From Eubacterium sp. AB3007 (GTDB lineage Bacteria > Bacillota > Clostridia > Peptostreptococcales > Anaerovoracaceae), in NCBI RefSeq assembly GCF_000688015.1, contig NZ_JIAD01000001.1:496001-560000 (forward strand): DNA of 64,000 bases, in the 5' to 3' direction. A program made the position numbers and the translations under genes. Below, one piece after another: positions 1 through 64,000 of the stretch. The notes under the pieces are model-generated. The model was not told where the DNA came from. It ran no database searches and worked only from the letters and a program-made list of their open reading frames with translations. Each line of letters opens with the position of its first letter. Position 1 is the first letter of the stretch.

Positions 1-264
1 GAAGAGTTCATCCGCATAACGCTGAACCAGACAACCAGAGACGATGAGTTTCTTGCCGGCTTGCTTGTATTCCGACATGTGGAAGATCTCTTCGATGGAT
101 TCTTTCTTGGCATCTTCGATGAATCCGCAGGTATTGACGACAATAACGTCCGACGCCTCGGGGCTGGAGACAATACTGTGTCCGGCTGCCTCCAGTCTGG
201 CCATGGCCACTTGGGAATCATCGAAATTCTTGGGACACCCCAGTGTATCAAAGTGAACTTTCAT
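1..264 (-). CDS. rimO: Ribosomal protein S12 methylthiotransferase RimO (N-terminal part)
   Basis: Radical SAM enzyme that adds a methylthio group to an aspartate of ribosomal protein S12. Only the first 88 codons are in the window; the gene runs off the left edge. The visible part is the MTTase N-terminal domain: [13 protein letters not shown] at the start, [16 protein letters not shown] near residue 45 and VSGCLVQRY near residue 77, supplying the three cysteines of the auxiliary iron-sulfur cluster. The LGCPKN and CGFIEDAK forms are typical of RimO rather than MiaB. The start overlaps the end of ftsK by 17 nt, so the two are probably co-transcribed. The radical SAM and TRAM domains cannot be checked. 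Confidence 0.93.
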
Positions 265-2680
265 TGGTTTCCTCTTTTGTTTGATAATATTCTTCTTCGG
301 TCATCAGCACGTTTCGCGGTTTGGATCCGTCCTGTGGTCCAACAATACCGCGAGCCTCCATCTGATCAACGATCCGGGCAGCACGGTTATAGCCGATACG
401 GAACCTGCGCTGCAGCATGGAGACCGATGCCTGTCCCTGCATGACCACCAGCTCGATGGCTTCCGGAAGTAGCTCGTCCGCATCACCTGCGCTGTCCTCT
501 GCCTGAGTGACTCCGTTGCTGATGGTGTCAATTACTTCTTCTGCGTATTTCGTTTCCTCAACCTGTGAACGCACGTAATCGATGACCTTCTCCACCTCCT
601 CATCGGAGATGAAGGTTCCCTGTACGCGTATAGGTTTTCCGGTGCCCAGCGGATTGAAAAGCATGTCTCCCTTACCTACGAGGTGCTCCGCCCCGGACAT
701 ATCCAGGATAGTCCTTGAGTCTACCTGAGAAGAAACAGCGAATGCGATCCTGGAGGGTATATTCGCCTTGATAACGCCTGTGATGATGTCAACAGATGGT
801 CTCTGTGTGGCTACGATCAGATGCATACCTGCAGCACGTGCCATCTGCGCCAGTCTGCAGATGGATTCCTCGACCTGGCTTGGCGCTGCCATCATCAGAT
901 CTGCCAGCTCATCGATGATGATGACGATCTGCGGCATCACCTCGTCCTCACGATCCTCCTGCACCATTTTGCGGTTATACGAAGCCAGGTCTCTGGCATT
1001 CTCGGTAGCGAACATCTTGTATCGGTTGGTCATTTCCACCACAGCCCAACTGAGGGCTGCCGCAGCCTTGGACGGATCGGTGACCACCGGGATCAGTAGA
1101 TGCGGTATTCCATTATAATGACCTAGTTCGACCACCTTGGGATCGACCAGGACCAATTTCACTTCATCCGGATCCGCCTTATAAAGAATGCTGGTGATAA
1201 TGCTGTTGATACAGACACTCTTTCCTGATCCGGTTGACCCTGCTATCAGCATATGCGGCATACTTTTCAGATCTGCGACGATGGGTTTTCCGGCGATATC
1301 CTTTCCTACCGCAAAGGTGATCTTGGATTTTGCCTGTTTGAACTCTTCTGATCCGATGATCTCGCTAAGAGTGACCATATTAATATTATCGTTTTCAACC
1401 TCGATACCTACCGCTGCTTTTCCCGGAATCGGCGCTTCAATGCGGATACTCTTGGCCCTGAGGTTCAACGCGATATCGTTGGCAAGCGACGTGATCTTAC
1501 TCACCTTGACACCCGCCTCCGGCTGGATCTCGTAACGTGTAACTGCCGGTCCACGACTCACACGTACCACATGCGCGTCCACATTGAAACTGCGCATGGT
1601 ATCCTCCAGAAGAATCGCTTTCTCCTTCAGCTGCTGGCTGCTCTCGTCGTTCTTGGGGCGAACCGGCTTGTTCAACAGATCAAGGGGTGGCTTGTGATAC
1701 TCGGGAGCTCCGGCTTTGTCGGATGACTTGGTAAGTGGAGCTTTGCCATCAGACAGACCCAGGTCTTTTCCGATCTTGGCTGCGCCTTTGGCGATGTCTT
1801 TCGCGGAGATCTTGTTTTCTTCGTATTGTTCGATCTCGAGCTGAGTTGGCTCCTCGACCACCGGTTCAGGCGGTACAGATCGTTTTTCTGTTCCCTCTGA
1901 TTTTCTGAACTTTCTTAGCTTCTCCGCAGGCTTCTCTAAGGTAGGCGCCACCGGTTCATCCAGGATCTGTGAGAGCATGTTCTTCTCTCGCTCCTCTCGA
2001 AGTTTCTCGGCTTCCAACCGCTCCATGGCCTTCTGTCTTACGAGTTCTGCGCGTCTCTCTTGCTGTTCTTTTTTCTTCTGGCCCATCACTGCAATGGCTC
2101 TGGACAAAGATGTGTTGAAGATCAGCAGGATGCAAATGAGAGAGATAAGAAGCGACAGAATATATAGCCCCGCCATGCCGATCCACTTGACAAGGAAGGT
2201 ACCGACTGCCATTCCCAGTACGCCGCCCCCTTTCAGGGCGATGCCTTCGGTGTAGAAACGGCCCACATCCATAACCAGATTGTTACTGTCAATGAATCTG
2301 CCGGAATTAAGAAGACAGAGCATTAACAACATGATCAACCCAGCAACAAGGTACTTCCAGTTGAATGGCGCAGTTTTTCGGAGTATCATCAGGATCCCCA
2401 ACAGGATCAGATACCAAGGCAAAACCAGGCCGATCACGCCAAGAATCCCTTTAAAAAAATCTCCAAGGGAATTCCCAAAGGTACCGGCTGCGTGAAACTG
2501 GACGGCAGCGAAAATAAACGCCCCTAAAGCGATGTGCACCAGTCCCCAGATCGCCTCTGAAAAAGGACGAGAAGCGATATCCGGAGTTACACTCTCTTCT
2601 TTCTTTTGTTTGGCGGTATTTCGGGTCTTTCCGGATGCCGCTGTTGATTTTTTTTTCTTTTTATTCTTCCCTTTTGCCAT
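248..2680 (-). CDS. ftsK: FtsK/SpoIIIE family DNA translocase
   Basis: Membrane-anchored hexameric motor that pumps chromosomal DNA through the division or sporulation septum. The 810-residue protein starts with a lysine-rich tail ([11 protein letters not shown]), followed by about five hydrophobic segments between residues 45 and 190, a charged linker, the motor domain with Walker [10 protein letters not shown] near residue 480 and [19 protein letters not shown] after it, and a C-terminal winged-helix gamma domain (about 735-800) ending near GSKPRNVLM. Length and order are normal for FtsK/SpoIIIE. Which of the two roles it plays cannot be told from sequence. It lies between uppP and rimO, overlapping rimO. 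Confidence 0.97.
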
Positions 2681-2705
2681 ACTCTTTCCCTTTACCCCTG
2701 CAGTA

Positions 2706-3551
2706 TCATGGATGGAACTGAAGATAGAGGCCGTACCCCACCGTCAGCGCTCCAAGTACCCATACATAACACGAAAAATATTTCAGTTTCTGCGCTATGA
2801 CTACCTTTATCATCAGCTTGATGGCCAGAATTCCGCAGACTGCAGAGACGATCATCCCAACGATAAGCGGCCCTGCCGCCAGTCCCTCCGTAGTTGCTTT
2901 CATTGCCTCCGGTACCTCCAGGACGGCTGCGCCCAGGATGCTTGGAATCGAGATCAGGAAGGCGAACTTGACAGCGAATTCTCTTTTGAAGCCGGTGACC
3001 AATCCGCCCACCATAGTGGAGCCAGATCTGGAAACGCCAGGGCATATGGCTATTCCCTGCATGATGCCGATGAAGATCGCGTTTCTGAAGTTCATATGTT
3101 TCAGATCTCGATTCGCCCTTCCCAGCTTCTCTGAAAAGTAAAGAATAAATCCTGTGAAGATCCAACCAATTCCGATGGCCCACAGAATGCTGTTCAGACT
3201 CTCAAAAAAGTCATTCAACAGGAACCCCATCAGGGCCGTTGGGATGGTGGCGACGATGATCATCACACCTAATTTACGGACCGGGCGTTCCTGCAGTCTG
3301 AGTCCACGTCCCCTGACCAGGTCCGCAATAGTAATGAAGAATTCCTTTATGAGTTCCCAGATATCCCTCCAATACATGATAAACACAGATAACAATGTAC
3401 CGATGTGCAGAAGCACGGTAAACATCAAGACTTTATCTGCTTCCACATGGAAGAAGTGCTGCAGCAGGGCCAGATGCCCACTGCTACTGATAGGCAGGAA
3501 CTCAGCAAGTCCCTGCACGATTCCCAGAATGATCGCATTCGTATATGTCAA
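2706..3551 (-). CDS. uppP: Undecaprenyl-diphosphatase UppP (BacA)
   Basis: Integral membrane phosphatase that recycles undecaprenyl diphosphate to the monophosphate carrier for peptidoglycan synthesis; overproduction is known to confer bacitracin tolerance. The 281-residue product carries both family signatures: [14 protein letters not shown] at residues 15-28 and [13 protein letters not shown] near residue 170, with several hydrophobic helices. It starts at ATG with [13 protein letters not shown], the usual N-terminus. It sits 25 nt upstream of ftsK on the same strand and downstream of asd. Length is typical and nothing is missing. Confidence 0.97.
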
Positions 3552-3577
3552 TTGTATGCTTCCTTTCCCTGCTATAA

Positions 3578-4672
3578 TTATTTCGACTGGATATATCCCA
3601 TCTCTACCAGTGTCTCCGCCATCAGAATACCACCACCGGCCGCTCCGCGAACAGTGTTATGTGCCAGTCCGATGAATTTGAAATCATAAAGATTGTCTTC
3701 TCTGAGTCTTCCCATGGTCACACCAAATCCCCGCTCATAGTCCACATCTGCGGTTACCTGCGGGCGGTCATCTTCTTCGAAATACCGTATGAACTGCTTG
3801 GGAGCACTGGGAAGATCGGCCTCTTGAGGGAAACCCTTATAATCCCTGAGTTTCTGAATGAGTTCTTCCTTGGTCACAGGCTTGGCGAAGTTGATGCTGC
3901 AGGCTGCGGTATGTCCATCCAACACAGGGATCCGCACACACTGCGCCGAGATAACCGGATTCTCCGCCGGGAGGATATGTTCATTCTCAATGTGTCCAAA
4001 GATCTTCAGTGGTTCCTTCTCACTCTTCTCTTCCTCGCCGGAAATAAAGGGGATGACGTTTCCAACCATCTCCGGCCAGGTCTCAAAGGTCTTTCCGGCC
4101 CCGGAGATCGCCTGATAGGTACAGACGTTTACCTCGGTCGGTTCGAATTCCTTCCACGCAGCCAGGGCAGGTACATATCCCTGGATCGAGCAGTTTGGCT
4201 TGACGGCGATGAACCCGCGGCTGGTTCCCAGTCTTCTGCGCTGGTACTTGATGATCTCAAAATGCTCCGGGTTGATCTCCGGAATCACCATGGGGACATC
4301 TTCAGTCCATCTATGAGCGCTGTTATTGGAAACAACGGGCGTCTCTGTTCTGGCGTATGCCTCCTCGATGGCGCGGATTTCCTCCTTCGGCATGTCTACA
4401 GCGCAGAACACAAAGTCTACCTCTCTGGCCACTTCGTCGATATTCTGAATATCTCGTACGATTATATCACGGACATCCTGTGGGATCTCTGCGTCCATCT
4501 TCCATCTTCCGGCGACAGCATCCTCATATCTCTGACCTCTGCTGCGCTCACTGGCAGCAATAGTGGTCACCTGGAACCAGGGATGTCCTGCGAGCAAAGT
4601 TATAAACCTCTGACCTACCATTCCGGTACCGCCAAGGATTCCCACTCGTAATTTACGATCTAATATCTTCAT
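3578..4672 (-). CDS. asd: Aspartate-semialdehyde dehydrogenase (archaeal/fungal type)
   Basis: Reduces aspartyl phosphate to aspartate semialdehyde with NADPH, feeding lysine/diaminopimelate, threonine and methionine synthesis. The 364 residues begin MKILDRKLRVGILGGTGMVGQRF, a Rossmann dinucleotide site; the catalytic cysteine is in KPNCSIQGYVPAL near residue 155, with the HTAACSINF stretch later. Spacing and the NCSIQ form fit the archaeal/fungal subclass rather than the classical bacterial one. I chose the ATG at 4672 because GGAGG precedes it by 8 nt; an in-frame extension to 4804 has no family similarity and crosses the promoter at 4725-4753. Confidence 0.95.
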   Translation of the reverse strand: MKILDRKLRVGILGGTGMVGQRFITLLAGHPWFQVTTIAASERSRGQRYEDAVAGRWKMDAEIPQDVRDIIVRDIQNIDEVAREVDFVFCAVDMPKEEIRAIEEAYARTETPVVSNNSAHRWTEDVPMVIPEINPEHFEIIKYQRRRLGTSRGFIAVKPNCSIQGYVPALAAWKEFEPTEVNVCTYQAISGAGKTFETWPEMVGNVIPFISGEEEKSEKEPLKIFGHIENEHILPAENPVISAQCVRIPVLDGHTAACSINFAKPVTKEELIQKLRDYKGFPQEADLPSAPKQFIRYFEEDDRPQVTADVDYERGFGVTMGRLREDNLYDFKFIGLAHNTVRGAAGGGILMAETLVEMGYIQSK

Positions 4673-4724
4673 GTGTAAAACCTCCATGGTATAGTTGGAG
4701 CCTTGCATATCACTCCAATGTAGT

Positions 4725-4753
4725 ATTATACCATGGAACCGGTGTTTGGGCAA
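4725..4753 (-). promoter_or_regulatory. Sigma-A type promoter of asd
   Basis: On the minus strand, TTGCCC (4748-4753) and TATAAT (4725-4730) are separated by 17 bp and lie about 50 bp upstream of the asd start codon. The -10 is perfect and the -35 matches at four positions. Confidence 0.65.
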
Positions 4754-4783
4754 GGTGGGAACCATGTGTGCGCCCAAAGAAAA

Positions 4784-4811
4784 GGAGCTGCTGCATATAT
4801 GCAACAGCTCC
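4784..4811 (-). terminator. Rho-independent terminator of rpmF
   Basis: A 28-nt hairpin (GGAGCTGTTGCATA paired with TATGCAGCAGCTCC, one mismatch) begins 12 nt after the rpmF stop and is followed on the minus strand by CTTTTCTTT. It isolates rpmF from asd. Confidence 0.8.
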
Positions 4812-4823
4812 GGAATGATCCTG

Positions 4824-5006
4824 CTATGCGTTCTCTCTCATCACATTGCTTCCATCATAGTAGTTGCAATTCGGGCATACTCTGTGTGGAAGTTTTGGCT
4901 GATGACACTGCGGACAAATCGAAAGCCCAGGAGCGGTCATCTTCATGTTAGCGGATTTTCTCTTATCCCTTCTGGCTTTAGAAGTTTTCCTCTTTGGAAC
5001 TGCCAT
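4824..5006 (-). CDS. rpmF: 50S ribosomal protein L32
   Basis: Small basic protein of the large ribosomal subunit. The 60 residues start MAVPKRKTSKARRDKRKS, the family signature, and carry a zinc-ribbon CPQC...CPNC at about residues 31-47, so this is the zinc-binding form of L32. It has its own promoter upstream (5059-5087) and a terminator directly downstream, so it is transcribed alone, although tmcAL lies next to it on the same strand as in many Firmicutes. Confidence 0.98.
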   Translation of the reverse strand: MAVPKRKTSKARRDKRKSANMKMTAPGLSICPQCHQPKLPHRVCPNCNYYDGSNVMRENA

Positions 5007-5058
5007 GTCTACACCTCCTCGTTTATATAAATGGATGTTTTTTTACGTCAACTATTGT

Positions 5059-5087
5059 AGTATATACTTTGAAACTGAAAATGTCAA
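5059..5087 (-). promoter_or_regulatory. rpmF: Promoter of rpmF
   Basis: Minus strand TTGACA (5082-5087), 17-bp spacer, TATACT (5059-5064), about 55 bp upstream of the rpmF start codon. A near-consensus vegetative promoter. Confidence 0.8.
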
Positions 5088-5121
5088 CCATTTTTTCCGG
5101 TTATCGGACGATTTCCGGCGA

Positions 5122-6270
5122 TTATTTGGTCGGTTCTTCTTCTACTATGATCGGGCTATGAACAAAGTCGTGATTCCTGTACAGATCCTGCTCTGTTATA
5201 AGTGCGTAGAGCTGCGTTGCCAGGATATCTTTCTCTATCCACGGCAGAAGTGTGGGGTCTTTTTCTTTTGCTTTTTTGGGATTGGTTAGCACTGGGAGGC
5301 TCACCAGTTCCCTTTGGATACAGGATTTCAGGAAGGAGGCTCCGCGACGGTTGAACCCCAGTATCCGGATATAGGGGGCGGCGTTCTCTGTCAATCTATT
5401 TGTGATCCCCAGAAGCACATGGTTCAGTAACCTTGAAACCCTCGTCCTGGTGTATACCTTTGACTTGGTTCGCTCGATCAGATCTTCCAGATCGGCAGCA
5501 TGAATCAGTTCCTTTCGGAGTTTGTTACCCAGTCCCCCTTCTGCCCCAGCGATACAGCTGAGTTCCTCCTCAGACATGCGGAGAAGACAGAGGCGGACCA
5601 GATCGAAATAAGCGGTTTCCATTCGCCGAAGACGATTCGGTTCCCGCTGAAACACCTGCTCCCGAAGAACGCTTCCGGTCTCATGATAGCCCTCCCCTGT
5701 GCGTTTGATCGTGAAAGGTTCCATCCTGTCTGTCCATTTCATGTAGGATAGCGCCAGAATGTTGTTAGGTTCTCGTAGAAGACTGCTATCAAATGCAGGA
5801 TCTATCGCCGTACAGGCATGCTCTCTTGCTTTCGGAAAGGACTCTCCCTTTCGCTGCAGACGGGCTGCCATCTGATTGATCTCGTCATCGTGGTCGCTCA
5901 GAAATTGCTTTGTGCGGCGAAGACTTTCCAGATCTCCGCATTCACTTCCAAAGACAAGATAGTCGATGCCTCCGAACCCCTCCAGCACTGACACTGCGCC
6001 TTTCGCAAACACCTCCGCATTTCCCGTCGCGTAGATCACAGGAAGTTCCACCACAAGATCCACCCCGCCACGGACAGCGGCTTCTGCACGGGTCCACTTG
6101 TCGTAGAGACAGGGGTAACCCCGCTGACTGAAAGGCCCGCTCATGACGCTCACACAGATGTCGACGCCCAATGCCCGGCGGCTCTCCTCGATCAGGAAGC
6201 GATGCCCCTGATGGAAAGGGTTGTATTCGGCGACGATTCCCATCGCTTTGTGTGCAGAATTACTCGTCAT
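5122..6270 (-). CDS. tmcAL: tRNA(Met) cytidine acetate ligase TmcAL
   Basis: ATP-dependent enzyme that uses acetate to acetylate the wobble cytidine of elongator tRNA-Met (formerly YlbM). The 382 residues start with a nucleotidyltransferase HxGH site in MGIVAEYNPFHQGH (residues 10-23), followed by SVMSGPFSQRG and DLVVELP, all typical. The chosen ATG at 6270 overlaps the coiled-coil gene by 11 nt; a second ATG at 6243 (MGIVAEYN) matches most family N-termini equally well, so the true start is uncertain by nine codons. It lies in the coaD-rsmD-recG group, as in many Clostridia. Confidence 0.93.
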   Translation of the reverse strand: MTSNSAHKAMGIVAEYNPFHQGHRFLIEESRRALGVDICVSVMSGPFSQRGYPCLYDKWTRAEAAVRGGVDLVVELPVIYATGNAEVFAKGAVSVLEGFGGIDYLVFGSECGDLESLRRTKQFLSDHDDEINQMAARLQRKGESFPKAREHACTAIDPAFDSSLLREPNNILALSYMKWTDRMEPFTIKRTGEGYHETGSVLREQVFQREPNRLRRMETAYFDLVRLCLLRMSEEELSCIAGAEGGLGNKLRKELIHAADLEDLIERTKSKVYTRTRVSRLLNHVLLGITNRLTENAAPYIRILGFNRRGASFLKSCIQRELVSLPVLTNPKKAKEKDPTLLPWIEKDILATQLYALITEQDLYRNHDFVHSPIIVEEEPTK

Positions 6271-6784
6271 GCTCCGTTCTTTCGGCCATATCCTTCAGTT
6301 CGTCACGGTTTTTCTGCAGCACATCGCTCATGCTGACGAAGGACTTGGACATATATTCGAACAAATTAGTCAGATAGCTTCCGTTGAGTTCATCGAACTT
6401 GGACTGCATATCGTAGAGCGTCTTGTCGAGATAGTCGTAAGTTTTCATCTTGAGTACTTTGGCATAGTCAAGCGCTTCTGCCTTGATTTCCTCAGCTCTC
6501 TTCCGTGCTCTCTTGGTGATATCGTGCTCATCCACCAGATAGTCTGCCTGTTTCCGAGCCTCCACGATGATCTTCTCGTACTCTTCCTTCGCTTCACTGA
6601 GGATCCGGCTCTTCTCGTCGTTGATCCACTTGGCCTGCTGCACATCGTCCGGCATGCTGGAACGGATCTCCTTCACGATTTCAAGCAATTCGTTTCCGTC
6701 CACCATGATCTTGTTTGTCATCGGTACCTTGGATGAAGTTTCTACGATCTCTTCAATCTCTTCTAACAAATCGATTACTGTCAT
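6260..6784 (-). CDS. Coiled-coil protein, F0 subunit b-like
   Basis: 174 residues, strongly charged, and predicted to be mostly helical coiled coil between about residues 30 and 125 (many E/K heptads such as SRILSEAKEEYEKIIVEARKQAD). No membrane segment or catalytic motif is visible. Similar proteins sit next to coaD in many Clostridia and are annotated as ATPase or V-type subunit H-like because of the coiled coil only; an ATP synthase role is not supported here, since no other ATP synthase gene is near. It lies 13 nt downstream of coaD. Function unknown; a scaffold or DivIVA-like role is possible but unproven. Confidence 0.8.
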   Translation of the reverse strand: MTVIDLLEEIEEIVETSSKVPMTNKIMVDGNELLEIVKEIRSSMPDDVQQAKWINDEKSRILSEAKEEYEKIIVEARKQADYLVDEHDITKRARKRAEEIKAEALDYAKVLKMKTYDYLDKTLYDMQSKFDELNGSYLTNLFEYMSKSFVSMSDVLQKNRDELKDMAERTEHDE

Positions 6785-6797
6785 AATGCTCCTCCAT

Positions 6798-7280
6798 TTA
6801 TCTGTATTTTGATTTTATGTTCTCCATGATCGTCTCTGGAACCAACCCATCGGCACAACCGCCAAGAGAGATCACTTCCTTTATCATACTGGAGCTGATA
6901 AACGAATATTCCGGGCTGGTCATGAGAAATACAGACTCGATTCCCTTGTCAAAGAGTCTGGCGTTCATCTGCGCCATCTGGATCTCGTACTCAAAATCCG
7001 TGGTCGCTCTGAGACCTCTGACCACCGCATCGAAATTTCCCGCGTTAACATAGTCCGCCAGGAGCCCCTCAAAGCTGTCGACTGTCACGTTTCTCAGGTC
7101 TTTCACTACATCCTGGATCATACGGACCCGCTCTTCCTTGGTGAACAAAGCCTTCTTGGATGGGTTGACGATCACGCCTACCACCAGCTCGTCAAACATC
7201 CTGGATGATCTGGTGATAATATCCAGATGGCCGTTAGTCATAGGATCGAACGAGCCTGTGTACAATGCTCTGTGTTTCAT
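6798..7280 (-). CDS. coaD: Phosphopantetheine adenylyltransferase
   Basis: Transfers AMP from ATP to 4'-phosphopantetheine, the penultimate step of coenzyme A synthesis. The 160 residues have the nucleotidyltransferase site YTGSFDPMTNGHLDII (residues 7-22, with the T/HxGH box as TNGH), VRGLRATTDFEYE, and ISSSMIKEV near residue 128. Length is normal. The start overlaps the end of rsmD by 4 nt (ATGA-type overlap), the common rsmD-coaD pairing of Firmicutes. Confidence 0.97.
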   Translation of the reverse strand: MKHRALYTGSFDPMTNGHLDIITRSSRMFDELVVGVIVNPSKKALFTKEERVRMIQDVVKDLRNVTVDSFEGLLADYVNAGNFDAVVRGLRATTDFEYEIQMAQMNARLFDKGIESVFLMTSPEYSFISSSMIKEVISLGGCADGLVPETIMENIKSKYR

Positions 7281-7837
7281 TCTGCTGCCTGCTCCTCTTT
7301 TCGTCTGTACATACTCAGCGAAGTCTTCCCATAGCGGAAGACCCTGACCCTCTCCAGTTCCCCGATCTCTTCAGGGAGTGCGCTGCGGGCGTCATGCTCT
7401 GCTAATATTATACCGTCATCTGCCAATAAATCAAGAGCCTGTATCTGCGTGATACAGTCCACATAGATCCCATCATGGTAAGGTGGATCCAGAAGGAATA
7501 CATCCACCTTCTCGCGGATCCTTTTCAGTGCCCTGCTGTAGTCACTCTGGAAGACCACCGACTTCTCGTCAGCACCGCAATGGGCGATATTCTGCCTGGT
7601 GAGACGAATGCTGTCCCGGGAAGAATCACAAAAATAGCATTTGCTTGCGCCCCTGGAGAGAGCCTCGATCCCCAATCCTCCCGTACCACAGAACAGATCA
7701 CAGAAAACCCTGCCCCAGGTGTCGTTCATCAGAATATTGAAGATCGACTCCTTCACCTTGTCAGAAGTAGGCCGGATGTCTCGTCCCACCGGCGTTTCCA
7801 GTTTCCTTCCCTTATACTCACCTGTTATGACTCTCAC
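7277..7837 (-). CDS. rsmD: 16S rRNA (guanine(966)-N2)-methyltransferase RsmD
   Basis: SAM-dependent methyltransferase of 16S rRNA. The 186 residues start MRVITGEYKGRKLETP, then RPTSDKVKESIFNIL, the SAM-binding FCDLFCGTGGLGIEALSRGA (residues 45-64) and the catalytic DPPY motif (LLDPPYHDG, near residue 118). All family landmarks are present at normal length. It lies between recG (15 nt) and coaD (4-nt overlap). Confidence 0.96.
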   Translation of the reverse strand: MRVITGEYKGRKLETPVGRDIRPTSDKVKESIFNILMNDTWGRVFCDLFCGTGGLGIEALSRGASKCYFCDSSRDSIRLTRQNIAHCGADEKSVVFQSDYSRALKRIREKVDVFLLDPPYHDGIYVDCITQIQALDLLADDGIILAEHDARSALPEEIGELERVRVFRYGKTSLSMYRRKEEQAAE

Positions 7838-7852
7838 GTACTTACTCCTTTG

Positions 7853-9895
7853 CTATAGTTCAAGTTTGATATCCTCTCCAAACATACGCTCCACTCTCCG
7901 TCTCAGTTCCGCAAAGTCTGCCCCCTGAAGAGCGGCGTCTTCTGAGAGGATGTCCGCCGCTGCCTGTTTCGCCTTTTCAAGAACATCACCATGTCTTACG
8001 ATATCACCGATATGCATCTCCGGCAACCCATGCTGCCTGGTGCCGAAGATCTCTCCCGGACCGCGAAGCCGCAGATCCTCCTCGGCGATGCGGAAGCCAT
8101 CTCCGCTGTGTACCATGATCTCCATTCTCTTGGAAGCGACCTCCGACTCGTTTCCCATCACCAGACAGCAATAGGACTGGGCATCACCACGCCCTACTCG
8201 CCCTCTGAGCTGATGCATCTGGGCCAGGCCGAATCGTTCACAATTCATGATCACCATCATAGTAGCATTGGCCACATCGATGCCGATCTCGATCACCACA
8301 GTGGCCACCAGGATATCGATATTGCCGTCATGGAACGATTCCATCAGGGCATCCTTCTCCTGCTGAGGCAATCTGCCGTGGATCAACGCTACCCGGCGGT
8401 TCGGGAAGTGTTTGCACATCTTTTCGTAAATCTCCTCTGCAGACAAAGCATCCATAGCCTCTGATTCCTCGATCAAGGGGGCGACCACATAAACCTGATG
8501 TCCTTTTTCTATCTCCTGCGTCATTCCTTTCAGAACGCGTTTCATTTCCTTCATATTAAAAGCAAGGGTTCGAATCGGTTTCCGTCCTGCAGGCATTGTA
8601 TCGATCACGGAAATATCCAGTTCTCCATACAGGATGACAGCCAATGTCCTGGGAATAGGTGTGGCAGTCATGACCATGACGTTTGGGTTCTCACCCTTTC
8701 CGCTGAGCCTGTGACGCTGCTCAACGCCGAAACGATGCTGTTCATCGGTCACGACCAAACCGAGTCCGGAAAACGTGACACCGGGCTGGATCACCGCATG
8801 CGTGCCCACCAGAATATCCGTGCTCCCATCAGCCAGGCGCCCGAGCACCTCCTGTTTCTCAGAAGCAGCCATGCTCCCACACAGAAGATCCACCGAAAGA
8901 TCAAACCCCTCGAAGGCTTTCTGAAGATTCTTATAGTGCTGTTTAGCCAGGATCTCCGTGGGCGCCATCATGGCGGATTGATAACCACTGCATGCCGCAC
9001 AGTACATAGCGATCTCAGCGATGACCGTCTTGCCGGATCCCACATCCCCCTGCACCAGACGGTTCATCGCCTGTTCAGAGGAAAGATCTGAGGCGATCTC
9101 GCCCCATACACGGCGCTGTCCTTCGGTGAGGGAAAAGGGCAACCTGCGAAGGAAATCCTCTGCCTTGCCAACTTCGATGCGAACACCGCTGTGATCCTCC
9201 CGGATACCCTGTTTCATATAAAGCAACCCTGTTTGTAAAGTCAGTAGTTCATCAAAGATCAGACGGAACCGACTGACCAGAAGATGGTGCCTGTCCTCCG
9301 GGAAATGAATATTGGACAGGGCGTAGGCTGGACTCGCCAACCTATAACTCTGAACAATATGCTCGGGTAACCACTCTGGGATCCGGGCTGTCAGTTCCGC
9401 TGCGCTTCGTTGAAATCTACGCATCTCTTTCTGTGAGATTCCCTTGATGGCAGAATAGACCGGGAGCACACCACGTACATCCTCCTCACTCCCCTCCCGA
9501 CAGCTTTCCGGATGAATCATCTGAAGCCGTCCTCTGTTCTCGGTCACGTTCCCATAAAACAGGAACTCCTGATCAATCTGAAATGCGCCAGCCAGATATC
9601 GACCATTGAAGTAAACGATCTCGATCATGCCGGACTCGTCCTGAAGTAACAGAGAAAGAGGCGTCTTTCGGTGGTAGGGATTTCCACTGTATCTGCGAGA
9701 GACCACAGTACCTTTGACGAGAAATGCCCGGCCAGGTCGCACTTGCGTCAGTGGTGTGATTTTCCGTCTGTCCTCGTAATCTTTCGGAAAAAACTGAGCT
9801 AGATCTTCCAGAGTTTCAATACCGTGCTGACGCAGTGCTTCCGCCTTCTTGGGGCCGACCCCTTTCAGGATGGTGACGGGATCAGTCAGATACAT
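7853..9895 (-). CDS. recG: ATP-dependent DNA helicase RecG
   Basis: Branch-migration helicase that remodels stalled replication forks. The 680-residue protein has the N-terminal wedge/OB domain, Walker A in VQGDVGSGKTVIAEIAM (about residue 285), a DEQH box in VVTDEQHRFGVEQR, MTATPIPRT, and the C-terminal helicase half with LRGRVGRG. I chose the ATG at 9895 (MYLTDPVTILKGVGPKKAE), which is the family N-terminus; the reading frame stays open upstream through asp23 but that extension is not RecG-like. It overlaps asp23 by 14 nt. Confidence 0.96.
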   Translation of the reverse strand: MYLTDPVTILKGVGPKKAEALRQHGIETLEDLAQFFPKDYEDRRKITPLTQVRPGRAFLVKGTVVSRRYSGNPYHRKTPLSLLLQDESGMIEIVYFNGRYLAGAFQIDQEFLFYGNVTENRGRLQMIHPESCREGSEEDVRGVLPVYSAIKGISQKEMRRFQRSAAELTARIPEWLPEHIVQSYRLASPAYALSNIHFPEDRHHLLVSRFRLIFDELLTLQTGLLYMKQGIREDHSGVRIEVGKAEDFLRRLPFSLTEGQRRVWGEIASDLSSEQAMNRLVQGDVGSGKTVIAEIAMYCAACSGYQSAMMAPTEILAKQHYKNLQKAFEGFDLSVDLLCGSMAASEKQEVLGRLADGSTDILVGTHAVIQPGVTFSGLGLVVTDEQHRFGVEQRHRLSGKGENPNVMVMTATPIPRTLAVILYGELDISVIDTMPAGRKPIRTLAFNMKEMKRVLKGMTQEIEKGHQVYVVAPLIEESEAMDALSAEEIYEKMCKHFPNRRVALIHGRLPQQEKDALMESFHDGNIDILVATVVIEIGIDVANATMMVIMNCERFGLAQMHQLRGRVGRGDAQSYCCLVMGNESEVASKRMEIMVHSGDGFRIAEEDLRLRGPGEIFGTRQHGLPEMHIGDIVRHGDVLEKAKQAAADILSEDAALQGADFAELRRRVERMFGEDIKLEL

Positions 9896-10295
9896 AATCG
9901 AACACCACCTTCGTGTTTCTTCTGGCATCCTTCCGCGAACGGACACCGGCGATATTGATCGTGATCCTGGCCACATCCAGCCCCAGTGATTCCTCAGCGG
10001 CACTCCTGATGTCATCCGCCAGTCGCTTGGTGACCCTGCGAATAGAAAGACCGAACCGAATGATGACACTGAACTCCAGAGAGATACGCATCCCATCGAT
10101 GTAGTCCACATCGATCAGCTTGGCGGTATCCGACACGGCATTCCAGCTGTTCTTGTCCACTTGTTTCCCCTTATCTGTGGAAGGCCATAGGCTGTTGGTC
10201 AATTCTCCATCACGGATGCAGTCAGTGATCAGACTGGCAAAGACCACGTTGGAGACACTGATGGTACCATAGTCGGTTTCTTTCGTAATGATCAT
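9882..10295 (-). CDS. Asp23/Gls24 family envelope stress protein
   Basis: 137 residues of the Asp23/Gls24 (YloU) family, small proteins attached to the inner face of the membrane and linked to envelope stress. The start MIITKETDYGTISVSNVVFASLI and the later VIIRFGLSIRRVTKRLADDIRSA match the family pattern. Unlike the usual Firmicutes order, the dihydroxyacetone-kinase-like yloV gene is absent: recG follows directly with a 14-nt overlap. Confidence 0.88.
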   Translation of the reverse strand: MIITKETDYGTISVSNVVFASLITDCIRDGELTNSLWPSTDKGKQVDKNSWNAVSDTAKLIDVDYIDGMRISLEFSVIIRFGLSIRRVTKRLADDIRSAAEESLGLDVARITINIAGVRSRKDARRNTKVVFDYVSD

Positions 10296-10368
10296 AGGAA
10301 ATCCTTTCTCTGTCGTAAAACAAAAACTGCCATGCCTTGCAGCATGACAGGATCCTCACGATCAGCGA

Positions 10369-10560
10369 TTAGACGGCACGGTTGACTTTGCCGGATCTCA
10401 GGCACTGTGTGCAAACTTTGGCCCTTCTGACAGTCCCGTTGTCGTCGATTCTGACGATCTGGATATTTGCGTTCCACTTTCTTCTCGTGTGTCTCATGGA
10501 GTGGGATACGTTGTTTCCGGAAACCTGTCCCTTCCCGCAAATCTCACATTTTCTTGACAT
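10369..10560 (-). CDS. rpmB: 50S ribosomal protein L28
   Basis: 63-residue protein of the large ribosomal subunit. MSRKCEICGKG at the start, SHSMRHTRRKWNANIQ in the middle and VCTQCLRSGKV near the end; the two CxxC pairs mark the zinc-binding form. The ATG at 10558-10560 follows GGGAGGTGCAGGAA, a strong ribosome binding site; a longer in-frame start upstream would run into the promoter. Confidence 0.98.
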   Translation of the reverse strand: MSRKCEICGKGQVSGNNVSHSMRHTRRKWNANIQIVRIDDNGTVRRAKVCTQCLRSGKVNRAV

Positions 10561-10635
10561 TTCCTGCACCTCCCATCGTATATCGTAAATCTCTTTGATT
10601 CCATAGTAAAATGCGTGTTTTACCACACGGATGTG

Positions 10636-10665
10636 ATTATAACACACATTCCCCTCACAGCACAA
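10636..10665 (-). promoter_or_regulatory. rpmB: Promoter of rpmB
   Basis: Minus strand TTGTGC (10660-10665) and TATAAT (10636-10641) with an 18-bp spacer, about 75 bp upstream of rpmB. Confidence 0.6.
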
Positions 10666-10685
10666 GTCTTTTTTTCAGATTCCTC

Positions 10686-11231
10686 CTATCTGACACGATT
10701 TTTTTCGTAATACTCGGATCTGAGCATGGACATGAGACAGAGGTCATAGTACTTTCCGTTCTTCTTGCCGGCGTGACGCATGGTGCCCTCGTCTGTAAAT
10801 CCGATCTTATGGTACAGGTGTCTGGCCGGCATGTTACGTGTGAAGTAATCGATAGTCACACGCTCCATGTGATGATTGATGAACGCATACTCCAGTATGC
10901 AACGCAACGCTTCCTCTCCATATCCCTTGTTACGCTGTTCAGTATCCGCTATATAGATTCTGGTGATGTCCATGGAGTCTTCCTCATGATCGATTCGGGA
11001 CAGGTAGATCCTCCCGATGGGTGTACCGCTCGGTTTGATCGTGATTGTGAAGAGCTCCTTGGTAGGATCCTGGGAATAGTTGATGAAGTTCCGTACGATC
11101 TCCTCGTAATCTCTGTCCTCGTTCATCGTAAAGAACTCCTGTACATCGGCTCTCTTCTCCCACTCTGCGAACAGGACACAATCATCGAACACCGATTCCC
11201 TCAGAATAAGATTCCTTGTTTCCAACATCAT
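10686..11231 (-). CDS. GNAT family N-acetyltransferase (RimJ/RimL type)
   Basis: 181 residues with the layout of ribosomal-protein/small-molecule GNAT acetyltransferases: MLETRNLILRES at the start, IGRIYLSRID in the middle, the acetyl-CoA pyrophosphate loop region AEQRNKGYGEEAL (near residue 120) and a terminal ARHLYHKIGFTDEGTMRH. The substrate cannot be predicted. It is a separate unit between rpmB and the divergent lipoprotein gene. Confidence 0.88.
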   Translation of the reverse strand: MMLETRNLILRESVFDDCVLFAEWEKRADVQEFFTMNEDRDYEEIVRNFINYSQDPTKELFTITIKPSGTPIGRIYLSRIDHEEDSMDITRIYIADTEQRNKGYGEEALRCILEYAFINHHMERVTIDYFTRNMPARHLYHKIGFTDEGTMRHAGKKNGKYYDLCLMSMLRSEYYEKNRVR

Positions 11232-11330
11232 ACCACCTGCTTAAAAAAATCACAAAACCTTTACACTATCCATTCATTTTATGCTATCATTATATAGTAT
11301 TTCGACGCAGATTTAAAGGAGTTATTGAAA

Positions 11331-12755
11331 ATGTACCCGAAAAAATCCATCAAGTTAACACTCACGCTATGTCTGCTGCTACTACTTGTGCTCTTTACAT
11401 CCTGCGCTGCCGGAAAAGAACCAGAGCCTCCAAAGGAAAATAACAGCGACAAGATCTCGACCAAAATAGATGCTTATACCACCGATCTTCTGGATTCCTC
11501 GGATTCCATGCAATCCAACCAGGCCATACTGAAATATCTCTCTGACTGGGCAGAAGCCAAGAAGATCGACCACTATCTGGACAAGGCTGGTAACTTGATC
11601 TTCACACGGGGAGCTTCTGAAGGATATGGCCAGTGTGCCCCCACTGTACTTCTCTGTCCCTGTGACTACAGACAGTACCAGCAGTGCATCCCGCCAATCG
11701 CCATGTCCCTGTATCTGATCAAGAATACTGAAGATGCAGGAAGACTCACAGTGATCTACACGCCCTCTGAGGGCGATCGATACAAGGCTTTGTCCTCACT
11801 GGATCAGAATCTGCTTCCGGATAATGCCGGGATCCTGACGCTGAATCCCGGTCCCAAGGGCGTCTTCGCCACTTCCTCTGCAGCAGGATCGACTTATCGT
11901 TTCCAGTTGAAGGGAAAGCGCGCCGATCCGCAGCTGACTGCAGCCTATCAGATCCAGATCACAGGCCTTCCCACCTATTTTCCGGATGCAAGGGTGGATC
12001 AGGCAGTCAATCCTATCAGCGAACTGGAAAATATACTGACATGGATCAATAATCGCAAGGACTCGTTTGAACTGGCTTCCTTTCACAGCGGGATCGACCA
12101 GTCCCTCTATGCGCCCTCCGCTTCCATGACCATCACCATCGATGCTAATGACGAGGCAGCCTTCCTGGAGAAGATGGGCGATCTACAGGAAAAATGGACG
12201 GAGAAGTATAGCAAGGACTATCCGGACTCCGCCCTCACCTATCAGAAGACTGACCTCCCAAAGAAAGTCTACAACGCAGATACGACACACAGGCTGGTCA
12301 GTTTCATGTACACGCTGCTGAATGGGGAGTATTACAGAGATGACGAAGGTAACCTTCTCTCTATATGCAGCATAACCGGGATCAGCACCGAGAAGAAAAC
12401 CATCAGGATCATATCCTCCGCCTACAGCCTGGATGAGACTGTCCTCAAGGAGATCGACAACGGAGAAATGACCCTGGCAAATCTGTCGGGAGCCGGATTC
12501 GAAACGATCCATGCCCTTCCTCTGTGGAACGGCGTGGAAGACTCTGATTTTACAAAAGCCATCAAGAAATCTTACGATAAGATCTCCGGCAAGAGCCTAC
12601 ACTACGATCGTTCTGTGGCGCCCACCTGCACGGGCTATGTGCAGTCCCTCACGAAAAGCCAGGACCTTCTGAGCATCACTGTCAGCGACAACATCGTCAA
12701 GGAATGCACGGAAACAATCCTGGATTATATGTCCTCGCTGAAAGAGGTCGAATGA
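11331..12755 (+). CDS. Lipoprotein with a degenerate PepD (M20) dipeptidase fold
   Basis: 474 residues with a lipoprotein signal (LLLLLVLFTSC, cysteine near residue 25) followed by a domain of about 440 residues whose layout follows cytosolic PepD dipeptidases: ILKYLSDWAEAKKIDHYLDK, NLIFTRGASEGYGQCAPTVLL, VFATSSAAG, SFHSG, and KISGKSLHYDRS near the end. The key residues appear lost: the metal-binding HxD after the PTVLL strand is CPCDY, and the catalytic glutamate pair before VFATSSAAG reads LNPGPKG. I infer a surface-anchored, inactive, probably ligand-binding relative. The ATG at 11331 follows AAAGGAG by 9 nt. It is the only member of its unit, ending in a hairpin terminator. Confidence 0.72.
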   Translation: MYPKKSIKLTLTLCLLLLLVLFTSCAAGKEPEPPKENNSDKISTKIDAYTTDLLDSSDSMQSNQAILKYLSDWAEAKKIDHYLDKAGNLIFTRGASEGYGQCAPTVLLCPCDYRQYQQCIPPIAMSLYLIKNTEDAGRLTVIYTPSEGDRYKALSSLDQNLLPDNAGILTLNPGPKGVFATSSAAGSTYRFQLKGKRADPQLTAAYQIQITGLPTYFPDARVDQAVNPISELENILTWINNRKDSFELASFHSGIDQSLYAPSASMTITIDANDEAAFLEKMGDLQEKWTEKYSKDYPDSALTYQKTDLPKKVYNADTTHRLVSFMYTLLNGEYYRDDEGNLLSICSITGISTEKKTIRIISSAYSLDETVLKEIDNGEMTLANLSGAGFETIHALPLWNGVEDSDFTKAIKKSYDKISGKSLHYDRSVAPTCTGYVQSLTKSQDLLSITVSDNIVKECTETILDYMSSLKEVE

Positions 12756-12760
12756 TAAAC

Positions 12761-12797
12761 ATAGAGCTGCGGTCATCGCAGCTCTATTGCTTTCTGA
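12761..12797. terminator. Bidirectional hairpin terminator
   Basis: An inverted repeat ATAGAGCTGCG...CGCAGCTCTAT (12761-12787) follows the lipoprotein gene on the plus strand, with TGCTTTCT after it; the same hairpin covers the last codons of the convergent GH25 lysozyme gene. Confidence 0.6.
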
Positions 12798-13611
12798 CAA
12801 AGTATATGTTCATGTCCGTCTTGCGGGAGATCCCTTTCACTTTCGCCTTATTGGAGTATTGCCACATGCTGAAAACGAAGGGATAAGATGTCTTGTCGGT
12901 GTAATGGGCCAGCCAAACCGGATATCTGGTCAGATAGCCGAGATTGATGTCGGTCAACAGCCACCGCGGATTGCCGTATACCATCGGTACATAACCGTGA
13001 GACTGAATGGTTGTACAGAAGGCATCAGCGATCTCGGTCTTCTGCTTTCGGGTGAGGTTTCCGATCCTGCTTCCGGACGTCTCCTCCATATCAAAGGCAA
13101 CCGGCATGCTGACTTCCTTCCCGCGGATCTTACGTACTACATATCTGGCTTCTTCCACCGCCTCTTCTACGGAGTTTGCCTGGGAGAAGAAATATACGCC
13201 TACCTTGAGACCGGCTGCCTTCGCGTTCTTCAGGTTCTCCGCGAAACGACTGTCCTCCTGAATACGTCCGGAATCCGTAGCTCGATACCCCACTCGGATC
13301 ATGGCGAAAGAGATGCCCTGCTTACGCACTTTCTTCCAGTTGATCTTTCCTTGATAAACGGAAACATCAACGCCCGCTTCCGAGGTGTAGCGACTGTCCT
13401 CATATAGCAGATTTCCGTTCTCCTCATAAAACCCATCCTCGCTGTATGGAGATGCAGATACGGACATCTTCTCACCGAGCCCCTCATATTCCCCCAACGC
13501 AAAACGAAAAATACAAAAGACAAAGAGACATGCGATCGCAATCATTGCAAGTATAACGATCGCGCTAGCCAGTCTCCTGTCTCTCTTTCGGACCCGTCTC
13601 TTCCGGGTCAA
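12784..13611 (-). CDS. Membrane-anchored GH25 lysozyme
   Basis: 275 residues. An N-terminal basic stretch (MTRKRRVRKRDRR) and one hydrophobic segment (about 15-40) anchor the protein outside the membrane; a GH25 muramidase domain fills residues 70-275. Visible family features are AGVDVSVYQGKINWKKV (first catalytic aspartate), FAMIRVGYR, GVYFFSQA, the catalytic pair in AFDMEE near residue 170, and FSMWQYS near the end. It should cleave peptidoglycan in the cell's own wall. The start is a TTG that overlaps the stop of the upstream 35-codon gene (TTGA), suggesting translational coupling. Confidence 0.92.
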   Translation of the reverse strand: MTRKRRVRKRDRRLASAIVILAMIAIACLFVFCIFRFALGEYEGLGEKMSVSASPYSEDGFYEENGNLLYEDSRYTSEAGVDVSVYQGKINWKKVRKQGISFAMIRVGYRATDSGRIQEDSRFAENLKNAKAAGLKVGVYFFSQANSVEEAVEEARYVVRKIRGKEVSMPVAFDMEETSGSRIGNLTRKQKTEIADAFCTTIQSHGYVPMVYGNPRWLLTDINLGYLTRYPVWLAHYTDKTSYPFVFSMWQYSNKAKVKGISRKTDMNIYFVRKQ

Positions 13612-13715
13612 AGTTCTTCCTTCTCTTTCTCAGACTCGCTGAGTTCCTGGCAGGCACTGGCCAACACCAGAATCGCCAGCGTACAAAGACTGAATACCAT
13701 CCACTTATACTTCAT
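13608..13715 (-). CDS. 35-residue putative lipopeptide coupled to the lysozyme gene
   Basis: A short gene with an ATG at 13715 preceded by AAGGGGGAATTACCT, a good ribosome binding site. The product begins MKYKWMVFSLCTLAILVLAS and has a lipobox-like LASAC at residues 18-22, then an acidic, charged tail of 13 residues rich in E and K. If processed it would leave a lipidated peptide of about 14 residues. It is the first gene after the promoter at 13778-13806 and its TGA overlaps the TTG of the lysozyme gene. I know no family for it; it could also serve as a leader that controls lysozyme translation. Confidence 0.6.
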   Translation of the reverse strand: MKYKWMVFSLCTLAILVLASACQELSESEKEKEEL

Positions 13716-13777
13716 AGGTAATTCCCCCTTCCCCTTATAACGGTATTCCGTTCCTTTCATCTCATTCTAATGAAATA

Positions 13778-13806
13778 ATAGTATCATATCATGAGGAAAC
13801 TTTCAA
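13778..13806 (-). promoter_or_regulatory. Promoter of the lipopeptide-lysozyme unit
   Basis: Minus strand TTGAAA (13801-13806), 17-bp spacer, TACTAT (13778-13783). Its -35 box directly abuts the -35 box of the divergent promoter at 13807. Confidence 0.65.
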
Positions 13807-13835
13807 TTGCAAGTATCACTTATTTATGGTACAAT
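13807..13835 (+). promoter_or_regulatory. Promoter of the surface-protein gene
   Basis: Plus strand TTGCAA (13807-13812), 17-bp spacer, TACAAT (13830-13835), 45 bp upstream of the TTG start at 13881. Confidence 0.65.
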
Positions 13836-13880
13836 TTGAGGGTATGTAAGTTGTAGAAAGAAGACGAAAAGAGGTAAATT

Positions 13881-16205
13881 TTGAAGAGAAAGTTTTTTAC
13901 GTCCATTCTGATCCTCCTCGTCGCGTTCACCCTGTCGTTTACGTCTGTGTTTGCGGATACTCCGCTGGGCAGCGACCAGGGTGCACCAGAAGATCAACAG
14001 ACACAGAGTCAGAGTTCTGAGGATGAGAATACCGGTGCTGATCCGGTCGAGAACCCGGATCAGAACGCAGATGCGACAAAAAACGACGAAGGTCAGCAAG
14101 AGATCGATGCCAATGTCGAGAACGAGCAGAATGCTTCGGAAGAGCCTGCATCGGCACAGGCGCTCCGTGCACCGGCCCCAGTTACTTATGAGAAGCTCAC
14201 CTTCTCCACCAAGTCTCTGGCACTGAAGGCGAAGCTCATCTCCTCCAACAAGGACAATTCTAAGACACTGACCTGGGGGAAGAACATCAACTACGTTTTC
14301 ACACTCACTCCCCAGGGAGGAGCTCCGGGACAGAAGAAAACTGTCAATGTATCTCTGGCAAACACATATAAGAGTCCAACAGTCGAGAAGGTGGTCGACT
14401 TCGGTGATCTGACATTTGACAAGCCGGGCGAATACAAGTACACCGTAACGGAGACACTGAAAAACAACAGCGCAGACCTGTACAGTAAGTTCTTCACCAG
14501 GAACGACACCAAGGTCCGCACCGTGACCATCACCGTCACAGCGAACAGCGACAATAAGCTGGAAGCAAAGGCATCCGTCTCAGGTGGTGCTTTCAACAAC
14601 AGCGTGTTCGACATCGACCGGCCTTATTCCGTCATGGTGAGACCCAGCGGGATCAACAAGGTCAAGACCTCCCTGCCACGCGGATTCAAACATGCTACTG
14701 TCTACCAGTGTGAAGGCAGAAGTACTTCCACAGGAACCTACATTGTCTGGTATTCCGTTGGTGGCGCCAAGGGATATATCATCTACAAGAAGGCCGGCAC
14801 CACCGGCAAGTGGAAATATGTCAAGAAGGTGAAGGGATACAGTTACCTTTCCTACCGTGACAAGCACGTACGCAATGGCGGCTTTTATCAGTACAAGGTC
14901 ATTGCTTACACCAAGAAAACCAAGAAGAAACCTGCCATCAATCCCAAGGACAACACCGGGATCATGAGCACCTACTTCCTTACCAAGCCGGTCTGCTCCC
15001 AATCCGGTAAGACCGTCTCCTGGAGAACCAACAGCAAGGCGGACGGCATGCGTGTCGAGGTCTCCAAGAACAACATCTTCATTGGTTCGCAGGTCTACAT
15101 GGTACCGAAGGGCAGAAACAGCCTGGTCATCCCGAACTTCAGCACCGGCAATGGCGGCTACAAGTACGTTCGAGTCATGCCCTACAAGAAGTTCGATGGC
15201 CGTTATCACTACGGTCTGCCCTGGCTGAATGGATACACCTACAAGAACTTCTACACAAACGTCGAGTTCATCGTGAAGGACCAGTTCAAGAACGAGTCCT
15301 CCAAACACCAGAACTCAAGGGACGTGAAAGAGATGCTGTCCATGGCTGGACAGAAGATGTGGGGATGGGATACCACTCAGGGAATCACCTACGATGGCAA
15401 GTACGCCTATATGAACGTAGAAAACAGATATGCCAACTCCATCAAGGTCATCAAGATGGATACTACCAACAACTTCAAGGTGGTAAAGGTATCGGCGCCG
15501 GTACAGGGTTGTCATGGCAATGACATCACCTATAACAGTGACACCAAGAAGCTCTATATCACCTACTCCTACTTCAACAAGCGGTATGTGGCTCGTATGA
15601 ACCCGAATACCATGAAGTACGAGGGCAGAAACTACATCAAGGTTCCCTATCACATCGCTGGACCTCACGGCCACAAGGCGATCAGGAACCTGAACTGTTA
15701 CAACGAGATTCATTACGACAATGTGAAGAAGCAATACCTTCTGAAGAAAAAGGAATCTCATTCCATGATCGTTCTGGACAAAAACTTCAAGGTCATTCGC
15801 TACATGCGTATCCATGAACGTGTAGAGATCACCAACCAGAATATGCAGGCCACGCCGGAATTCTTCTTCCGCGTACAGAGTAACTACCAGTCCAACCAGA
15901 AGAACAATTATGTTACCGTATTCGACTGGCACGGCACCTATATCACCCACTTCAATCTGAAGTTCGATGGCGTGCTGGGCAAGGCAGAGTTGGAGAACAT
16001 CTTCTTTATCGGTGACCAGATGTACGGTGCCTGCTACAAGAAGTGGTGGGACAAGATGCCGGTAGGCAGCACTGTCAAGCTGGACAAGGTAAAGAAACAC
16101 GGCAAATGGGTATTCAAGACCAAGAAAGTCACCAAGGCCAATCAGAACAGTCTGAGACAGCTCAGAAGAACTTCTTACATCTTCCGGATCAAGGCCTTCG
16201 GTTGA
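13881..16205 (+). CDS. Large secreted surface protein with pilin-type isopeptide domain
   Basis: 774 residues with a signal peptide (MKRKFFTSILILLVAFTLSF, cleavage near VFADT at 25), an acidic low-complexity spacer rich in Q, D, E and N (26-90), a Spy0128-like pilin domain (about 95-240, with FGDLTFDKPGEYKYTVTE-type strands, here DFGDLTFDKPGEYKYTVTE), a fibronectin-like part (about 270-440, with AKGYIIYKKAG) and a C-terminal half with repeated K/Y/N-rich strands that looks like a beta-propeller. No LPxTG sorting signal or membrane tail is seen, so its attachment is unclear. The start is a TTG behind GAGG. Basic and tyrosine-rich composition differs from its neighbours. It ends in a strong terminator. 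Confidence 0.8.
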   Translation: MKRKFFTSILILLVAFTLSFTSVFADTPLGSDQGAPEDQQTQSQSSEDENTGADPVENPDQNADATKNDEGQQEIDANVENEQNASEEPASAQALRAPAPVTYEKLTFSTKSLALKAKLISSNKDNSKTLTWGKNINYVFTLTPQGGAPGQKKTVNVSLANTYKSPTVEKVVDFGDLTFDKPGEYKYTVTETLKNNSADLYSKFFTRNDTKVRTVTITVTANSDNKLEAKASVSGGAFNNSVFDIDRPYSVMVRPSGINKVKTSLPRGFKHATVYQCEGRSTSTGTYIVWYSVGGAKGYIIYKKAGTTGKWKYVKKVKGYSYLSYRDKHVRNGGFYQYKVIAYTKKTKKKPAINPKDNTGIMSTYFLTKPVCSQSGKTVSWRTNSKADGMRVEVSKNNIFIGSQVYMVPKGRNSLVIPNFSTGNGGYKYVRVMPYKKFDGRYHYGLPWLNGYTYKNFYTNVEFIVKDQFKNESSKHQNSRDVKEMLSMAGQKMWGWDTTQGITYDGKYAYMNVENRYANSIKVIKMDTTNNFKVVKVSAPVQGCHGNDITYNSDTKKLYITYSYFNKRYVARMNPNTMKYEGRNYIKVPYHIAGPHGHKAIRNLNCYNEIHYDNVKKQYLLKKKESHSMIVLDKNFKVIRYMRIHERVEITNQNMQATPEFFFRVQSNYQSNQKNNYVTVFDWHGTYITHFNLKFDGVLGKAELENIFFIGDQMYGACYKKWWDKMPVGSTVKLDKVKKHGKWVFKTKKVTKANQNSLRQLRRTSYIFRIKAFG

Positions 16206-16218
16206 TCAAGTAACTGCA

Positions 16219-16255
16219 AGGAGCCACAGCAGAAATCTGCTGTGGCTCCTTTTTT
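16219..16255 (+). terminator. Rho-independent terminator of the surface-protein gene
   Basis: A perfect 15-bp stem (AGGAGCCACAGCAGA with TCTGCTGTGGCTCCT, loop AA) followed by six T residues, 14 nt after the stop codon. Confidence 0.92.
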
Positions 16256-16261
16256 GTCCCA

Positions 16262-16288
16262 TAAAAAACCTCCGCAATATTGCGGAGG
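16262..16288 (-). terminator. Rho-independent terminator of the eutP unit
   Basis: Minus strand hairpin CCTCCGCAAT/ATTGCGGAGG (16269-16288) followed by TTTTTTAT, 37 nt after the eutP-like stop. Confidence 0.85.
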
Positions 16289-16325
16289 ACTGTTTGTAAG
16301 CGATGTGTTCGCATACTCGTTATAT

Positions 16326-16925
16326 TCAGTTTGTTTCGCTCTCCCACTCCTGCAGCCCCTTCTGTTGCAAGCGCATAGCGCGATCCAGCGGAACCGGGTC
16401 AGGTGCAGGCTGCAACAGGAAATCCCGTAGCTCTTCCACGCCCCTTCCTGTTACAGAATCCACCTCAAAAATCCTGTAAACACCGGCATTTTCCAACCAC
16501 TGTCTGGCCATCGGGACGTTCGCCTTCTCTGCGTCTACCTTGGTGATTACTCCAATCAACGGACGGTTGATAGCTGTTGGAAGGCCATAACCGAGAATAC
16601 TGAAGGGTTCATCAGCCCCGCACAGGATCCCCACGATATCACTTTCAAAAGAAAAGCAACAGAGTGCGACGGAAGATTTCTGATATTTAGACTCATAGTA
16701 TTCTCCCGGCGTATCTATAAAGATATCCCAGGTGTTGACATATTGCGTCTTATCGTAATTGATATCCTGATCCTTCAGAGCCTGGATCAGCGTTGTCTTT
16801 CCGGCCTCGCTTCTGCCCGCCAGATAGAGTTTCTGGATAGGCTTTCCGTTGATCGTGGCCTCCTGGGCTGTCCGCTTGGACTGCTCATATTCCATTTGGT
16901 TCAATTCTGACGGACAAAGTGCCAT
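16326..16925 (-). CDS. eutP: EutP/PduV family GTPase-like protein
   Basis: 199-residue P-loop protein of the EutP/PduV family, found with ethanolamine and propanediol microcompartments; its exact job (possible acetate kinase or compartment positioning) is debated. Walker A is LYLAGRSEAGKTTLIQAL near residue 37; DTPGEYYESK and ITKVDAEKA supply the G3 and NKxD-like G4 positions. The chosen ATG at 16925 follows GTGAGG and lies 7 nt after the eutS-like stop; an upstream in-frame start would overlap that gene. It is the last gene of a three-gene unit with two shell proteins. Confidence 0.88.
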   Translation of the reverse strand: MALCPSELNQMEYEQSKRTAQEATINGKPIQKLYLAGRSEAGKTTLIQALKDQDINYDKTQYVNTWDIFIDTPGEYYESKYQKSSVALCCFSFESDIVGILCGADEPFSILGYGLPTAINRPLIGVITKVDAEKANVPMARQWLENAGVYRIFEVDSVTGRGVEELRDFLLQPAPDPVPLDRAMRLQQKGLQEWESETN

Positions 16926-16932
16926 AATTACC

Positions 16933-17364
16933 TCACTGCGTAGAGATCTCACATACTCTGTATCCAAAGACATCTCGGAAGAACTCCAGGTTCTCATACA
17001 TGGCCTGATCAACGGAGGAACGTACCCCCGTTATAATCAGTGTGCCTGAGAAACGATCCATGAATCCCACGTCCACATTCCCCGCCTTCACTGCGATATC
17101 TGCTGCGATGATGGCGTTCTCCGGAGGAGTGATACTCAGGATTCCAAGGGATCCCGACGGGTGCGCACCAGCATGGAATCCGATATCCAACCCCAGGTTG
17201 CTGAATACCGTGTAGTCCGGCGATCCAATGATATGGGCGAAGGTGATCTCCTTCCCGGGTGTAGACACCTGAACAGAGCGGATCTGGCCAGTACCCCCCG
17301 CTCTTTCGATTGCCTTTCCATATATCTCGTTCAGCACCTGATTGATAGAATTACGTTCTGCCAT
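16933..17364 (-). CDS. EutS-type microcompartment shell protein, paralog 1
   Basis: 143-residue single-BMC-domain shell protein of the circularly permuted EutS/PduU type. GKEITFAHIIGSPDYTVFSNLGL (about residues 38-60) and MDRFSGTLIITG (100-112) match EutS. An N-terminal extension of about 30 residues (through INQVLNEIYGKAIERAGG) makes it longer than normal EutS (about 115) and may cover the pore or bind cargo. It lies between paralog 2 (24 nt) and eutP. Two EutS genes in one unit without other shell genes is unusual. Confidence 0.88.
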   Translation of the reverse strand: MAERNSINQVLNEIYGKAIERAGGTGQIRSVQVSTPGKEITFAHIIGSPDYTVFSNLGLDIGFHAGAHPSGSLGILSITPPENAIIAADIAVKAGNVDVGFMDRFSGTLIITGVRSSVDQAMYENLEFFRDVFGYRVCEISTQ

Positions 17365-17388
17365 TTCCTGTCACCTCCCAAACGAAAA

Positions 17389-17760
17389 TTACCGTTTGGT
17401 GATCGGACAGGATACATATCCTAAGGTATCGCGGAAATAGGATACCACCTCGTGGATGGCGTTTGTTACCGCGGAGATCTCTCCCGTGATGATCAATGTT
17501 CCTGAGAATCTGTCCGCAAAACCCAGATAGACCTCTCCGCTCTTCACTGAGATGTCAGAAGCAATGACTACCGACTCCATGGGTGTCATGTTCATGATCC
17601 CTATGGCGGATGTGCTGTAGTCGATGTTCGGATTCAGTCCTAACTTGGTATATACAATGGGAGCCGGACCACCGATGATATGAGCTAAAGTGATCTCTTT
17701 GCCTGCCACTGTTTCCTGTACGATTCTTACCTGCTCGCTGTGGTCATTTCTGTCTTGCAT
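17389..17760 (-). CDS. eutS: EutS-type microcompartment shell protein, paralog 2
   Basis: 123-residue shell protein of the EutS family: GKEITLAHIIGGPAPIVYTKLGL near residue 20, SAIGIMNMTPMESVVIASDISVK, and FADRFSGTLIITGEIS near residue 80. Length is close to classical EutS. The ATG at 17760 follows GAAAGGAAACAATA, a good ribosome binding site; a longer start upstream would reach into the promoter. First gene of the unit behind the promoter at 17794-17823. Confidence 0.9.
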   Translation of the reverse strand: MQDRNDHSEQVRIVQETVAGKEITLAHIIGGPAPIVYTKLGLNPNIDYSTSAIGIMNMTPMESVVIASDISVKSGEVYLGFADRFSGTLIITGEISAVTNAIHEVVSYFRDTLGYVSCPITKR

Positions 17761-17793
17761 TATTGTTTCCTTTCGCTCATATGTATTATAGAC

Positions 17794-17823
17794 ATTATAT
17801 ATCAACTAGCCCGTATAATGCAA
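17794..17823 (-). promoter_or_regulatory. Promoter of the eutS-eutS-eutP unit
   Basis: Minus strand TTGCAT (17818-17823), 18-bp spacer, TATAAT (17794-17799), about 35 bp upstream of eutS. Confidence 0.65.
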
Positions 17824-17919
17824 GATGAACTCACCTTCGTCCTTTCGCATTGTTGTCTACTAGATTAAATACTGAAATATATTATAATACAGATATCTAT
17901 TTTTTTCAACAATCAGGGC

Positions 17920-17948
17920 TTGCAAAATCCTCTTAATTGTACTATAAT
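17920..17948 (+). promoter_or_regulatory. Promoter of tRNA-Pro
   Basis: TTGCAA (17920-17925), 17-bp spacer, TATAAT (17943-17948), 17 bp upstream of the mature tRNA 5' end. Confidence 0.8.
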
Positions 17949-17965
17949 AACTCTCGGACAGATAG

Positions 17966-18042
17966 CGGGGAGTGGCGCAGTTTGGTAGCGCACCTGACTG
18001 GGGGTCAGGTGGCCGCAGGTTCAAATCCTGTCTCTCCGACCA
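17966..18042 (+). tRNA. tRNA-Pro(GGG)
   Basis: A complete cloverleaf. The acceptor stem CGGGGAG pairs with CTCTCCG (one G-U), discriminator A and an encoded CCA follow. The anticodon stem CCTGA/TCAGG holds the 7-base loop CTGGGGG, giving anticodon GGG. The T-arm contains GGTTCAAATCC. It is transcribed alone from the promoter just upstream and ended by the hairpin at 18085. Confidence 0.96.
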
Positions 18043-18084
18043 CAGCGGTGATCACGATTGGTCGCCGCTCTTTTCTTTCCGCAA

Positions 18085-18125
18085 AAAACGACCCGCAGAA
18101 GATTTCGTCTCCTGCGGGTCGTTTT
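18085..18125. terminator. Bidirectional terminator between tRNA-Pro and the alcohol dehydrogenase
   Basis: AAAACGACCCGCAG and CTGCGGGTCGTTTT form a 14-bp stem around GAAGATTTCGTCTC-type loop sequence. T runs on both sides make it usable by the plus-strand tRNA and the convergent minus-strand gene, 17 nt from its stop. Confidence 0.88.
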
Positions 18126-18141
18126 CATTCGGTTTCTGTGT

Positions 18142-19269
18142 CTATTTCCCTTTCACCCGGTCGATGATCAATTCCAGATCTTCAATACCCGGCTGCCTTG
18201 GATTGGTCTTGGTACAAGGATCGGCCAGTGCAGCCTTTGCCATCTCGTGACGAAGTTTCTCCACCTCTTCCGTGCATATATCCATCCCTTCCAGGGTCGC
18301 TGGAATTCCGAACAGCCTGTTCAGATCGCGTACCTTGCTGCAGAGACTGCTCACTGCAAGCGGGACACTGGAATACGGCAAACCTATGAGCTTGGAGATT
18401 CTCTGGTACTTTCTGGCGGTCACCGTCTCCATACCGCTGTCCAGATGAGCGTTAAACTCGATGGAATGCTGCAGAACGATGGCATTGGCTCTGCCGTGCG
18501 GAATGTGGAACTTGGCACCGATGGCATGCGCTACGCTGTGGTTGATACCCAATCCCACCATGCTGAATGCCATTCCAGCCAGGCAGGATGCGTTATGTAC
18601 CTTCTCGCGTGCCTCCATATCATCCCCATGGGCGTAGGCGTAGGGAAGGAAACGCATCAACAGTGTGATGGACTTCTCTGCCAACGCATCGGTGAAGTCA
18701 TTGGAATCATTGGATACATAAGCCTCCAGTGCATGGGTCAGCGCATCCATTCCGGTGTCTGCAGTGATACTGGGCGGCATAGACTTGACAAGTTCCGGAT
18801 CGAGGATGGCGACAGTAGGCTGTAGCGCCTCATCGATCAACGGGTATTTAACCCCTTCCTGCTTGTTAGAGATCACAGAGAACTGCGTCACCTCTGAACC
18901 GGTTCCGCTGGTGGTTGGAATCGCATAACAGCGCTTGATGTTGGCAAGTTCTTTCTGCTCTGCCAGATAGCGGATCGCCTTGCAAGCATCGATAGCAGAG
19001 CCACCGCCCACAGCGATCAGAATGCTGGCCTTACACTGCATCAGGCACTGGATCCCGGCAGATACCACCTCGATGGGAGGATCAGGTACTACCTCATCGA
19101 AAACGCTGATGGTACAGTTGGTCAGATGGCAGGTAATATTATCCAACATTCCAGATTTCTTGATGAACGCATCACACACGATGAGCACGTTCTCGTCGTG
19201 GATTTCGTCTAATGCACAAAGTGAGTCCCGCCCAAAAAACAGATTGGATTTGATTTTGAAGTTATCCAT
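18142..19269 (-). CDS. Iron-containing alcohol dehydrogenase (EutG/PduQ-like)
   Basis: 375-residue group III alcohol dehydrogenase that interconverts an aldehyde and an alcohol with NAD(H). GGGSAIDACKAIRYL (NAD-binding, near residue 95), PTTSGTGSEVTQFSVI (near 135), DALTHALEAYVSND (near 195) and NHSVAHAIGAKFHIPHGRAN (near 260) carry the metal ligands. The N-terminus MDNFKIKSNLFFGRDSL resembles EutG/PduQ enzymes of microcompartments. It lies just beyond the tRNA from two shell genes and eutP, so it may recycle NADH for such a compartment; that link is inference. No encapsulation peptide is evident at either end. Confidence 0.9.
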   Translation of the reverse strand: MDNFKIKSNLFFGRDSLCALDEIHDENVLIVCDAFIKKSGMLDNITCHLTNCTISVFDEVVPDPPIEVVSAGIQCLMQCKASILIAVGGGSAIDACKAIRYLAEQKELANIKRCYAIPTTSGTGSEVTQFSVISNKQEGVKYPLIDEALQPTVAILDPELVKSMPPSITADTGMDALTHALEAYVSNDSNDFTDALAEKSITLLMRFLPYAYAHGDDMEAREKVHNASCLAGMAFSMVGLGINHSVAHAIGAKFHIPHGRANAIVLQHSIEFNAHLDSGMETVTARKYQRISKLIGLPYSSVPLAVSSLCSKVRDLNRLFGIPATLEGMDICTEEVEKLRHEMAKAALADPCTKTNPRQPGIEDLELIIDRVKGK

Positions 19270-19351
19270 ATCCGGTCCCTTTCCTAAAGTCTTACATAAT
19301 AATCTATTAACATGAGACTATCATAGTTAGTCAAAAAAGTCAATTTAAAAT

Positions 19352-19376
19352 ACAGCCCCTCCACAAATGCGGAGCT
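19352..19376 (-). terminator. Possible terminator of the trp operon
   Basis: Minus strand CTCCGC-ATTT-GTGGAG hairpin, 10-15 nt after the trpA stop, followed by GGGCTGTATTTTAAATT. The stem is short and the T run imperfect, so this is tentative. Confidence 0.4.
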
Positions 19377-19384
19377 CCCTATCT

Positions 19385-20155
19385 CTATCGAATCGCATCT
19401 TTCATGGTTTTCACATAAGCACCCACATATGCAGGTGCCGCTCTTCCATATCGTTCGATCAGTTTGATGATTGCCGAACCCACGATCGCCCCATCCGCTA
19501 TTTCTGACATTTTCTTCGCCTGGACAGGAGTGGAAATGCCAAATCCGATGGCACAGGGCACCTTTGCATTTTCTCTTACAACTTTTGTGATGGAATCCAG
19601 ATCGGTAGTGATCTCTTTCCTCGTCCCGGTCACACCAAGGCTGGACACGATGTAGATAAACCCTTCTGCCTCTTTTGCGATCCTTGCGATGCGATTATCT
19701 GAGGTGGGGGCGATGAGTGAGATCAGATCCACTCCATATCGGTTACAGAAGGGCAGGAACTCTTCCTTCTCTTCATAAGGCAGGTCAGGAAGGATGATCC
19801 CGTCTACCCCGATCTCCCGACAGCTCGCGAGAAATCTGTCCGCACCGTAGGAAAACACCACATTGGCATAGGTCATGAAGACCATGGGTGTACTGATATC
19901 ACGTTTCAGATCCCGAACGAGATCAAAGATCCGATCGGTCGTTACACCGCCTTCCAATGCTCTTTGATTGGCGGCCTGGATGACAGGCCCCTCTGCCGTG
20001 GGATCCGAGAACGGGATGCCGAGTTCAATCAGATCTGCGCCACTGTCCACAACTGCACGGACGACGGAAGCTGTCGTTTCCAGGTCAGGATCACCGCAGG
20101 TGATAAAGGGAATGAATGCTTTCCCATTCTGAAAAGCTCGTCCAATGTTACTCAT
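19385..20155 (-). CDS. trpA: Tryptophan synthase alpha chain
   Basis: Cleaves indole-3-glycerol phosphate to indole and glyceraldehyde 3-phosphate; indole is channelled to TrpB. The 256 residues contain [10 protein letters not shown] (near residue 17), [19 protein letters not shown] with the two catalytic acids (about 40-60), and [11 protein letters not shown] near residue 205. It is the last gene of the trp operon and overlaps trpB by 8 nt. Length is normal. Confidence 0.97.
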
Positions 20156-21338
20156 GAATATCCTCCCCTCTGTACCGGGCGATGGCGGCGCAGTCCTTGT
20201 CGCCTCTTCCGGAAAGTGTGACCACGACGATTTCCTCCTTGCTCATGGAGGGCGCGATCTTCAAGGCGTAAGCCACGGCATGTGCCGATTCGATGGCCGG
20301 GATGATTCCTTCTGTCCTTGCCAGATATTCAAAAGCCTGCACCGCTTCTTCATCCGTCACAGGAACGTAATCCGCTCTTCCGGTATCATGCAGATAAGCG
20401 TGCTCCGGGCCGATACCAGGATAATCCAATCCCGCAGAAATGGAATAGACAGGCGCGATCTGTCCGTATTCGTCCTGACAGAAGTAGGATTTCATTCCAT
20501 GAAAGATCCCTTCTCTTCCTGTGGCGATGGTGGCTGCCGTGTCCGGTGTATCGATGCCTCTGCCGGCTGCCTCGCATCCGATCAAACGTACATCCTGGTC
20601 ATCGAGAAAGTGATAGAAACTGCCTATGGCGTTGGACCCACCCCCCACACAGGCAATGACCGCATCCGGCAGTCTGCCCTCCTTCTGCAGGATCTGTGAT
20701 CTGGTTTCTCGAGAAATCACCGCCTGAAAATCGCGAACCATGGCAGGGAACGGGTGAGGCCCCATCACCGATCCGAGGCAGTAGTGCGTGTCGTGGATAC
20801 GGGATGTCCATTCTCGCATGGCTTCCGATACAGCGTCTTTCAGCGTTGATGTACCTGTCTTGACAGGAATCACCTCTGCACCAAGCAGCCTCATGCGGTA
20901 TACATTCAGCGCCTGACGGACGGTGTCCTCCTCCCCCATAAAAACTACGCACGAAAGCCCCATCAGCGCTGCAGCGGTGGCGGTTGCAACGCCGTGCTGT
21001 CCAGCGCCGGTCTCCGCGATCAGGCGGGTCTTCCCCATCTTTTTTGCAAGCAGTGCCTGCCCCAGAACATTGTTGATCTTGTGTGCCCCTGTATGATTGA
21101 GATCCTCGCGTTTCAGATAGATCTTTGCGCCTCCCAGGTCACTCGTCATTCTGCCTGCAAAGTAAAGCCGCGACGGTCTTCCTGCATACTCGTTGAGCAG
21201 CGTCGTTAGCTCGCTGTTAAATGTGGTATCTGATCTGTAATGCTCATAAGCTTCCTCCAATTCGATCACCGCGTTCATAAGGGTCTCCGGAATATACTGT
21301 CCTCCGTGAGGCCCAAAACGCCCCCTTGGGTTCGTCAT
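20148..21338 (-). CDS. trpB: Tryptophan synthase beta chain
   Basis: PLP enzyme joining indole and serine to tryptophan. The 396 residues start with [16 protein letters not shown], the TrpB1 signature; [14 protein letters not shown] holds the PLP lysine near residue 86, [12 protein letters not shown] follows and GGGSNAIG binds the phosphate near residue 230. It is the TrpA-dependent TrpB1 type, as expected with trpA next door. It overlaps trpF by 4 nt and trpA by 8 nt. Confidence 0.98.
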
Positions 21339-21943
21339 CGATCGTTCACCTCCTGAACTGCTGCCTGAAAGGCTGTCATTTTTGCTTTGTCCTTCTTCCC
21401 CTCAGTTTCTATACCGGAACTGACATCCACCGCAAAAGGCCGTAACCTGCGCACCGCCGCCGCTACATTATCCGGTGTCAGACCACCGGCCAGGAAATAT
21501 GGTCTGGTCATATGTTTGAGAAAGCTCCAGTCAAACGCCCTGCCTGTCCCTGTGCCAGAGTCGAGCAGAACGTGATCTGCGGTGCTTTGGTTCGCTTCTT
21601 CGATGTCCTCTGCGGTACGCACACGAACTGCCTTTATCAAAGGCTTGTCCGTGATGTTCCGAAGAGCATCGATATACGCCTCATCCTCATGCCCATGAAG
21701 CTGGGCCAAATCGATGATCCCCTGGTTCAGCAGCGCGGCAACCATCTCCGGACTCTCATCCACAAACACGCCCACTGCCTTGATGCCTGGCGAAAGCAAC
21801 TTTCTGAGCGCCGATGCGTGCTCCGGTGACACATAGCGGGTGCTCCCCTGAGCGAACACAAAGCCTACAAAGTCCGGCGACACCTCGTTTGCCGCGACAA
21901 TATCCCTTATTTGCCAAAGTCCACAAAGCTTTGTCCTGGTCAT
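21335..21943 (-). CDS. trpF: Phosphoribosylanthranilate isomerase
   Basis: TIM-barrel isomerase turning N-(5-phosphoribosyl)anthranilate into the carboxyphenylamino-deoxyribulose phosphate. The 202 residues start [12 protein letters not shown] with the catalytic cysteine; [24 protein letters not shown] and [10 protein letters not shown] are family motifs, and [13 protein letters not shown] closes the phosphate site. The third residue context is KLCGLW rather than the usual KICGL, a mild change. It overlaps trpC and trpB by 4 nt each. Confidence 0.95.
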
Positions 21944-22722
21944 ACCCCACCTCGCAGTTCTGCGAGTCTGGCTCTCTTATCCTTGGCCCGCATTAGCGTC
22001 TCTCCGACCAAAACAGCATCCACTCCGATCTCGCGCAGCCTGGCGATGTCCGCTGCTTCTTTCACACCGCTTTCCGACACAAACAGCACATCATCAGGGA
22101 TCTGTGCCCGCAGCCTCAGGCTATTGTCTGTATCCACCGAGAAATCACGCAGATTGCGGTTGTTGACCCCGATCAGCCTTGCGCCCGCTCCAAGTGCCAT
22201 AGACACCTCCGCCTCATCATGGGCTTCCACCAGCGCTGAGAGTCCCAGTACATCACAGAGGTTGATATATTCCCTGATCTGTCCTTCACTCAACAGAGAA
22301 CAGATCAGAAGCACCGCCGAAGCACCCAGCAACTTCGCCTCGTAGATCATATATTCATCCACAGTGAAGTCTTTTCGCAGACAAGGTACGGATACTTCTG
22401 AGGCGATCTCTTTCAGATGCTCTTCGCTTCCCAGAAACCATCTTGGTTCCGTCAGCACAGAAATGCAATCTGCTCCGGCTTCTTCGTACTCTCTGGCAAT
22501 CTTTAGATACGGATAATCCGGGGCGATCAGGCCCCTGGAGGGCGATGCCTTCTTACACTCGCATATAAACGAGAGGTCCTGGCCCTTAAGCGCCTTCTCA
22601 AAAGCAAAGTCGCCTTTCTCTGTTTTCATCGCCTGTAGTTTGATTTCAGCAAGCGGTCGCCTCTGCTTTGCTTCCTTCACGCGAATATGCGCGTATGCAG
22701 CCAACTGTTCTAGTATCGTCAT
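21940..22722 (-). CDS. trpC: Indole-3-glycerol phosphate synthase
   Basis: Closes the indole ring by decarboxylating ring closure. The 260 residues carry [15 protein letters not shown] (lysine of the active site, near residue 55), [36 protein letters not shown], and [12 protein letters not shown] near residue 185, with VSESGV near 215. All expected positions are filled. It is stand-alone, not fused to trpF, and overlaps trpD by 4 nt. Confidence 0.97.
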
Positions 22723-23750
22723 GCCTCTGCCTCCGGACGATTGCTTATCTCAATGAGTCTTTGCAGTGTCTCGATCGCTCTCCCAGAATCAATGATTTCC
22801 GCGGCGAGCTCTATACCGTCTGCGATGCTTTCCGCTTTGCCGCCGATATAGAGTGCCGCCCCTGCATTCATCAGGACCGCGTTTCTCTTAGCGCCCTTCT
22901 CGCCGTTCAGTATGGCGAGCGTGATTCTGGCATTCTCATCTGGTGTGCCGCCTCTAAGATCCTCCCTTGTACAACGAACAAACCCAAAGTCTTCCGGCTT
23001 GATCACGGAGGACTTGTACCAGCCATCCCGGATCTCACAGATCGTGGTGGGGGCACTCATGGAGATCTCATCCAGTTTATCCTGCCCGTATACGACCATG
23101 CCTCGCCGAATCCCCAGATTGATCAGAACCTGGGCAAGAGGCTCTACAAGATAATCGTCATACACCCCCAGAAGCTGCATAGAGGGGGTTCCCGGATTGG
23201 TGAGGGGCCCGAGAATGTTAAACACGGTACGGAATCCCAGTTCTTTACGGATCGACCCCACATATTTCATGGAGGTGTGGTATTTCTGTGCGAAGAAAAA
23301 GCACATCCCAACTTCCTCCAGAAGCTGTAGACACCTTGCCGGACTTTGTTGAATATTGACGCCGAGTGCCTCCAGACAATCTGCTGTGCCGCACAGGGAG
23401 GATGCTGCACGATTTCCATGCTTGGCAACCTTCATCCCCGCAGCGGCAGCCACCAGTGCCGAGGTCGTGGAAATATTGAAACTATGTGCGTTGTCACCGC
23501 CGGTCCCAACGATCTCAAAGACTTCCATCCCCGTATCGACCCTGGTAGCGTGGGCTCTCATCGCCGCAGCACATCCTGCGATCTCATCGGTGGTCTCGGC
23601 TCTGGCACTTTTGGTGGAGAGTGCCGCCAGAAAAGCAGCGTTCTGCGTAGCAGTTGTCTCACCGCTCATGATCTCGTTCATCACCGTATATGCCTCCTCA
23701 TAGGTAAGGTCTTCTTTACTTACGATCTTTACAATGGCATCTTTAATCAT
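22719..23750 (-). CDS. trpD: Anthranilate phosphoribosyltransferase
   Basis: Transfers the phosphoribosyl group of PRPP to anthranilate. The 343 residues contain [20 protein letters not shown] (PRPP site, about 78-97), [21 protein letters not shown] (near 108) and [11 protein letters not shown] near 165. Length is normal and there is no fusion to TrpG. It starts 3 nt after trpG and overlaps trpC by 4 nt. Confidence 0.98.
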
Positions 23751-23753
23751 GTA

Positions 23754-24320
23754 TTATATCTCCTTTATGAAATTATTCAGCATCTTCTCCCCATCTGGTG
23801 TCATAATGGACTCCGGATGAAATTGTACCCCGTATATAGGATAGTCTCTATGTTGTACAGCCATGATCTCATGGTCCTTTGTCTCCGCTGTGATTCTAAG
23901 CTGTACTGGAATCGTACCGGGCTCGACGACCAGTGAATGGTAACGGGCGACCTCCGTCGTTTCCGGACAGCCCCTGAACAAGGGACATCCCTCGTCCAGC
24001 CGCACCTTGGATTGCTTGCCGTGCATCAATTTATTCGCATAAGTGATCCTGGCGCCATAAGCAGCACAGATCGCCTGATGGCCGAGGCAGACACCAAGGA
24101 TCGGAATTTCGTGGATCTCTCTCACAACCTCCATGAGAATGCCTGCATCCTCGGGTCGCCCGGGGCCAGGGGACAAAACAATGTGCTCCGGTCTGAGTTC
24201 CCTGATCTGTTCTACCGACATTTCATCATTGCGGATGACCCGGATCTCTGGATCACACGCTCCGATCATCTGATAGAGATTATAGGAAAAACTATCATAA
24301 TTATCGATTAGCAAAATCAT
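23754..24320 (-). CDS. trpG: Anthranilate synthase glutamine amidotransferase subunit
   Basis: Class I amidotransferase supplying ammonia to TrpE. The 188 residues have LIDNYDSFSYNLYQ (5-18), LSPGPGRPEDAG (near 50), the nucleophile in GVCLGHQAIC (near 78) and the His-Glu pair in GVQFHPESI (near 168). I chose the ATG at 24320, which overlaps the trpE TGA as ATGA; a longer in-frame start lies inside trpE. It could also serve as PabA, but no other pab gene is present. Confidence 0.96.
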   Translation of the reverse strand: MILLIDNYDSFSYNLYQMIGACDPEIRVIRNDEMSVEQIRELRPEHIVLSPGPGRPEDAGILMEVVREIHEIPILGVCLGHQAICAAYGARITYANKLMHGKQSKVRLDEGCPLFRGCPETTEVARYHSLVVEPGTIPVQLRITAETKDHEIMAVQHRDYPIYGVQFHPESIMTPDGEKMLNNFIKEI

Positions 24321-25795
24321 AATTCCTCCTCCTGTGCAAGTTCCAATGCCTTGAGGGAAGATCTGGCTTTGTTCAGGCACTCTTCGTACTCCTTCTCAGG
24401 GACAGAATCCGCCACGATGCCCGCACCGCTTCTCACAAACACCTTTCCGTTTTTCTTATAGGCGATGCGGATGGCGATGCAGGTATCCATATTGCCCGTA
24501 AAGTCGATATATCCAATGGCACCACCGTAAATTCCCCTCTTATTGTTTTCCAGTTCTCCGATGAGCTGGCACGCTCTGATTTTGGGAGCACCGGACAGAG
24601 TGCCTGCCGGAAGGACCGCCTCTATGGCATCCAGTGCGTCCTTGTCATCCCGAATCTCCCCTCGTACCGTCGAGCCAATGTGCATCACATGAGAGTATCG
24701 TTCGATGGACCGTAGCTTTTCCACCTCTACTGTACCGAACCTGCTGATCTTCCCCAGATCATTTCTGCCCAGATCTACCAGCATGTTGTGTTCGGCCAGT
24801 TCCTTCTCGTCAGCGAGCAGCTCGGCTTCCAGGGCATCGTCTTCCTCCTCTGTCCTGCCCCGCTTCCTTGTCCCTGCCAGCGGGAAGGTGTGAAGCACAC
24901 CTTTGTCCAGTTTAACCAGCGTCTCAGGGGATGCCCCCGCGACCTCAACATCCGTCCCCGAGAAGTAAAACATATACGGTGACGGGTTGATGGTCCGCAA
25001 TACTCGATAGGTGTTCAACAGACTCCCTTCAAAGGGAGCACTCAATCGATTGGAAAGAACGATCTGAAAGATATCGCCCTCCCTGATGTAACCCTTTGCC
25101 TTTTCCACCATGCAGCAAAATTCCTCCTTGCTAAACAGAGGTGTGACTTCGCCGAGGATCCTCCCTCCTGGCTCCATCTTCTTCTCTCCACTCCTCAGTA
25201 GATCCATCAGCTGCTTAAGTTCCCAGGCGGCTTTTCGGTAGTTGGTATCCGGATCATCAAGCGCCATGTTCACGATCAGGATGATCTTCTGGCGGATATG
25301 ATCGAATACAATTACCTTGTCAAACAGCATGAGGTCCACATCCCGGAAGTGCTCACTGTCTTTCGTCTCCGTGATTGCACTTGGCTCGCTGTAGCCGAGG
25401 TAATCGAACGAAAAGTATCCTACCAGCCCTCCTGTAAAAGGTGGGAGATCCTCAAACCGCGGGCTTCTGTATGCAGATAGCACGCCTCGTATATAATCCG
25501 ATGGGTCACCTGTGACGTATTTCATTTTGCCGGCTTCCAGAATCCCGTTCATAGTGCCGCCGATACAGGTGATCTCCATCTTTGGATCAAACCCGAGAAA
25601 CGTATACCTCCCCCATGTTTCGTCTGCCTGAGCGGATTCCAGCATATAGCTGTGTTTGGATACATTCTTCAGGATTCTGATCGCCTCAATGGGTGTGATG
25701 AAATCTGACAGTATCTCACAACTGACCGGAAGCACATCGTATTTCCCTGTGGCTGCGATCTTTTCCACATCGCTGAGTGCCGGTGAAATGTTCAT
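24317..25795 (-). CDS. trpE: Anthranilate synthase component I
   Basis: Converts chorismate to anthranilate with ammonia from TrpG. The 492 residues have the N-terminal regulatory domain (with [20 protein letters not shown] near residue 50, the usual tryptophan feedback region) and a chorismate-binding domain with [38 protein letters not shown] and [13 protein letters not shown]. The ATG at 25795 follows AGGAGGTAAGAATT; an in-frame extension reaches into the T-box terminator and is not coding. First gene of trpEGDCFBA. Confidence 0.97.
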
Positions 25796-25842
25796 AATTC
25801 TTACCTCCTGAAACTCTATGGTGTTTCCTGTCAGATGAGCAC

Positions 25843-26129
25843 AAAAAAGTCCCTGACAGAAATACGATCTGTCAAGGACGAATTCTACATGATCCGCGGT
25901 GCCACCTTGATTCACGAGTCCCCTCGTGCGCTTAGCAGGATACCATCATATCCCCGGCAAATAACGTCTGCCTGCAACGTCGCAGAATACTCAACACAGA
26001 AATGTGTCTTTGACTGCGCCCTCAGCGGTCCATTTGACAACTTGTTTCTTGCCTGATTCTCAGCATCGCAGGCTCTCTGTAAAGGCATCATTGCCGTTAT
26101 CTCCGCGTCAACGGTTTAGATAAAAGATT
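25843..26129 (-). promoter_or_regulatory. T-box riboswitch controlling the trp operon
   Basis: A tRNA-sensing leader. On the minus strand it runs from AGAGAGCC (AG box region, near 26075) through a stem I whose base pairs CTGCG with CGCAG, a specifier UGG (26030-26032, Trp codon, followed by ACC), to the T-box core AAGGTGGCACCGCGG (25894-25908). A terminator hairpin GTCCTTGACAG/CTGTCAGGGAC (25849-25879) with TTTTTT follows, the alternative to the antiterminator. Uncharged tRNA-Trp should allow readthrough into trpE, 48 nt downstream. Confidence 0.93.
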
Positions 26130-26135
26130 TTTTAT

Positions 26136-26164
26136 ATATTAGTACAATTTTGGCGACTTGTCAA
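26136..26164 (-). promoter_or_regulatory. Promoter of the trp operon
   Basis: Minus strand TTGACA (26159-26164), 17-bp spacer, TAATAT (26136-26141), just upstream of the T-box leader. Confidence 0.85.
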
Positions 26165-26211
26165 TATCTACAAATATAATATAATATTTATTCATACGAA
26201 ATGATTTTATA

Positions 26212-26240
26212 TTGAAACATAAACCAGCAGATGGTATACT
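26212..26240 (+). promoter_or_regulatory. Promoter of the small lipoprotein gene
   Basis: TTGAAA (26212-26217), 17-bp spacer, TATACT (26235-26240), 50 bp upstream of the ATG at 26290. Confidence 0.75.
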
Positions 26241-26289
26241 ATATTCAATTATCCGTCGGTAACTGTATGAAAAGAAAGGATCGATCCAA

Positions 26290-26748
26290 ATGATTACGAA
26301 GAAGCTGTTTTCAATACTTTTGATGATTATGTTATTACTTGTTCCGTTGGCGGGATGTGGATCTCCGGCCGCAAGTGATGATGAAAGCTCTGATACTACT
26401 TATGAAGAAGAGCAATCCGAGGAAACGGTTCCGGAGAACGCGGTCAAAGCAAGAGTCGAGTTAGATGAGTATCAGTTTTTTGCCGATTCCCCTAAAGATA
26501 TCGTTGTCACTGGCGTGATCAATAAGTCATTCGGGCAAGATATTATTGTACTGAGAGGAAACAAGGAAGTTGCCAGGATCACCTTGGAGGGAAATGATGG
26601 CGAGGAAGAATATTTCGATATTACGGTCCCTTCACAAGCGATCACAGATGTCCATAACACCTTTCAGATCAAAGGTGGTGAAATCTCCGGCGTTGTAGAT
26701 GAAACCAACACCAAGACATTTACCATAAACCTGCCTGATAATGAATGA
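26290..26748 (+). CDS. Small secreted lipoprotein of unknown function
   Basis: 152 residues with a lipoprotein signal peptide (KKLFSILLMIMLLLVPLAGC, cysteine at about 23), an acidic linker rich in D, E and S (25-50), and a C-terminal domain of about 100 residues made of alternating strands (ARVELDEYQFF, KDIVVTGVINKSFGQDIIVL, EEYFDITVPSQ) that suggests an immunoglobulin-like beta sandwich. I do not recognise the family. It has its own promoter and terminator, AAAGGA upstream of the ATG, and runs divergently from the trp operon. Confidence 0.82.
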   Translation: MITKKLFSILLMIMLLLVPLAGCGSPAASDDESSDTTYEEEQSEETVPENAVKARVELDEYQFFADSPKDIVVTGVINKSFGQDIIVLRGNKEVARITLEGNDGEEEYFDITVPSQAITDVHNTFQIKGGEISGVVDETNTKTFTINLPDNE

Positions 26749-26787
26749 TACAAGCAAACAACAGCAGCGACAGTCTTTGAATGCAAC

Positions 26788-26820
26788 ATATGACAGGGGA
26801 AAGCCCCTGTCATATTCTTT
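26788..26820 (+). terminator. Rho-independent terminator of the lipoprotein gene
   Basis: A perfect 12-bp stem ATATGACAGGGG/CCCCTGTCATAT with loop AAAG, followed by TCTTTC, 40 nt after the stop. Confidence 0.85.
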
Positions 26821-26902
26821 CAAGTCATGCATATCCTTTTATCTTAGACATAAAGAGTCTCCTATGATTGATATTATCATAGAAGACCCTTTCAACCGGA
26901 AT

Positions 26903-27817
26903 TTATTTGTTTCTTTTCCCAGTGTTTTTGGTACCGCGCACTTCTTCGTGATAGAAGTAGTCGACGATCGTTGGCTGACCCTTTGGAACTCTCTCATACG
27001 GGGTTTCATTGTCTACAAATCTGCAGCCATATTTTTGAGCCAAGTTTTCTGCTTTTTTTTCAAGTTCTTCAAAATAGCTACGGTCCTTTTTAGTATATAT
27101 TTCCTGATACAACGGAAAAAGCTCCGGATGCTTTTCCGCAATATAGTCCATGATTACTTTCTTAAATCCGCCTCTAAGATTAAGATTCTCAAGCCATATT
27201 AAATCACATTGATCCTTCGCTCGTTCAAATATTGCTTCTATATCTGTTAATCCAGGGAATACTGGTGAAATAAAGCACACTGTGCGGATTCCTGCATCAT
27301 AAACCTGCTTCATCGCTGCAAGCCTTCTCTCAATACTGACAGCATCATCCATGTCTTCACAGAAGCACTCGTCCAAAGTATTCACCGACCAGGATACAGT
27401 CAGCCTGTTTTTCTTATTGATTTCCTTTAGCAGCTCCAAATCGCGAAGCACAAGGTCAGACTTCGTACAAATCAGTATATCCGCACCGCTGTCTTTTAGT
27501 TGCTCAAGTATTGCTCTTGTTCTTTCATAGATTTTTTCCTGTGGAAGATAACCGTCAGTAACTGTACCTATGATCACTTTTTGTCCAGCATATTTCTCTG
27601 GTTTCTTTATTTCCGGCCATTCTTTTACATCCAGAAATGTTCCCCATTCTTCTGTATGACCTGTAAACCGTTTCATGAATGACGCGTAACAATACTTGCA
27701 ACCATGCGTACATCCAATATAAGGGTTTACCGCATACCCGCCAAGAGGCCCATTGGATTTTGTCATTACGCTCATTGTTTCTTTATACCCTATTTTGATA
27801 TTGCTATGCTTTGTCAT
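26903..27817 (-). CDS. Radical SAM protein of the SPL/Rv2578c type
   Basis: 304-residue radical SAM protein. The cluster motif is CTHGCKYCYA (CxxxCxxC, near residue 36), after GGYAVNPYIG. IGTVTDGYLPQEK and LVLRDLELLKEI in the middle are typical of the spore-photoproduct-lyase-like (SplB-like, Rv2578c) group, often found as single mobile genes. The C-terminus ends in a basic tail. No partner gene of the radical SAM mobile pair is adjacent. Its start is 124 nt downstream of a degenerate rlmD-end copy (27941), so it may be the oldest cassette of the island; reaction unknown. Confidence 0.85.
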   Translation of the reverse strand: MTKHSNIKIGYKETMSVMTKSNGPLGGYAVNPYIGCTHGCKYCYASFMKRFTGHTEEWGTFLDVKEWPEIKKPEKYAGQKVIIGTVTDGYLPQEKIYERTRAILEQLKDSGADILICTKSDLVLRDLELLKEINKKNRLTVSWSVNTLDECFCEDMDDAVSIERRLAAMKQVYDAGIRTVCFISPVFPGLTDIEAIFERAKDQCDLIWLENLNLRGGFKKVIMDYIAEKHPELFPLYQEIYTKKDRSYFEELEKKAENLAQKYGCRFVDNETPYERVPKGQPTIVDYFYHEEVRGTKNTGKRNK

Positions 27818-27940
27818 GCTTCCTCCACATTATCAACAATCATCATCTTTTCTCTATCTTTTACTTCATTTGCTATCCCAAATACAACAAAAAACCACTT
27901 ATTTTCAAGCCTTTCAGCACCTCTTACCTGTCAGCATATG

Positions 27941-27965
27941 CCATCAGTGCTACCGTCTCCACATG
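27941..27965 (-). repeat. Degenerate rlmD-end copy 1 (left-most)
   Basis: On the minus strand this reads as codons for H-V-E-T-V-A-L-M-A-Y-A-D-R-stop, matching the native RlmD C-terminus H-V-E-C-V-V-L-M-S-R-A-D-R. The sequence after the stop (GAGGTGCTGAAAGGCTTG) also matches the DNA after native rlmD. The rest of 27818-28078 is AT-rich with no gene. Confidence 0.8.
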
Positions 27966-28067
27966 CCCCGAGACGCCATTATGAATGTCCACAGTACAAG
28001 CGAATTAACCAACCAGAGCGCGTTCAACCGAAAAAATCTACTGTTTCTCTTCGGCCGAACACTTCTA

Positions 28068-28077
28068 CAAACTGGAA
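28068..28077 (-). repeat. Cassette tail motif after the CPBP gene
   Basis: Minus strand TTCCAGTTTG directly after the TAA of the CPBP gene. One of seven such motifs in the island; the others are at 33853, 37795, 39048, 43678, 44262 and 44823. Confidence 0.6.
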
Positions 28078-28078
28078 A

Positions 28079-28798
28079 TTAGCGGCCTGAAATCTTCTTT
28101 GCTTTGGTCAGCCACAGGGCATAAAGCGCTTCCGCAACCAGCAGAACACCAAAGAGGATCAACTGTGGCGCGGATGACGAGGCGAGCTGCTCAACGAACA
28201 GGCTGTTTGTAAAATCGATCAGGAAGTGGGCGACAATGACCTGCAGGATGCTGTTGTTCTTGAGATAAACGGCAGCGAAAACCATGCCGACCACAAAAGA
28301 GTATGCCATCTGTACTGAAACGCTGACGACATCGAGGCCGACCAGATTGGTCAGGTGCGCTGCGGCGAACAAAGCAGCGGAAATGAACAAGCATGGAAGC
28401 GCACCGGTTCCCTTTTTCTTCAGGTTATAGATCAGAATGCCCCGGAAAAGGACTTCCTCAAAGATGGCCGGCGCCGACGCAGTGACCAAAGCCTCGATTA
28501 CGAAATTTCTTCCTCCGAACACCATCCCGGAACTGAAATTGTAAAAGAGATTCCACGCGGCAAACAGCAGCGCCGGAATGACCGCTGGAAGGTTCTTAAA
28601 AGGCCGGTCGCGTGTAAACGCTCTATTATAAATCACAATCAGCGCCGCGCCGATCAGAACCCTGCCGACCGAGGAACTCAGCGCGGGGTGCACATTGAAA
28701 ATCGCACCCACCAGCGAAAAAACCCCGGCGGCAAGGAATGCCGCAATGACCAGAACGATCTCAAACAAGACCGGGTGTCTTTCTCCAAACTGAAACAT
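28079..28798 (-). CDS. CPBP family intramembrane metalloprotease
   Basis: 239-residue integral membrane protein with about seven hydrophobic segments and the ABI/CPBP (Rce1-like) motifs: FEEVLFRGILIYNL (EExxxR, near residue 115), a histidine in AAHLTNL (near 155), and HFLIDFTNS (near 200). Family members process CAAX proteins in eukaryotes; bacterial ones act in bacteriocin immunity or peptide maturation. It stands 12 nt downstream of a PrsW-like protease gene. Substrate unknown. Confidence 0.9.
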   Translation of the reverse strand: MFQFGERHPVLFEIVLVIAAFLAAGVFSLVGAIFNVHPALSSSVGRVLIGAALIVIYNRAFTRDRPFKNLPAVIPALLFAAWNLFYNFSSGMVFGGRNFVIEALVTASAPAIFEEVLFRGILIYNLKKKGTGALPCLFISAALFAAAHLTNLVGLDVVSVSVQMAYSFVVGMVFAAVYLKNNSILQVIVAHFLIDFTNSLFVEQLASSSAPQLILFGVLLVAEALYALWLTKAKKISGR

Positions 28799-28810
28799 CG
28801 TACTTATTCC

Positions 28811-29596
28811 TTAACACATGGAATGATTCTCTTTCCGTCTCTCCCCGGCAAGCTCCTGTTTGTCGCCGTTCCTGCTCCATGCACCGACTTTCCTGAGGAA
28901 CAGGATCAGTGCGATGAGGGTTCCTATCATAGCCACAATGGCACCGATCGCCATCGGGATAAGATAGTTGTAGTATGGCAGATTTGCTAGCTGGTCCGCA
29001 GTTATGCCTACTAGATCTTTAGTGCTGCCGACGACCGACATGAGGCCTATGATAAACATGTCGAACACTGTGTGAACCAGAATAGGTACTAGCAGTGACA
29101 ATACGTGATACTTGGACTGTCCAGTGACACGGGCTTTGCCGTAATAATATCCCATGATCCCCTGGAACAGGATATGACCCGGCAGGATCGCCCGGATAAT
29201 AGTTCCGGCACCGTCGAACAGATAAGTCATATCCTCCAGAAGAGTGAATCCGATACCAACAGCGATCGCTGCTATGATCACATCCAGCCAGCAGACAACT
29301 TCCCTGTTCTTCCTTATTGCAAGACGGAACACGATGTATTTGATGATCTCTTCGGTCAGAGAGGCAGTGATCAGGGCCGTCAGAAAGCCGCTGACGATCG
29401 GGTTCATGCCAAAGAATGTGTCTTCCTTAATAGGCAGTACCTGTGACAGGCAGAACCACAGGATCACACCCAGTGCGCCGAATAATACGAACTTGATGAC
29501 CGCTTTCCTGGAATAAGGTTCTCCGGTCTTTTTCCTGAGTACCCAGGCCAGAATGAGAAAACACACAGCGAACTGTGCAAGTGCTGCAAAAATCAT
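28811..29596 (-). CDS. PrsW family glutamic intramembrane protease
   Basis: 261 residues with about eight membrane segments. The catalytic signature is TASLTEEIIKYIVFR (EExxK, near residue 80), GIGFTLLEDMTYL (E in third helix, near 115), HILFQGIMGYYYG and HTVFDMFIIG (near 185). PrsW relatives start the cleavage of anti-sigma factors in response to membrane damage; no anti-sigma gene is adjacent, so the substrate is unknown. It lies directly upstream of the CPBP protease gene and downstream of a DUF3267 protease gene. Confidence 0.85.
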   Translation of the reverse strand: MIFAALAQFAVCFLILAWVLRKKTGEPYSRKAVIKFVLFGALGVILWFCLSQVLPIKEDTFFGMNPIVSGFLTALITASLTEEIIKYIVFRLAIRKNREVVCWLDVIIAAIAVGIGFTLLEDMTYLFDGAGTIIRAILPGHILFQGIMGYYYGKARVTGQSKYHVLSLLVPILVHTVFDMFIIGLMSVVGSTKDLVGITADQLANLPYYNYLIPMAIGAIVAMIGTLIALILFLRKVGAWSRNGDKQELAGERRKENHSMC

Positions 29597-29666
29597 TTTT
29601 TATCCTCCATAATACTTATATAGTCCAGCCCGATCAGGTAAACGGATACGATCGAGCCAGGTTTTT

Positions 29667-30236
29667 TTATTTCTCAGGCATATACCAGAATGTATCGTAT
29701 TTGTGCTGGTATATCCGGCCTCCTTTCGGCACCTGGCGCAATGCATTACGCACATTATAGAAATCTCCTGCAGCAGTCGCTATGCCAAGCATGCCCAGTG
29801 TTGCCAGCACAGTGAGTTTCGGATTGATCCAGAAAATGATGAACGGGATAAACCCAAGCACTATACTCGGGAGTAAGCATTTGAATATGAAATGACCTTT
29901 GCTCATCCTCTCCGGCCCCGCCATGAACAGCATCCCATGCTTCAGATCATGAAACATATACACATCATCTTTAAAGCATATAGCGTGCAGGAACTCATGG
30001 GGAATGATCGTCAGAAGATACAGAAAGACTCCTGCATAGCTGAAGACAACATCTCGGGCTCTTATGCACGCCAGAATGAAGAAAAAGAATATTATTGCGA
30101 CTGAAATTATGGACATTATACCGCTGAGCTGTTTTGGATCCTTAGCTTCCTTGAACTGCACTGCTCCCGGTTCATGCTCCAGACAAGGAATATCATCCGG
30201 ATTGCCGCTGTACTTACCTGCATAGTGAAATGTCAT
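29667..30236 (-). CDS. DUF3267 putative zinc metalloprotease
   Basis: 189-residue membrane protein with a zinc-protease helix TIIPHEFLHAICFKDDV (HExxH, near residue 80) between hydrophobic segments, and a later GDFYNVRNALRQVPKG that supplies a possible third ligand region. This is the DUF3267 layout, thought to be a distant site-2-protease relative. It is the first of three membrane proteases in a row on this strand. Function unknown. Confidence 0.82.
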   Translation of the reverse strand: MTFHYAGKYSGNPDDIPCLEHEPGAVQFKEAKDPKQLSGIMSIISVAIIFFFFILACIRARDVVFSYAGVFLYLLTIIPHEFLHAICFKDDVYMFHDLKHGMLFMAGPERMSKGHFIFKCLLPSIVLGFIPFIIFWINPKLTVLATLGMLGIATAAGDFYNVRNALRQVPKGGRIYQHKYDTFWYMPEK

Positions 30237-30275
30237 ATGTTCTCCTTTTGAATATAAGACCTGTTTTTTCTTCGA

Positions 30276-30425
30276 TCAAGGAAGCTGGTGGATGAAGTCT
30301 ACCAGTTTTTCACGGTCGTAGAAAGTATCGTACTTGCTGATGGTAAAATCAGGAACAATGCCCTGGTCAGCATTATATAGTGATCCGTTCTTGAGCGTGC
30401 TGATCTGGATCGGCTGTATCCAATT
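30276..30425 (-). pseudogene. C-terminal remnant of an S41 peptidase
   Basis: Minus strand codons in one frame read IQPIQISTLKNGSLYNADQG then IVPDFTISKYDTFYD and end in a stop at 30276-30278. The (N/D)xGIxPD pattern and the terminal helix are typical of carboxyl-terminal processing (S41) peptidases. Only about 48 residues remain and there is no start. Its 5' end is fused out of frame to a transposase remnant. Confidence 0.6.
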
Positions 30426-30694
30426 TCCTCTGATACTAATTTTACACTATCTCCCTTCTCAAAACAACGACGAAATACTTCCAGCTTAAACTCCGCCGGA
30501 GGGTTTCGGGGATGCTCGATGGTGTTTTTACAATTGGGTTTCTTTCGTTTTACTCTTGGTTTCCCTTCGTTGCGAATCCAGTTATGCAACTGTTCTCTGC
30601 TTGGATAACCGAGTCGGCGCACTGTATCTGTAACGGATCCTATCCGATGATACATACGTAGTGCCTTAACTCTCTGCTCTTCTGAATACATCAA
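30419..30694 (-). pseudogene. Truncated IS3-type transposase (helix-turn-helix OrfA part)
   Basis: About 90 residues survive: MYSEEQRVKALRMYHRIGSV, RLGYPSREQLHNWIRNEGKP, a lysine-rich stretch, and FRRCFEKGDSVKLVSEEIGY, the two helix-turn-helix units of an IS150/IS3-like transposase. The frame then runs out of register into the S41 remnant, so the open frame of 131 codons is a chimera. No terminal inverted repeats were found. Confidence 0.7.
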
Positions 30695-30770
30695 TGACTC
30701 CTTTCAGAGCCCTCATATGTGTCCAGGTTTTTGTCCGCATCCCCGTCTCCAATCGACATCGAGGCATAAT

Positions 30771-30808
30771 AAGAGCTCCCCACCGCCTTGATTGGTAGTG
30801 AGGAGCTT
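30771..30808. terminator. Terminator-like hairpin, shared with 43573-43664
   Basis: AAGAGCTCCCCAC and GTGAGGAGCTTT form a hairpin just downstream of the TfoX-like gene (minus strand). The 5' flank (AATCGACATCGAGGCATAAT) is the same as at 43553, so this is a repeated element. Confidence 0.55.
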
Positions 30809-30817
30809 TGGTATGTC

Positions 30818-31135
30818 TTACTTCTTTCTCTTCTTCGGAGCAGGCAGTTCTTCATACATCGCTTCCAGTAGCTCTCGCAGGAACTCCCTGTTTTCTACAT
30901 CGTCTACAAGCAGCATTTCTTTCGCTCCTTCATACGGAAGCTCCAACTCTGCATCTGGCATCATGGTCACCGCAGCCTTCACAGGTTTCACCAGAAAGCG
31001 GTCATCATATATACCTCCGACCACCTTGCCGCAGTAGTAGATGATGTATTCCCCCATCATGGCACGATAGGATATGTCATCCAGCCCTGAAAGCTGATCT
31101 AATATGTATTCCAGATAATCTTTACTTGATGACAT
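30818..31135 (-). CDS. TfoX N-terminal domain protein, paralog 1
   Basis: 105-residue TfoX_N domain protein: DYLEYILDQLSGLDDISYRAMMGEYIIY, VGGIYDDRFLVKP, and MLLVDDVENREFLRELLEAM. In gamma-proteobacteria the domain belongs to the competence regulator TfoX/Sxy, but such short stand-alone forms are common in Firmicutes and uncharacterised. I chose ATG 31135 (MSSSKDY); a longer in-frame start at 31234 overlaps the upstream gene. Two more paralogs lie at 40054 and 46409, with about 80 percent shared residues by eye. Confidence 0.88.
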   Translation of the reverse strand: MSSSKDYLEYILDQLSGLDDISYRAMMGEYIIYYCGKVVGGIYDDRFLVKPVKAAVTMMPDAELELPYEGAKEMLLVDDVENREFLRELLEAMYEELPAPKKRKK

Positions 31136-31155
31136 ACTATTCTCTCCTACATTGA

Positions 31156-31533
31156 TTATGATGATTGTCCTCTTGTCTTCCTGCAAATTGCCACAATGCA
31201 TCCAATTACAATAGGAATAGGATGCAAATACCACAGAAGGTCAAGCCCGGTTGTCACCACCATCAATCCTACCAGTGATACAAACGCCGTAATCAGATAA
31301 CACACCAGCAACACTATACCTAAAACCAAGCCTGCCCTTCCTTTTCCCCATAGACAGGTGACAAGAAATCCGATTCCCATGATCCACGCTCCGGTCTTAT
31401 AGGGATTAATGATTGTAAAGACAGGCAACAGCAAATCCTGTGTTGCATTAGGCAAAACAAATATATACACGCCCATGAGCACGAATATTACAATGCAGAT
31501 CGCATCAATGATCTTAACTGCCTTCATAGACAT
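31156..31533 (-). CDS. Small integral membrane protein
   Basis: 125 residues with four hydrophobic segments (about 8-28, 40-58, 66-88, 95-115) and a short basic C-terminus. No motif of a known enzyme or transporter is visible. It lies 13 nt downstream of the DUF5301 lipoprotein gene and just upstream of TfoX-like paralog 1, so it is probably part of that five-gene unit. Function unknown. Confidence 0.72.
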   Translation of the reverse strand: MSMKAVKIIDAICIVIFVLMGVYIFVLPNATQDLLLPVFTIINPYKTGAWIMGIGFLVTCLWGKGRAGLVLGIVLLVCYLITAFVSLVGLMVVTTGLDLLWYLHPIPIVIGCIVAICRKTRGQSS

Positions 31534-31546
31534 TTCGACACCTCAC

Positions 31547-31939
31547 TTACTCTTGAAGCAGAGTCTCTTCTAAATAATCTTCCATCTCATAAATTCCCCT
31601 GTACGGTTGTTCGATATAGTGTTTACTATCTTTATCGTAGTAGTAAACCACTGTTGATTCACCAACGGTATTGATGCTGATGGTTCCGTAGGCGTCAACA
31701 TTCGTAGGCTGGTCATTTACGGATTCCAACCGAGTCGGTTCAGCTGCGCTTAAAGCAGTCATGACTGTCTCAATCTGATTGGCTTCTGTAATATCGGCTT
31801 TAGCTCCGTCGAGCGTAATGACCTCTATACTTATGACAGCCTCATTGGATGGCAAATCTATCGGCTCAGCTTTCTTTCCGCATCCAGCCAAAACTGTCAG
31901 AATGCAAATCATTGTTAATATAAGGATTCTTCTATTCAT
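31547..31939 (-). CDS. Lipoprotein with DUF5301-like domain
   Basis: 130 residues. A lipoprotein signal (ILILTMICILTVLAGC, cysteine near 20) precedes a domain of about 100 residues that includes SVNDQPTNVDAYGTISI and ends with YYYDKDSKHYIEQPYRGIY, the DUF5301 pattern. Probably exposed on the outer face of the membrane. It starts 3 nt downstream of another lipoprotein gene, so three lipoproteins form one operon. No function is known for the family. Confidence 0.78.
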   Translation of the reverse strand: MNRRILILTMICILTVLAGCGKKAEPIDLPSNEAVISIEVITLDGAKADITEANQIETVMTALSAAEPTRLESVNDQPTNVDAYGTISINTVGESTVVYYYDKDSKHYIEQPYRGIYEMEDYLEETLLQE

Positions 31940-31942
31940 TCG

Positions 31943-32371
31943 TTAATATCCCCACGTCATCAGCTTCCACTGACCACCGTCAGAACGTGCCAGCCACCAT
32001 TGCCAATCCGTATACTCTTCATCTGCATCCCAAGCACCACCGCCTTCTTTTGGTGAATGGAAATTGCTCTTAAACATAATACACTGCGCGAATGATTCCT
32101 TTGCATCATTTGCTTTTTCCAGCTCATTCATCCACTTTATGTTTTCATCATTGCATTCCTCATCCGTACCATAGGTGATGCTATGCAGTTCGCAGCCATC
32201 CCAAGTATCAAATTCTTTTTTTATCATCTGAATTGCAGAATCCATATCTTCTTTTGAGTATATTGATGAATTGCCGTAATCTATTGTTACTTCAGACGAA
32301 GACTTCGCGCAACATCCAGCTAACATAACAACACATATAACGGTAAGCAATAATGCAATCATTTTTCTCAT
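31943..32371 (-). CDS. Small lipoprotein of unknown function
   Basis: 142 residues with a lipoprotein signal (ALLLTVICVVMLAGCC, cysteine near 20). The mature part has YSKEDMDSAIQMIKKEFDTW, then GCELHSITYGTDEE, and ends with YTDWQWWLARSDGGQWKLMTWGY, a tryptophan-rich tail. The family is common in Clostridia but I know no function. Its ATG overlaps the stop of the DUF4300 gene by 4 nt (ATGA), so it is translated together with it. Confidence 0.78.
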   Translation of the reverse strand: MRKMIALLLTVICVVMLAGCCAKSSSEVTIDYGNSSIYSKEDMDSAIQMIKKEFDTWDGCELHSITYGTDEECNDENIKWMNELEKANDAKESFAQCIMFKSNFHSPKEGGGAWDADEEYTDWQWWLARSDGGQWKLMTWGY

Positions 32372-33147
32372 CGTTTCAGTTCTCCTATACTCTCCCCATT
32401 CTTATATACAACCGGCGCAGGGTCGCCCTCTTCTGATGTGTAGTCCGGTCTCTCGGAAAGCATCTCTATCAGATCGTTCTCATCTTTGAAGAGTGTGATT
32501 TTGAATGGATCGCCGAAAGCGATCTTCTCCACGAACAAATAGTTGCTATCGACAGATTCGATATTCCTGCAATCAATCAGAATACCGGTATGTCCAACGA
32601 ATGCTGCCTCCTCCTCATAAGCCTTAAACAGGATGCTGATGACGGAGCATTTATCGCTTTCCACATTTATTCCATGTTTACTCCAGTTTTCGGGTAGGGT
32701 TTCGGCAAACCTATTCTTCGAGATTGCCATTTCGCCAAACATGGTAGTAAACAGCTGTTTCTTTTCCTTCAGTATGCTGTACTCGTCTTTATTCTCTATC
32801 GCATCCATATCGAACATCAGGTAAGTGCCATTGTAGTCTTCCTCAACGCTGTCGTATTTGATCAGTTCACCTGCAAGAAGCATGACTGTCATACGGCAGT
32901 CGGCATCGGTAAAGCCAGACATGTCCGAAGCTTTCTCGGACGCACCAGATGCCGAGTCCTTAACCCATTTCTCAAACACATCCACATTGGAGAGACCTGC
33001 CTCATTTAGGATTTCGCACACCTGCGATACGTTTTCTTTTGTTATGTCGCCGGATTCGAGCGGCTTTCCCTTTCCCGAACTGCATGCTGCAAGCGCGGTT
33101 AGCACCAGAACCATAAGAAGGCTCAGTACGATCGATTTTCTACTCAT
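32368..33147 (-). CDS. DUF4300 family lipoprotein
   Basis: 259 residues with a lipoprotein signal (VLSLLMVLVLTALAAC, cysteine near 22). The mature domain contains VCEILNEAGLSNVDVFEKWV, TDADCRMTVMLLAGE, and TGILIDCRNIE with FVEKIAFGDPFKI, in keeping with DUF4300 lipoproteins of streptococci and clostridia. First gene of an operon of three lipoproteins, a membrane protein and TfoX-like paralog 1. Function unknown. Confidence 0.8.
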   Translation of the reverse strand: MSRKSIVLSLLMVLVLTALAACSSGKGKPLESGDITKENVSQVCEILNEAGLSNVDVFEKWVKDSASGASEKASDMSGFTDADCRMTVMLLAGELIKYDSVEEDYNGTYLMFDMDAIENKDEYSILKEKKQLFTTMFGEMAISKNRFAETLPENWSKHGINVESDKCSVISILFKAYEEEAAFVGHTGILIDCRNIESVDSNYLFVEKIAFGDPFKITLFKDENDLIEMLSERPDYTSEEGDPAPVVYKNGESIGELKR

Positions 33148-33206
33148 TCGTCCTTATTTGACCTCATATTTTAAATTCCCTCGACATCAACTCTAAGCCG
33201 TTAGAA

Positions 33207-33366
33207 TTATTGTAGCCACTCTGGTTGAGAGTCTATATTTGATGCGAGTTTTACAAGAGTACATTTACCCACTCTTCGATCCAAAATCACAAACATTCGA
33301 ACCACTGCGTTTTCATCATCCAAATATACAGCAATGCTCTGATATCCAAACAGCGCACTCGACCCT
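33207..33366 (-). other. Possible gene remnant ahead of the DUF4300 operon
   Basis: An open minus-strand stretch ends in AVYLDDENAVVRMFVILDRR, about 42 protein-like residues, with a stop at 33207. It is joined upstream to repeat DNA (a degenerate 26-bp unit at 33341-33366) without a credible start. It could be the tail of a lost cassette gene. The sequence 33148-33206 shows nothing recognisable. Confidence 0.3.
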
Positions 33367-33369
33367 CCG

Positions 33370-33425
33370 TCAAAATGAGCCGTAGATAAGTTTCCGGGGA
33401 GTGTTTTTCGAGCTGCGCGAGTGAG
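33370..33425 (-). repeat. Leader element X, copy 1
   Basis: About 55 bp with the landmarks GCTCATTTTG, AACTTATCTAC and AGCTC on the minus strand. Two nearly identical copies occur at 41905-41960 and 48381-48436, each next to a 26-bp array. No function known. Confidence 0.6.
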
Positions 33426-33465
33426 CAACATACACAGATCCCATAGCAACGCTCCTCTCTGCCCT

Positions 33466-33608
33466 GACATCTAAATAGCCGTCTCAACCCCCGACATCCA
33501 AATCACAGCCACAACCCGCTGTTATCCAAATCACTAACTCAACCCTACCGCAAAAACATCTAAACCGGCCACTCAACCCTCTGACATCTAAATGGCCTAC
33601 TCAACCCT
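33466..33608 (-). repeat. Array 1 of 26-bp rlmD-end-like units (five units)
   Basis: Units at 33466, 33493, 33521, 33555 and 33583, each 25-26 bp, plus strand form GACATC-nAAA-(7-8 variable)-CTCAACCC or close variants. A more degenerate unit lies at 33341. Spacers are 1-10 nt. The units align with the 3' end of rlmD. The array, the rlmD-end copy at 33738 and element X fill the 725-bp gap between the DUF4300 operon and the decarboxylase gene. Confidence 0.75.
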
Positions 33609-33763
33609 CCGACCGGAGCGATTGATATGTTCTGACAGAGCGATTTTTAAGGTCAAATCCGCCCACTGCCGCGGACGGCCTGATGCCAGGAAAGCCCGGA
33701 AATACGGCACTATTTCGGCAGTCAATCCTTAACCCGTGACATCAATACTACGCACTCCACATG
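33493..33763 (-). repeat. 271-bp direct repeat, copy A (downstream of the decarboxylase)
   Basis: Equal in length and about 85 percent identical by eye to 35118-35388. Both copies run from a 26-bp unit array, through GTTCTGACAGAGCGATTTTT and a block ending AAATACGGCAC, to an rlmD-end copy. Together they bracket the decarboxylase gene. Confidence 0.8.
33738..33763 (-). repeat. rlmD-end copy 2
   Basis: Identical over 26 bp to the native rlmD end at 48511-48536; translated on the minus strand it gives H-V-E-C-V-V-L-M-S-R, then V-K-D and a stop. Upstream of it on the same strand are GACAAATTCGGTCAT (33794-33808) and GACAATTTCGGTCAT (33822-33836), similar to the rlmD codons for D-N-F-P-M-T. Confidence 0.85.
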
Positions 33764-33852
33764 CCTGGAGACTATGAAATTGATGTCGGTGCTATGACCG
33801 AATTTGTCCAAGATTTTTGCTATGACCGAAATTGTCTACCGACACATCCCTG

Positions 33853-33862
33853 CAAACTGGAA
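33853..33862 (-). repeat. Cassette tail motif after the decarboxylase gene
   Basis: Minus strand TTCCAGTTTG, followed by CAGGGATG, 10 nt after the decarboxylase stop. Confidence 0.6.
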
Positions 33863-33872
33863 TATGTCGAAT

Positions 33873-35084
33873 TCATGTTATTAGCTCTCCATCTTGCGTC
33901 ATGAAGATTTCAACAGGCCGATCCTGCGAGGAAAACTGCATGGGCGATAAGACTGCGGCATAGCCGCCTGCATTTGTGATGACAACGCAATCTCCGCATT
34001 CGAGATGCGGCAGAACAACGTTTTCCGCTATTACATCAGCAGCAGTACAGAGATTCCCAACCAGTGTAACGGTCTCAACCTCCTTGTGTTCTGTTAAAGG
34101 AAGAAACTGGAAAGCATTCGCGCAGGTAAACAGCGGTTCGACAGAAGTTTGCGAGAGTCCCAGTGTGTATCGTTCAACCAGCTTGGCCAACGATGGCCGC
34201 AGAAAACCGTTCATGGTATTCTTTAGGATCACAAATGTTTTTCCGTAGGATTCTTTGCGATCCAGCACTTTTGTCACATAGACACCATGCTTACAGACGG
34301 CAAAACGGCCAAGCTCAATGATTACCCTTGTACCGGGACAAATTTCCCGGAATTTCCGAATATGTTCTTGGACGAACTTCCCCAAATAAGGAAGATCCAG
34401 CGGAGTGTCCGATTCTGCATAGGGGACGCCGATCCCGGATCCCATGTTAACATATTCAAGCCCGCCGCAGATATCATAAAACCGTTTAGCAAGTCCAAAC
34501 ATTTTATCATAATACGCGGCTAAATTGTCAGGATTCAATTCCTGGCTTTTCAGGTGAACATGAATCCCATTGATTTCAACATTTTCATAGTTGTACTTCT
34601 GAAGAAAACGGACGGCCTGTTCTTCGTCTATGCCAAACTTTGAGGGAAGCCCATGGCTGTTATCAAAGGTAAAATCCGGATTGATGCGAAGGCCAACTCT
34701 GAATACCCCTCCTGTGCGTGCAGCAACCTGTTGGATTCGAGCAACCTCATCCAGACTGTCTGCAATCAAAGTGGCTTTTGTGGAAGCGCCTTCGATCTCC
34801 TTTGCAGTTTTCCCGGGGGCAGAATAGTATATCTGATTTCTGGTCAGTCCCGCTTCACTTGCCAGAAGAACCTCGCCCAAGCTGGCGGCATCTGCGCCAA
34901 GTCCCTGACCGAAAATACAGTTCAACACATGGGGATTGGAGTTACATTTGATGGAATACAAGAACGAAACATCCGGAAAACACCGCTTCAATTTCGAAAG
35001 AGCTTCCAGAATTCCTTTCTCATCATACAAGTAGAAACTGTCGTAGCGTTCTGCACATTTTTCTATAAGGGTGCGATTGTTCAT
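33873..35084 (-). CDS. PLP-dependent decarboxylase, diaminopimelate/ornithine family (fold III)
   Basis: 403 residues of the group IV (alanine-racemase fold) decarboxylases. FLYSIKCNSNP near residue 42 has the PLP lysine, NGIHVHLKSQ near 175 and NMGSGIGVPY near 215 bind the cofactor, IIELGRFAV near 260, and the C-terminal GNLCTAADVIAENVVLP (near 345) supplies the catalytic cysteine-aspartate region. It resembles diaminopimelate decarboxylase but could act on ornithine, arginine or a carboxy-polyamine. The ATG at 35084 follows GAGG; the longer frame runs into repeat DNA. It is alone between 271-bp direct repeats, so I infer it is a single-gene cassette. Confidence 0.85.
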   Translation of the reverse strand: MNNRTLIEKCAERYDSFYLYDEKGILEALSKLKRCFPDVSFLYSIKCNSNPHVLNCIFGQGLGADAASLGEVLLASEAGLTRNQIYYSAPGKTAKEIEGASTKATLIADSLDEVARIQQVAARTGGVFRVGLRINPDFTFDNSHGLPSKFGIDEEQAVRFLQKYNYENVEINGIHVHLKSQELNPDNLAAYYDKMFGLAKRFYDICGGLEYVNMGSGIGVPYAESDTPLDLPYLGKFVQEHIRKFREICPGTRVIIELGRFAVCKHGVYVTKVLDRKESYGKTFVILKNTMNGFLRPSLAKLVERYTLGLSQTSVEPLFTCANAFQFLPLTEHKEVETVTLVGNLCTAADVIAENVVLPHLECGDCVVITNAGGYAAVLSPMQFSSQDRPVEIFMTQDGELIT

Positions 35085-35107
35085 GTTCCTCAGCTCCAAA
35101 TCCCGAG
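35085..35107 (-). repeat. Cassette head motif of the decarboxylase gene
   Basis: Minus strand GACAACTCGGGATTTGGAG just ahead of the start codon, like the heads at 39020, 40038 and 45314. It contains part of the ribosome binding site. Confidence 0.5.
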
Positions 35108-35117
35108 TTGTCGCGCT

Positions 35118-35233
35118 GACATCTAAATCGCAGCCACAACCCGCCATTATCCAAATCACTAACTCAACCCTATGTCAAAAACATCCAAACCGGCCACTCA
35201 ACCCGATGACATCTAAATGGCCTACTCAACCCT
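35118..35233 (-). repeat. Array 2 of 26-bp rlmD-end-like units (four units)
   Basis: Units at 35118, 35146, 35180 and 35208, plus strand GACATC or TATCC forms followed by CTCAACCC. Part of the 271-bp repeat copy B. Confidence 0.78.
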
Positions 35234-35362
35234 CTGACAGAAGCGGTTGATATGTTCTGACAGAGCGATTTTTGCGGTCAAACCGTCTCCCCGGCACTGA
35301 TGCCCTGATGCCCGAAAAGCCAGGAAATACGGCACTTTTTCGGCGGTCAGTCTTTAACGCGT

Positions 35363-35388
35363 GACATCAATACTACCGTCTCAACGTG
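35363..35388 (-). repeat. rlmD-end copy 3
   Basis: On the minus strand the codons are H-V-E-T-V-V-L-M-S-R-V-K-D-stop. This copy shares 20 of 26 positions with the array unit at 48265, which ties the arrays to the rlmD end. Confidence 0.82.
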
Positions 35389-35539
35389 GCAAGAGTGTAC
35401 ATTATGAATGTCAAAAACGCTATAAATGCTAATCTAAAAGTGAGCCACTTTTAGACATAATGCTCGCTTGAAAGTGAGCCACTTTCGTAATACTCTGAAC
35501 CTGATATCAGGTTCGGAGGTGATACAGGTGGTGATTTCA

Positions 35540-36901
35540 ATGAGCGATTACAAACAGATCCGACAGCGGTTCCTCGATGGCGAGAGCCAACGAAGCATCG
35601 CCAGATCCATGGGGATCTCTCGCAATACGGTTAAAAAGTATTGTGAGGGAGAAAAGGTCCCATGGGAGCGTAAAACTCCAGAGCGTAAGGCTTCTGTCCT
35701 TACAGAGGACGTTCTTTCCTTCATCTGCTCATGCCTTGAGGAAGACCGAGCAGAAGGATTAAAGAAACAGAAGCACACAGCCCGAAAGATATACGACCGT
35801 CTCGTCGAGGAGAAAGGATTCCGGGGCGGGGAATCCACGGTCAGACGCGCAGTCCGTGATATACGCGGTAAGATGCCAAAAGCATTCATACCGCTCCAGT
35901 TTGATCCTGCCGATGCCATGCAGGTCGACTGGGGTACGGCAACAGTTTACCTGGATGATGTAAGAACTGTGGTCAACCTGTTCTGCGCACGGCTATGCTA
36001 CAGTTGTCGTCCTGTCGTGCTCGCATACAGAAAACAGAATGAAGAAAGTTTCCTGGACGCGTTTGTAAAGACCTTCCATGTGTTTGGCGGCTCGACGTCG
36101 AGAGTCATCTTCGATAACGGAAAAGTTGCTGTAAAAGATGGCTTCGGCAAACAAGCCAAATTGCAGGATGGATACTCCATGCTCAGCTCACACTACGGGT
36201 TCGATGCCGTGTTCTGTAATCCTGCAGAAGGGCACGAAAAGGGCCTTGTAGAAGGCCTCGTCGGATGGGCACGCCGCAATATATGCGTCCCTGTACCAAG
36301 GGTAAAGTCCATCGGCGAATTGACCCAACTGCTCCTGGCACGGTGTCTTCGATATGAAGATCACACCATTCGTGGCAGACATGCCTCTGTAGGCGAACTG
36401 TTCCGGGAAGAACAGGTCCTTCTGCATGACCTGCCGCAATATGTATTTGAAACTGCGAAATGCGTCTCTTCGCGTGTGAATGCATTTTCTACAGTACGTT
36501 TCAAAACGAACACCTACTCTGTTCCGGTCAGATATGTAGGACATCCGGTCAGCATCAAAGGATACCCGGAAACGATCGAGATCTATTGCAATGGCGAATT
36601 GATCTCTACACATGCAAGACTTACAGGCAAGGAACAGTCATCATATCACCTGAGTGATTACCTGCCGCTGCTAAAGCAACGACCGCGTGCGATATTCGAT
36701 GCGGCTCCGGTGAAGCAGAACATTCCTCCCGAAGTCCTGGATCAGTTGCGATCCGAGAAAGGTCGTGACAATGTCATCGATCTGCTGGAATTCATGGCTA
36801 ACAGTCATGCTGAAAGCAATGACATATCCGATCCCGTGCTCGTCCGGAGTGTTGACCTCCATGAATATGATGCTCTCAGCATCGGAAAGGAGGTGAACTG
36901 A
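35540..36901 (+). CDS. istA: IS21-family transposase IstA
   Basis: DDE transposase of IS21. From ATG 35540 the 453 residues give MSDYKQIRQRFLDGESQRSI and MGISRNTVKKY (helix-turn-helix, 1-40), a middle DDE core with AMQVDWGTATVYLDD (about 125), FDNGKVAVKDG (near 200) and a glutamate in CNPAEGHEKGLVEGLVGWARRN, and a beta-barrel C-terminus. GTG codons at 35528 and 35531 behind GGAGGTGAT are alternative starts. It appears intact. istB follows after 1 nt. Confidence 0.92.
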   Translation: MSDYKQIRQRFLDGESQRSIARSMGISRNTVKKYCEGEKVPWERKTPERKASVLTEDVLSFICSCLEEDRAEGLKKQKHTARKIYDRLVEEKGFRGGESTVRRAVRDIRGKMPKAFIPLQFDPADAMQVDWGTATVYLDDVRTVVNLFCARLCYSCRPVVLAYRKQNEESFLDAFVKTFHVFGGSTSRVIFDNGKVAVKDGFGKQAKLQDGYSMLSSHYGFDAVFCNPAEGHEKGLVEGLVGWARRNICVPVPRVKSIGELTQLLLARCLRYEDHTIRGRHASVGELFREEQVLLHDLPQYVFETAKCVSSRVNAFSTVRFKTNTYSVPVRYVGHPVSIKGYPETIEIYCNGELISTHARLTGKEQSSYHLSDYLPLLKQRPRAIFDAAPVKQNIPPEVLDQLRSEKGRDNVIDLLEFMANSHAESNDISDPVLVRSVDLHEYDALSIGKEVN

Positions 36902-36902
36902 A

Positions 36903-37649
36903 ATGATCGACGCATTAGATGAACAGATCAAACTGCTTTCTAAACAACTTAAAGTGCCGACATTTGCAAGATATCGCAAGATCCAGGAGCATGCAGGTCC
37001 TGGCAGTTCCTTCGGTGAACTTCTCCTGGAATTGATGTATGCCGAACGGGAACAACGCCAGGAAAACAACAATCGCAAAAGATTGAAACAGGCCAGATTC
37101 CCATATACAAAGACGATCGATGAACTGGATCTTTCCCGATATGACGGTAAAATATCCGACTTGTTTCTCAGTGAACTTGCCAGCTGCAGGTTCATTGATG
37201 AGAAGAAAAATCTCGTCATGATCGGCAATCCCGGGAGGGGCAAGACCCATATGGCTATCGGCATCGGGCTCAAGGCATGTGCCAATGGGAAAAGTGTCTT
37301 GTTTAAAAATGCTGCATCCCTTTCAACTGAGCTGTCAGAAGCCAAAGACAACTACGCTTTGGGCAAACTAGAAAAGAAGATCCAGAAAGTCGACCTTCTG
37401 ATCATCGATGAAATGGGGTATGTAAGTTTTGACCGTTTTCAGTCAGAACTGCTGTTTAAAGTTATTGCTGACAGAAGTGAGCTTGGCAGTACCATTGTCA
37501 CTACGAATCTTGCTTTTTCAGAGTGGACAACACTCTTTGAAAACACAGGGCTTGTAGCAGCGTTGGTAGACCGCCTTACGTTCAAGTCATATGTACTCGA
37601 CATGAACGGGAACTCTTATCGGCTTGACCATTCAAAAGCCGGGGTTTAA
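36903..37649 (+). CDS. istB: IS21-family helper ATPase IstB
   Basis: 248-residue AAA+ ATPase related to DnaC, which selects and remodels target DNA for IstA. Walker A is NLVMIGNPGRGKTHMAIGI (near residue 105), Walker B VDLLIIDEMGYVSF (near 165), and sensor region TIVTTNLAFSEWTTLF. Full length. It is coupled to istA, starting 1 nt after its stop. The element should be able to move. Confidence 0.95.
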   Translation: MIDALDEQIKLLSKQLKVPTFARYRKIQEHAGPGSSFGELLLELMYAEREQRQENNNRKRLKQARFPYTKTIDELDLSRYDGKISDLFLSELASCRFIDEKKNLVMIGNPGRGKTHMAIGIGLKACANGKSVLFKNAASLSTELSEAKDNYALGKLEKKIQKVDLLIIDEMGYVSFDRFQSELLFKVIADRSELGSTIVTTNLAFSEWTTLFENTGLVAALVDRLTFKSYVLDMNGNSYRLDHSKAGV

Positions 37650-37777
37650 ATGGCTCACTTTCAAATGAGCACAGGTGGCTCAAAATCAAACGAGCACGTG
37701 GATCACTTTCTGGTTGACATTCATAAAAACGCCATGCCCGTCATTGGGAAGTTATCAAAGTGACCCTATCAGTAACA

Positions 37778-37804
37778 GGGAAATTGTCCACCGACAAACT
37801 GGAA
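37778..37804 (-). repeat. Cassette tail motif after the MFS gene
   Basis: On the minus strand the MFS stop TAA runs into CAATTCCAGTTTGTCGG, then TGGACAATTTCCC, the second resembling rlmD codons D-N-F-P. Confidence 0.6.
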
Positions 37805-37807
37805 TTG

Positions 37808-39010
37808 TTAGCACTCTGTCTTATTGCACCGGAGGCATAAAGCATAAAATGCAATCGCCAGAAACTGTGATACCACAGACACAGTGACAAGATACACAGG
37901 ATTCAAATCATACAGGGCACCGAGAAGCCAACTGCCCAGAAACCACGCAATACCAAATCCTGTCTCAAATATTCCGAAACCGGTGCTTCGCATGGAACGT
38001 GGGACGATTCCGCTGACAGCTGCTTTCATAATACTTTCCTGCGCACCCATTCCAATCCCCCACAGAATTATCCCAGCTCCGATCAACCAGGCATTTCCAG
38101 TCATAAAAACAAAACATGAGAAGAATGTGCTGCACAGTGTGGAAATGATCAGAGCCTTCAGCCCGACCTTATCATAAAGCCAGCCAAAGAATAGTGCAGC
38201 AAAGGCATCCACAGCCATTGCCCCAGCATATAGCAGGCTGAGCATGGATTCATTAAATGCTCCGGTATTAGCCGAATGAAGTGTGATCAGGGTGAAGTCT
38301 GCAAAGCCAAAAGCAAAAAAGCAGATGGCCGCCATGAACAGAACAAATGACTTCCTGAATTCAAAGCTTGCCGGTTTATCTTCCTGCTTTTCAAAGATCT
38401 CCGGATCAGGGTATCTTATCTTTGCTGTCAAAACAAGAGCTATGGTGATCATTGCAGGAACAAGCAGTACCGCAAAAGAGATCCTATATGTTGTAAAAAG
38501 GTCGTCTGTACCTTTTACAAGAGCTGTTACAAAAAGCAGTACCGGTCCGAGAAACGCGCCAAGCTGATCCAGAAACTCCTGATAGGCAAAGCCTTTTCCG
38601 GTTCCGATCTCGCTTGCCGCAAAGCTTACCAATGTGTTTTTGGCAGGCTTTTTTATCGCTTTTCCGATACGCTCCAGGATCACAAGACCGCAGGCCCAAA
38701 TCCAGCCATGTTCAGGTACGAGTGCCAGTGCAGGAATTGCCAGAACCTGTATTACATAGCCTGTGATAACAAATGTCCAGTATTTCTTCGTTTTATCTGC
38801 TATAAATCCGGATATGAGCCTTAGTGAATACCCGCACAATTCTCCTATACCGGACACAAATCCGATGGTTGCAGCGGATGCCCCTGCGAGGTTCAGATAT
38901 TCGCCCAATATGCTTCTGGCGCCTTCATGAGTCATGTCCGAAAACAGACTTACGATTCCCATCAGGGTTATAAATGTTATGGCGCCAGACAAAGCCCTTT
39001 TTTTATCCAT
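37808..39010 (-). CDS. MFS transporter
   Basis: 400 residues with about 11-12 membrane segments, GFVSGIGELCGYSLRLISGF and ADKTKKYWTF (motif A-like loop between helices 2 and 3, near 70) and a second loop with LYDKVGLKALI near 270. A major-facilitator efflux-type transporter; the substrate is not predictable. The start MDKKRALSGAITF follows TGTGGAG and a cassette head motif. It lies between a broken symporter gene upstream and the IS21 element downstream. Confidence 0.88.
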   Translation of the reverse strand: MDKKRALSGAITFITLMGIVSLFSDMTHEGARSILGEYLNLAGASAATIGFVSGIGELCGYSLRLISGFIADKTKKYWTFVITGYVIQVLAIPALALVPEHGWIWACGLVILERIGKAIKKPAKNTLVSFAASEIGTGKGFAYQEFLDQLGAFLGPVLLFVTALVKGTDDLFTTYRISFAVLLVPAMITIALVLTAKIRYPDPEIFEKQEDKPASFEFRKSFVLFMAAICFFAFGFADFTLITLHSANTGAFNESMLSLLYAGAMAVDAFAALFFGWLYDKVGLKALIISTLCSTFFSCFVFMTGNAWLIGAGIILWGIGMGAQESIMKAAVSGIVPRSMRSTGFGIFETGFGIAWFLGSWLLGALYDLNPVYLVTVSVVSQFLAIAFYALCLRCNKTEC

Positions 39011-39019
39011 GTTCTACTC

Positions 39020-39057
39020 CACAAATCACGATTTTGCGTCATCCCGACAAGCTGGAA
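39020..39057 (-). repeat. Cassette tail-plus-head junction
   Basis: Minus strand CGACAA-ATTCCAGC-TTGTCG (39045-39064), a palindrome-like tail with 6-bp arms and an 8-nt centre, then GGGATGACGC and the head AAAATCGTGATTTGTGGAG leading to the MFS ATG. It shows tail and head side by side. Confidence 0.6.
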
Positions 39058-39064
39058 TTTGTCG

Positions 39065-39475
39065 CTATTCTTTTACAAAACATCTGATGCAAGAATACCG
39101 TATATGTTGGCCAGAACAGCTCCCGATCATGACCGGTATTATCACCACCTGTATTATTGAAACAAACATGCTCACGGCGTCTACTTCCACGCTCTTATGC
39201 AGGAACAGGTAAGTTATTGCCAGGGTAAAGACAAGGCGCGAGCACCGTGTTTACAGAAGTCATACCGACTGAGAGAGCGACGTCCCCTCCTGAAAGATAC
39301 GTTATGACGTTGCTTGCTGTTCCTCCAGGGCATGCCCCTACCAGGATGACCCCGGCGAGCAGTGCAGTGTCTAATCCGAACAAAGTCCCGAGTCCGAAGG
39401 CGAGAAGCGGCATAACAGTGAACTGACTCACGCATCCTAAAATGATGTATTTCGGATGGCTGTTTTACTGATCCA
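39065..39475 (-). pseudogene. Broken bile acid:sodium symporter family gene
   Basis: Minus strand frames give YIILGCVSQFTVMPLLAFGL, VILVGACPGGTASNVITYLS and GGDVALSVGMTSVNTVLAP, all typical of the BASS family, then a frameshift near 39225, then TYLFLHKSVEVDAVSMFVSI in another frame, ending at a stop at 39065-39067. The N-terminal third and the C-terminus are missing and a stop follows the third codon at 39475. The tail motif of a cassette starts immediately after the stop. Confidence 0.85.
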
Positions 39476-39497
39476 TTTTTCACCTGCGTTTATTTTA

Positions 39498-40019
39498 TCA
39501 GACAGTTATATAACCTCGCCATCCACGCACAGAATAATACGAATCAGCACCGTTATGAAACGTAAAAACAGTATTGTAACGACGCTCGCAGAACAAAGCT
39601 CCACCCAGCTTGCGGATGTCGTCTGGAGTGGCTATCCAGGATGATGTTTTCTGATCGACCGGAGCAAGCTCCTGCAATCTTCTATAAAGCTCTTCTGTTA
39701 GCAGTGACACCCCCATCTTCTTAGCCTGATTCACTGCACTCCCTATAGGCGGATTCTTTTTTCGCTTTTTCAAGGCTTCATCATCATAGCAGAGACTTCT
39801 CCTCCCTGATGGAGTTTCCACAGAACAATCACAGAAAATCAGCTTCCCGCTTGCCCTGTCGATGCCGATAATATCCGGCTCACCGCCGCTTTCCTCCATA
39901 CTTCTCAGCACTTTCAGCGCCTCTGGAGCCTCTTTCAGCCGAGCAGCCACATCTTCCCACTTAAGATCAGGATGCCTCGTCATATTCTGCTCAAACCTGT
40001 TTTTCAAAATTTCTATCAT
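39498..40019 (-). CDS. DUF4256 family protein
   Basis: 173 residues matching DUF4256 along the whole length: LKNRFEQNMTRHPDLKWEDV at the start, ESGGEPDIIGIDRASGKLIF (near 45), CSVETPSGRRSLCYDDEAL (near 70), MGVSLLTEELYRRLQEL, and KTSSWIATPDDIRKLGGALF near 128. Soluble, no signal peptide. The pattern D-C-S-x-E-x-P-x-G-R-R-S suggests a conserved site but no activity is known. Last gene of a four-gene unit (GyrI-like, GNAT/YoaP, TfoX_N, this). Confidence 0.9.
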   Translation of the reverse strand: MIEILKNRFEQNMTRHPDLKWEDVAARLKEAPEALKVLRSMEESGGEPDIIGIDRASGKLIFCDCSVETPSGRRSLCYDDEALKKRKKNPPIGSAVNQAKKMGVSLLTEELYRRLQELAPVDQKTSSWIATPDDIRKLGGALFCERRYNTVFTFHNGADSYYSVRGWRGYITV

Positions 40020-40037
40020 CGTTACACTTCACCCCCC

Positions 40038-40053
40038 ACAAATCCCGATTTGT
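40038..40053 (-). repeat. Cassette head motif before DUF4256
   Basis: A perfect palindrome ACAAATC-GG-GATTTGT immediately after the TAG of TfoX-like paralog 2 and 19 nt before the DUF4256 start. Confidence 0.6.
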
Positions 40054-40365
40054 CTATCTCTTTTTCGGAACAGGCAGCTCATCATACATCATTTCCAGCA
40101 ACTCGTATAAAAACTCCCTGTTCTCCACATCGTCCACGAGGAGCATTTCTTTCGCCCCTTCATATGGCAGTTCCATCTCTGCGTCCGGCATCATGGCGAC
40201 TGCTGATTTCACAGGCTTGATGAGAAAGCGGTCATCATATATGCCGCCGACCACCTTGCCGCGATAGTAGATGATATATTCTCCCATCATCGCCCTAAAA
40301 CTAATTTCATCAAGATCCGATAGCTGTTCAAGGATAAAGTCCAGGTATTCTTTTGTTGATGCCAT
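40054..40365 (-). CDS. TfoX N-terminal domain protein, paralog 2
   Basis: 103 residues: MASTKEYLDFILEQLSDLDE, FRAMMGEYIIYYRGKVVGGI, IYDDRFLIKPVKSA and LLVDDVENREFLYELLEMMY. Same domain as the genes at 30818 and 46409, nearly identical in the middle. It starts 9 nt after the GNAT/YoaP gene behind AGGAGA and is followed at once by the DUF4256 head motif. Function unknown. Confidence 0.9.
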   Translation of the reverse strand: MASTKEYLDFILEQLSDLDEISFRAMMGEYIIYYRGKVVGGIYDDRFLIKPVKSAVAMMPDAEMELPYEGAKEMLLVDDVENREFLYELLEMMYDELPVPKKR

Positions 40366-40374
40366 GTGAGTCTC

Positions 40375-41121
40375 CTATGCATTCACAAGTTTCAGGAACT
40401 TTTTTTCGTTCATCTGCTCATTCGTAATATATTCCCCGTCATGGAACAGCGCATAATTTGTGATCGGCGTCGGAGCATTCTGCGCTTCTTCTCTGCTTTT
40501 GATATGAATCGCATGGAATGGTATGGCATTCTCTTTGGCTGTCTGCTCCAAAACCGGAACATATTTCGCATTGAACGGACACTGGCTGGTGTAATACAGC
40601 ACATATCCTTTTTCTTCTATGTGAGGATGCTTTGCACATTCCCGAAAATGGGGCTTGTCTGCATCCGTCACAAAAGGCAGGTACCACAACTGGATGCCAT
40701 TATCCGCCTCATCACACACAGTAAACCCTTTATATTTCAGGAATTTGGGATCAGCAAGGAAAGGCTTCTTCTTAGACGCAGCCAGAATACACAGTCCCTT
40801 CCTTCCTTTTTCTATACTGTCATCAATACAGGCATTCAGCAAGTCAGTAGAATAGCCATGACCTTTGAAGGACCCGGACACCCACAGGCAATCGATATAC
40901 ATATAACCGTCAGCCTTGATCGGAACCCACGCGTTCTCAGCCGGAATATATTCTATAAAGCACTTTCCGCGCTCCACGCTTTTCAGAAAGACAAGTCCCT
41001 CATCAAACCTATCGGACAGCCACACCTTCTTCGATGACACCTGAACATCCTTATTGTTGGAAATGGCGCAGCAGATATGCTCCTTTCCCAGATTTTCCTT
41101 TGTAACTCTGATGTACTCCAT
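40375..41121 (-). CDS. GNAT acetyltransferase with C-terminal YoaP-like domain
   Basis: 248 residues in two parts. Residues 1-150 are a GNAT fold (MYIDCLWVSGSFKGHGYSTDLL, with a G-x-G-x-S acetyl-CoA loop near 85, and LKYKGFTVCDEADNG). Residues 160-248 are the YoaP-type domain with a CPFNAKYVPVLEQTAKEN helix and ITNYALFHDGEYITNEQMNE. Such fusions are widespread in Firmicutes accessory DNA. Substrate unknown. It starts 4 nt after the GyrI-like gene. Confidence 0.88.
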   Translation of the reverse strand: MEYIRVTKENLGKEHICCAISNNKDVQVSSKKVWLSDRFDEGLVFLKSVERGKCFIEYIPAENAWVPIKADGYMYIDCLWVSGSFKGHGYSTDLLNACIDDSIEKGRKGLCILAASKKKPFLADPKFLKYKGFTVCDEADNGIQLWYLPFVTDADKPHFRECAKHPHIEEKGYVLYYTSQCPFNAKYVPVLEQTAKENAIPFHAIHIKSREEAQNAPTPITNYALFHDGEYITNEQMNEKKFLKLVNA

Positions 41122-41125
41122 ATGA

Positions 41126-41764
41126 TCATCTCCCCTTCACTTTTATCGGATGCCGGATCACCGTCCTCAGCTTCTCCGGCGCTGTTTTTCTGGCATCGCT
41201 CAGATAAATCTCATGATGCAGGCGTTTATCGGTAATATCTAATTCATACCCTTTCTGTTCCATGAAATCATGCATCAGTTGTACCGTGGCAGGCTCATCA
41301 TCGTAGAATCCGATATGCATACACTGTACGCAAAGCCCTTCATCATAAGTAAAAAACTCAACCTTTGAAAAGTCCTGCTTCTTCTTTGCAGCAGCTTCTG
41401 TGACTGCCCATTCAAAATCTTCTTTCGTCACAAAATCCGGCAGACGGATGACGGAGATCCACTGAAAAGAATCCTTATTGGTATAATCGACACCGATTAC
41501 TCCATTCTGCCACCAGAATCCCTCCAAAGGCGGCACTACATAATCAAAATATCCATCAATCTGATGATCACCCTTCTTACTCATCTTGATCGTGAAAGCA
41601 AGACCATACAGAAGACCTATCGCCTGTTTGTACTCGCCGTCTTCCTGATTCGGGTCGCCATGTCCGCGAACGGCAATATAGTTCATGCTTGGTACCGTCA
41701 CGATAGACGGCTTGTTCTTCGGCATGTAAAATTCCTTATATTCCTTCTTATAATCAAAAGCCAT
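41126..41764 (-). CDS. GyrI-like small-molecule-binding protein, paralog A
   Basis: 212 residues of the GyrI-like/AraC effector-binding type without a DNA-binding domain. KPSIVTVPSMNYIAVRGHGD near residue 18 and FWWQNGVIGVDY near 83 are family landmarks, and HHEIYLSDARKTAPEKLRTV lies near the end. Such proteins bind hydrophobic compounds, and some hydrolyse them. Paralog B at 47603 is about 80 percent identical by eye. First gene of a four-gene unit; preceded by array 3 in a leader that matches the one of paralog B. Confidence 0.88.
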   Translation of the reverse strand: MAFDYKKEYKEFYMPKNKPSIVTVPSMNYIAVRGHGDPNQEDGEYKQAIGLLYGLAFTIKMSKKGDHQIDGYFDYVVPPLEGFWWQNGVIGVDYTNKDSFQWISVIRLPDFVTKEDFEWAVTEAAAKKKQDFSKVEFFTYDEGLCVQCMHIGFYDDEPATVQLMHDFMEQKGYELDITDKRLHHEIYLSDARKTAPEKLRTVIRHPIKVKGR

Positions 41765-41787
41765 TTTTCATTCCTCCAAAACATCCT

Positions 41788-41903
41788 GACATCTAAACAA
41801 CCGTCTCAACCCTCGACATCTAAACAGCCCACTCAACCCTACCGTTTCTGACATCTAAATGGCACACTCAACCCTATGACATCTAAACGCCCTACTCAAC
41901 CCT
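41788..41903 (-). repeat. Array 3 of 26-bp rlmD-end-like units (four units)
   Basis: Units at 41788, 41815, 41850 and 41878, each exactly 26 bp. Plus strand form: GACATCTAAA, then 6 variable bases, then nnCTCAACCCT. Spacers 1, 9 and 2 nt. Confidence 0.85.
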
Positions 41904-41972
41904 GCGGCAAAATGAGCTGTAGATAAGTTCCCGTCGAGCGTTTTTTGAGCTTCCTGAGTGGCCGACTCGATA

Positions 41973-42016
41973 GGCGCTAATTTCATAAACCGCTTGTTTT
42001 CAAGCCTTTCAGCGCC
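41973..42016 (-). repeat. Nested stem-loop after rlmD-end copy 4
   Basis: Minus strand outer arms GGCGCT/AGCGCC enclose a hairpin GCTTG-AAAA-CAAGC. The same structure follows native rlmD at 48449-48492 and, decayed, copy 1 at 27.9 kb. Confidence 0.6.
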
Positions 42017-42034
42017 TCTTATGTGCTTGCTTTA

Positions 42035-42060
42035 GACATCAATACTACGCACTCCACATG
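42035..42060 (-). repeat. rlmD-end copy 4
   Basis: Identical over 26 bp to the native end; the minus strand codes H-V-E-C-V-V-L-M-S, then K-A-S-T and a stop. Upstream, 42099-42115 reads GACAAGTTTCCGATGAC, one mismatch from native rlmD (48541-48557), and overlaps the stop of the AlbA gene. Confidence 0.88.
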
Positions 42061-42113
42061 GCTCGATACGTCCATTTCGATGTCAGATTATCACATATGT
42101 CATCGGAAACTTG

Positions 42114-43367
42114 TCAACGTTTTACATACTTTGTTCCGGGGCCATTCCCAATCCTTTGAATATATCCTGCGGACAGAAGTGTGTTTAACACTCGAATCGC
42201 TTTATCCTTGCTCCATCCTAGTCCATCGGCTATTTCTCTGCTGGATAAAACTGTTCCTGTGTTCAGAACTTCCAGCACCTTTCCCCCATCTGCAGAAACT
42301 TCCATTTTCCTGTCGGTACACGGAAGAATGACACTTATTGAATTATCTGTGATAACGAAATCCGGCTTGATTGGAGCATTTGAATACACATCTTTGATAC
42401 GTCTGATTCCTGTTCCAAACATTTCAATATAATGTAACCTGAAAAAAACGTTTCCGATAATAGGATTCCGCAGATTGGAGATAGATCCTTTCAGGTATTC
42501 TTCTTCAGTTATACCTTTTGGAAGCCCTCCTGGTGATGATATCTCAATTCTATCTGGAAACATAGCTACTCTGACATGCGAGTTTATATCCCAGGTCCTA
42601 TGGACAAGAGCATTTGCTATTGCTTCGCGAAATGCCTCCTCCGGTATTCTGTCGACGGTTTTTCTCTCAATGCCTTGTATAGTTTCATATTGATAATAGC
42701 GTTTGAACAATATAACCGCACCATCATACTGCTTTAGAATCGAGGCTCCGGATATCATCTCTCTGTCCTGTATTTCACTGATTGAATCACCAAATCTGGC
42801 TATATCCATGCCGCAGAACTGATTGCTGTCAGCGAAAATGGCAGCAGCATTATTGTAACTCTTATCATCATTTATTAAGCCAAATGTTCGTAGGATATCT
42901 TCGGTCAAGATCTTTATCTCCAGCTTTTCATCAAGTTTTGATTCGAAGTAGTTGAAAGTCAACTTGTCCGTTCCACAAGGGAGCCCTTCATAATAAAGAT
43001 TCTCCCCCTCCAAAGTCAGTCTTCTCAACTCCACCTGATCTACTTCTAATGTTGCAGTATCACTTCTCCGATATGCTTTACCCTTGTAAAGATATGGTTT
43101 GTACTTTCCCTCTTGAACATCCAAGGATATTACATTTGTTTTTCGATTCACACTTATCGAATACTCTGGTTTTGGTCTGATGCTGTCATTGACGCGATTC
43201 TCAATGTCTAATCGGACTTTGTCCGGATCTGAAACCCCAACAGTTTTTCCAGAGTCATCAACGCCGAACAAGATAGTCCCTGTTCCGAAGTTTGCAAACG
43301 CACTGACTGTCTTCAGAAAAGAATTTGTGACATCCTGCTTGAATTCAAGAGTTCGGCTTTCTTTCAT
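42114..43367 (-). CDS. AlbA_2/Schlafen-type ATP-binding regulator
   Basis: 417 residues. The N-terminal AlbA_2 (Schlafen-like) domain has RTLEFKQDVTNSFLKTVSAFANFGTGTILFGVDD (here from RTLEFK through GVDD at 4-40), a middle part with EEAFREAIANALVHRTWD (near 255) and a helicase-associated C-terminal module, and a winged helix at the end (SSREIADGLGWSKDKAIRVL). Such proteins are predicted regulators. The ATG at 43367 follows AGGAGG. Its promoter carries four CGTTGCA-type motifs. Its stop overlaps an rlmD-like junction. Confidence 0.85.
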   Translation of the reverse strand: MKESRTLEFKQDVTNSFLKTVSAFANFGTGTILFGVDDSGKTVGVSDPDKVRLDIENRVNDSIRPKPEYSISVNRKTNVISLDVQEGKYKPYLYKGKAYRRSDTATLEVDQVELRRLTLEGENLYYEGLPCGTDKLTFNYFESKLDEKLEIKILTEDILRTFGLINDDKSYNNAAAIFADSNQFCGMDIARFGDSISEIQDREMISGASILKQYDGAVILFKRYYQYETIQGIERKTVDRIPEEAFREAIANALVHRTWDINSHVRVAMFPDRIEISSPGGLPKGITEEEYLKGSISNLRNPIIGNVFFRLHYIEMFGTGIRRIKDVYSNAPIKPDFVITDNSISVILPCTDRKMEVSADGGKVLEVLNTGTVLSSREIADGLGWSKDKAIRVLNTLLSAGYIQRIGNGPGTKYVKR

Positions 43368-43399
43368 TGTGATACCTCCTTCGGCATTCTGGTACAAAC

Positions 43400-43464
43400 A
43401 TCATATCATCGTTGCAACGATTATGCAACGTTATTTTTATCGTTGCACAATCGCTGCAACGTTA
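43400..43464 (-). promoter_or_regulatory. Promoter with CGTTGCA operators ahead of the AlbA gene
   Basis: Minus strand TTGCAT (43423-43428), 17-bp spacer, TATGAT (43400-43405). A perfect 14-bp palindrome ATCGTTGCAACGAT covers the spacer, and three further CGTTGCA or CGCTGCA/TGCAACG motifs lie within 43421-43462. This looks like an operator, perhaps for the encoded winged-helix protein itself. Confidence 0.7.
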
Positions 43465-43466
43465 TC

Positions 43467-43571
43467 ATGAACCAATCGATGGTCCCAAGGCACATCGCCA
43501 AGACCACTGTCTTCGAGGATCACTTCACCGTCGACTTCAAGTCCGAGATCACAATCGACGTCGAGGCATAA
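43467..43571 (+). pseudogene. 3' remnant of an unidentified plus-strand gene
   Basis: The plus strand has a 34-codon frame whose end reads FTVDFKSEITIDVEA and stop. There is no ribosome binding site. The last codons and the following hairpin recur at 30754-30808, so this is likely the tail of a gene once present at both places. I do not recognise the protein. Confidence 0.4.
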
Positions 43572-43572
43572 T

Positions 43573-43664
43573 AAGAGCTCCCCACTACTGTGTATAAGTT
43601 CGATTACGGAAATCAAAGATTTCCTATCTTACTTACTTACGCCGTGATTGGTAGTGAGGAGCTT
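43573..43664. terminator. Terminator-like hairpin, second copy
   Basis: AAGAGCTCCCCACTAC pairs with GTAGTGAGGAGCTTT; the loop is about 60 nt longer than in the copy at 30771. It stands between the GNAT operon end and the AlbA promoter. Confidence 0.5.
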
Positions 43665-43677
43665 TGGTCTGTCTTTA

Positions 43678-43687
43678 TAAACTGGAA
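43678..43687 (-). repeat. Cassette tail motif after GNAT gene 1
   Basis: Minus strand TAACTTCCAGTTTA beginning at the stop codon. Confidence 0.55.
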
Positions 43688-43688
43688 G

Positions 43689-44231
43689 TTATCTGACAGA
43701 CTGCCATTCCTCTTTGGAAAGGCATGTTATATGTTCCGTTCGGAGAACGCCCTCTATGGCACAGGGCACATTATAGGCCGTATGATGATAATGAAAACCG
43801 CACTTCTCCTGAACACGCTTTGACCTTTCATTCCCATCAAAGTAACCACACCATATTTTATTAAGTTTCAGGTTTTCAAAACCGTAGCGCATCAATTCCC
43901 TGACTGCTTCCGGTATCAGCCCTCGTCCCCAATACGGAACTCCGATCCAGTAGCCGATTTCACCTTCTGAATCAGGAAGGCCAATATTGCTGGCTTTCCC
44001 AAGCATAAGTCCAATGCTGCCAACAGGCTGGCCTGATTCTTTTAATACTACAGCATAGGTCTCCGGCGCTGAAAGAACCCTCCGGATTATTTCACGGCTA
44101 TTCTCTACACTTGTATGAACCGCCCATCCTGCGATTGGTCCCACATCAGGATGACTTGCATATTTAAATAAATTCTCCGCATCGCTTTCTTCCCACGGTC
44201 GGAGGATCAATCTTTTCGTTTCAAGTATCAT
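43689..44231 (-). CDS. GNAT family acetyltransferase (RimJ/RimL type)
   Basis: 180 residues: [20 protein letters not shown] at the start, [40 protein letters not shown] (acetyl-CoA loop, near residue 105) and [20 protein letters not shown] near 135. Typical of GNATs that acetylate proteins or small amines; substrate unknown. Last gene of the operon that starts with GyrI-like B at 48241. Confidence 0.88.
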
Positions 44232-44261
44232 GGCATACCTCTCTTACCAGCGGCATCTCTG

Positions 44262-44271
44262 CAAACTGGAA
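44262..44271 (-). repeat. Cassette tail motif after the AAC(6')-like gene
   Basis: Minus strand TAGATTCCAGTTTGCAGAGA starting with the stop codon, then ATGCCGC, in a 41-nt gap before the next gene. Confidence 0.6.
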
Positions 44272-44272
44272 T

Positions 44273-44809
44273 CTACAGTGCTAATTCCATCAGCCAGCAA
44301 TCTACTTTTTCTCCCTCAAACATCTCATGTTTTGGAAGTGATTTAATGATTTTAAACCCGGCTTTCTCGTATGCCCTTATAGCCCTTTTATTATCTTGGT
44401 GCGGGTCAAGAAGAACTCGTTCCGCAGCCATATTATCTTTCAGATGAGAAGCCATCATTTTCAAAAAAGATGAGCCTATTCCCTTACTCCAGTATTTCGA
44501 CTCACCTATAAACTGATCCATAGCAAACACTATATGTCCATCGTCAGGATAGTCATATTCATCGAACAATTCACCACTCAATTGATAGGCCTGTGCATAT
44601 CCGATGGGGGATTTCTTATACTCGATGATCATTCTGAATCCATCTGGAATTTCTTCCAAAAAATGTGCAGACAAAGTATCCATCGTAAACCTGACGTCAC
44701 GACCTTCGTAATACTCCAGCACTCTCTTATCTGTCAACCATTTAAACATGAGTGGAAGATCTGTTTCCGTAAAATCTCGGATTGTTATTTCATCTTTTTC
44801 TATTTTCAC
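44273..44809 (-). CDS. AAC(6')-Ie-like aminoglycoside acetyltransferase homolog
   Basis: 178 residues, closely following the acetyltransferase half of the bifunctional AAC(6')-Ie enzyme: LPLMFKWLTDKRVLEYYEGR near 18, IIEYKKSPIGYAQAYQL near 62, FAMDQFIGESKYWSKGIGSS near 95, VLLDPHQDNKRAIRAYEKAG near 133, and HEMFEGEKVDCWLMEL at the end. Acetylation of aminoglycosides is a reasonable prediction but unproven. There is no APH half. The start is GTG 44809, 5 nt after GGAGG. Single-gene cassette look, tail motifs on both sides. Confidence 0.85.
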   Translation of the reverse strand: MKIEKDEITIRDFTETDLPLMFKWLTDKRVLEYYEGRDVRFTMDTLSAHFLEEIPDGFRMIIEYKKSPIGYAQAYQLSGELFDEYDYPDDGHIVFAMDQFIGESKYWSKGIGSSFLKMMASHLKDNMAAERVLLDPHQDNKRAIRAYEKAGFKIIKSLPKHEMFEGEKVDCWLMELAL

Positions 44810-44822
44810 GTAATCCTCCCTG

Positions 44823-44832
44823 CAAAATGGAA
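44823..44832 (-). repeat. Cassette tail motif after GNAT gene 3
   Basis: Minus strand TTGACAACTTCCATTTTGC, 3-20 nt after the TAG; it also supplies GGGAGG for the next gene. Confidence 0.55.
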
Positions 44833-44841
44833 GTTGTCAAT

Positions 44842-45303
44842 CTAGCCAATAGTTTTTCTCATATATGCAAATGACAGATCTCTGTCCCCCTGCTCTTCCT
44901 TGTATATTCGGTAACCGAGCTTCTCATACAGGTTTATATTGATATAGCTTTTAGTGCAGGTGTACAGTTCGAATGTTTTTGCCTGCGTAAGTTCTTCGAC
45001 TGCAGTCATCAGACCGATCGCAACACCGCGGTTCCTGTATTCCTGTGCAACCATGACGCGGCCGATCTCGATATGATCGCTTTCTTCTCTGAACCTCACG
45101 GCCCCGATGATCCTGCCCTCATCATTGCGCTTTACAAGCACCGTCCAGTTCCTGAAATCCGCCCGGTTTTCTTCGAGGGACTCCATCAGAGCGGGCACAT
45201 TCCTGCTGCCTATCATTTCAGCTTCACTCTCGAATGCTCTCAGCTGCAGATCAAACAATTCCCTTATATCTTTTTCTTTTGCTATTTCATAACCACTACT
45301 CAT
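44842..45303 (-). CDS. GNAT family acetyltransferase
   Basis: 153 residues from ATG 45303 (MSSGYEIAKEKDIRELFDLQ); a start four codons upstream (45315) is possible but would lie inside the head motif. IIGAVRFREESDHIEIGRVM and VAQEYRNRGVAIGLM (acetyl-CoA loop, near 85) are standard GNAT features, and LYEKLGYRIYKEE is the usual end. Substrate unknown. It sits between the MBL gene (13-nt junction with a head motif) and the AAC(6')-like gene. Confidence 0.85.
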   Translation of the reverse strand: MSSGYEIAKEKDIRELFDLQLRAFESEAEMIGSRNVPALMESLEENRADFRNWTVLVKRNDEGRIIGAVRFREESDHIEIGRVMVAQEYRNRGVAIGLMTAVEELTQAKTFELYTCTKSYININLYEKLGYRIYKEEQGDRDLSFAYMRKTIG

Positions 45304-45313
45304 TATTTCTTCC

Positions 45314-45329
45314 ATAAATCCCGATTTGT
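45314..45329 (-). repeat. Cassette head motif before GNAT gene 3
   Basis: Minus strand TGACAAATCGGGATTTAT: the TGA is the stop of the MBL gene, and the start codon follows within 12-15 nt. Confidence 0.55.
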
Positions 45330-45910
45330 CAATCCAATACCCTTTCAGGTCTATGTGAATAGAAGACCCGTTTAGGTTGGAAGGACAATATATGCTCCCA
45401 GTCGCTTTTCAGTTTTTCATTCTCTTCATATACTTCTATATACTCGAAAGGCTCAAGATCTCCGACAAAACAATCACCGTCATCCATGATCAGTGAAACG
45501 CTGTCTTCACTATGACTATGCGTGTGGATTATCTCACCGGAAATGCCCGCCCGTAACAGGAACTCCCTGCTTTCAGAACATGAGATGACAGTTCCCAGGC
45601 TCTCATCGATTGGTGTATACGGAAGCCTGTCTCTTGCAAAAATACTGTCTGAGAAATGCACATAGTCTCTTTGAACATCTATCAGAATTAGCATGGCACC
45701 CTGTTTCATCAGATCACTGATAAGCCCCATATGATCCGGATGATAATGCGTCGCCAGTACATATTTTATGTTGTTAACCTTGATACCGTTTTGTTTCAGC
45801 GCCTTATAGAACGCAGGTAAAGTCCCGGCATAATCGGTATCTACAAGCAGGCCTCCGTCATTGCCTTCAATAAAAAATGTATTGGTGTTTCCGTACCTCA
45901 ATATAGTCAT
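45329..45910 (-). CDS. Metallo-beta-lactamase fold hydrolase
   Basis: 193 residues. The zinc site is LATHYHPDHMGLISDL (HxHxDH, near residue 55), with further ligands in IIHTHSHSEDSVSLIMDDGD (near 130) and SHRPE at the end. N-terminal strands TNTFFIEGNDGGLLVDTDY are typical. It belongs to the general MBL hydrolase group; nothing points to a true beta-lactamase. The ATG at 45910 is 11 nt after the upstream stop; a TTG at 45928 is a possible alternative. Confidence 0.86.
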   Translation of the reverse strand: MTILRYGNTNTFFIEGNDGGLLVDTDYAGTLPAFYKALKQNGIKVNNIKYVLATHYHPDHMGLISDLMKQGAMLILIDVQRDYVHFSDSIFARDRLPYTPIDESLGTVISCSESREFLLRAGISGEIIHTHSHSEDSVSLIMDDGDCFVGDLEPFEYIEVYEENEKLKSDWEHILSFQPKRVFYSHRPERVLD

Positions 45911-45921
45911 TATTCCGTTAC

Positions 45922-46404
45922 TTACCAAATATGTGGTATCAGCTTGCTTGTTTTTCTGCAGTATTCTTCGTATGCTTCACCAAAGTCCTGTTTAAGGCGC
46001 TCTTCTTCTCGTTTGACCTGGATCATCATGATCGCAAAGTAGGCTGCAAATACTGCGGCGGATTGCCATGTTCCCAGAAAAATGATAACGCCAGCATAAT
46101 ATATGAACACGCCTAATAACATAGGATTCCGGCATATTCTGTACGGGCCATCCGTCATCAGGTTGACCGTGCGCGGTGCTACCTCATGATTGAAAGCATC
46201 CATCGGATTTCCCTCGCCCACATTTTTCATATAAATGATGGACCATATACTAAGTCCCATCCCGATGGCTGCCATTACTCCTAAGCAAATCAACCGCGCT
46301 GCATTCGGATGCACTTCTCCCGAAAACTTCCACATTATCAGCGGAATCAGTATCACAAACAGGATCAGCCCCATCAGATAGCCTATAAGTTCTCTTGCTT
46401 TCAT
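45922..46404 (-). CDS. Isoprenylcysteine carboxyl methyltransferase-like membrane protein
   Basis: 160 residues with four to five hydrophobic segments and the ICMT/PEMT pattern: LMTDGPYRICRNPMLLGVFIYYAGV (from PYRICRNPMLLG near 100) and KREEERLKQDFGEAYEEYCR near 135. Predicted to methylate an isoprenoid- or lipid-linked substrate using SAM; the target is unknown. ATG 46404 lies 4 nt after the TfoX-like stop, behind AAGTGAG. An upstream in-frame start would overlap TfoX. Confidence 0.84.
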   Translation of the reverse strand: MKARELIGYLMGLILFVILIPLIMWKFSGEVHPNAARLICLGVMAAIGMGLSIWSIIYMKNVGEGNPMDAFNHEVAPRTVNLMTDGPYRICRNPMLLGVFIYYAGVIIFLGTWQSAAVFAAYFAIMMIQVKREEERLKQDFGEAYEEYCRKTSKLIPHIW

Positions 46405-46408
46405 ACGC

Positions 46409-46723
46409 TCACTTCTTTTTCTTTGGAGCAGGAAGTTCCTTATACATCGCCTCAAGCAATTCTCCCAGGAATTCCCTGTTTTCCACATCATCAACAAGGA
46501 TCATCTCCTTGGCACCTTCATACGGTACTTCCATGTCTGCATTTGGCATCATGGTCAATGCAGATTTTGTAGGCTTAACAAGAAAACGGTCATCATAAAC
46601 ACCGCCAACAACCTTGCCCCGAAAGTAGATAATGAACTCCCCCATCATCGCACGATAGGATATGTCATCCAGCCCTGAAAGCTGATCTAATATGTATTCC
46701 AGATAATCTTTACTTGATGCCAT
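46409..46723 (-). CDS. TfoX N-terminal domain protein, paralog 3
   Basis: 104 residues: SKDYLEYILDQLSGLDDISY, MMGEFIIYFRGKVVGGVYDD, and ILVDDVENREFLGELLEAMY. Closest to paralog 1 at 30818, with which it shares the first 29 residues almost exactly. It lies between the CDP-alcohol phosphatidyltransferase gene and the ICMT-like gene. Function unknown. Confidence 0.9.
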   Translation of the reverse strand: MASSKDYLEYILDQLSGLDDISYRAMMGEFIIYFRGKVVGGVYDDRFLVKPTKSALTMMPNADMEVPYEGAKEMILVDDVENREFLGELLEAMYKELPAPKKKK

Positions 46724-46750
46724 TCCATTTCTCCTACAAAGATCATTCGT

Positions 46751-47242
46751 TCATTCCATCACATTACGATTGACCAAATACCCTTCCTGAATCGCCGCTA
46801 TAGTCGCAACCACGCATACGATTGCGGCACTGTATCTAAGATCTATGAATGCCAGTGTCAGCGGTAAAACGAACAGCATCCCTCCAGTCACCTTATTCAT
46901 TACGGAATGAACAGATATGAACTCTTTCTTGCTGAAGAATCTTACTGCAATATTCATCACCTTAATCATGGCAATGATAGCAATCCATATATAAAGCCAG
47001 ACCGGTATATGTAATACAGGCAGCAGTTTAATCAGGCATACCGCTACGAATACAATATCTGCACCTGTATCAAGCCTTGAGCCGAACTCACTGACGGTAC
47101 CTGTTTTTCTTGCAACAGCACCATCGATCATATCTGAGAATCCGGCAACTATATACAGTGCATAAAATGATGGCGATAATGCTGGACAGAACATCAAAGC
47201 AATGCTTAGCACTATTCTGATTCCGGTGATGATATTTGCCAT
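46751..47242 (-). CDS. CDP-alcohol phosphatidyltransferase
   Basis: 163-residue membrane enzyme of the CDP-alcohol phosphotransferase family (PgsA/PssA-like). The signature D-x2-D-G-x2-A-R-x8-G-x3-D-x3-D is complete in the stretch SDMIDGAVARKTGTVSEF and GSRLDTGAD (residues 32-58). Four or five hydrophobic segments follow. Unusually short for PgsA, and a second such gene in an accessory operon hints at a non-standard lipid head group. It lies 27 nt upstream of TfoX paralog 3 and 1 nt downstream of the VOC gene. Confidence 0.88.
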   Translation of the reverse strand: MANIITGIRIVLSIALMFCPALSPSFYALYIVAGFSDMIDGAVARKTGTVSEFGSRLDTGADIVFVAVCLIKLLPVLHIPVWLYIWIAIIAMIKVMNIAVRFFSKKEFISVHSVMNKVTGGMLFVLPLTLAFIDLRYSAAIVCVVATIAAIQEGYLVNRNVME

Positions 47243-47243
47243 G

Positions 47244-47606
47244 TTAAACCGGTGTCCCTACTTCTATCAGATTTCCGTCTGGATCATAGAAACGTATAAC
47301 CTTTTGTCCCCAGCTGTGCGTCATCAGCTGATTGACGTATTTCACATCCGGATAATACTTTTCAAGCCTTTCCACAAAGCCTTCTATGTCTCGTTCCTCA
47401 AAATAGAGCTCGCAGGAATTATTCTCCGGAATGATATCTCTCCCAAGAAACTCTTTCCAGTATTTTTCTTCCTGCAGCACCAACCCTTCCGTCAGGATCA
47501 TATTCCCGTCATTATCAAGAACCAACCCAAGACCGAACAGATCATGGTAAAACTGTCTGGATCTCTCGATGTCCTTAACGACGATCAGTACATTTTTCAG
47601 TCTCAT
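47244..47606 (-). CDS. VOC (glyoxalase/bleomycin resistance) family protein
   Basis: 120 residues of the vicinal-oxygen-chelate fold: MRLKNVLIVVKDIERSRQFY, HDLFGLGLVLDNDGNMIL, CELYFEERDIEGFVERL, and VIRFYDPDGNLIEVGTPV. Typical small dioxygenase/antibiotic-binding type; activity cannot be predicted. The start overlaps the stop of GyrI-like B by 4 nt, so these two are translationally coupled. Confidence 0.9.
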   Translation of the reverse strand: MRLKNVLIVVKDIERSRQFYHDLFGLGLVLDNDGNMILTEGLVLQEEKYWKEFLGRDIIPENNSCELYFEERDIEGFVERLEKYYPDVKYVNQLMTHSWGQKVIRFYDPDGNLIEVGTPV

Positions 47607-48241
47607 TCTTCTCGCTCCTTTATTGGAAGACGAATCACAGTTTTCAACTTTTCCGGAGCGACTTTTCTTGCATCACTCAGATAGATTTCATGGTGTAAGC
47701 GCTGATCCGTGATATTAAGATCATAACCCTGCTCCTCTATGTATTCATGCATCATTTGAACAGTAGCAGGCTCATCATCATAGGATCCTATATGCATGCA
47801 CTGGACGCACAGTCCCTCATCACAAGTAAGAAATTCCACCTTTGAGAAATCCTGTTTCTTTTTCTTTGTTGCCTCTTCTATAGCCCAGTCGAAGTCTGCT
47901 CTTGTAACAAAGTCCGGCAGGCGGATCACAGAGATCCATCTGAAGTCTTCTTTGTGTGCATAGTCGACTCCGTCTACACCTTCCTGCCACCAGAAGCCCT
48001 CAAGCGGCGGTACAACATAATCGAAATATCCCTTGATCTGATGATCTCCTTTTTTACTCATCTTGATCGTAAAGGCAATGCCATACAACAGACCGATTGC
48101 CCGCTTATATTCGCCGTCTTCCTGATTTGGGTCGCCATGTCCACGAACAGCAATATAGTTCATGCTCGGTACCGTTACGATAGACGGCTTGTTCTTCGGC
48201 ATGTAAAAATCCTTATATTCCTTCTTATAATCAAAAGCCAT
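47603..48241 (-). CDS. GyrI-like small-molecule-binding protein, paralog B
   Basis: 212 residues, the partner of the gene at 41126: IVTVPSMNYIAVRGHGDPNQ, FWWQEGVDGVDYAHKEDFRW, CVQCMHIGSYDDEPATVQMM. First 30 residues nearly identical between the two, as are the upstream leaders, which suggests duplication of a cassette head with its first gene. It leads an operon of ten genes (47603 down to 43689). Confidence 0.88.
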   Translation of the reverse strand: MAFDYKKEYKDFYMPKNKPSIVTVPSMNYIAVRGHGDPNQEDGEYKRAIGLLYGIAFTIKMSKKGDHQIKGYFDYVVPPLEGFWWQEGVDGVDYAHKEDFRWISVIRLPDFVTRADFDWAIEEATKKKKQDFSKVEFLTCDEGLCVQCMHIGSYDDEPATVQMMHEYIEEQGYDLNITDQRLHHEIYLSDARKVAPEKLKTVIRLPIKEREE

Positions 48242-48536
48242 TTTTCATTCCTCCAAAACATCCTGACATCTAAACAACCGTCTCAACCCTCGACATCTAA
48301 ACAGCCCACTCAACCCTACCGTTTCTGACATCTAAATGGCACACTCAACCCCTGACATCTAAATGGCCTACTCAACCCTGCGGCAAAATGAGCTGTAGAT
48401 AAGTTCCCGTCGAGCGTTTTTTGAGCTTCCTGAGTGGCCGACTCGATAGGCGCTAATTTCATAAACCGCTTGTTTTCAAGCCTTTCAGCGCGTCTTACCT
48501 ATCAGCACGTGACATCAATACTACGCACTCCACATG
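48242..48536 (-). repeat. About 295-bp leader, copy B (between rlmD and GyrI-like B)
   Basis: Copy with the native rlmD end. From rlmD to the gene it holds the rlmD terminal codons, a nested stem-loop (48449-48492), element X (48381-48436) and array 4. Confidence 0.9.
48265..48379 (-). repeat. Array 4 of 26-bp rlmD-end-like units (four units)
   Basis: Units at 48265, 48292, 48327 and 48354, each 26 bp, with 1-, 9- and 1-nt spacers. The unit at 48265 matches rlmD-end copy 3 at 20 of 26 positions. Confidence 0.85.
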
Positions 48537-49700
48537 CTTCGTCATCGGAAAATTGTCATACGGCTTGGCGTAGACGGTCTCGTAGCCCAGTTCCTGGAAC
48601 TGGGCCAGGTTCTGGACCAGGGTCTTGGGGTTGCAGGACACGTAGACGATCTGAGGCACACCGTAGCCGGCGATCTTATCCACGGCCTCCCTGCTCATGC
48701 CCACCCGGGGCGGATCTACCACGATCACATCCGGAGCAGGCAGTTCTGTCTCCTCCGTGCTCCCGGCTTTGTCCAGCACCTTATACACGTCCCCGCAGAG
48801 GAAGCGACAGTTAGACAGCCCGTTGAGAGCCGCGTTGTCGATGGCGGCATCTACGCTGTCCTGCACCAGTTCCACACCGATGACCTGCTTGGCCCGCCGT
48901 GCCATGACCTGGCTGATGGTACCTGTGCCACAGTAGAGGTCGTAGACCGTCTTCCCCTCTATCTCATCGATGAGAGCCACCGCCTCGCTGTACAGCCGCT
49001 CCACTGCCTCCACGTTGGTCTGGAAGAAGGAGAACTCGTTCACCTTAAAATCCAGATCCAGCAGATGCTCCATATAGTAGTCCTGCCCAAAAACGATGTG
49101 GAGTCTGTCGCACCCGACTTTGTCCGCCAGGCCGTCAAACTCCGTGTGGAGCACGCCGGCGATGCGTCCGTCCAGGTTCAAAGCTGAGAGCCCCTGGCAC
49201 CAGCCTTCCGCATCGAACGTCACGCCGCACACCGGTGATGCGGTGACGATGTTCACCAGAAGTTCTCCGGTGCGCACGCCACAGCGTACCACCAGGTTGC
49301 GCAGTAGCCCCTGATGGGATTTCTTGTTGTATTTGGGATAGGCATGCTCCAGGCAGAAATCCAGCGTGTAGCGGAGCACCCGGTTGAAGTCCTCCGGCAC
49401 CAGCTGGCAGTGATCCACCGTAACCACGGACATGAACTGCCTCTTCTTATGCATGCCAAGCTCCAGCGGCCCGTCCTTCACCAGGTCACCGAAGGTGTAT
49501 TCCATCTTGTTCCGGTAGCGGTACGGCGATGGGCAGCCTTCTATTGTATCGAACTTCACCGGGGTGATCCCGGCCTTCTCGAACAAAGCATGGACCTCCC
49601 GCTCCTTGGCAGCAAGCTGTTCCTCATATGGTGTCCCCTGATGCAGACAGCCGCCGCAGACTCCAGCCAGTTCACAGATCTCCATTCTCTTCTCTTCCAT
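48495..49700 (-). CDS. rlmD: 23S rRNA (uracil-C5)-methyltransferase RlmD/RlmCD
   Basis: TrmA/RumA-family enzyme that methylates uridines (such as U1939) of 23S rRNA. The 401 residues have an N-terminal cysteine cluster (CELAGVCGGCLHQG, near 6-18), FSFFQTNVEAVERLY, VYDLYCGTGTISQV (SAM site, near 270), IVVDPPRVGM and the catalytic cysteine in IVYVSCNPKTLVQNL near 355. The ATG at 49700 follows GAGG by 8 nt; an ATG at 49721 is possible. Its last codons (H-V-E-C-V-V-L-M-S-R-A-D-R) are the sequence that recurs through the island, and its 3' end marks the island's right border. Confidence 0.95.
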   Translation of the reverse strand: MEEKRMEICELAGVCGGCLHQGTPYEEQLAAKEREVHALFEKAGITPVKFDTIEGCPSPYRYRNKMEYTFGDLVKDGPLELGMHKKRQFMSVVTVDHCQLVPEDFNRVLRYTLDFCLEHAYPKYNKKSHQGLLRNLVVRCGVRTGELLVNIVTASPVCGVTFDAEGWCQGLSALNLDGRIAGVLHTEFDGLADKVGCDRLHIVFGQDYYMEHLLDLDFKVNEFSFFQTNVEAVERLYSEAVALIDEIEGKTVYDLYCGTGTISQVMARRAKQVIGVELVQDSVDAAIDNAALNGLSNCRFLCGDVYKVLDKAGSTEETELPAPDVIVVDPPRVGMSREAVDKIAGYGVPQIVYVSCNPKTLVQNLAQFQELGYETVYAKPYDNFPMTKHVECVVLMSRADR

Positions 49701-49733
49701 TCTAAATACCTCATCCTGCATATGCAGGTTTCC

Positions 49734-52746
<3,013 letters not shown>

Positions 52747-52768
52747 AATATATAACCCCTGTCCATTG

Positions 52769-53815
52769 CTACAGGATCATCATGGCATCGCCATAAGAGA
52801 AAAACCTGTAACGTTCTTTCACCGCCTCCTCGTATGCTTTCAGGATGTGCTCCCGATCATACAGCGCAGATATCAACATGATCAGTGTGGACTTGGGAAG
52901 ATGGAAATTGGTGATCAGCCCGTCCAGGATCCGGAATTCGTACCCCGGGTAGATGAATATATCGGTATTCCCATGCCCCTCGGTCACATGCCAATGAGCG
53001 GATGCTTTGTCGTTAAATGCCGCACTTTCCACCGTGCGTGTAGAAGTGGTGCCGACGCAGAGGATCCTACCGCCTGCATCGATGGTATCGTTGATCAGCC
53101 GTGCGTTCTCGGGATCGATGGAATACTCCTCGAAGTGCATATGGTGCTCCTCCACCTGTTCGCACTTCACAGGCCGGAAGGTGCCGATCCCCACGTGCAA
53201 GGTCACATAGGCAAGGCGTACGCCTTTCTGGCGACATGCTTCCAGCAGTTCTTCCGTAAAATGGAGACCAGCGGTGGGCGCCGCCACGGACCCATCGATC
53301 CGGCTATAGACGGTTTGGTACATATCCTTATCTTCTTCTGTACTCTCCCGCTCGATATAGGGTGGAAGGGGCATTCTGCCTAACTCCGCCAGGCGTTCCA
53401 TGAAGATACCCTCGTATTCGAAACGCACCTGTCTGGTACCGTCTTCTCCATAACCCACGATCTCTGCCTGCAGGGCACCATCGCCGAAACTTACCCGGTC
53501 TCCGGGTTTCAGACGCCTTCCCGGGCGCACCAGCGACTCCCAGACATCACCTTCGATCCGCTTGCTCAGAAGGAATTCCACCCGTGCTCCCGTCTGTTCC
53601 TTGACGCCAAACAGCCGCGCCGGGATGACGCGGGAATCATTGAGGACCAGACAGTCCCCTGGCCTGAGGTATTCCAGCACGTCGTGAAAGTGCCGGTGTG
53701 CTATGCTCCCGGTCTTCCTGTCGAGAACCATCAGCCGACAACCATCCCGCTGTGCGAGTGGTGTCTGCGCGATCAGTTCCTCCGGGAGCGTGTAATCAAA
53801 ATCGTCAATATGCAT
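52769..53815 (-). CDS. queA: S-adenosylmethionine:tRNA ribosyltransferase-isomerase
   Basis: Transfers the ribosyl part of SAM to preQ1-tRNA, giving epoxyqueuosine. The 348 residues start [37 protein letters not shown] (near 50), [14 protein letters not shown] (near 160), and [15 protein letters not shown] [14 protein letters not shown] (near 185) are all family motifs. Length is typical. It lies 18 nt after ruvB. Confidence 0.97.
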
Positions 53816-53833
53816 ATTTCTCTCCTGTCGATC

Positions 53834-54883
53834 CTATAGCAAGGTGAGCTGGTCGTCGTTATCTTCGCTGTTATCCTCCTCGTCTCCAAAGGGATATGGG
53901 ATTCCCATATGAGCATAGCCCAATCTGGAGACCATACGTCCCTTCTGGGTTCGATACAGAAGGCCGGATTGAATCAGATAAGGCTCATGGGCATCCTCCA
54001 GAGTGATCCTCTCTTCTCCGATGGAAGCGGCGATCGTATCGATGCCCACCGGTCCGCCGTTGAATCGCTGGATAATGGTCATCAGGATATCCCTATCCAG
54101 TTTCTCTAGTCCAAGGTCATCCACCCCTAGTGCTTTCAGGCTCTTCCTGGTGATTTCCTCATCGATATAACCGTCCCCCATCACCTGGGAGAAGTCCCGA
54201 ATCCGTTTCAGGAGTCGATTGGCCACACGTGGAGTGCCTCGCGAGCACCTGGCCATCAAGGCGGTTGCTTCAGGATCCACGCGCACCCCCATAAGGCCAG
54301 CAGACCGTTCGATGATCTGGGAGAGTTCTTTTTCCTTATACATTTCAAACTTACAGATAACGCCGAATCGATCACGCAGTGGAGCCGACAGGCTTCCCGA
54401 CCTGGTAGTGGCACCGATCAATGTGAAACGGGCGATGTCCAGTCGGATAGATCTGGCAGAGGGCCCCTTTCCGATGACGATATCCAGGGCATAGTCCTCC
54501 ATGGCAGAGTACAGTACTTCCTCTACGGAGCGATTGAGACGATGGATCTCATCGATAAAAAGCACGTCGTTGTCGTTCAGGTTGGTCAGGATCGCTGCCA
54601 GGTCTCCAGCTCTGCCGATGGCTGGCCCGGAGGTGATCTTGATATCAACCTCTAGTTCGTTAGCGATGATCCCGGCGAATGTGGTCTTCCCCAGTCCCGG
54701 GGGGCCATAGAAAAGCACATGATCCAGAGGCTCACCACGTTTCTTGGCCGCCTCGATAAAGATCTTCAGATTATCCTTGGCATCACTCTGACCGATAAAA
54801 TCCGTGAGGTGCTGCGGTCTGAGCGTGATCTCCTGCTTCGCCTCAAAAGGATCTGCACTCGTCTGTGTGATTCTTTCATCCAT
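53834..54883 (-). CDS. ruvB: Holliday junction branch-migration ATPase RuvB
   Basis: AAA+ motor driving branch migration with RuvA. The 349 residues include [19 protein letters not shown] near 22, Walker [21 protein letters not shown] near 58, Walker [20 protein letters not shown] near 105, and sensor [17 protein letters not shown] near 150. A short acidic tail ([12 protein letters not shown]) ends the protein. It follows ruvA by 3 nt. Confidence 0.98.
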
Positions 54884-54886
54884 ACC

Positions 54887-55480
54887 CTAAAACTCCTTTA
54901 GTGCCCGTCTGATATAGTCTTCCACGGAAAGTCCCTCGTCCTTAACCTTGCTCACAGCAGTCTCCGCTTCGGATTTTCCGTACCCCAGCCCCATCAGGGC
55001 GTTAATTGCCTCGATACGGTCATCGCTGGGCATCGGTACACCGCCAGGCATCTCAAAGCCTTCTGCGTCACTGAAATCGCCTACCTTGTCCTTCAGCTCC
55101 AGGATCACTCGCTCAGCGGTCTTCTTCCCGACTCCGTTGGCCTGAGCGATGGTCTTGGCATCTCCCGTACCGATGGCTCTGCGCAATTCCTGTTCCGGCA
55201 GGATGCTCATAATGGCCATCCCCGCCTTGGGACCGACACCGTTGACAGAGATCAGCAGCTTGAACAAAGCAAGTTCATCCCGGTTCTCAAAACCGTAGAG
55301 ACTCATGTCGTCTTCCTTGACGATCATCAGGGTGTAAGCTGTGACCTCCTCACCCTCGTACTTCTTATATAATGTAGAGTTAGCAGGGAGATTCACCAGA
55401 AACCCGATCCCGGCTACTGTCTCGATCACTGCCGTCCCATCCGCCTGGGGATGAAATGCTCCACGCAATGTTCTGATCAT
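54887..55480 (-). CDS. ruvA: Holliday junction DNA-binding protein RuvA
   Basis: Tetrameric junction-recognition subunit. 197 residues: MIRTLRGAFHPQADGTAVIE opening strand, LLISVNGVGPKAGMAIMS (helix-hairpin-helix near 78) and IAQANGVGKKTAERVILELK (second helix-hairpin-helix near 110), and a C-terminal domain ending in EDYIRRALKEF. Normal length. It stands between ruvC and ruvB. Confidence 0.97.
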   Translation of the reverse strand: MIRTLRGAFHPQADGTAVIETVAGIGFLVNLPANSTLYKKYEGEEVTAYTLMIVKEDDMSLYGFENRDELALFKLLISVNGVGPKAGMAIMSILPEQELRRAIGTGDAKTIAQANGVGKKTAERVILELKDKVGDFSDAEGFEMPGGVPMPSDDRIEAINALMGLGYGKSEAETAVSKVKDEGLSVEDYIRRALKEF

Positions 55481-55499
55481 ATTGTTATTTCCTTTCTGT

Positions 55500-55532
55500 G
55501 TGTGTCAAAAAGAACCGTCCCCTTTGACACAC
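55500..55532. repeat. Palindromic element between ruvC and ruvA
   Basis: GTGTGTCAAA and TTTGACACAC flank AAGAACCGTCCCC. The core with AACCGTCCCC is a repeat I have seen scattered in clostridial and related genomes; only one copy is evident here. Confidence 0.6.
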
Positions 55533-55533
55533 T

Positions 55534-56034
55534 CTATATCCCGCTGCGTATAGTACGCTGCCTCCGTCCGGCACTGTGCCCATGACAGATGGCAGCAGCC
55601 ACCGCATCCGCGGTGTCGTCCGGCTTGGGCACCGCATCAAGATGCAGGATGGTCTTCACCATGTTCTGTACCTGCTTCTTATCTGCACGTCCATACCCTA
55701 CCAGCGCCTGCTTGATCTGCAGCGGCGTGTACTCGCTGATCGCAAGGCCGCCGTTGGCACACGCCAATACAGCGATCCCTCTGGCCTCACCAACATGTAT
55801 GACGGTTTTGGCGTTGTTGTTGAAGAACAACTCCTCGATCGCCGCCTCCTCCGGCCGGTACTTCTCGATGATCGCGCAGAGCTCACTGTACAGATGCTGC
55901 AATCTCAGCGGCATAGGTACACCGGCATCGGTGGTAATAGATCCATAGTCCACCGCTTCAAATCGATTTCCTTTCATGTCCAGGATCGACCATCCCATGA
56001 TGGCATATCCCGGGTCTATCCCTAATATTCTCAT
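55534..56034 (-). CDS. ruvC: Crossover junction endodeoxyribonuclease RuvC
   Basis: Resolves Holliday junctions. The 166 residues begin [19 protein letters not shown] with the first catalytic aspartate, then [20 protein letters not shown] (catalytic glutamate near 68), [19 protein letters not shown] (near 112), and [17 protein letters not shown] with the last acids near 140. Complete and of normal length. First gene of the ruvCAB-queA-tgt series on this strand. Confidence 0.97.
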
Positions 56035-56163
56035 TCTATACCCCGTTTATTCATAATCTGGTACTCGACCATATGTTCTATTCTACTGGCTGTATGGGCA
56101 ATTGTCAACACATTCCACTTTTCATCAATTGAACTTTTTTATGTATAAACTCAGTAAATTAGG

Positions 56164-56191
56164 TTGAATTTTCTGATGTTTGTGTTATTAT
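56164..56191 (+). promoter_or_regulatory. Promoter of argR-recN
   Basis: TTGAAT (56164-56169), 16-bp spacer, TATTAT (56186-56191), about 45 bp upstream of the argR ATG. Confidence 0.6.
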
Positions 56192-56235
56192 ATGTTTATA
56201 TTAATGAACTTTCTTGCTCTGAGAAGGGGGATCCA

Positions 56236-56703
56236 ATGCGTTATTCAAGACAGAACAAAATACTGGACATCATTGCAAACAACGAGGTTGAGACACAGGA
56301 GAAACTGTCCAGACTGCTTAAGGAAGAAGGGTTTGATGTGACTCAGGCCACAATATCCCGTGACATCAAGGAACTACAGCTGATCAAGGTCCTTTCAGAT
56401 ACAGGAAAATACAAATATGCGGTCAGCACCAGGCAGGACTCACCGATCTCTGATCGGTTCATCCGCATTTTCCGCGAGACGGTCATTTCCTTTGCTTCTG
56501 CACAAAACCTGATCGTGATCAAAACGCTTTCGGGTTGCGGCGCTGCCGCCGGAGAAGCTATCGACAGCGTGAACCTTCCTCATGTGGTGGGCAGCGTTGC
56601 AGGTGATAACACTCTGCTTCTGGTGGTTGACAGCGAGGAGAATGTACAGGAGATCCTGTCCACATTCAACAACATGCTGATCATGAAGAAATCCGACAGA
56701 TAG
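56236..56703 (+). CDS. argR: Arginine repressor ArgR
   Basis: 155-residue regulator of arginine metabolism, hexameric with bound arginine. The N-terminal winged helix contains KILDIIANNEVETQEKLSRL and FDVTQATISRDIKELQLIKV (near 30-50), and the C-terminal domain has GCGAAAGEAIDSVNLPHVVG and SVAGDNTLLLVVDS, the arginine-binding core. ATG 56236 follows AGAAGGGGGATCC; an in-frame start at 56164 overlaps the promoter. It lies 9 nt upstream of recN, a classical Firmicutes pairing. Confidence 0.96.
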   Translation: MRYSRQNKILDIIANNEVETQEKLSRLLKEEGFDVTQATISRDIKELQLIKVLSDTGKYKYAVSTRQDSPISDRFIRIFRETVISFASAQNLIVIKTLSGCGAAAGEAIDSVNLPHVVGSVAGDNTLLLVVDSEENVQEILSTFNNMLIMKKSDR

Positions 56704-56712
56704 AAAGAGAAT

Positions 56713-58332
56713 ATGCTACAGCACATACTTATTCAAGATTTTGCAGTTATTGAGAACACAGAGATAGAGTTTGCCAATGGGCTCAACATTGTCACAGGTG
56801 AGACTGGCGCCGGAAAATCCATCGTGATCCAGGCGATCAGTCTCGCTCTAGGGAGCCGCGCAGACTCTTCTTTTGTGCGCCATGGAAAAGAACGCGCCAT
56901 CATCCAGCTCCAGGCGGAACTCGACGGAAAGGAATACGTGATCACCCGAGAGATCTCAGCTAACGGAAAGAATCTCTGTCGTCTGAACGGACAACTGGTA
57001 ACACTGGGCGAGATCAACGAGATCGCTCACAGGCTGGCGGATATCCACGGACAATACGACAATCAGCTGCTTCTGGATCCTCTGCAGCATCTCCGCATTG
57101 TGGATCAATACAGGAGCGAGGAGATCAGCCCCTGCCGATCCGCCTTCCTGGAGGCCTATAACGCCTATAAGGACAAGAGAGAAAGTCTTCGTAACCTGTT
57201 GAAGACCCAGGCAGAGAATGCCCGGAAAGCAGACTTCCTTAAATTCCAGGCAGAGGAGATCCAGCGCGCCGCCCTTACCGAACGAGAGGACGAGGCCCTG
57301 GAGGAACGTATCACGGTGCTTGAGAACAGCGAGAAGATCTTCAGCGCCGTAGAGAATGCCTACAGTGCCCTGGATGGCGAAGACCCCTCTGTTCTCGGTG
57401 CACTGGGATATGCTTCCCAGACCCTTGGCCAGGTCGCCGGTCTTACGGAGACACTGACAGAAGCCCACGAACGACTGGAAAGCGCCCTGTATGACCTTCA
57501 GGATGCCGCAGAGTTGCTGCGGGATATTCGGGATGGATCGGCCTTTTCCCAGGAAGAACTGGACAGTGCTATCGCCCGCCTGAACACCATCGAAGACCTA
57601 AAAAAGAAATATGGGAGCACCATCGAAGAAATCATAGAATACGGGAGCACCATTGAGGAGCAACTTCTGTCCATCGATATTTTTGATGAAAGGCGCACTG
57701 CCCTCGAGGAGGAAACGGCAAAACTCCGTGCTTCCCTGATGGACTGCGCGGCCAGGCTGACAGAGGTTCGCGCCGCCAGTGCCCGGCAGCTTGCCAGCGC
57801 CATCGAGAAGGAACTCCACGATCTGAACTTCAAGGACGCAAAACTCGAGTTGCGGCTCTCCCCTGCCCCTTCCATCACGGAACTGGGTGCCGATCAGTGT
57901 GAGATCTACCTATCCACCAATCGCGGAGAACCCATGAAGCCCCTGACCAGAGTTGCCTCTGGTGGTGAGATCTCCAGGATCATGCTTGCCATCAAGAACA
58001 TCACCGCGGAGCACGACGCCATGCCTACCATGATATTCGATGAGATCGACACAGGGATCAGCGGCATGACTGCCTCAGTGGTAGGAAGTAAACTCCGTGA
58101 GATCTCCAGAGAGCATCAGATCATCTGCATCACCCATCTCCCACAGATCGCGGCCTGTGGCGACGACAACTACAAGATCGACAAATCCACCACAGACACG
58201 GAAACCTTCACTCAGGTACTCCATCTCACCCACGATGAAACGGTGGATGAGATCGCCCGTCTTATGGCTGGTGAGAGTGTCACCGATACTGCCCGGCAGA
58301 ATGCCCGCGAACTGATCGCGGCCAGCAAATAA
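56713..58332 (+). CDS. recN: DNA repair protein RecN
   Basis: SMC-like ATPase for double-strand break repair. 539 residues: MLQHILIQDFAVIENTEIEF, Walker A GLNIVTGETGAGKSIVIQAI (near 27), ADIHGQYDNQLLLD (near 115), a coiled-coil middle, the signature RVASGGEISRIMLAIKNIT (near 415) and Walker B MIFDEIDTGISGMTAS (near 440). Complete. It is followed by two hairpins. Confidence 0.97.
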   Translation: MLQHILIQDFAVIENTEIEFANGLNIVTGETGAGKSIVIQAISLALGSRADSSFVRHGKERAIIQLQAELDGKEYVITREISANGKNLCRLNGQLVTLGEINEIAHRLADIHGQYDNQLLLDPLQHLRIVDQYRSEEISPCRSAFLEAYNAYKDKRESLRNLLKTQAENARKADFLKFQAEEIQRAALTEREDEALEERITVLENSEKIFSAVENAYSALDGEDPSVLGALGYASQTLGQVAGLTETLTEAHERLESALYDLQDAAELLRDIRDGSAFSQEELDSAIARLNTIEDLKKKYGSTIEEIIEYGSTIEEQLLSIDIFDERRTALEEETAKLRASLMDCAARLTEVRAASARQLASAIEKELHDLNFKDAKLELRLSPAPSITELGADQCEIYLSTNRGEPMKPLTRVASGGEISRIMLAIKNITAEHDAMPTMIFDEIDTGISGMTASVVGSKLREISREHQIICITHLPQIAACGDDNYKIDKSTTDTETFTQVLHLTHDETVDEIARLMAGESVTDTARQNARELIAASK

Positions 58333-58336
58333 TCAA

Positions 58337-58400
58337 AACGCCCCCGTCCGGACAAAGGGCGTTAAAAAGGGATCGTTGCGTAATGCAGCGATCCCTTTCT
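58337..58400. terminator. Tandem hairpins between recN and the NuoG-like gene
   Basis: First hairpin AACGCCC/GGGCGTT (58337-58363), then AAAGGGATCGTTGCG/GCAGCGATCCCTTT (58366-58398, one mismatch) with T runs on both strands. The second can end both convergent units; the NuoG-like stop is 27 nt away. Confidence 0.82.
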
Positions 58401-58425
58401 GTTAAACTTGCTTTGTGCAGATTAC

Positions 58426-61400
58426 TTATCTTACGACTTCCGGAAGTCTCTCGTCCATGATGTTCATCAGCGCATCGGTACAAGCCAGCTCATCCACCAG
58501 AGGAGCATCCTCTGCTGCAGCGAACTTCGGCTCGAACGGTACCATGACACCACCCAGAACCTCCTCCGTCTCGGCGTACTTGTACATCGGAACGGTGTCG
58601 TTCATCTCTTCGGAGATATCCCACTCTTCCTCGAACGGGAACTCGACCTCAAAGACGTGTGCCAGCTCGGCAGCGATCTCCCAGTTGCAGAAGTCCACAT
58701 CCTCGTCGATAGCCGCTTCCACATCCAGAAGCCTGCGCTCGGTATTGGTGTAGGTTCCGTCGGTGCTGGCGAAACCGGTACCCGGGATCACCACGTCTGC
58801 CTTCTGGGCGGTCTCTGTGAGGTAGATGTCGGAGACACCCAGGAACTCCAGTCCGGAGAGATCCACATCCTTCGGATCCTCACCGAAGATCAGCAGTCCC
58901 TTGATGCCGTCCAGTGCTTCTACGCCAGCGGTAATACCCATGTCCACCAGACCCTGGGAGTTGTTTTTCGGCTTGACCTCCAGGATACCGTCACGCGGCG
59001 ATCCAATATGTCCGGACAGCAGCGCGATGTCAGCGATCAGTCTGGCTGCCTCAACAGACAGAACGTTCTGCTGGAAGACGATCATAGCCTTCTTGGCATT
59101 GGCATACTGCTCTGCAACAGACTTGCAGGTCTCACAGAGTTCTTCGTTCTCGACAGACGCCTTGAGAGCATCAAATCCCTCGATGTCGCTTGTCTTACCC
59201 ATCTCGATCAGCGCCTTGGCGATTCTCTTCAGGAATGTGGTAGTGTTATCTACATCGATCACCTCAGCGAAATCCCAAGCGTCATTCGCCTTGTCTGTGT
59301 TCAGTACGACCACCTTGGCACCAGCCTCAGCAGACTGCTTGATCTTGTTCCAGATCACCGGGTTGTTCTTCTTGATGAAGCCCGGCACCAGAATGAACTT
59401 GGTGGAGAGGAGCTCGTCGATGGTGTTCGGGGAAGCCTCATGACCCAGTCCCAAGACCTCAGTCACACCACTTGCTCTCTTGTTGAAGGTGAATGTTCTG
59501 GCTCCAATCAGCTCAGCCAGTTTCTTGAAGGAATAGGCTTCCTCGTTGGTGTATCTGTCGGAGATAGCCATCGCGATGCTGGACGCACCGTGTCTTACCT
59601 TCACGGCCTCCAGTTTCTTGGCCATCATGACAAAGGCTTCATGATAATCAGTTGGTCTGAACTCGTCTCCTTCCTTGATGAGAGGATCCGTCAGCTTTCC
59701 TTCCAGGACGGAAGTATCAAAGCCCCACTTGCCCTTTCCGCAGCAGATTCCGGCATTCACGACACCATCTCTGTCCGGATTGGCCTTGATCAGCATGTCG
59801 CCGCAGGATTCCAGCTCCAGAGAGCATCCAACGGAGCAGAAGGAGCATGTAGTGTATGCCACATCGGTATCCACCGGCACTTCTTTCTGAACGGTCTGTC
59901 TCTCCTGCAGTGCTCCGGTCGGGCAGCATGCTACGCACTGACCACAGGATTCGCAGCCAGACTCAGCCAGCGGCTTGCCCATGTTCGGCATGACCACAGT
60001 ATCGAAGCCTCTCTGCACCAGGCCCAGCGCACCAACGCCCATGACCTCATCACAGACTCTGACACAAAGCCCGCACAGGATGCACTTATCCGGATCTCTG
60101 ACGATAAACGGATGGTTATCCTCAAATTCGGACAGGTTCTTCTCACCCTTGAAGCGATCTTCCTTGACGCCATACTGATTTGCCAGCTCGATGAGCTTAC
60201 ACTCATAGTAGTCGTGGCATCCGCATTCTAGACATCTGTTCGCCTCAGCGATAGCCTGCTCTTCTGTCAGCCCGTCAAATACGACCTCGGAGAAGTTGTC
60301 CTTTCTCTGCGCAGCATTCAGCTGGTCGGCCTTCTCACGGCACAGTCTCTCTCTGTCCTCGAAGGTCTTCTCGGTCACATCGTCTCTCTCCACAAAGAAC
60401 GGCTTCTGATACTTGATGGTCTCCCCGTTCAGGTAGGAATCGATGACCTGAGATGCCTTGCGAGCATCTGCGATGGCCTCGATGGCAATGGAAATCTTGT
60501 CATTTCCGCAGTCACCACCGGCGAACACACCGGGCATGCTGGTCATGAAGGTCTCCGGATCGTAAGCGATCGCGTTCTTTCTGGTCTTATCCACATCGAA
60601 GAAACTGGCGTCTACCGCCTGTCCGATGGCCAGGATCATAGTGTCGATATCGATGGTCTCGGTCTTTCCTTCGATTGGTACAGGACGACGACGACCGGAC
60701 TCGTCCGGCTCACCCAGTTCCATGCACTGCAGTTTGACCTGGTTCACATGGCCATTCTCGTCGGTAAGGATCTCCAGCGGATTGGTCAGGTTCTTGAAGA
60801 TAACGCCCTCTTCTTCCGCTTCCTCGATCTCCAGCATATCTGCCGGCATCTCGTCCTTGGTTCTTCTGTAGATGTTGTAGACTTCCTTGGCGCCCAGTCT
60901 GACAGCGGTTCTGCAAGCATCCATCGCGGTGTTTCCGCCGCCGACGATAGCTACCTTCTCACCGAAGTCGATGGGCTCGTTGCGAACGACCTTCCGGAGG
61001 AAGTCGATACCGCCGATGACGCCATCTGCGTCCTCACCCGGGCATCCAACGCCGGTGGATACCCATGCGCCGATACCCAGCAAGACAGCGTCAAAATCAT
61101 TGCGGATGGTCTCGAACGGCATATCCTCGCCCACCTTGGTGTTGGGAACCATCTCAACGCCCATGGACTCGATAAGTGCGATCTCCTCGTCCAGCACTTC
61201 CTTCGGCAATCTATACTCAGGGATTCCGTAGCGGAGCATACCACCCAGTTTCGGCATCGCGTCAAAGATGGTCACATCGTGTCCCATCTGGCGCAGGAAA
61301 TAGGCAGCCGACAGGCCCATTGGACCACCGCCGATGATGGCGACGGACTTACCGGTATCTTCTTCGATTTCCGGTACATACTGCTCCTCGGCATCCAGAT

Positions 61401-61929
61401 CGGTATCCGCAGCAAATCTCTTCAGAGCCATGATGCTGATGGGCTCGTCGATCAGTGCTCTTCTGCAGTCATCCTCACAAGGATGCGGACATACACGGCC
61501 GATCGCTGCAGGAAGTGGAATCTTATCCTTGATCAGCTCGTTGGCCTTCTCGTACTCGCCGTTGGCGATGAGGCCAACGTAGCCCTGACAGTCGGTGCCC
61601 GCCGGACAAGCCAGGGAGCACGGACCCTTGCAATCGCCGTTGTGGTTGGACACCAGCAACTCCAGGTTGGTCTTGCGGGATTCCAGGACTCTCTCGGTAC
61701 TGGTCTTGACGACCATGCCCGGCGCAATGTCGGTAGCACATGCCTTGCAGAGTTTGGGGTTCCCTTCCACCTCTACGACGCAGATGCCGCAAGCGCCATA
61801 GATCTTTGTTCTCTCATCGTAGCAAAGAGTCGGGATGAAGATATCGTTATCCTGCGCGACCTCCAGGATCGTCTGTCCGGGAAGGCCGAATACTTCCTTG
61901 CCATCGATATTCATTCTGTATTTCTTCAT
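58426..61929 (-). CDS. Fused ferredoxin / GltD-like flavoprotein / NuoG-like molybdopterin-fold subunit
   Basis: 1167 residues in four parts: an N-terminal [2Fe-2S] domain (1-80, with CYDERTKIYGACGICVVEVE and KLCKAC); a GltD/NfnB-like flavoprotein (about 100-520, with VAIIGGGPMGLSAAYFL for FAD and VAIVGGGNTAMDACRTA for NAD(P)); two [4Fe-4S] motifs (CILCGLCVRVC, CESCGQCVACC, near 635-690); and a molybdopterin-oxidoreductase-like part from CSFCSVGC (near 715) to about 1110. The formate dehydrogenase catalytic Cys/Sec position is not filled (FNKRASGVTEVLGLG instead), so no formate dehydrogenase activity is expected. With NuoE and NuoF it should form a soluble, possibly electron-bifurcating NAD(P)H/ferredoxin complex. 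Confidence 0.85.
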   Translation of the reverse strand: MKKYRMNIDGKEVFGLPGQTILEVAQDNDIFIPTLCYDERTKIYGACGICVVEVEGNPKLCKACATDIAPGMVVKTSTERVLESRKTNLELLVSNHNGDCKGPCSLACPAGTDCQGYVGLIANGEYEKANELIKDKIPLPAAIGRVCPHPCEDDCRRALIDEPISIMALKRFAADTDLDAEEQYVPEIEEDTGKSVAIIGGGPMGLSAAYFLRQMGHDVTIFDAMPKLGGMLRYGIPEYRLPKEVLDEEIALIESMGVEMVPNTKVGEDMPFETIRNDFDAVLLGIGAWVSTGVGCPGEDADGVIGGIDFLRKVVRNEPIDFGEKVAIVGGGNTAMDACRTAVRLGAKEVYNIYRRTKDEMPADMLEIEEAEEEGVIFKNLTNPLEILTDENGHVNQVKLQCMELGEPDESGRRRPVPIEGKTETIDIDTMILAIGQAVDASFFDVDKTRKNAIAYDPETFMTSMPGVFAGGDCGNDKISIAIEAIADARKASQVIDSYLNGETIKYQKPFFVERDDVTEKTFEDRERLCREKADQLNAAQRKDNFSEVVFDGLTEEQAIAEANRCLECGCHDYYECKLIELANQYGVKEDRFKGEKNLSEFEDNHPFIVRDPDKCILCGLCVRVCDEVMGVGALGLVQRGFDTVVMPNMGKPLAESGCESCGQCVACCPTGALQERQTVQKEVPVDTDVAYTTCSFCSVGCSLELESCGDMLIKANPDRDGVVNAGICCGKGKWGFDTSVLEGKLTDPLIKEGDEFRPTDYHEAFVMMAKKLEAVKVRHGASSIAMAISDRYTNEEAYSFKKLAELIGARTFTFNKRASGVTEVLGLGHEASPNTIDELLSTKFILVPGFIKKNNPVIWNKIKQSAEAGAKVVVLNTDKANDAWDFAEVIDVDNTTTFLKRIAKALIEMGKTSDIEGFDALKASVENEELCETCKSVAEQYANAKKAMIVFQQNVLSVEAARLIADIALLSGHIGSPRDGILEVKPKNNSQGLVDMGITAGVEALDGIKGLLIFGEDPKDVDLSGLEFLGVSDIYLTETAQKADVVIPGTGFASTDGTYTNTERRLLDVEAAIDEDVDFCNWEIAAELAHVFEVEFPFEEEWDISEEMNDTVPMYKYAETEEVLGGVMVPFEPKFAAAEDAPLVDELACTDALMNIMDERLPEVVR

Positions 61930-61944
61930 TATGATGCTTCCTCC

Positions 61945-63693
61945 CTATTCTCTTACGATCGCACCGAACTTACAATGCTCCTCGCACTTGCCGCACTTGA
62001 TGCACAGGCTCTGGTCGATGCTGTGGATACCCTTGACCTCACCGCTGATGGCGCCGACCGGGCAGTTGCGTGCACAAAGCGTACAGCCCTTACATGCGTC
62101 GGTAATATCGAACTTGATGAGCGCCTTACAGGATCTGGCGGTACACTTGTGATTGTAAATATGGTCCTCGTACTCGTTTCTGAAGTAACGGATCGTAGAG
62201 AGTACCGGGTTCGGAGCTGTCTGGCCCAGACCGCACATGGCGCCGTCCTTGATCTTCTTGGCCAGTTCCTCGAGTTTCTCAATATCTCCGTCCTGGCCCT
62301 CGCCCTTGGTGATGCGCTCCAGGATCTCCAGCATTCTCATGGTACCGATACGGCAGTAATTGCACTTACCGCAGGATTCCTTCTTGGTGAAGTCCAGGAA
62401 GTATCTGGCCATATCCACCATGCAGGTATCCTCATCCATGACGATCATACCACCGGAACCAACGATAGCGCCGGTCTTGACGATATCCTCATAGGTGACC
62501 GGGGTATCTGCCAGGTCTGCCGGGATACATCCACCGGACGGACCACCCATCTGCACGGCCTTGAACTCTCTGTCGTTCTTGATGCCGCCGCCGATGCCGT
62601 AGATGACGTCCTTTACCTTCAGGCCCATGGGAACCTCGACCAGACCACCCTTCTTGATCTTACCGGCCAGAGCAAATACTTTGGTACCGGTGGAAGGTGC
62701 GTGTCCCAGCTTGGCGAATGCCTCGCCGCCGTTCTCGATGATCCACGCCACGTTGGCATAGGTCTCTACGTTGTTGATGTTGGTCGGCTGCTGCCAGTAA
62801 CCCTTGGCTGCCGGGAATGGCGGCTTCAGTCTTGGCATACCTCTCTCGCCCTCCAGGGAGGCGATCAGTGCGGTCTCCTCACCGCAGACGAATGCGCCGG
62901 CGCCGGCCTTGATACGGATGTCGAAATGACGCCCGGTTCCGAAGATGTTGTCTCCCAGGAACCCTTTCTCTCTGGCCTGGGCCATCGCGATCTCCAGTCT
63001 CTTGATTGCAAGTGGATACTCCGCACGGCAGTAGATGATGCCCTCGGTAGCGCCCATGGCAAAGCCACCGATGATCATGCCCTCCAGCACGGAATGAGGA
63101 TCGCCCTCCAGTACGGAACGATCCATGAACGCACCCGGATCGCCCTCGTCCGCGTTACATACGATGTATTTCTCCTTGCCCGGGTTTGCCTTGGCAGCGT
63201 TCCACTTGAACCAGGTGGGGAATCCCGCGCCTCCACGTCCTCTCAGGTTGGAGACCTTGATGATGTCGATGACATCGTCCTGAGTCATGGAAGTGAGGAC
63301 CTTTCTGGATGCCTCGTAGCCGCCAACAGCGATATACTCATCGATGATCTCCGGATTGATCACGCCACAATGACGCAGAACAACTCTCTCCTGCTTCTCC
63401 AGGAATTCCTTGTCCTCATCGGTGAGGATGTACTCTTCTACCGGTTTCCCATCCTTCAGATGCTCCGCCACGATCTTCTCGACTCTGTCTGGCTGGACCT
63501 TCACATATCTGGTCATGTCGCCATTGTCTTCATATACATCGACGATAGGTTCAAGATAGCAGGTACCTACACATCCGGTGATGGTGAGTTCTGCCTGAAC
63601 TCCCTGTTTCTCAAGCTGCTGCCTGAACTCTGCTTCCGTCTTCTTGGCACCGGTCGCGATCCCGCAGCTGCCCTGTCCGATTACTACTTTCAT
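61945..63693 (-). CDS. NuoF/HndC-like NADH dehydrogenase subunit
   Basis: 582 residues. An N-terminal thioredoxin-like [2Fe-2S] domain (1-110, GQGSCGIATGAKK and CVGTCYLEP), the FMN/NADH domain (LRGRGGAGFPTWFKWN near 170, EGDPGAFMDRSVLEGDPH near 205, CGEETALIASLEGERG near 285), a [4Fe-4S] site SCGKCNYCRIGTMRML near 475 and two C-terminal [4Fe-4S] motifs CKGCTLCARNCP and CIKCGKCEEHC. This layout is that of HydB/HndC subunits of bifurcating complexes. It lies between the NuoE and NuoG-like genes. Confidence 0.93.
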   Translation of the reverse strand: MKVVIGQGSCGIATGAKKTEAEFRQQLEKQGVQAELTITGCVGTCYLEPIVDVYEDNGDMTRYVKVQPDRVEKIVAEHLKDGKPVEEYILTDEDKEFLEKQERVVLRHCGVINPEIIDEYIAVGGYEASRKVLTSMTQDDVIDIIKVSNLRGRGGAGFPTWFKWNAAKANPGKEKYIVCNADEGDPGAFMDRSVLEGDPHSVLEGMIIGGFAMGATEGIIYCRAEYPLAIKRLEIAMAQAREKGFLGDNIFGTGRHFDIRIKAGAGAFVCGEETALIASLEGERGMPRLKPPFPAAKGYWQQPTNINNVETYANVAWIIENGGEAFAKLGHAPSTGTKVFALAGKIKKGGLVEVPMGLKVKDVIYGIGGGIKNDREFKAVQMGGPSGGCIPADLADTPVTYEDIVKTGAIVGSGGMIVMDEDTCMVDMARYFLDFTKKESCGKCNYCRIGTMRMLEILERITKGEGQDGDIEKLEELAKKIKDGAMCGLGQTAPNPVLSTIRYFRNEYEDHIYNHKCTARSCKALIKFDITDACKGCTLCARNCPVGAISGEVKGIHSIDQSLCIKCGKCEEHCKFGAIVRE

Positions 63694-63704
63694 GCATGCA
63701 CCCC

Positions 63705-64000
63705 CTATGCTCTCTCTGCGATCTCAGTCAGGATCTGCTTGACCTTGTCCTTGGTGAGGTTCCCGTAGGTCTCGTCACCCTCGCTGCTTCTGACCATCAT
63801 GACCGGAGCCAGTGAGCAGCATCCGAGACATGCTACGTTGTTCAGAGTGAACAATCCATCCTCAGTGGTCTCATTGTCGTTGATCCCGAGATGTTCGGTG
63901 ATAGCTTCCTCGATCCTGTCCGCACTGTTTACATGGCAGGCCGTTCCCTTGCAGAGCATGATCAGATACTTGCCGACAGGCTGCAGTCTGAACTGTGCAT
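63705..64000 (-). CDS. NuoE/HndA-like subunit (C-terminal part)
   Basis: Thioredoxin-like [2Fe-2S] subunit of a NADH-oxidising complex. Only the last 98 codons are inside the window; the frame is open to the right edge and begins AQFRLQPVGKYLIMLCKGTA. The four cluster ligands are visible as CKGTAC and CLGCC. It ends 11 nt before nuoF. The first part, including any start, lies outside the window. Confidence 0.92.
   Translation of the reverse strand, partial: AQFRLQPVGKYLIMLCKGTACHVNSADRIEEAITEHLGINDNETTEDGLFTLNNVACLGCCSLAPVMMVRSSEGDETYGNLTKDKVKQILTEIAERA

Follow-up and report, generated by a model that had tools for sequence, protein, structure and literature searches.

Tandem att-bounded elements behind rlmD in Eubacterium sp. 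AB3007, probably inserted by a phage-borne pair of large serine recombinases

Introduction

How did the last codons of rlmD come to recur, copy after copy, among the genes that follow it in Eubacterium sp. AB3007? An earlier note on the window, by which we mean the whole stretch of 64,000 nucleotides analysed, described a series of cassettes without an integrase and thought such a series not described. Related systems are in print: the available portions of two papers describe streptococcal ICEs and IMEs in which a serine integrase targets rumA and the 3' part of rumA is exchanged, and tandem accretion is already published there (PMC4701971, PMC5357655). The statement that the arrangement is not described is therefore limited to the compound ends and the E1-E4 family presented below, within the literature searched; the available part of PMC10083194 contained nothing on rumA or on repeats.

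Results

The 26-bp sequence at the rlmD end was found exactly at 48511, 42035 and 33738 (0 expected, 100 shuffles), and a scan of the whole 2.3-Mb genome with up to 3 mismatches returned these positions solely, so that the identical copies reported earlier are real and the sequence does not lie at unrelated loci as a dispersed repeat. Both diverged copies (35363 and 27941) were also borne out, and each of the five copies has its own stop codon. The junctions resemble 50-bp large-serine-recombinase (LSR) sites.

48495..49721, minus strand, rlmD (23S rRNA uracil-5-methyltransferase), the target gene
48511..48560, minus strand, attL, where rlmD meets E1, made up of the target's left half, the core and the element's right half
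42035..42084, minus strand, E1/E2 junction, 50-bp attP-like site
35363..35412, minus strand, E2/E3 junction, 50-bp attP-like site
33738..33787, minus strand, E3/E4 junction, 50-bp attP-like site
27940..27989, minus strand, attR, E4/chromosome junction, carrying the presumed original rlmD 3' end (HVETVALMAYADR, stop)

These five att-like sites are spread over about 20.6 kb and delimit four elements, E1 to E4, of 6.5, 6.7, 1.6 and 5.8 kb. The present last codons of rlmD, HVECVVLMSRADR, derive from E1, and we take HVETVALMAYADR with its stop codon at 27941 to be the original rlmD tail. Element-type left half-sites were present at four of the five junctions; as raw counts without a shuffle control, the arms matched at 11, 12, 15 and 12 of 24 positions in these four and at 10 of 24 in attL. 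The 50-bp junction sites and the rlmD tail at the far end uphold the proposal of repeated site-specific insertion with an attachment site restored each time. Overlooked until now were the left half-sites, which turn the inner copies into 50-bp sites, the original tail at 27941 and the arrays of 25-bp repeats.

At its left end every element carries a module of about 290 bp, composed of the rlmD tail, a spacer of 130-132 bp and at least four direct repeats of a 25-bp unit that resembles a half-site. The repeat was matched 17 times in the island (0 expected), the genome total being 18.

48265..48378, minus strand, left end of E1, array of 4 repeats spaced 27/35/27 (type II)
41788..41902, minus strand, left end of E2, array of 4 type II repeats
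35118..35232, minus strand, left end of E3, array of 4 repeats spaced 28/34/28 (type I)
33341..33607, minus strand, left end of E4, array with four repeats of type I at 33493-33607, a joined type II-like repeat at 33466-33490 and a further unit at 33341-33365

The distance from unit 1 to unit 3 is 62 bp in both phasings. Right ends bear copies of the other half of the target, the rlmD sequence left of the crossover, in three of the four elements (E1, E3 and E4, weak in the latter two). The recurrence of D-N-F-P-M-T-like codons 5' of two rlmD-end copies, noticed before, is real and belongs to this broader pattern.

42097..42118, minus strand, E1 right-end repeat GTTGACAAGTTTCCGATGACAT, an rlmD left-half copy 58 bp from the core
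33790..33871, minus strand, right end of E3, three weak repeat copies whose starts lie 48, 76 and 108 bp away from the core, scoring 7.8-9.9 bits where the null 99% level is 6.6
28020..28041, minus strand, right end of E4, a single weak repeat (9.2 bits) lying 76 bp away from the core

No right-end repeat was found in E2, where an IS21 sits just inside the end. Across ends of the E1-E4 kind at several loci, target-like repeats occurred at 19 of 21 right ends (from 23 candidates, after dropping rlmD itself in L147 and, by eye, one in L118).

The cargo of the elements and the traces of LSR genes in it are as follows.

42061..48536, minus strand, E1: GyrI-like, glyoxalase, CDP-alcohol phosphatidyltransferase, TfoX_N, PEMT, metallo-beta-lactamase fold, three GNATs, SLFN/AlbA_2 protein
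35389..42060, minus strand, E2: GyrI-like, YoaP-like, TfoX_N, DUF4256, MFS transporter; interrupted near the right end by an IS21-family element
35468..37649, plus strand, istA/istB, the IS21-family insertion within E2
33764..35388, minus strand, E3: one gene, a PLP-dependent Orn/DAP/Arg decarboxylase (33873-35159)
27966..33763, minus strand, E4: SF0329-like fragment, DUF4300, two ORFs without a Pfam match, DUF5301, TfoX_N, HTH, DUF3267, PrsW, Rce1-like
43470..43674, plus strand, LSR_a scar in E1: last 33 codons (43470-43568) and adjoining phage DNA (43480-43585, 43640-43674)
30750..30836, plus strand, scar in E4, DNA around the LSR_a stop codon, 90-91% nucleotide identity to the G002 and G067 phages

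The cargo had been described as lying all on the minus strand; the exceptions are the two IS21 genes and an LSR scar. PADLOC gave weak partial matches for two of ten window proteins (the SLFN/AlbA protein and the metallo-beta-lactamase-fold protein), into which we read nothing. The left modules of E1 and E2 are 98% identical over 145 bp, whereas the gene that follows is 75% identical across 300 nt. No integrase gene emerged in the island when 30 of its ORFs were scanned against Pfam, and neither PF00589 nor PF00239 has a match there. The genome has five PF00589 matches, none in the window, and its only two resolvase-domain genes belong to a second phage region, which lies beyond the window; no LSR_a homologue was found in it at E<=1e-130. 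Near the genome's other LSR pair, just outside the window, a repeat search found no comparable array; the gene beside that pair had been labelled comEC by eye, a label dropped when Pfam returned no match.

The LSR pair was found elsewhere, within the same kind of ends, in phages of about 56 kb in the congener Hornefia butyriciproducens, where the phage is integrated behind rlmD, and in a Lachnospiraceae genome. The region at about 211,790-268,410 of G002:C22 contains both ends, the LSR pair and phage genes; eight of nine proteins tested matched PHROGs (endolysin, holin, tape measure, head, portal, terminase, helicase/primase, ssDNA binding). G067:C17 has the same ends, LSRs 94-96% identical to these, and 30 of 46 ORFs (>=120 aa) matched in G002. 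The E1 scar agrees with the G002 prophage at 75.8% of amino acids and 92-97% of nucleotides, and 2005 bp of E4 cargo (31165-33169) are 95% identical to cargo of the FE2018 phage. E2 and E3 showed no recognisable LSR scar and no direct sign of phage descent.

Around LSR_a homologues a core-like site was present in 15 of 22 stretches, always within 10 kb, and in 0 of 22 reversed stretches; it was not found in the other seven. The 22 stretches represent 23 of the 33 LSR_a matches (G020 and nine matches of 45-52% identity were left out), and in this set L272 is the locus of the query itself, while the record of L117 overlaps with L270. Ten viral contigs with LSR_a relatives (4.5-13 kb) contained no core; one had two repeat units and nine had nothing.

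A search of 84,980 species genomes recovered the left module in 93 stretches, with the core in 79 of them, in 78 of these at a distance of 128-133 bp. Many gut Clostridia and some Actinomycetota carry the same modules behind rlmD/rlmCD (titles were shown for 80 of the 93 stretches). Plasmid DNA searched with one left end as query gave no match. Where enough sequence was available, only 10 of 32 loci had an LSR in the first 5 kb inward from the array (0.2-4.9 kb; G002 and G067 carry two), compared with 3 of 45 on the rlmD side. Short elements with the host rlmD tail restored also occur. At other loci ten short elements likewise have no LSR gene, and in four of these both ends are clear.

Discussion

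Shared ends, LSR scars and cargo of 95% identity together argue that elements without an integrase are stacked here in tandem, two or more of them being deletion derivatives of dual-LSR prophages. We are fairly confident that four att-bounded elements were inserted successively at the rlmD 3' end by an LSR pair distantly related to CcrB, with E1 and E4 as phage deletion derivatives and the arrays as arms. The pair would recognise a site of about 50 bp with the rlmD codons H-V-E as its core, and every insertion would swap the rlmD tail for an equivalent one. Its intact carriers are the phages of about 56 kb; E1 and E4 would be carriers that retained both ends and accessory genes after deletion of the LSRs and phage genes, and E2 and E3 share these ends. 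The sites, ends, parents and scars are evident in the sequence itself; the catalysis of the insertions by the phage LSR pair is what we infer. Cassettes without an integrase thus remains correct for the island itself but does not extend to a stand-alone system, since intact phages combine the LSR pair with the same ends; the suggested search for a recombinase succeeded outside this genome.

How the elements without LSRs are maintained admits a second answer, to which we give a substantial chance, though one short of even: a living cassette system, by analogy with SCC elements lacking ccr or with integron cassettes, in which small LSR-less elements (about 1-7 kb) would form a standing population that any incoming LSR phage mobilises in trans. 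Among 16 short elements, an LSR-like protein was found in two, an LSR 3' scar by protein search in two (E1, L215a) and by DNA in E4, and none of these in 11. Ends conserved beside unrelated cargo, and left modules of E1 and E2 far more alike than the gene that follows, also fit. Against this stand the scars, which show that at least E1 and E4 arose by loss, and the fact that no LSR-less element was found whole in two hosts. Moreover, one expected feature is missing in eight of the 16: the array is absent from L143a, L221a, L213a and L211a, and the element-type left half-site is unclear in L239, L161, L241 and L213b. Under descent from the phages, too, the elements may still be movable in trans.

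The four-repeat array might instead be a promoter or operator region for the cargo, which begins directly past it, and the spacer can form hairpins (judged without a shuffle control), possibly an rlmD terminator. We hold this unlikely. In seven consensus units 14-18 of 23 positions agree with the attachment half-site, a level reached by 0-58 of 20,000 shuffles for each unit, and the other half of the target is repeated at the right ends. No Rfam family fits, the only two matches being sub-threshold and outside the arrays, and an RNA element was likewise rejected. Conservation is 1.45 bits per column within the array and 0.26 beyond it (43 type I ends). Most likely, the half-site-like arrays inside both ends would act as extra arms of attP, bound by the LSR pair.

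That the repeats spread through homologous recombination, or because the rlmD end was segmentally duplicated, with no site-specific integration involved, is highly improbable and already disfavoured by the phage comparison: it would suit the near-identical E1 and E2 left modules and the E4 type I array fused to a type II-like repeat, as inter-array recombination would yield, but not element-type left half-sites at four of the five junctions, the same ends beside unrelated cargo in other genera or a whole phage bounded by such ends.

The integron core consensus is GTTRRRY, and cassette-like genes with GTTGAGT suggested an integron; this was dropped because the units are direct 25-bp repeats matching the rlmD end and the window holds no PF00589 gene, hence no IntI-type tyrosine integrase next to the array. 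Tn7-like or IS21-type ends were considered only; the island's IS21 stands apart from the arrays.

The rlmH gene encodes a 23S rRNA methyltransferase, and SCC and ECC elements with CcrAB resemble the present ones in using an LSR pair and targeting the 3' end of such a gene. As far as the available part of PMC6222049 defines them, they insert at the rlmH 3' end with core TATCATAA; it also describes sites of about 50 bp with inverted repeats in attR and circle (SCC), several att sites and variable cargo. The E1-E4 island has such inverted-repeat sites and is a composite of several, and its cargo varies as well. Here, in contrast, the target is rlmD/rlmCD, the core consists of the H-V-E codons, TATCATAA occurs at none of the five junctions, the carriers found are phages, half-site-like arrays flank both ends, and E1-E4 lack an LSR; LSR_a and LSR_b of G002 best matched the NCBIfam model SCCmet_CcrB, with scores of 147.9 and 138.8 bits where the cut-off is 900. 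The rumA ICEs and IMEs share the target gene family, a serine integrase and 3'-part exchange, but theirs is a single integrase with the att site inside its own gene, an arrangement not found here, where there are two LSRs, cargo between them and the end, phage genes in the carrier, and arrays.

CIMEs are cis-mobilisable elements, deletion derivatives of an ICE or IME that are bounded by att sites, have no recombination genes and move through recombination with a related element or by its action; they and tandem accretion were reportedly treated by Pavlovic et al. in 2004. The elements at rlmD are likewise att-bounded, lack recombination genes and appear stacked by site-specific recombination and deletion. 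Their ends, however, are compound, and the parents found here are phages with serine recombinases rather than ICEs; the scars of E1 and E4 point to dual-LSR phages, and E2 and E3 show no origin. By analogy, then, the island works like composite SCC or CIME islands, a likeness in working rather than an established membership of either. In phage lambda the attP of the tyrosine integrase is a core flanked by arrays of arm binding sites; the core beside arrays of putative binding sites is reminiscent of this, except that the arms here resemble recombination half-sites and accompany serine recombinases.

Serine integrases are valued, according to the accessible part of PMC3783163, because short sites suffice and no 'auxiliary DNA sequences' are needed. 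Since LSRs are held to need no such DNA, the arrays are the novel part. Tentatively, and with more doubt than confidence, we propose an armed attP for an LSR pair: the 50-bp site with one to about four left-half mimics on one side and four phased right-half mimics 130-132 bp off on the other, whose ends alone might suffice for LSR-less cassettes to spread in trans across several families and at least two phyla of gut bacteria. Arrays conserved in a natural LSR family would be a directly testable exception to the short-site rule. If true, the finding would reveal a widespread and apparently unnamed route by which small accessory genes (kinase, peptidase, GNATs) are stacked behind rlmD in gut Clostridia, in parallel with SCC at rlmH.

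Attachment sites of the island

The genome is a single contig, in which the window occupies G000:C1:496001-560000. All five rlmD-end copies named in the earlier note were found, and the exact 26-mer it reported at 48511, 42035 and 33738 was confirmed (0 expected by chance). When the 26-mer was checked as a dispersed repeat, the 2.3-Mb genome held no additional copy at 3 or fewer mismatches. On the minus strand, each inner copy forms the right half of a 50-bp site starting with GACAT[C/T] and ending with GATGTC. For large serine recombinases (LSRs), PMC3783163 gives a half-site of 25 bp and an attP of about 50 bp. By sequence, the five junctions of the island read as attL, three element-element sites and attR, with HVETVALMAYADR and its stop codon at 27940-27989 taken as the original rlmD tail.

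Predicted attachment junctions of the island.
48511-48560, minus strand: attL, left half rlmD's own
42035-42084, minus strand: element-element 50-bp site, read from the sequence
35363-35412, minus strand: element-element 50-bp site, read from the sequence
33738-33787, minus strand: element-element 50-bp site, read from the sequence
27940-27989, minus strand: attR, left half element-type, right half HVETVALMAYADR plus stop

The product of the first gene past the island (26903-27817) exceeds the NCBIfam cut-off for "radical SAM mobile pair protein B". In another genome (G004, locus L042), where the rlmD end is filled differently, a DUF5131 gene and a Radical_SAM gene occur about 8-9 kb beyond it. 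Draft contigs L043, L051 and L064, and the rlmD contigs of G008, G009, G010 and G015, terminate no more than a few hundred bases from the rlmD 3' end, a pattern expected from assembly breaks at repeats there.

Left module in the window and in other genomes

Each of the four stacked elements, from E1 beside rlmD to E4 at the far end, carries an array of 25-bp units (consensus about GGGTTGAGTNGNCNNTTTAGATGTC) beginning 130 bp (E3, E4) or 132 bp (E1, E2) from the core, the centre of the attachment site. Pattern searches found 17 units in the window versus 0 expected, and 17 of 18 matches genome-wide fell in the island; a profile picked up one extra unit at 35146. In E4, an array with type I spacing (28/34/28) is fused to a unit resembling type II (27/35/27).

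A scan for the left module (rlmD tail, spacer and array) across 84,980 species, one genome each, returned 93 stretches. The 80 titles shown were mostly gut or rumen MAGs named Clostridia, Lachnospiraceae and similar, with a few Atopobiaceae and Coriobacteriaceae, one Bifidobacterium, a Spirochaetia MAG, a Dehalococcoidales MAG, and single-repeat matches such as Anabaena. Four units were present in 45 stretches, three in 26, two in 11, one in 10 and five in 1. The core was located in 79 of the 93, at 128-133 bp from the array in 78, and the most frequent spacings were 28/34/28 (30 loci), 28/34 (19) and 27/35/27 (13). Among the 83 loci with 400 bp of upstream sequence, 48 had an rlmD-type gene end within 250 bp upstream.

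In 43 non-redundant type I ends, the information per column was 1.59 bits for the core, 1.18 for the spacer and 1.45 for the array, falling to 0.26 past it; the drop past the array was smaller in the 11 type II ends (1.83, 1.57, 1.83 and 0.75, respectively). Seven consensus array units were identical to the right half of the core at 14-18 of 23 positions, and 0-58 per 20,000 shuffled sequences matched as well. Inner units have been lost in some ends (L144, L159); this loss and the mixed array of E4 are what recombination between units would give. A third form of left end, with a repeat unit 2-3 bp after the core and no 130-bp spacer, was seen at L058 (11214-11265) and L220 (4022-4077).

Right ends

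Right ends carry copies of the rlmD sequence left of the core (D-x-F codons), upstream of the left half-site. With a profile from 76 targets (99% shuffle level, 6.6 bits), 19 of 21 right ends had at least one copy above that level, usually near 48, 77 and 107 bp from the core or near 58 and 119 bp. E1 has one strong copy (21 bits), and weak copies (7.8-9.9 bits) number three in E3 and one in E4; none was detected by profile in E2, where an IS21 sits just inside the end. About four copies were counted by eye at L161.

Recombinases and carrier phages

In the congener G002, probably Hornefia butyriciproducens, the left module behind rlmD leads into three cargo genes and a pair of LSR genes (LSR_a, LSR_b); phage genes and then type I restriction genes come next, and a right end of this type lies about 56.6 kb past the rlmD side. 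The LSRs (520 and 519 aa) have Resolvase, Recombinase and zinc-ribbon domains; their nearest named relatives are CcrB models, scoring far under cut-off. Eight of nine proteins tested matched phage families (endolysin, holin, tape measure, head, portal, terminase, helicase/primase, ssDNA-binding). A 55.6-kb contig of a Lachnospiraceae genome (G067, L130) has both ends of the G002 type and LSRs 94-96% identical to those of G002; 30 of its 46 ORFs of at least 120 aa were matched in G002, several at 99-100%. Phage proteins of G002:C22 and G067:C17 are up to 100% identical, which suggests recent transfer across families. An identical 34 bases spanning the core stand at the start and end of G067:C17 (L217-L219). 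Joining these ends would complete a P-type site, the pattern that a circle joined at attP would give, and the contig could be either a circular molecule or an assembly break at the shared bases.

Relatives of LSR_a (E<=1e-130) occurred in 30 of 198 genomes of the order, and none was found in the window's genome at that threshold. A core-like site lay within 10 kb in 15 of 22 stretches around such relatives, compared with 0 of 22 in the reversed control and 1 of 12 other fetched stretches (L203, from an array-bearing contig); L103 became the sixteenth through its right end. Ten short viral contigs with LSR_a relatives contained no core, and two repeat units were present in one. In 10 of the 32 left-module loci with 3.5 kb of sequence, an LSR gene lay no more than 5 kb inward of the array, so cargo without a nearby LSR follows most of these modules; an LSR stood on the rlmD side in 3 of 45. 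At L209, L255 and L103, related LSR pairs sit closer to the right end, at a distance of 0.15-6 kb, and at least two element architectures may thus share these sites.

Beyond the window, at G000:C1:563100-565900 (window coordinates about 67100-69900), the window's genome encodes another pair of LSRs (528 and 400 aa), adjoined by phage-like ORFs; no half-site array was found beside it. A nearby 124-aa ORF, which by eye resembles a ComEC end, had no Pfam match.

Short elements and their origin

E4 is 95.5% identical to G067 phage cargo over 2005 bp (31165-33169) and 91.6% identical to G002 over 31165-31941. E1 retains the final 33 codons of LSR_a together with the DNA past them, and E4 the DNA surrounding the LSR_a stop codon. 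Such scars, and in E4 the identity to phage cargo, mark E1 and E4 as deletion derivatives. E2 and E3 share these ends, with no LSR scar seen.

Sixteen short core-bounded elements were examined, four in the window and twelve elsewhere. Two encode an LSR-like protein (L211a, L213b), a 3' scar was detected by protein search in E1 and L215a and by DNA in E4, and 11 had no LSR gene or scar. Array and element-type left half-site were both clear in eight (E1-E4, L236, L243, L246, L215a); L239, L161, L241 and L213b have an array with the half-site not clear, and L143a, L221a, L213a and L211a have no array of their own. In L236, L239, L243, L246 and L161, the element is followed by a host-like rlmD tail. 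Cargo outside the window was named mostly by eye; a phosphotransferase (L236) and an M28 peptidase (L161) were confirmed by Pfam.

The very small rlmCD elements at L211 and L213 (1.9 and 3.2 kb) have a single LSR-like gene each, the products being about 36-38% identical to LSR_a across its first 320 residues. E4 (30818-31234), E2 (40054-40365) and E1 (46409-46723) each contain one TfoX_N-like gene, the copies sharing 78-82% nucleotide identity over 300 bp; L246 holds similar DNA.

Discussion

Serine integrases that insert in rumA have already been described, as has tandem accretion (PMC4701971, PMC5357655). The closest working analogue of the rlmD-end system is that of SCC and ECC, for which PMC6222049 describes LSR pairs at rlmH. 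No paper joining "large serine recombinase" with "rlmD" was found, nor, among the matches listed from the open-licence PMC literature, one on LSR sites with half-site arrays.

The best reading of the arrays is as putative extra LSR-binding arms, since each unit resembles a half-site in its size and in much of its sequence, the spacing is fixed, and the arrays persist beside unrelated cargo. Unit 1 to unit 3 spans 62 bp, near six helical turns. Most likely, an incoming circle would carry a P-type 50-bp site flanked by the right-half array and, on the opposite side, by left-half repeats; the LSR pair would join this site to rlmD or to a resident site, and recombination would give rlmD a restored tail.
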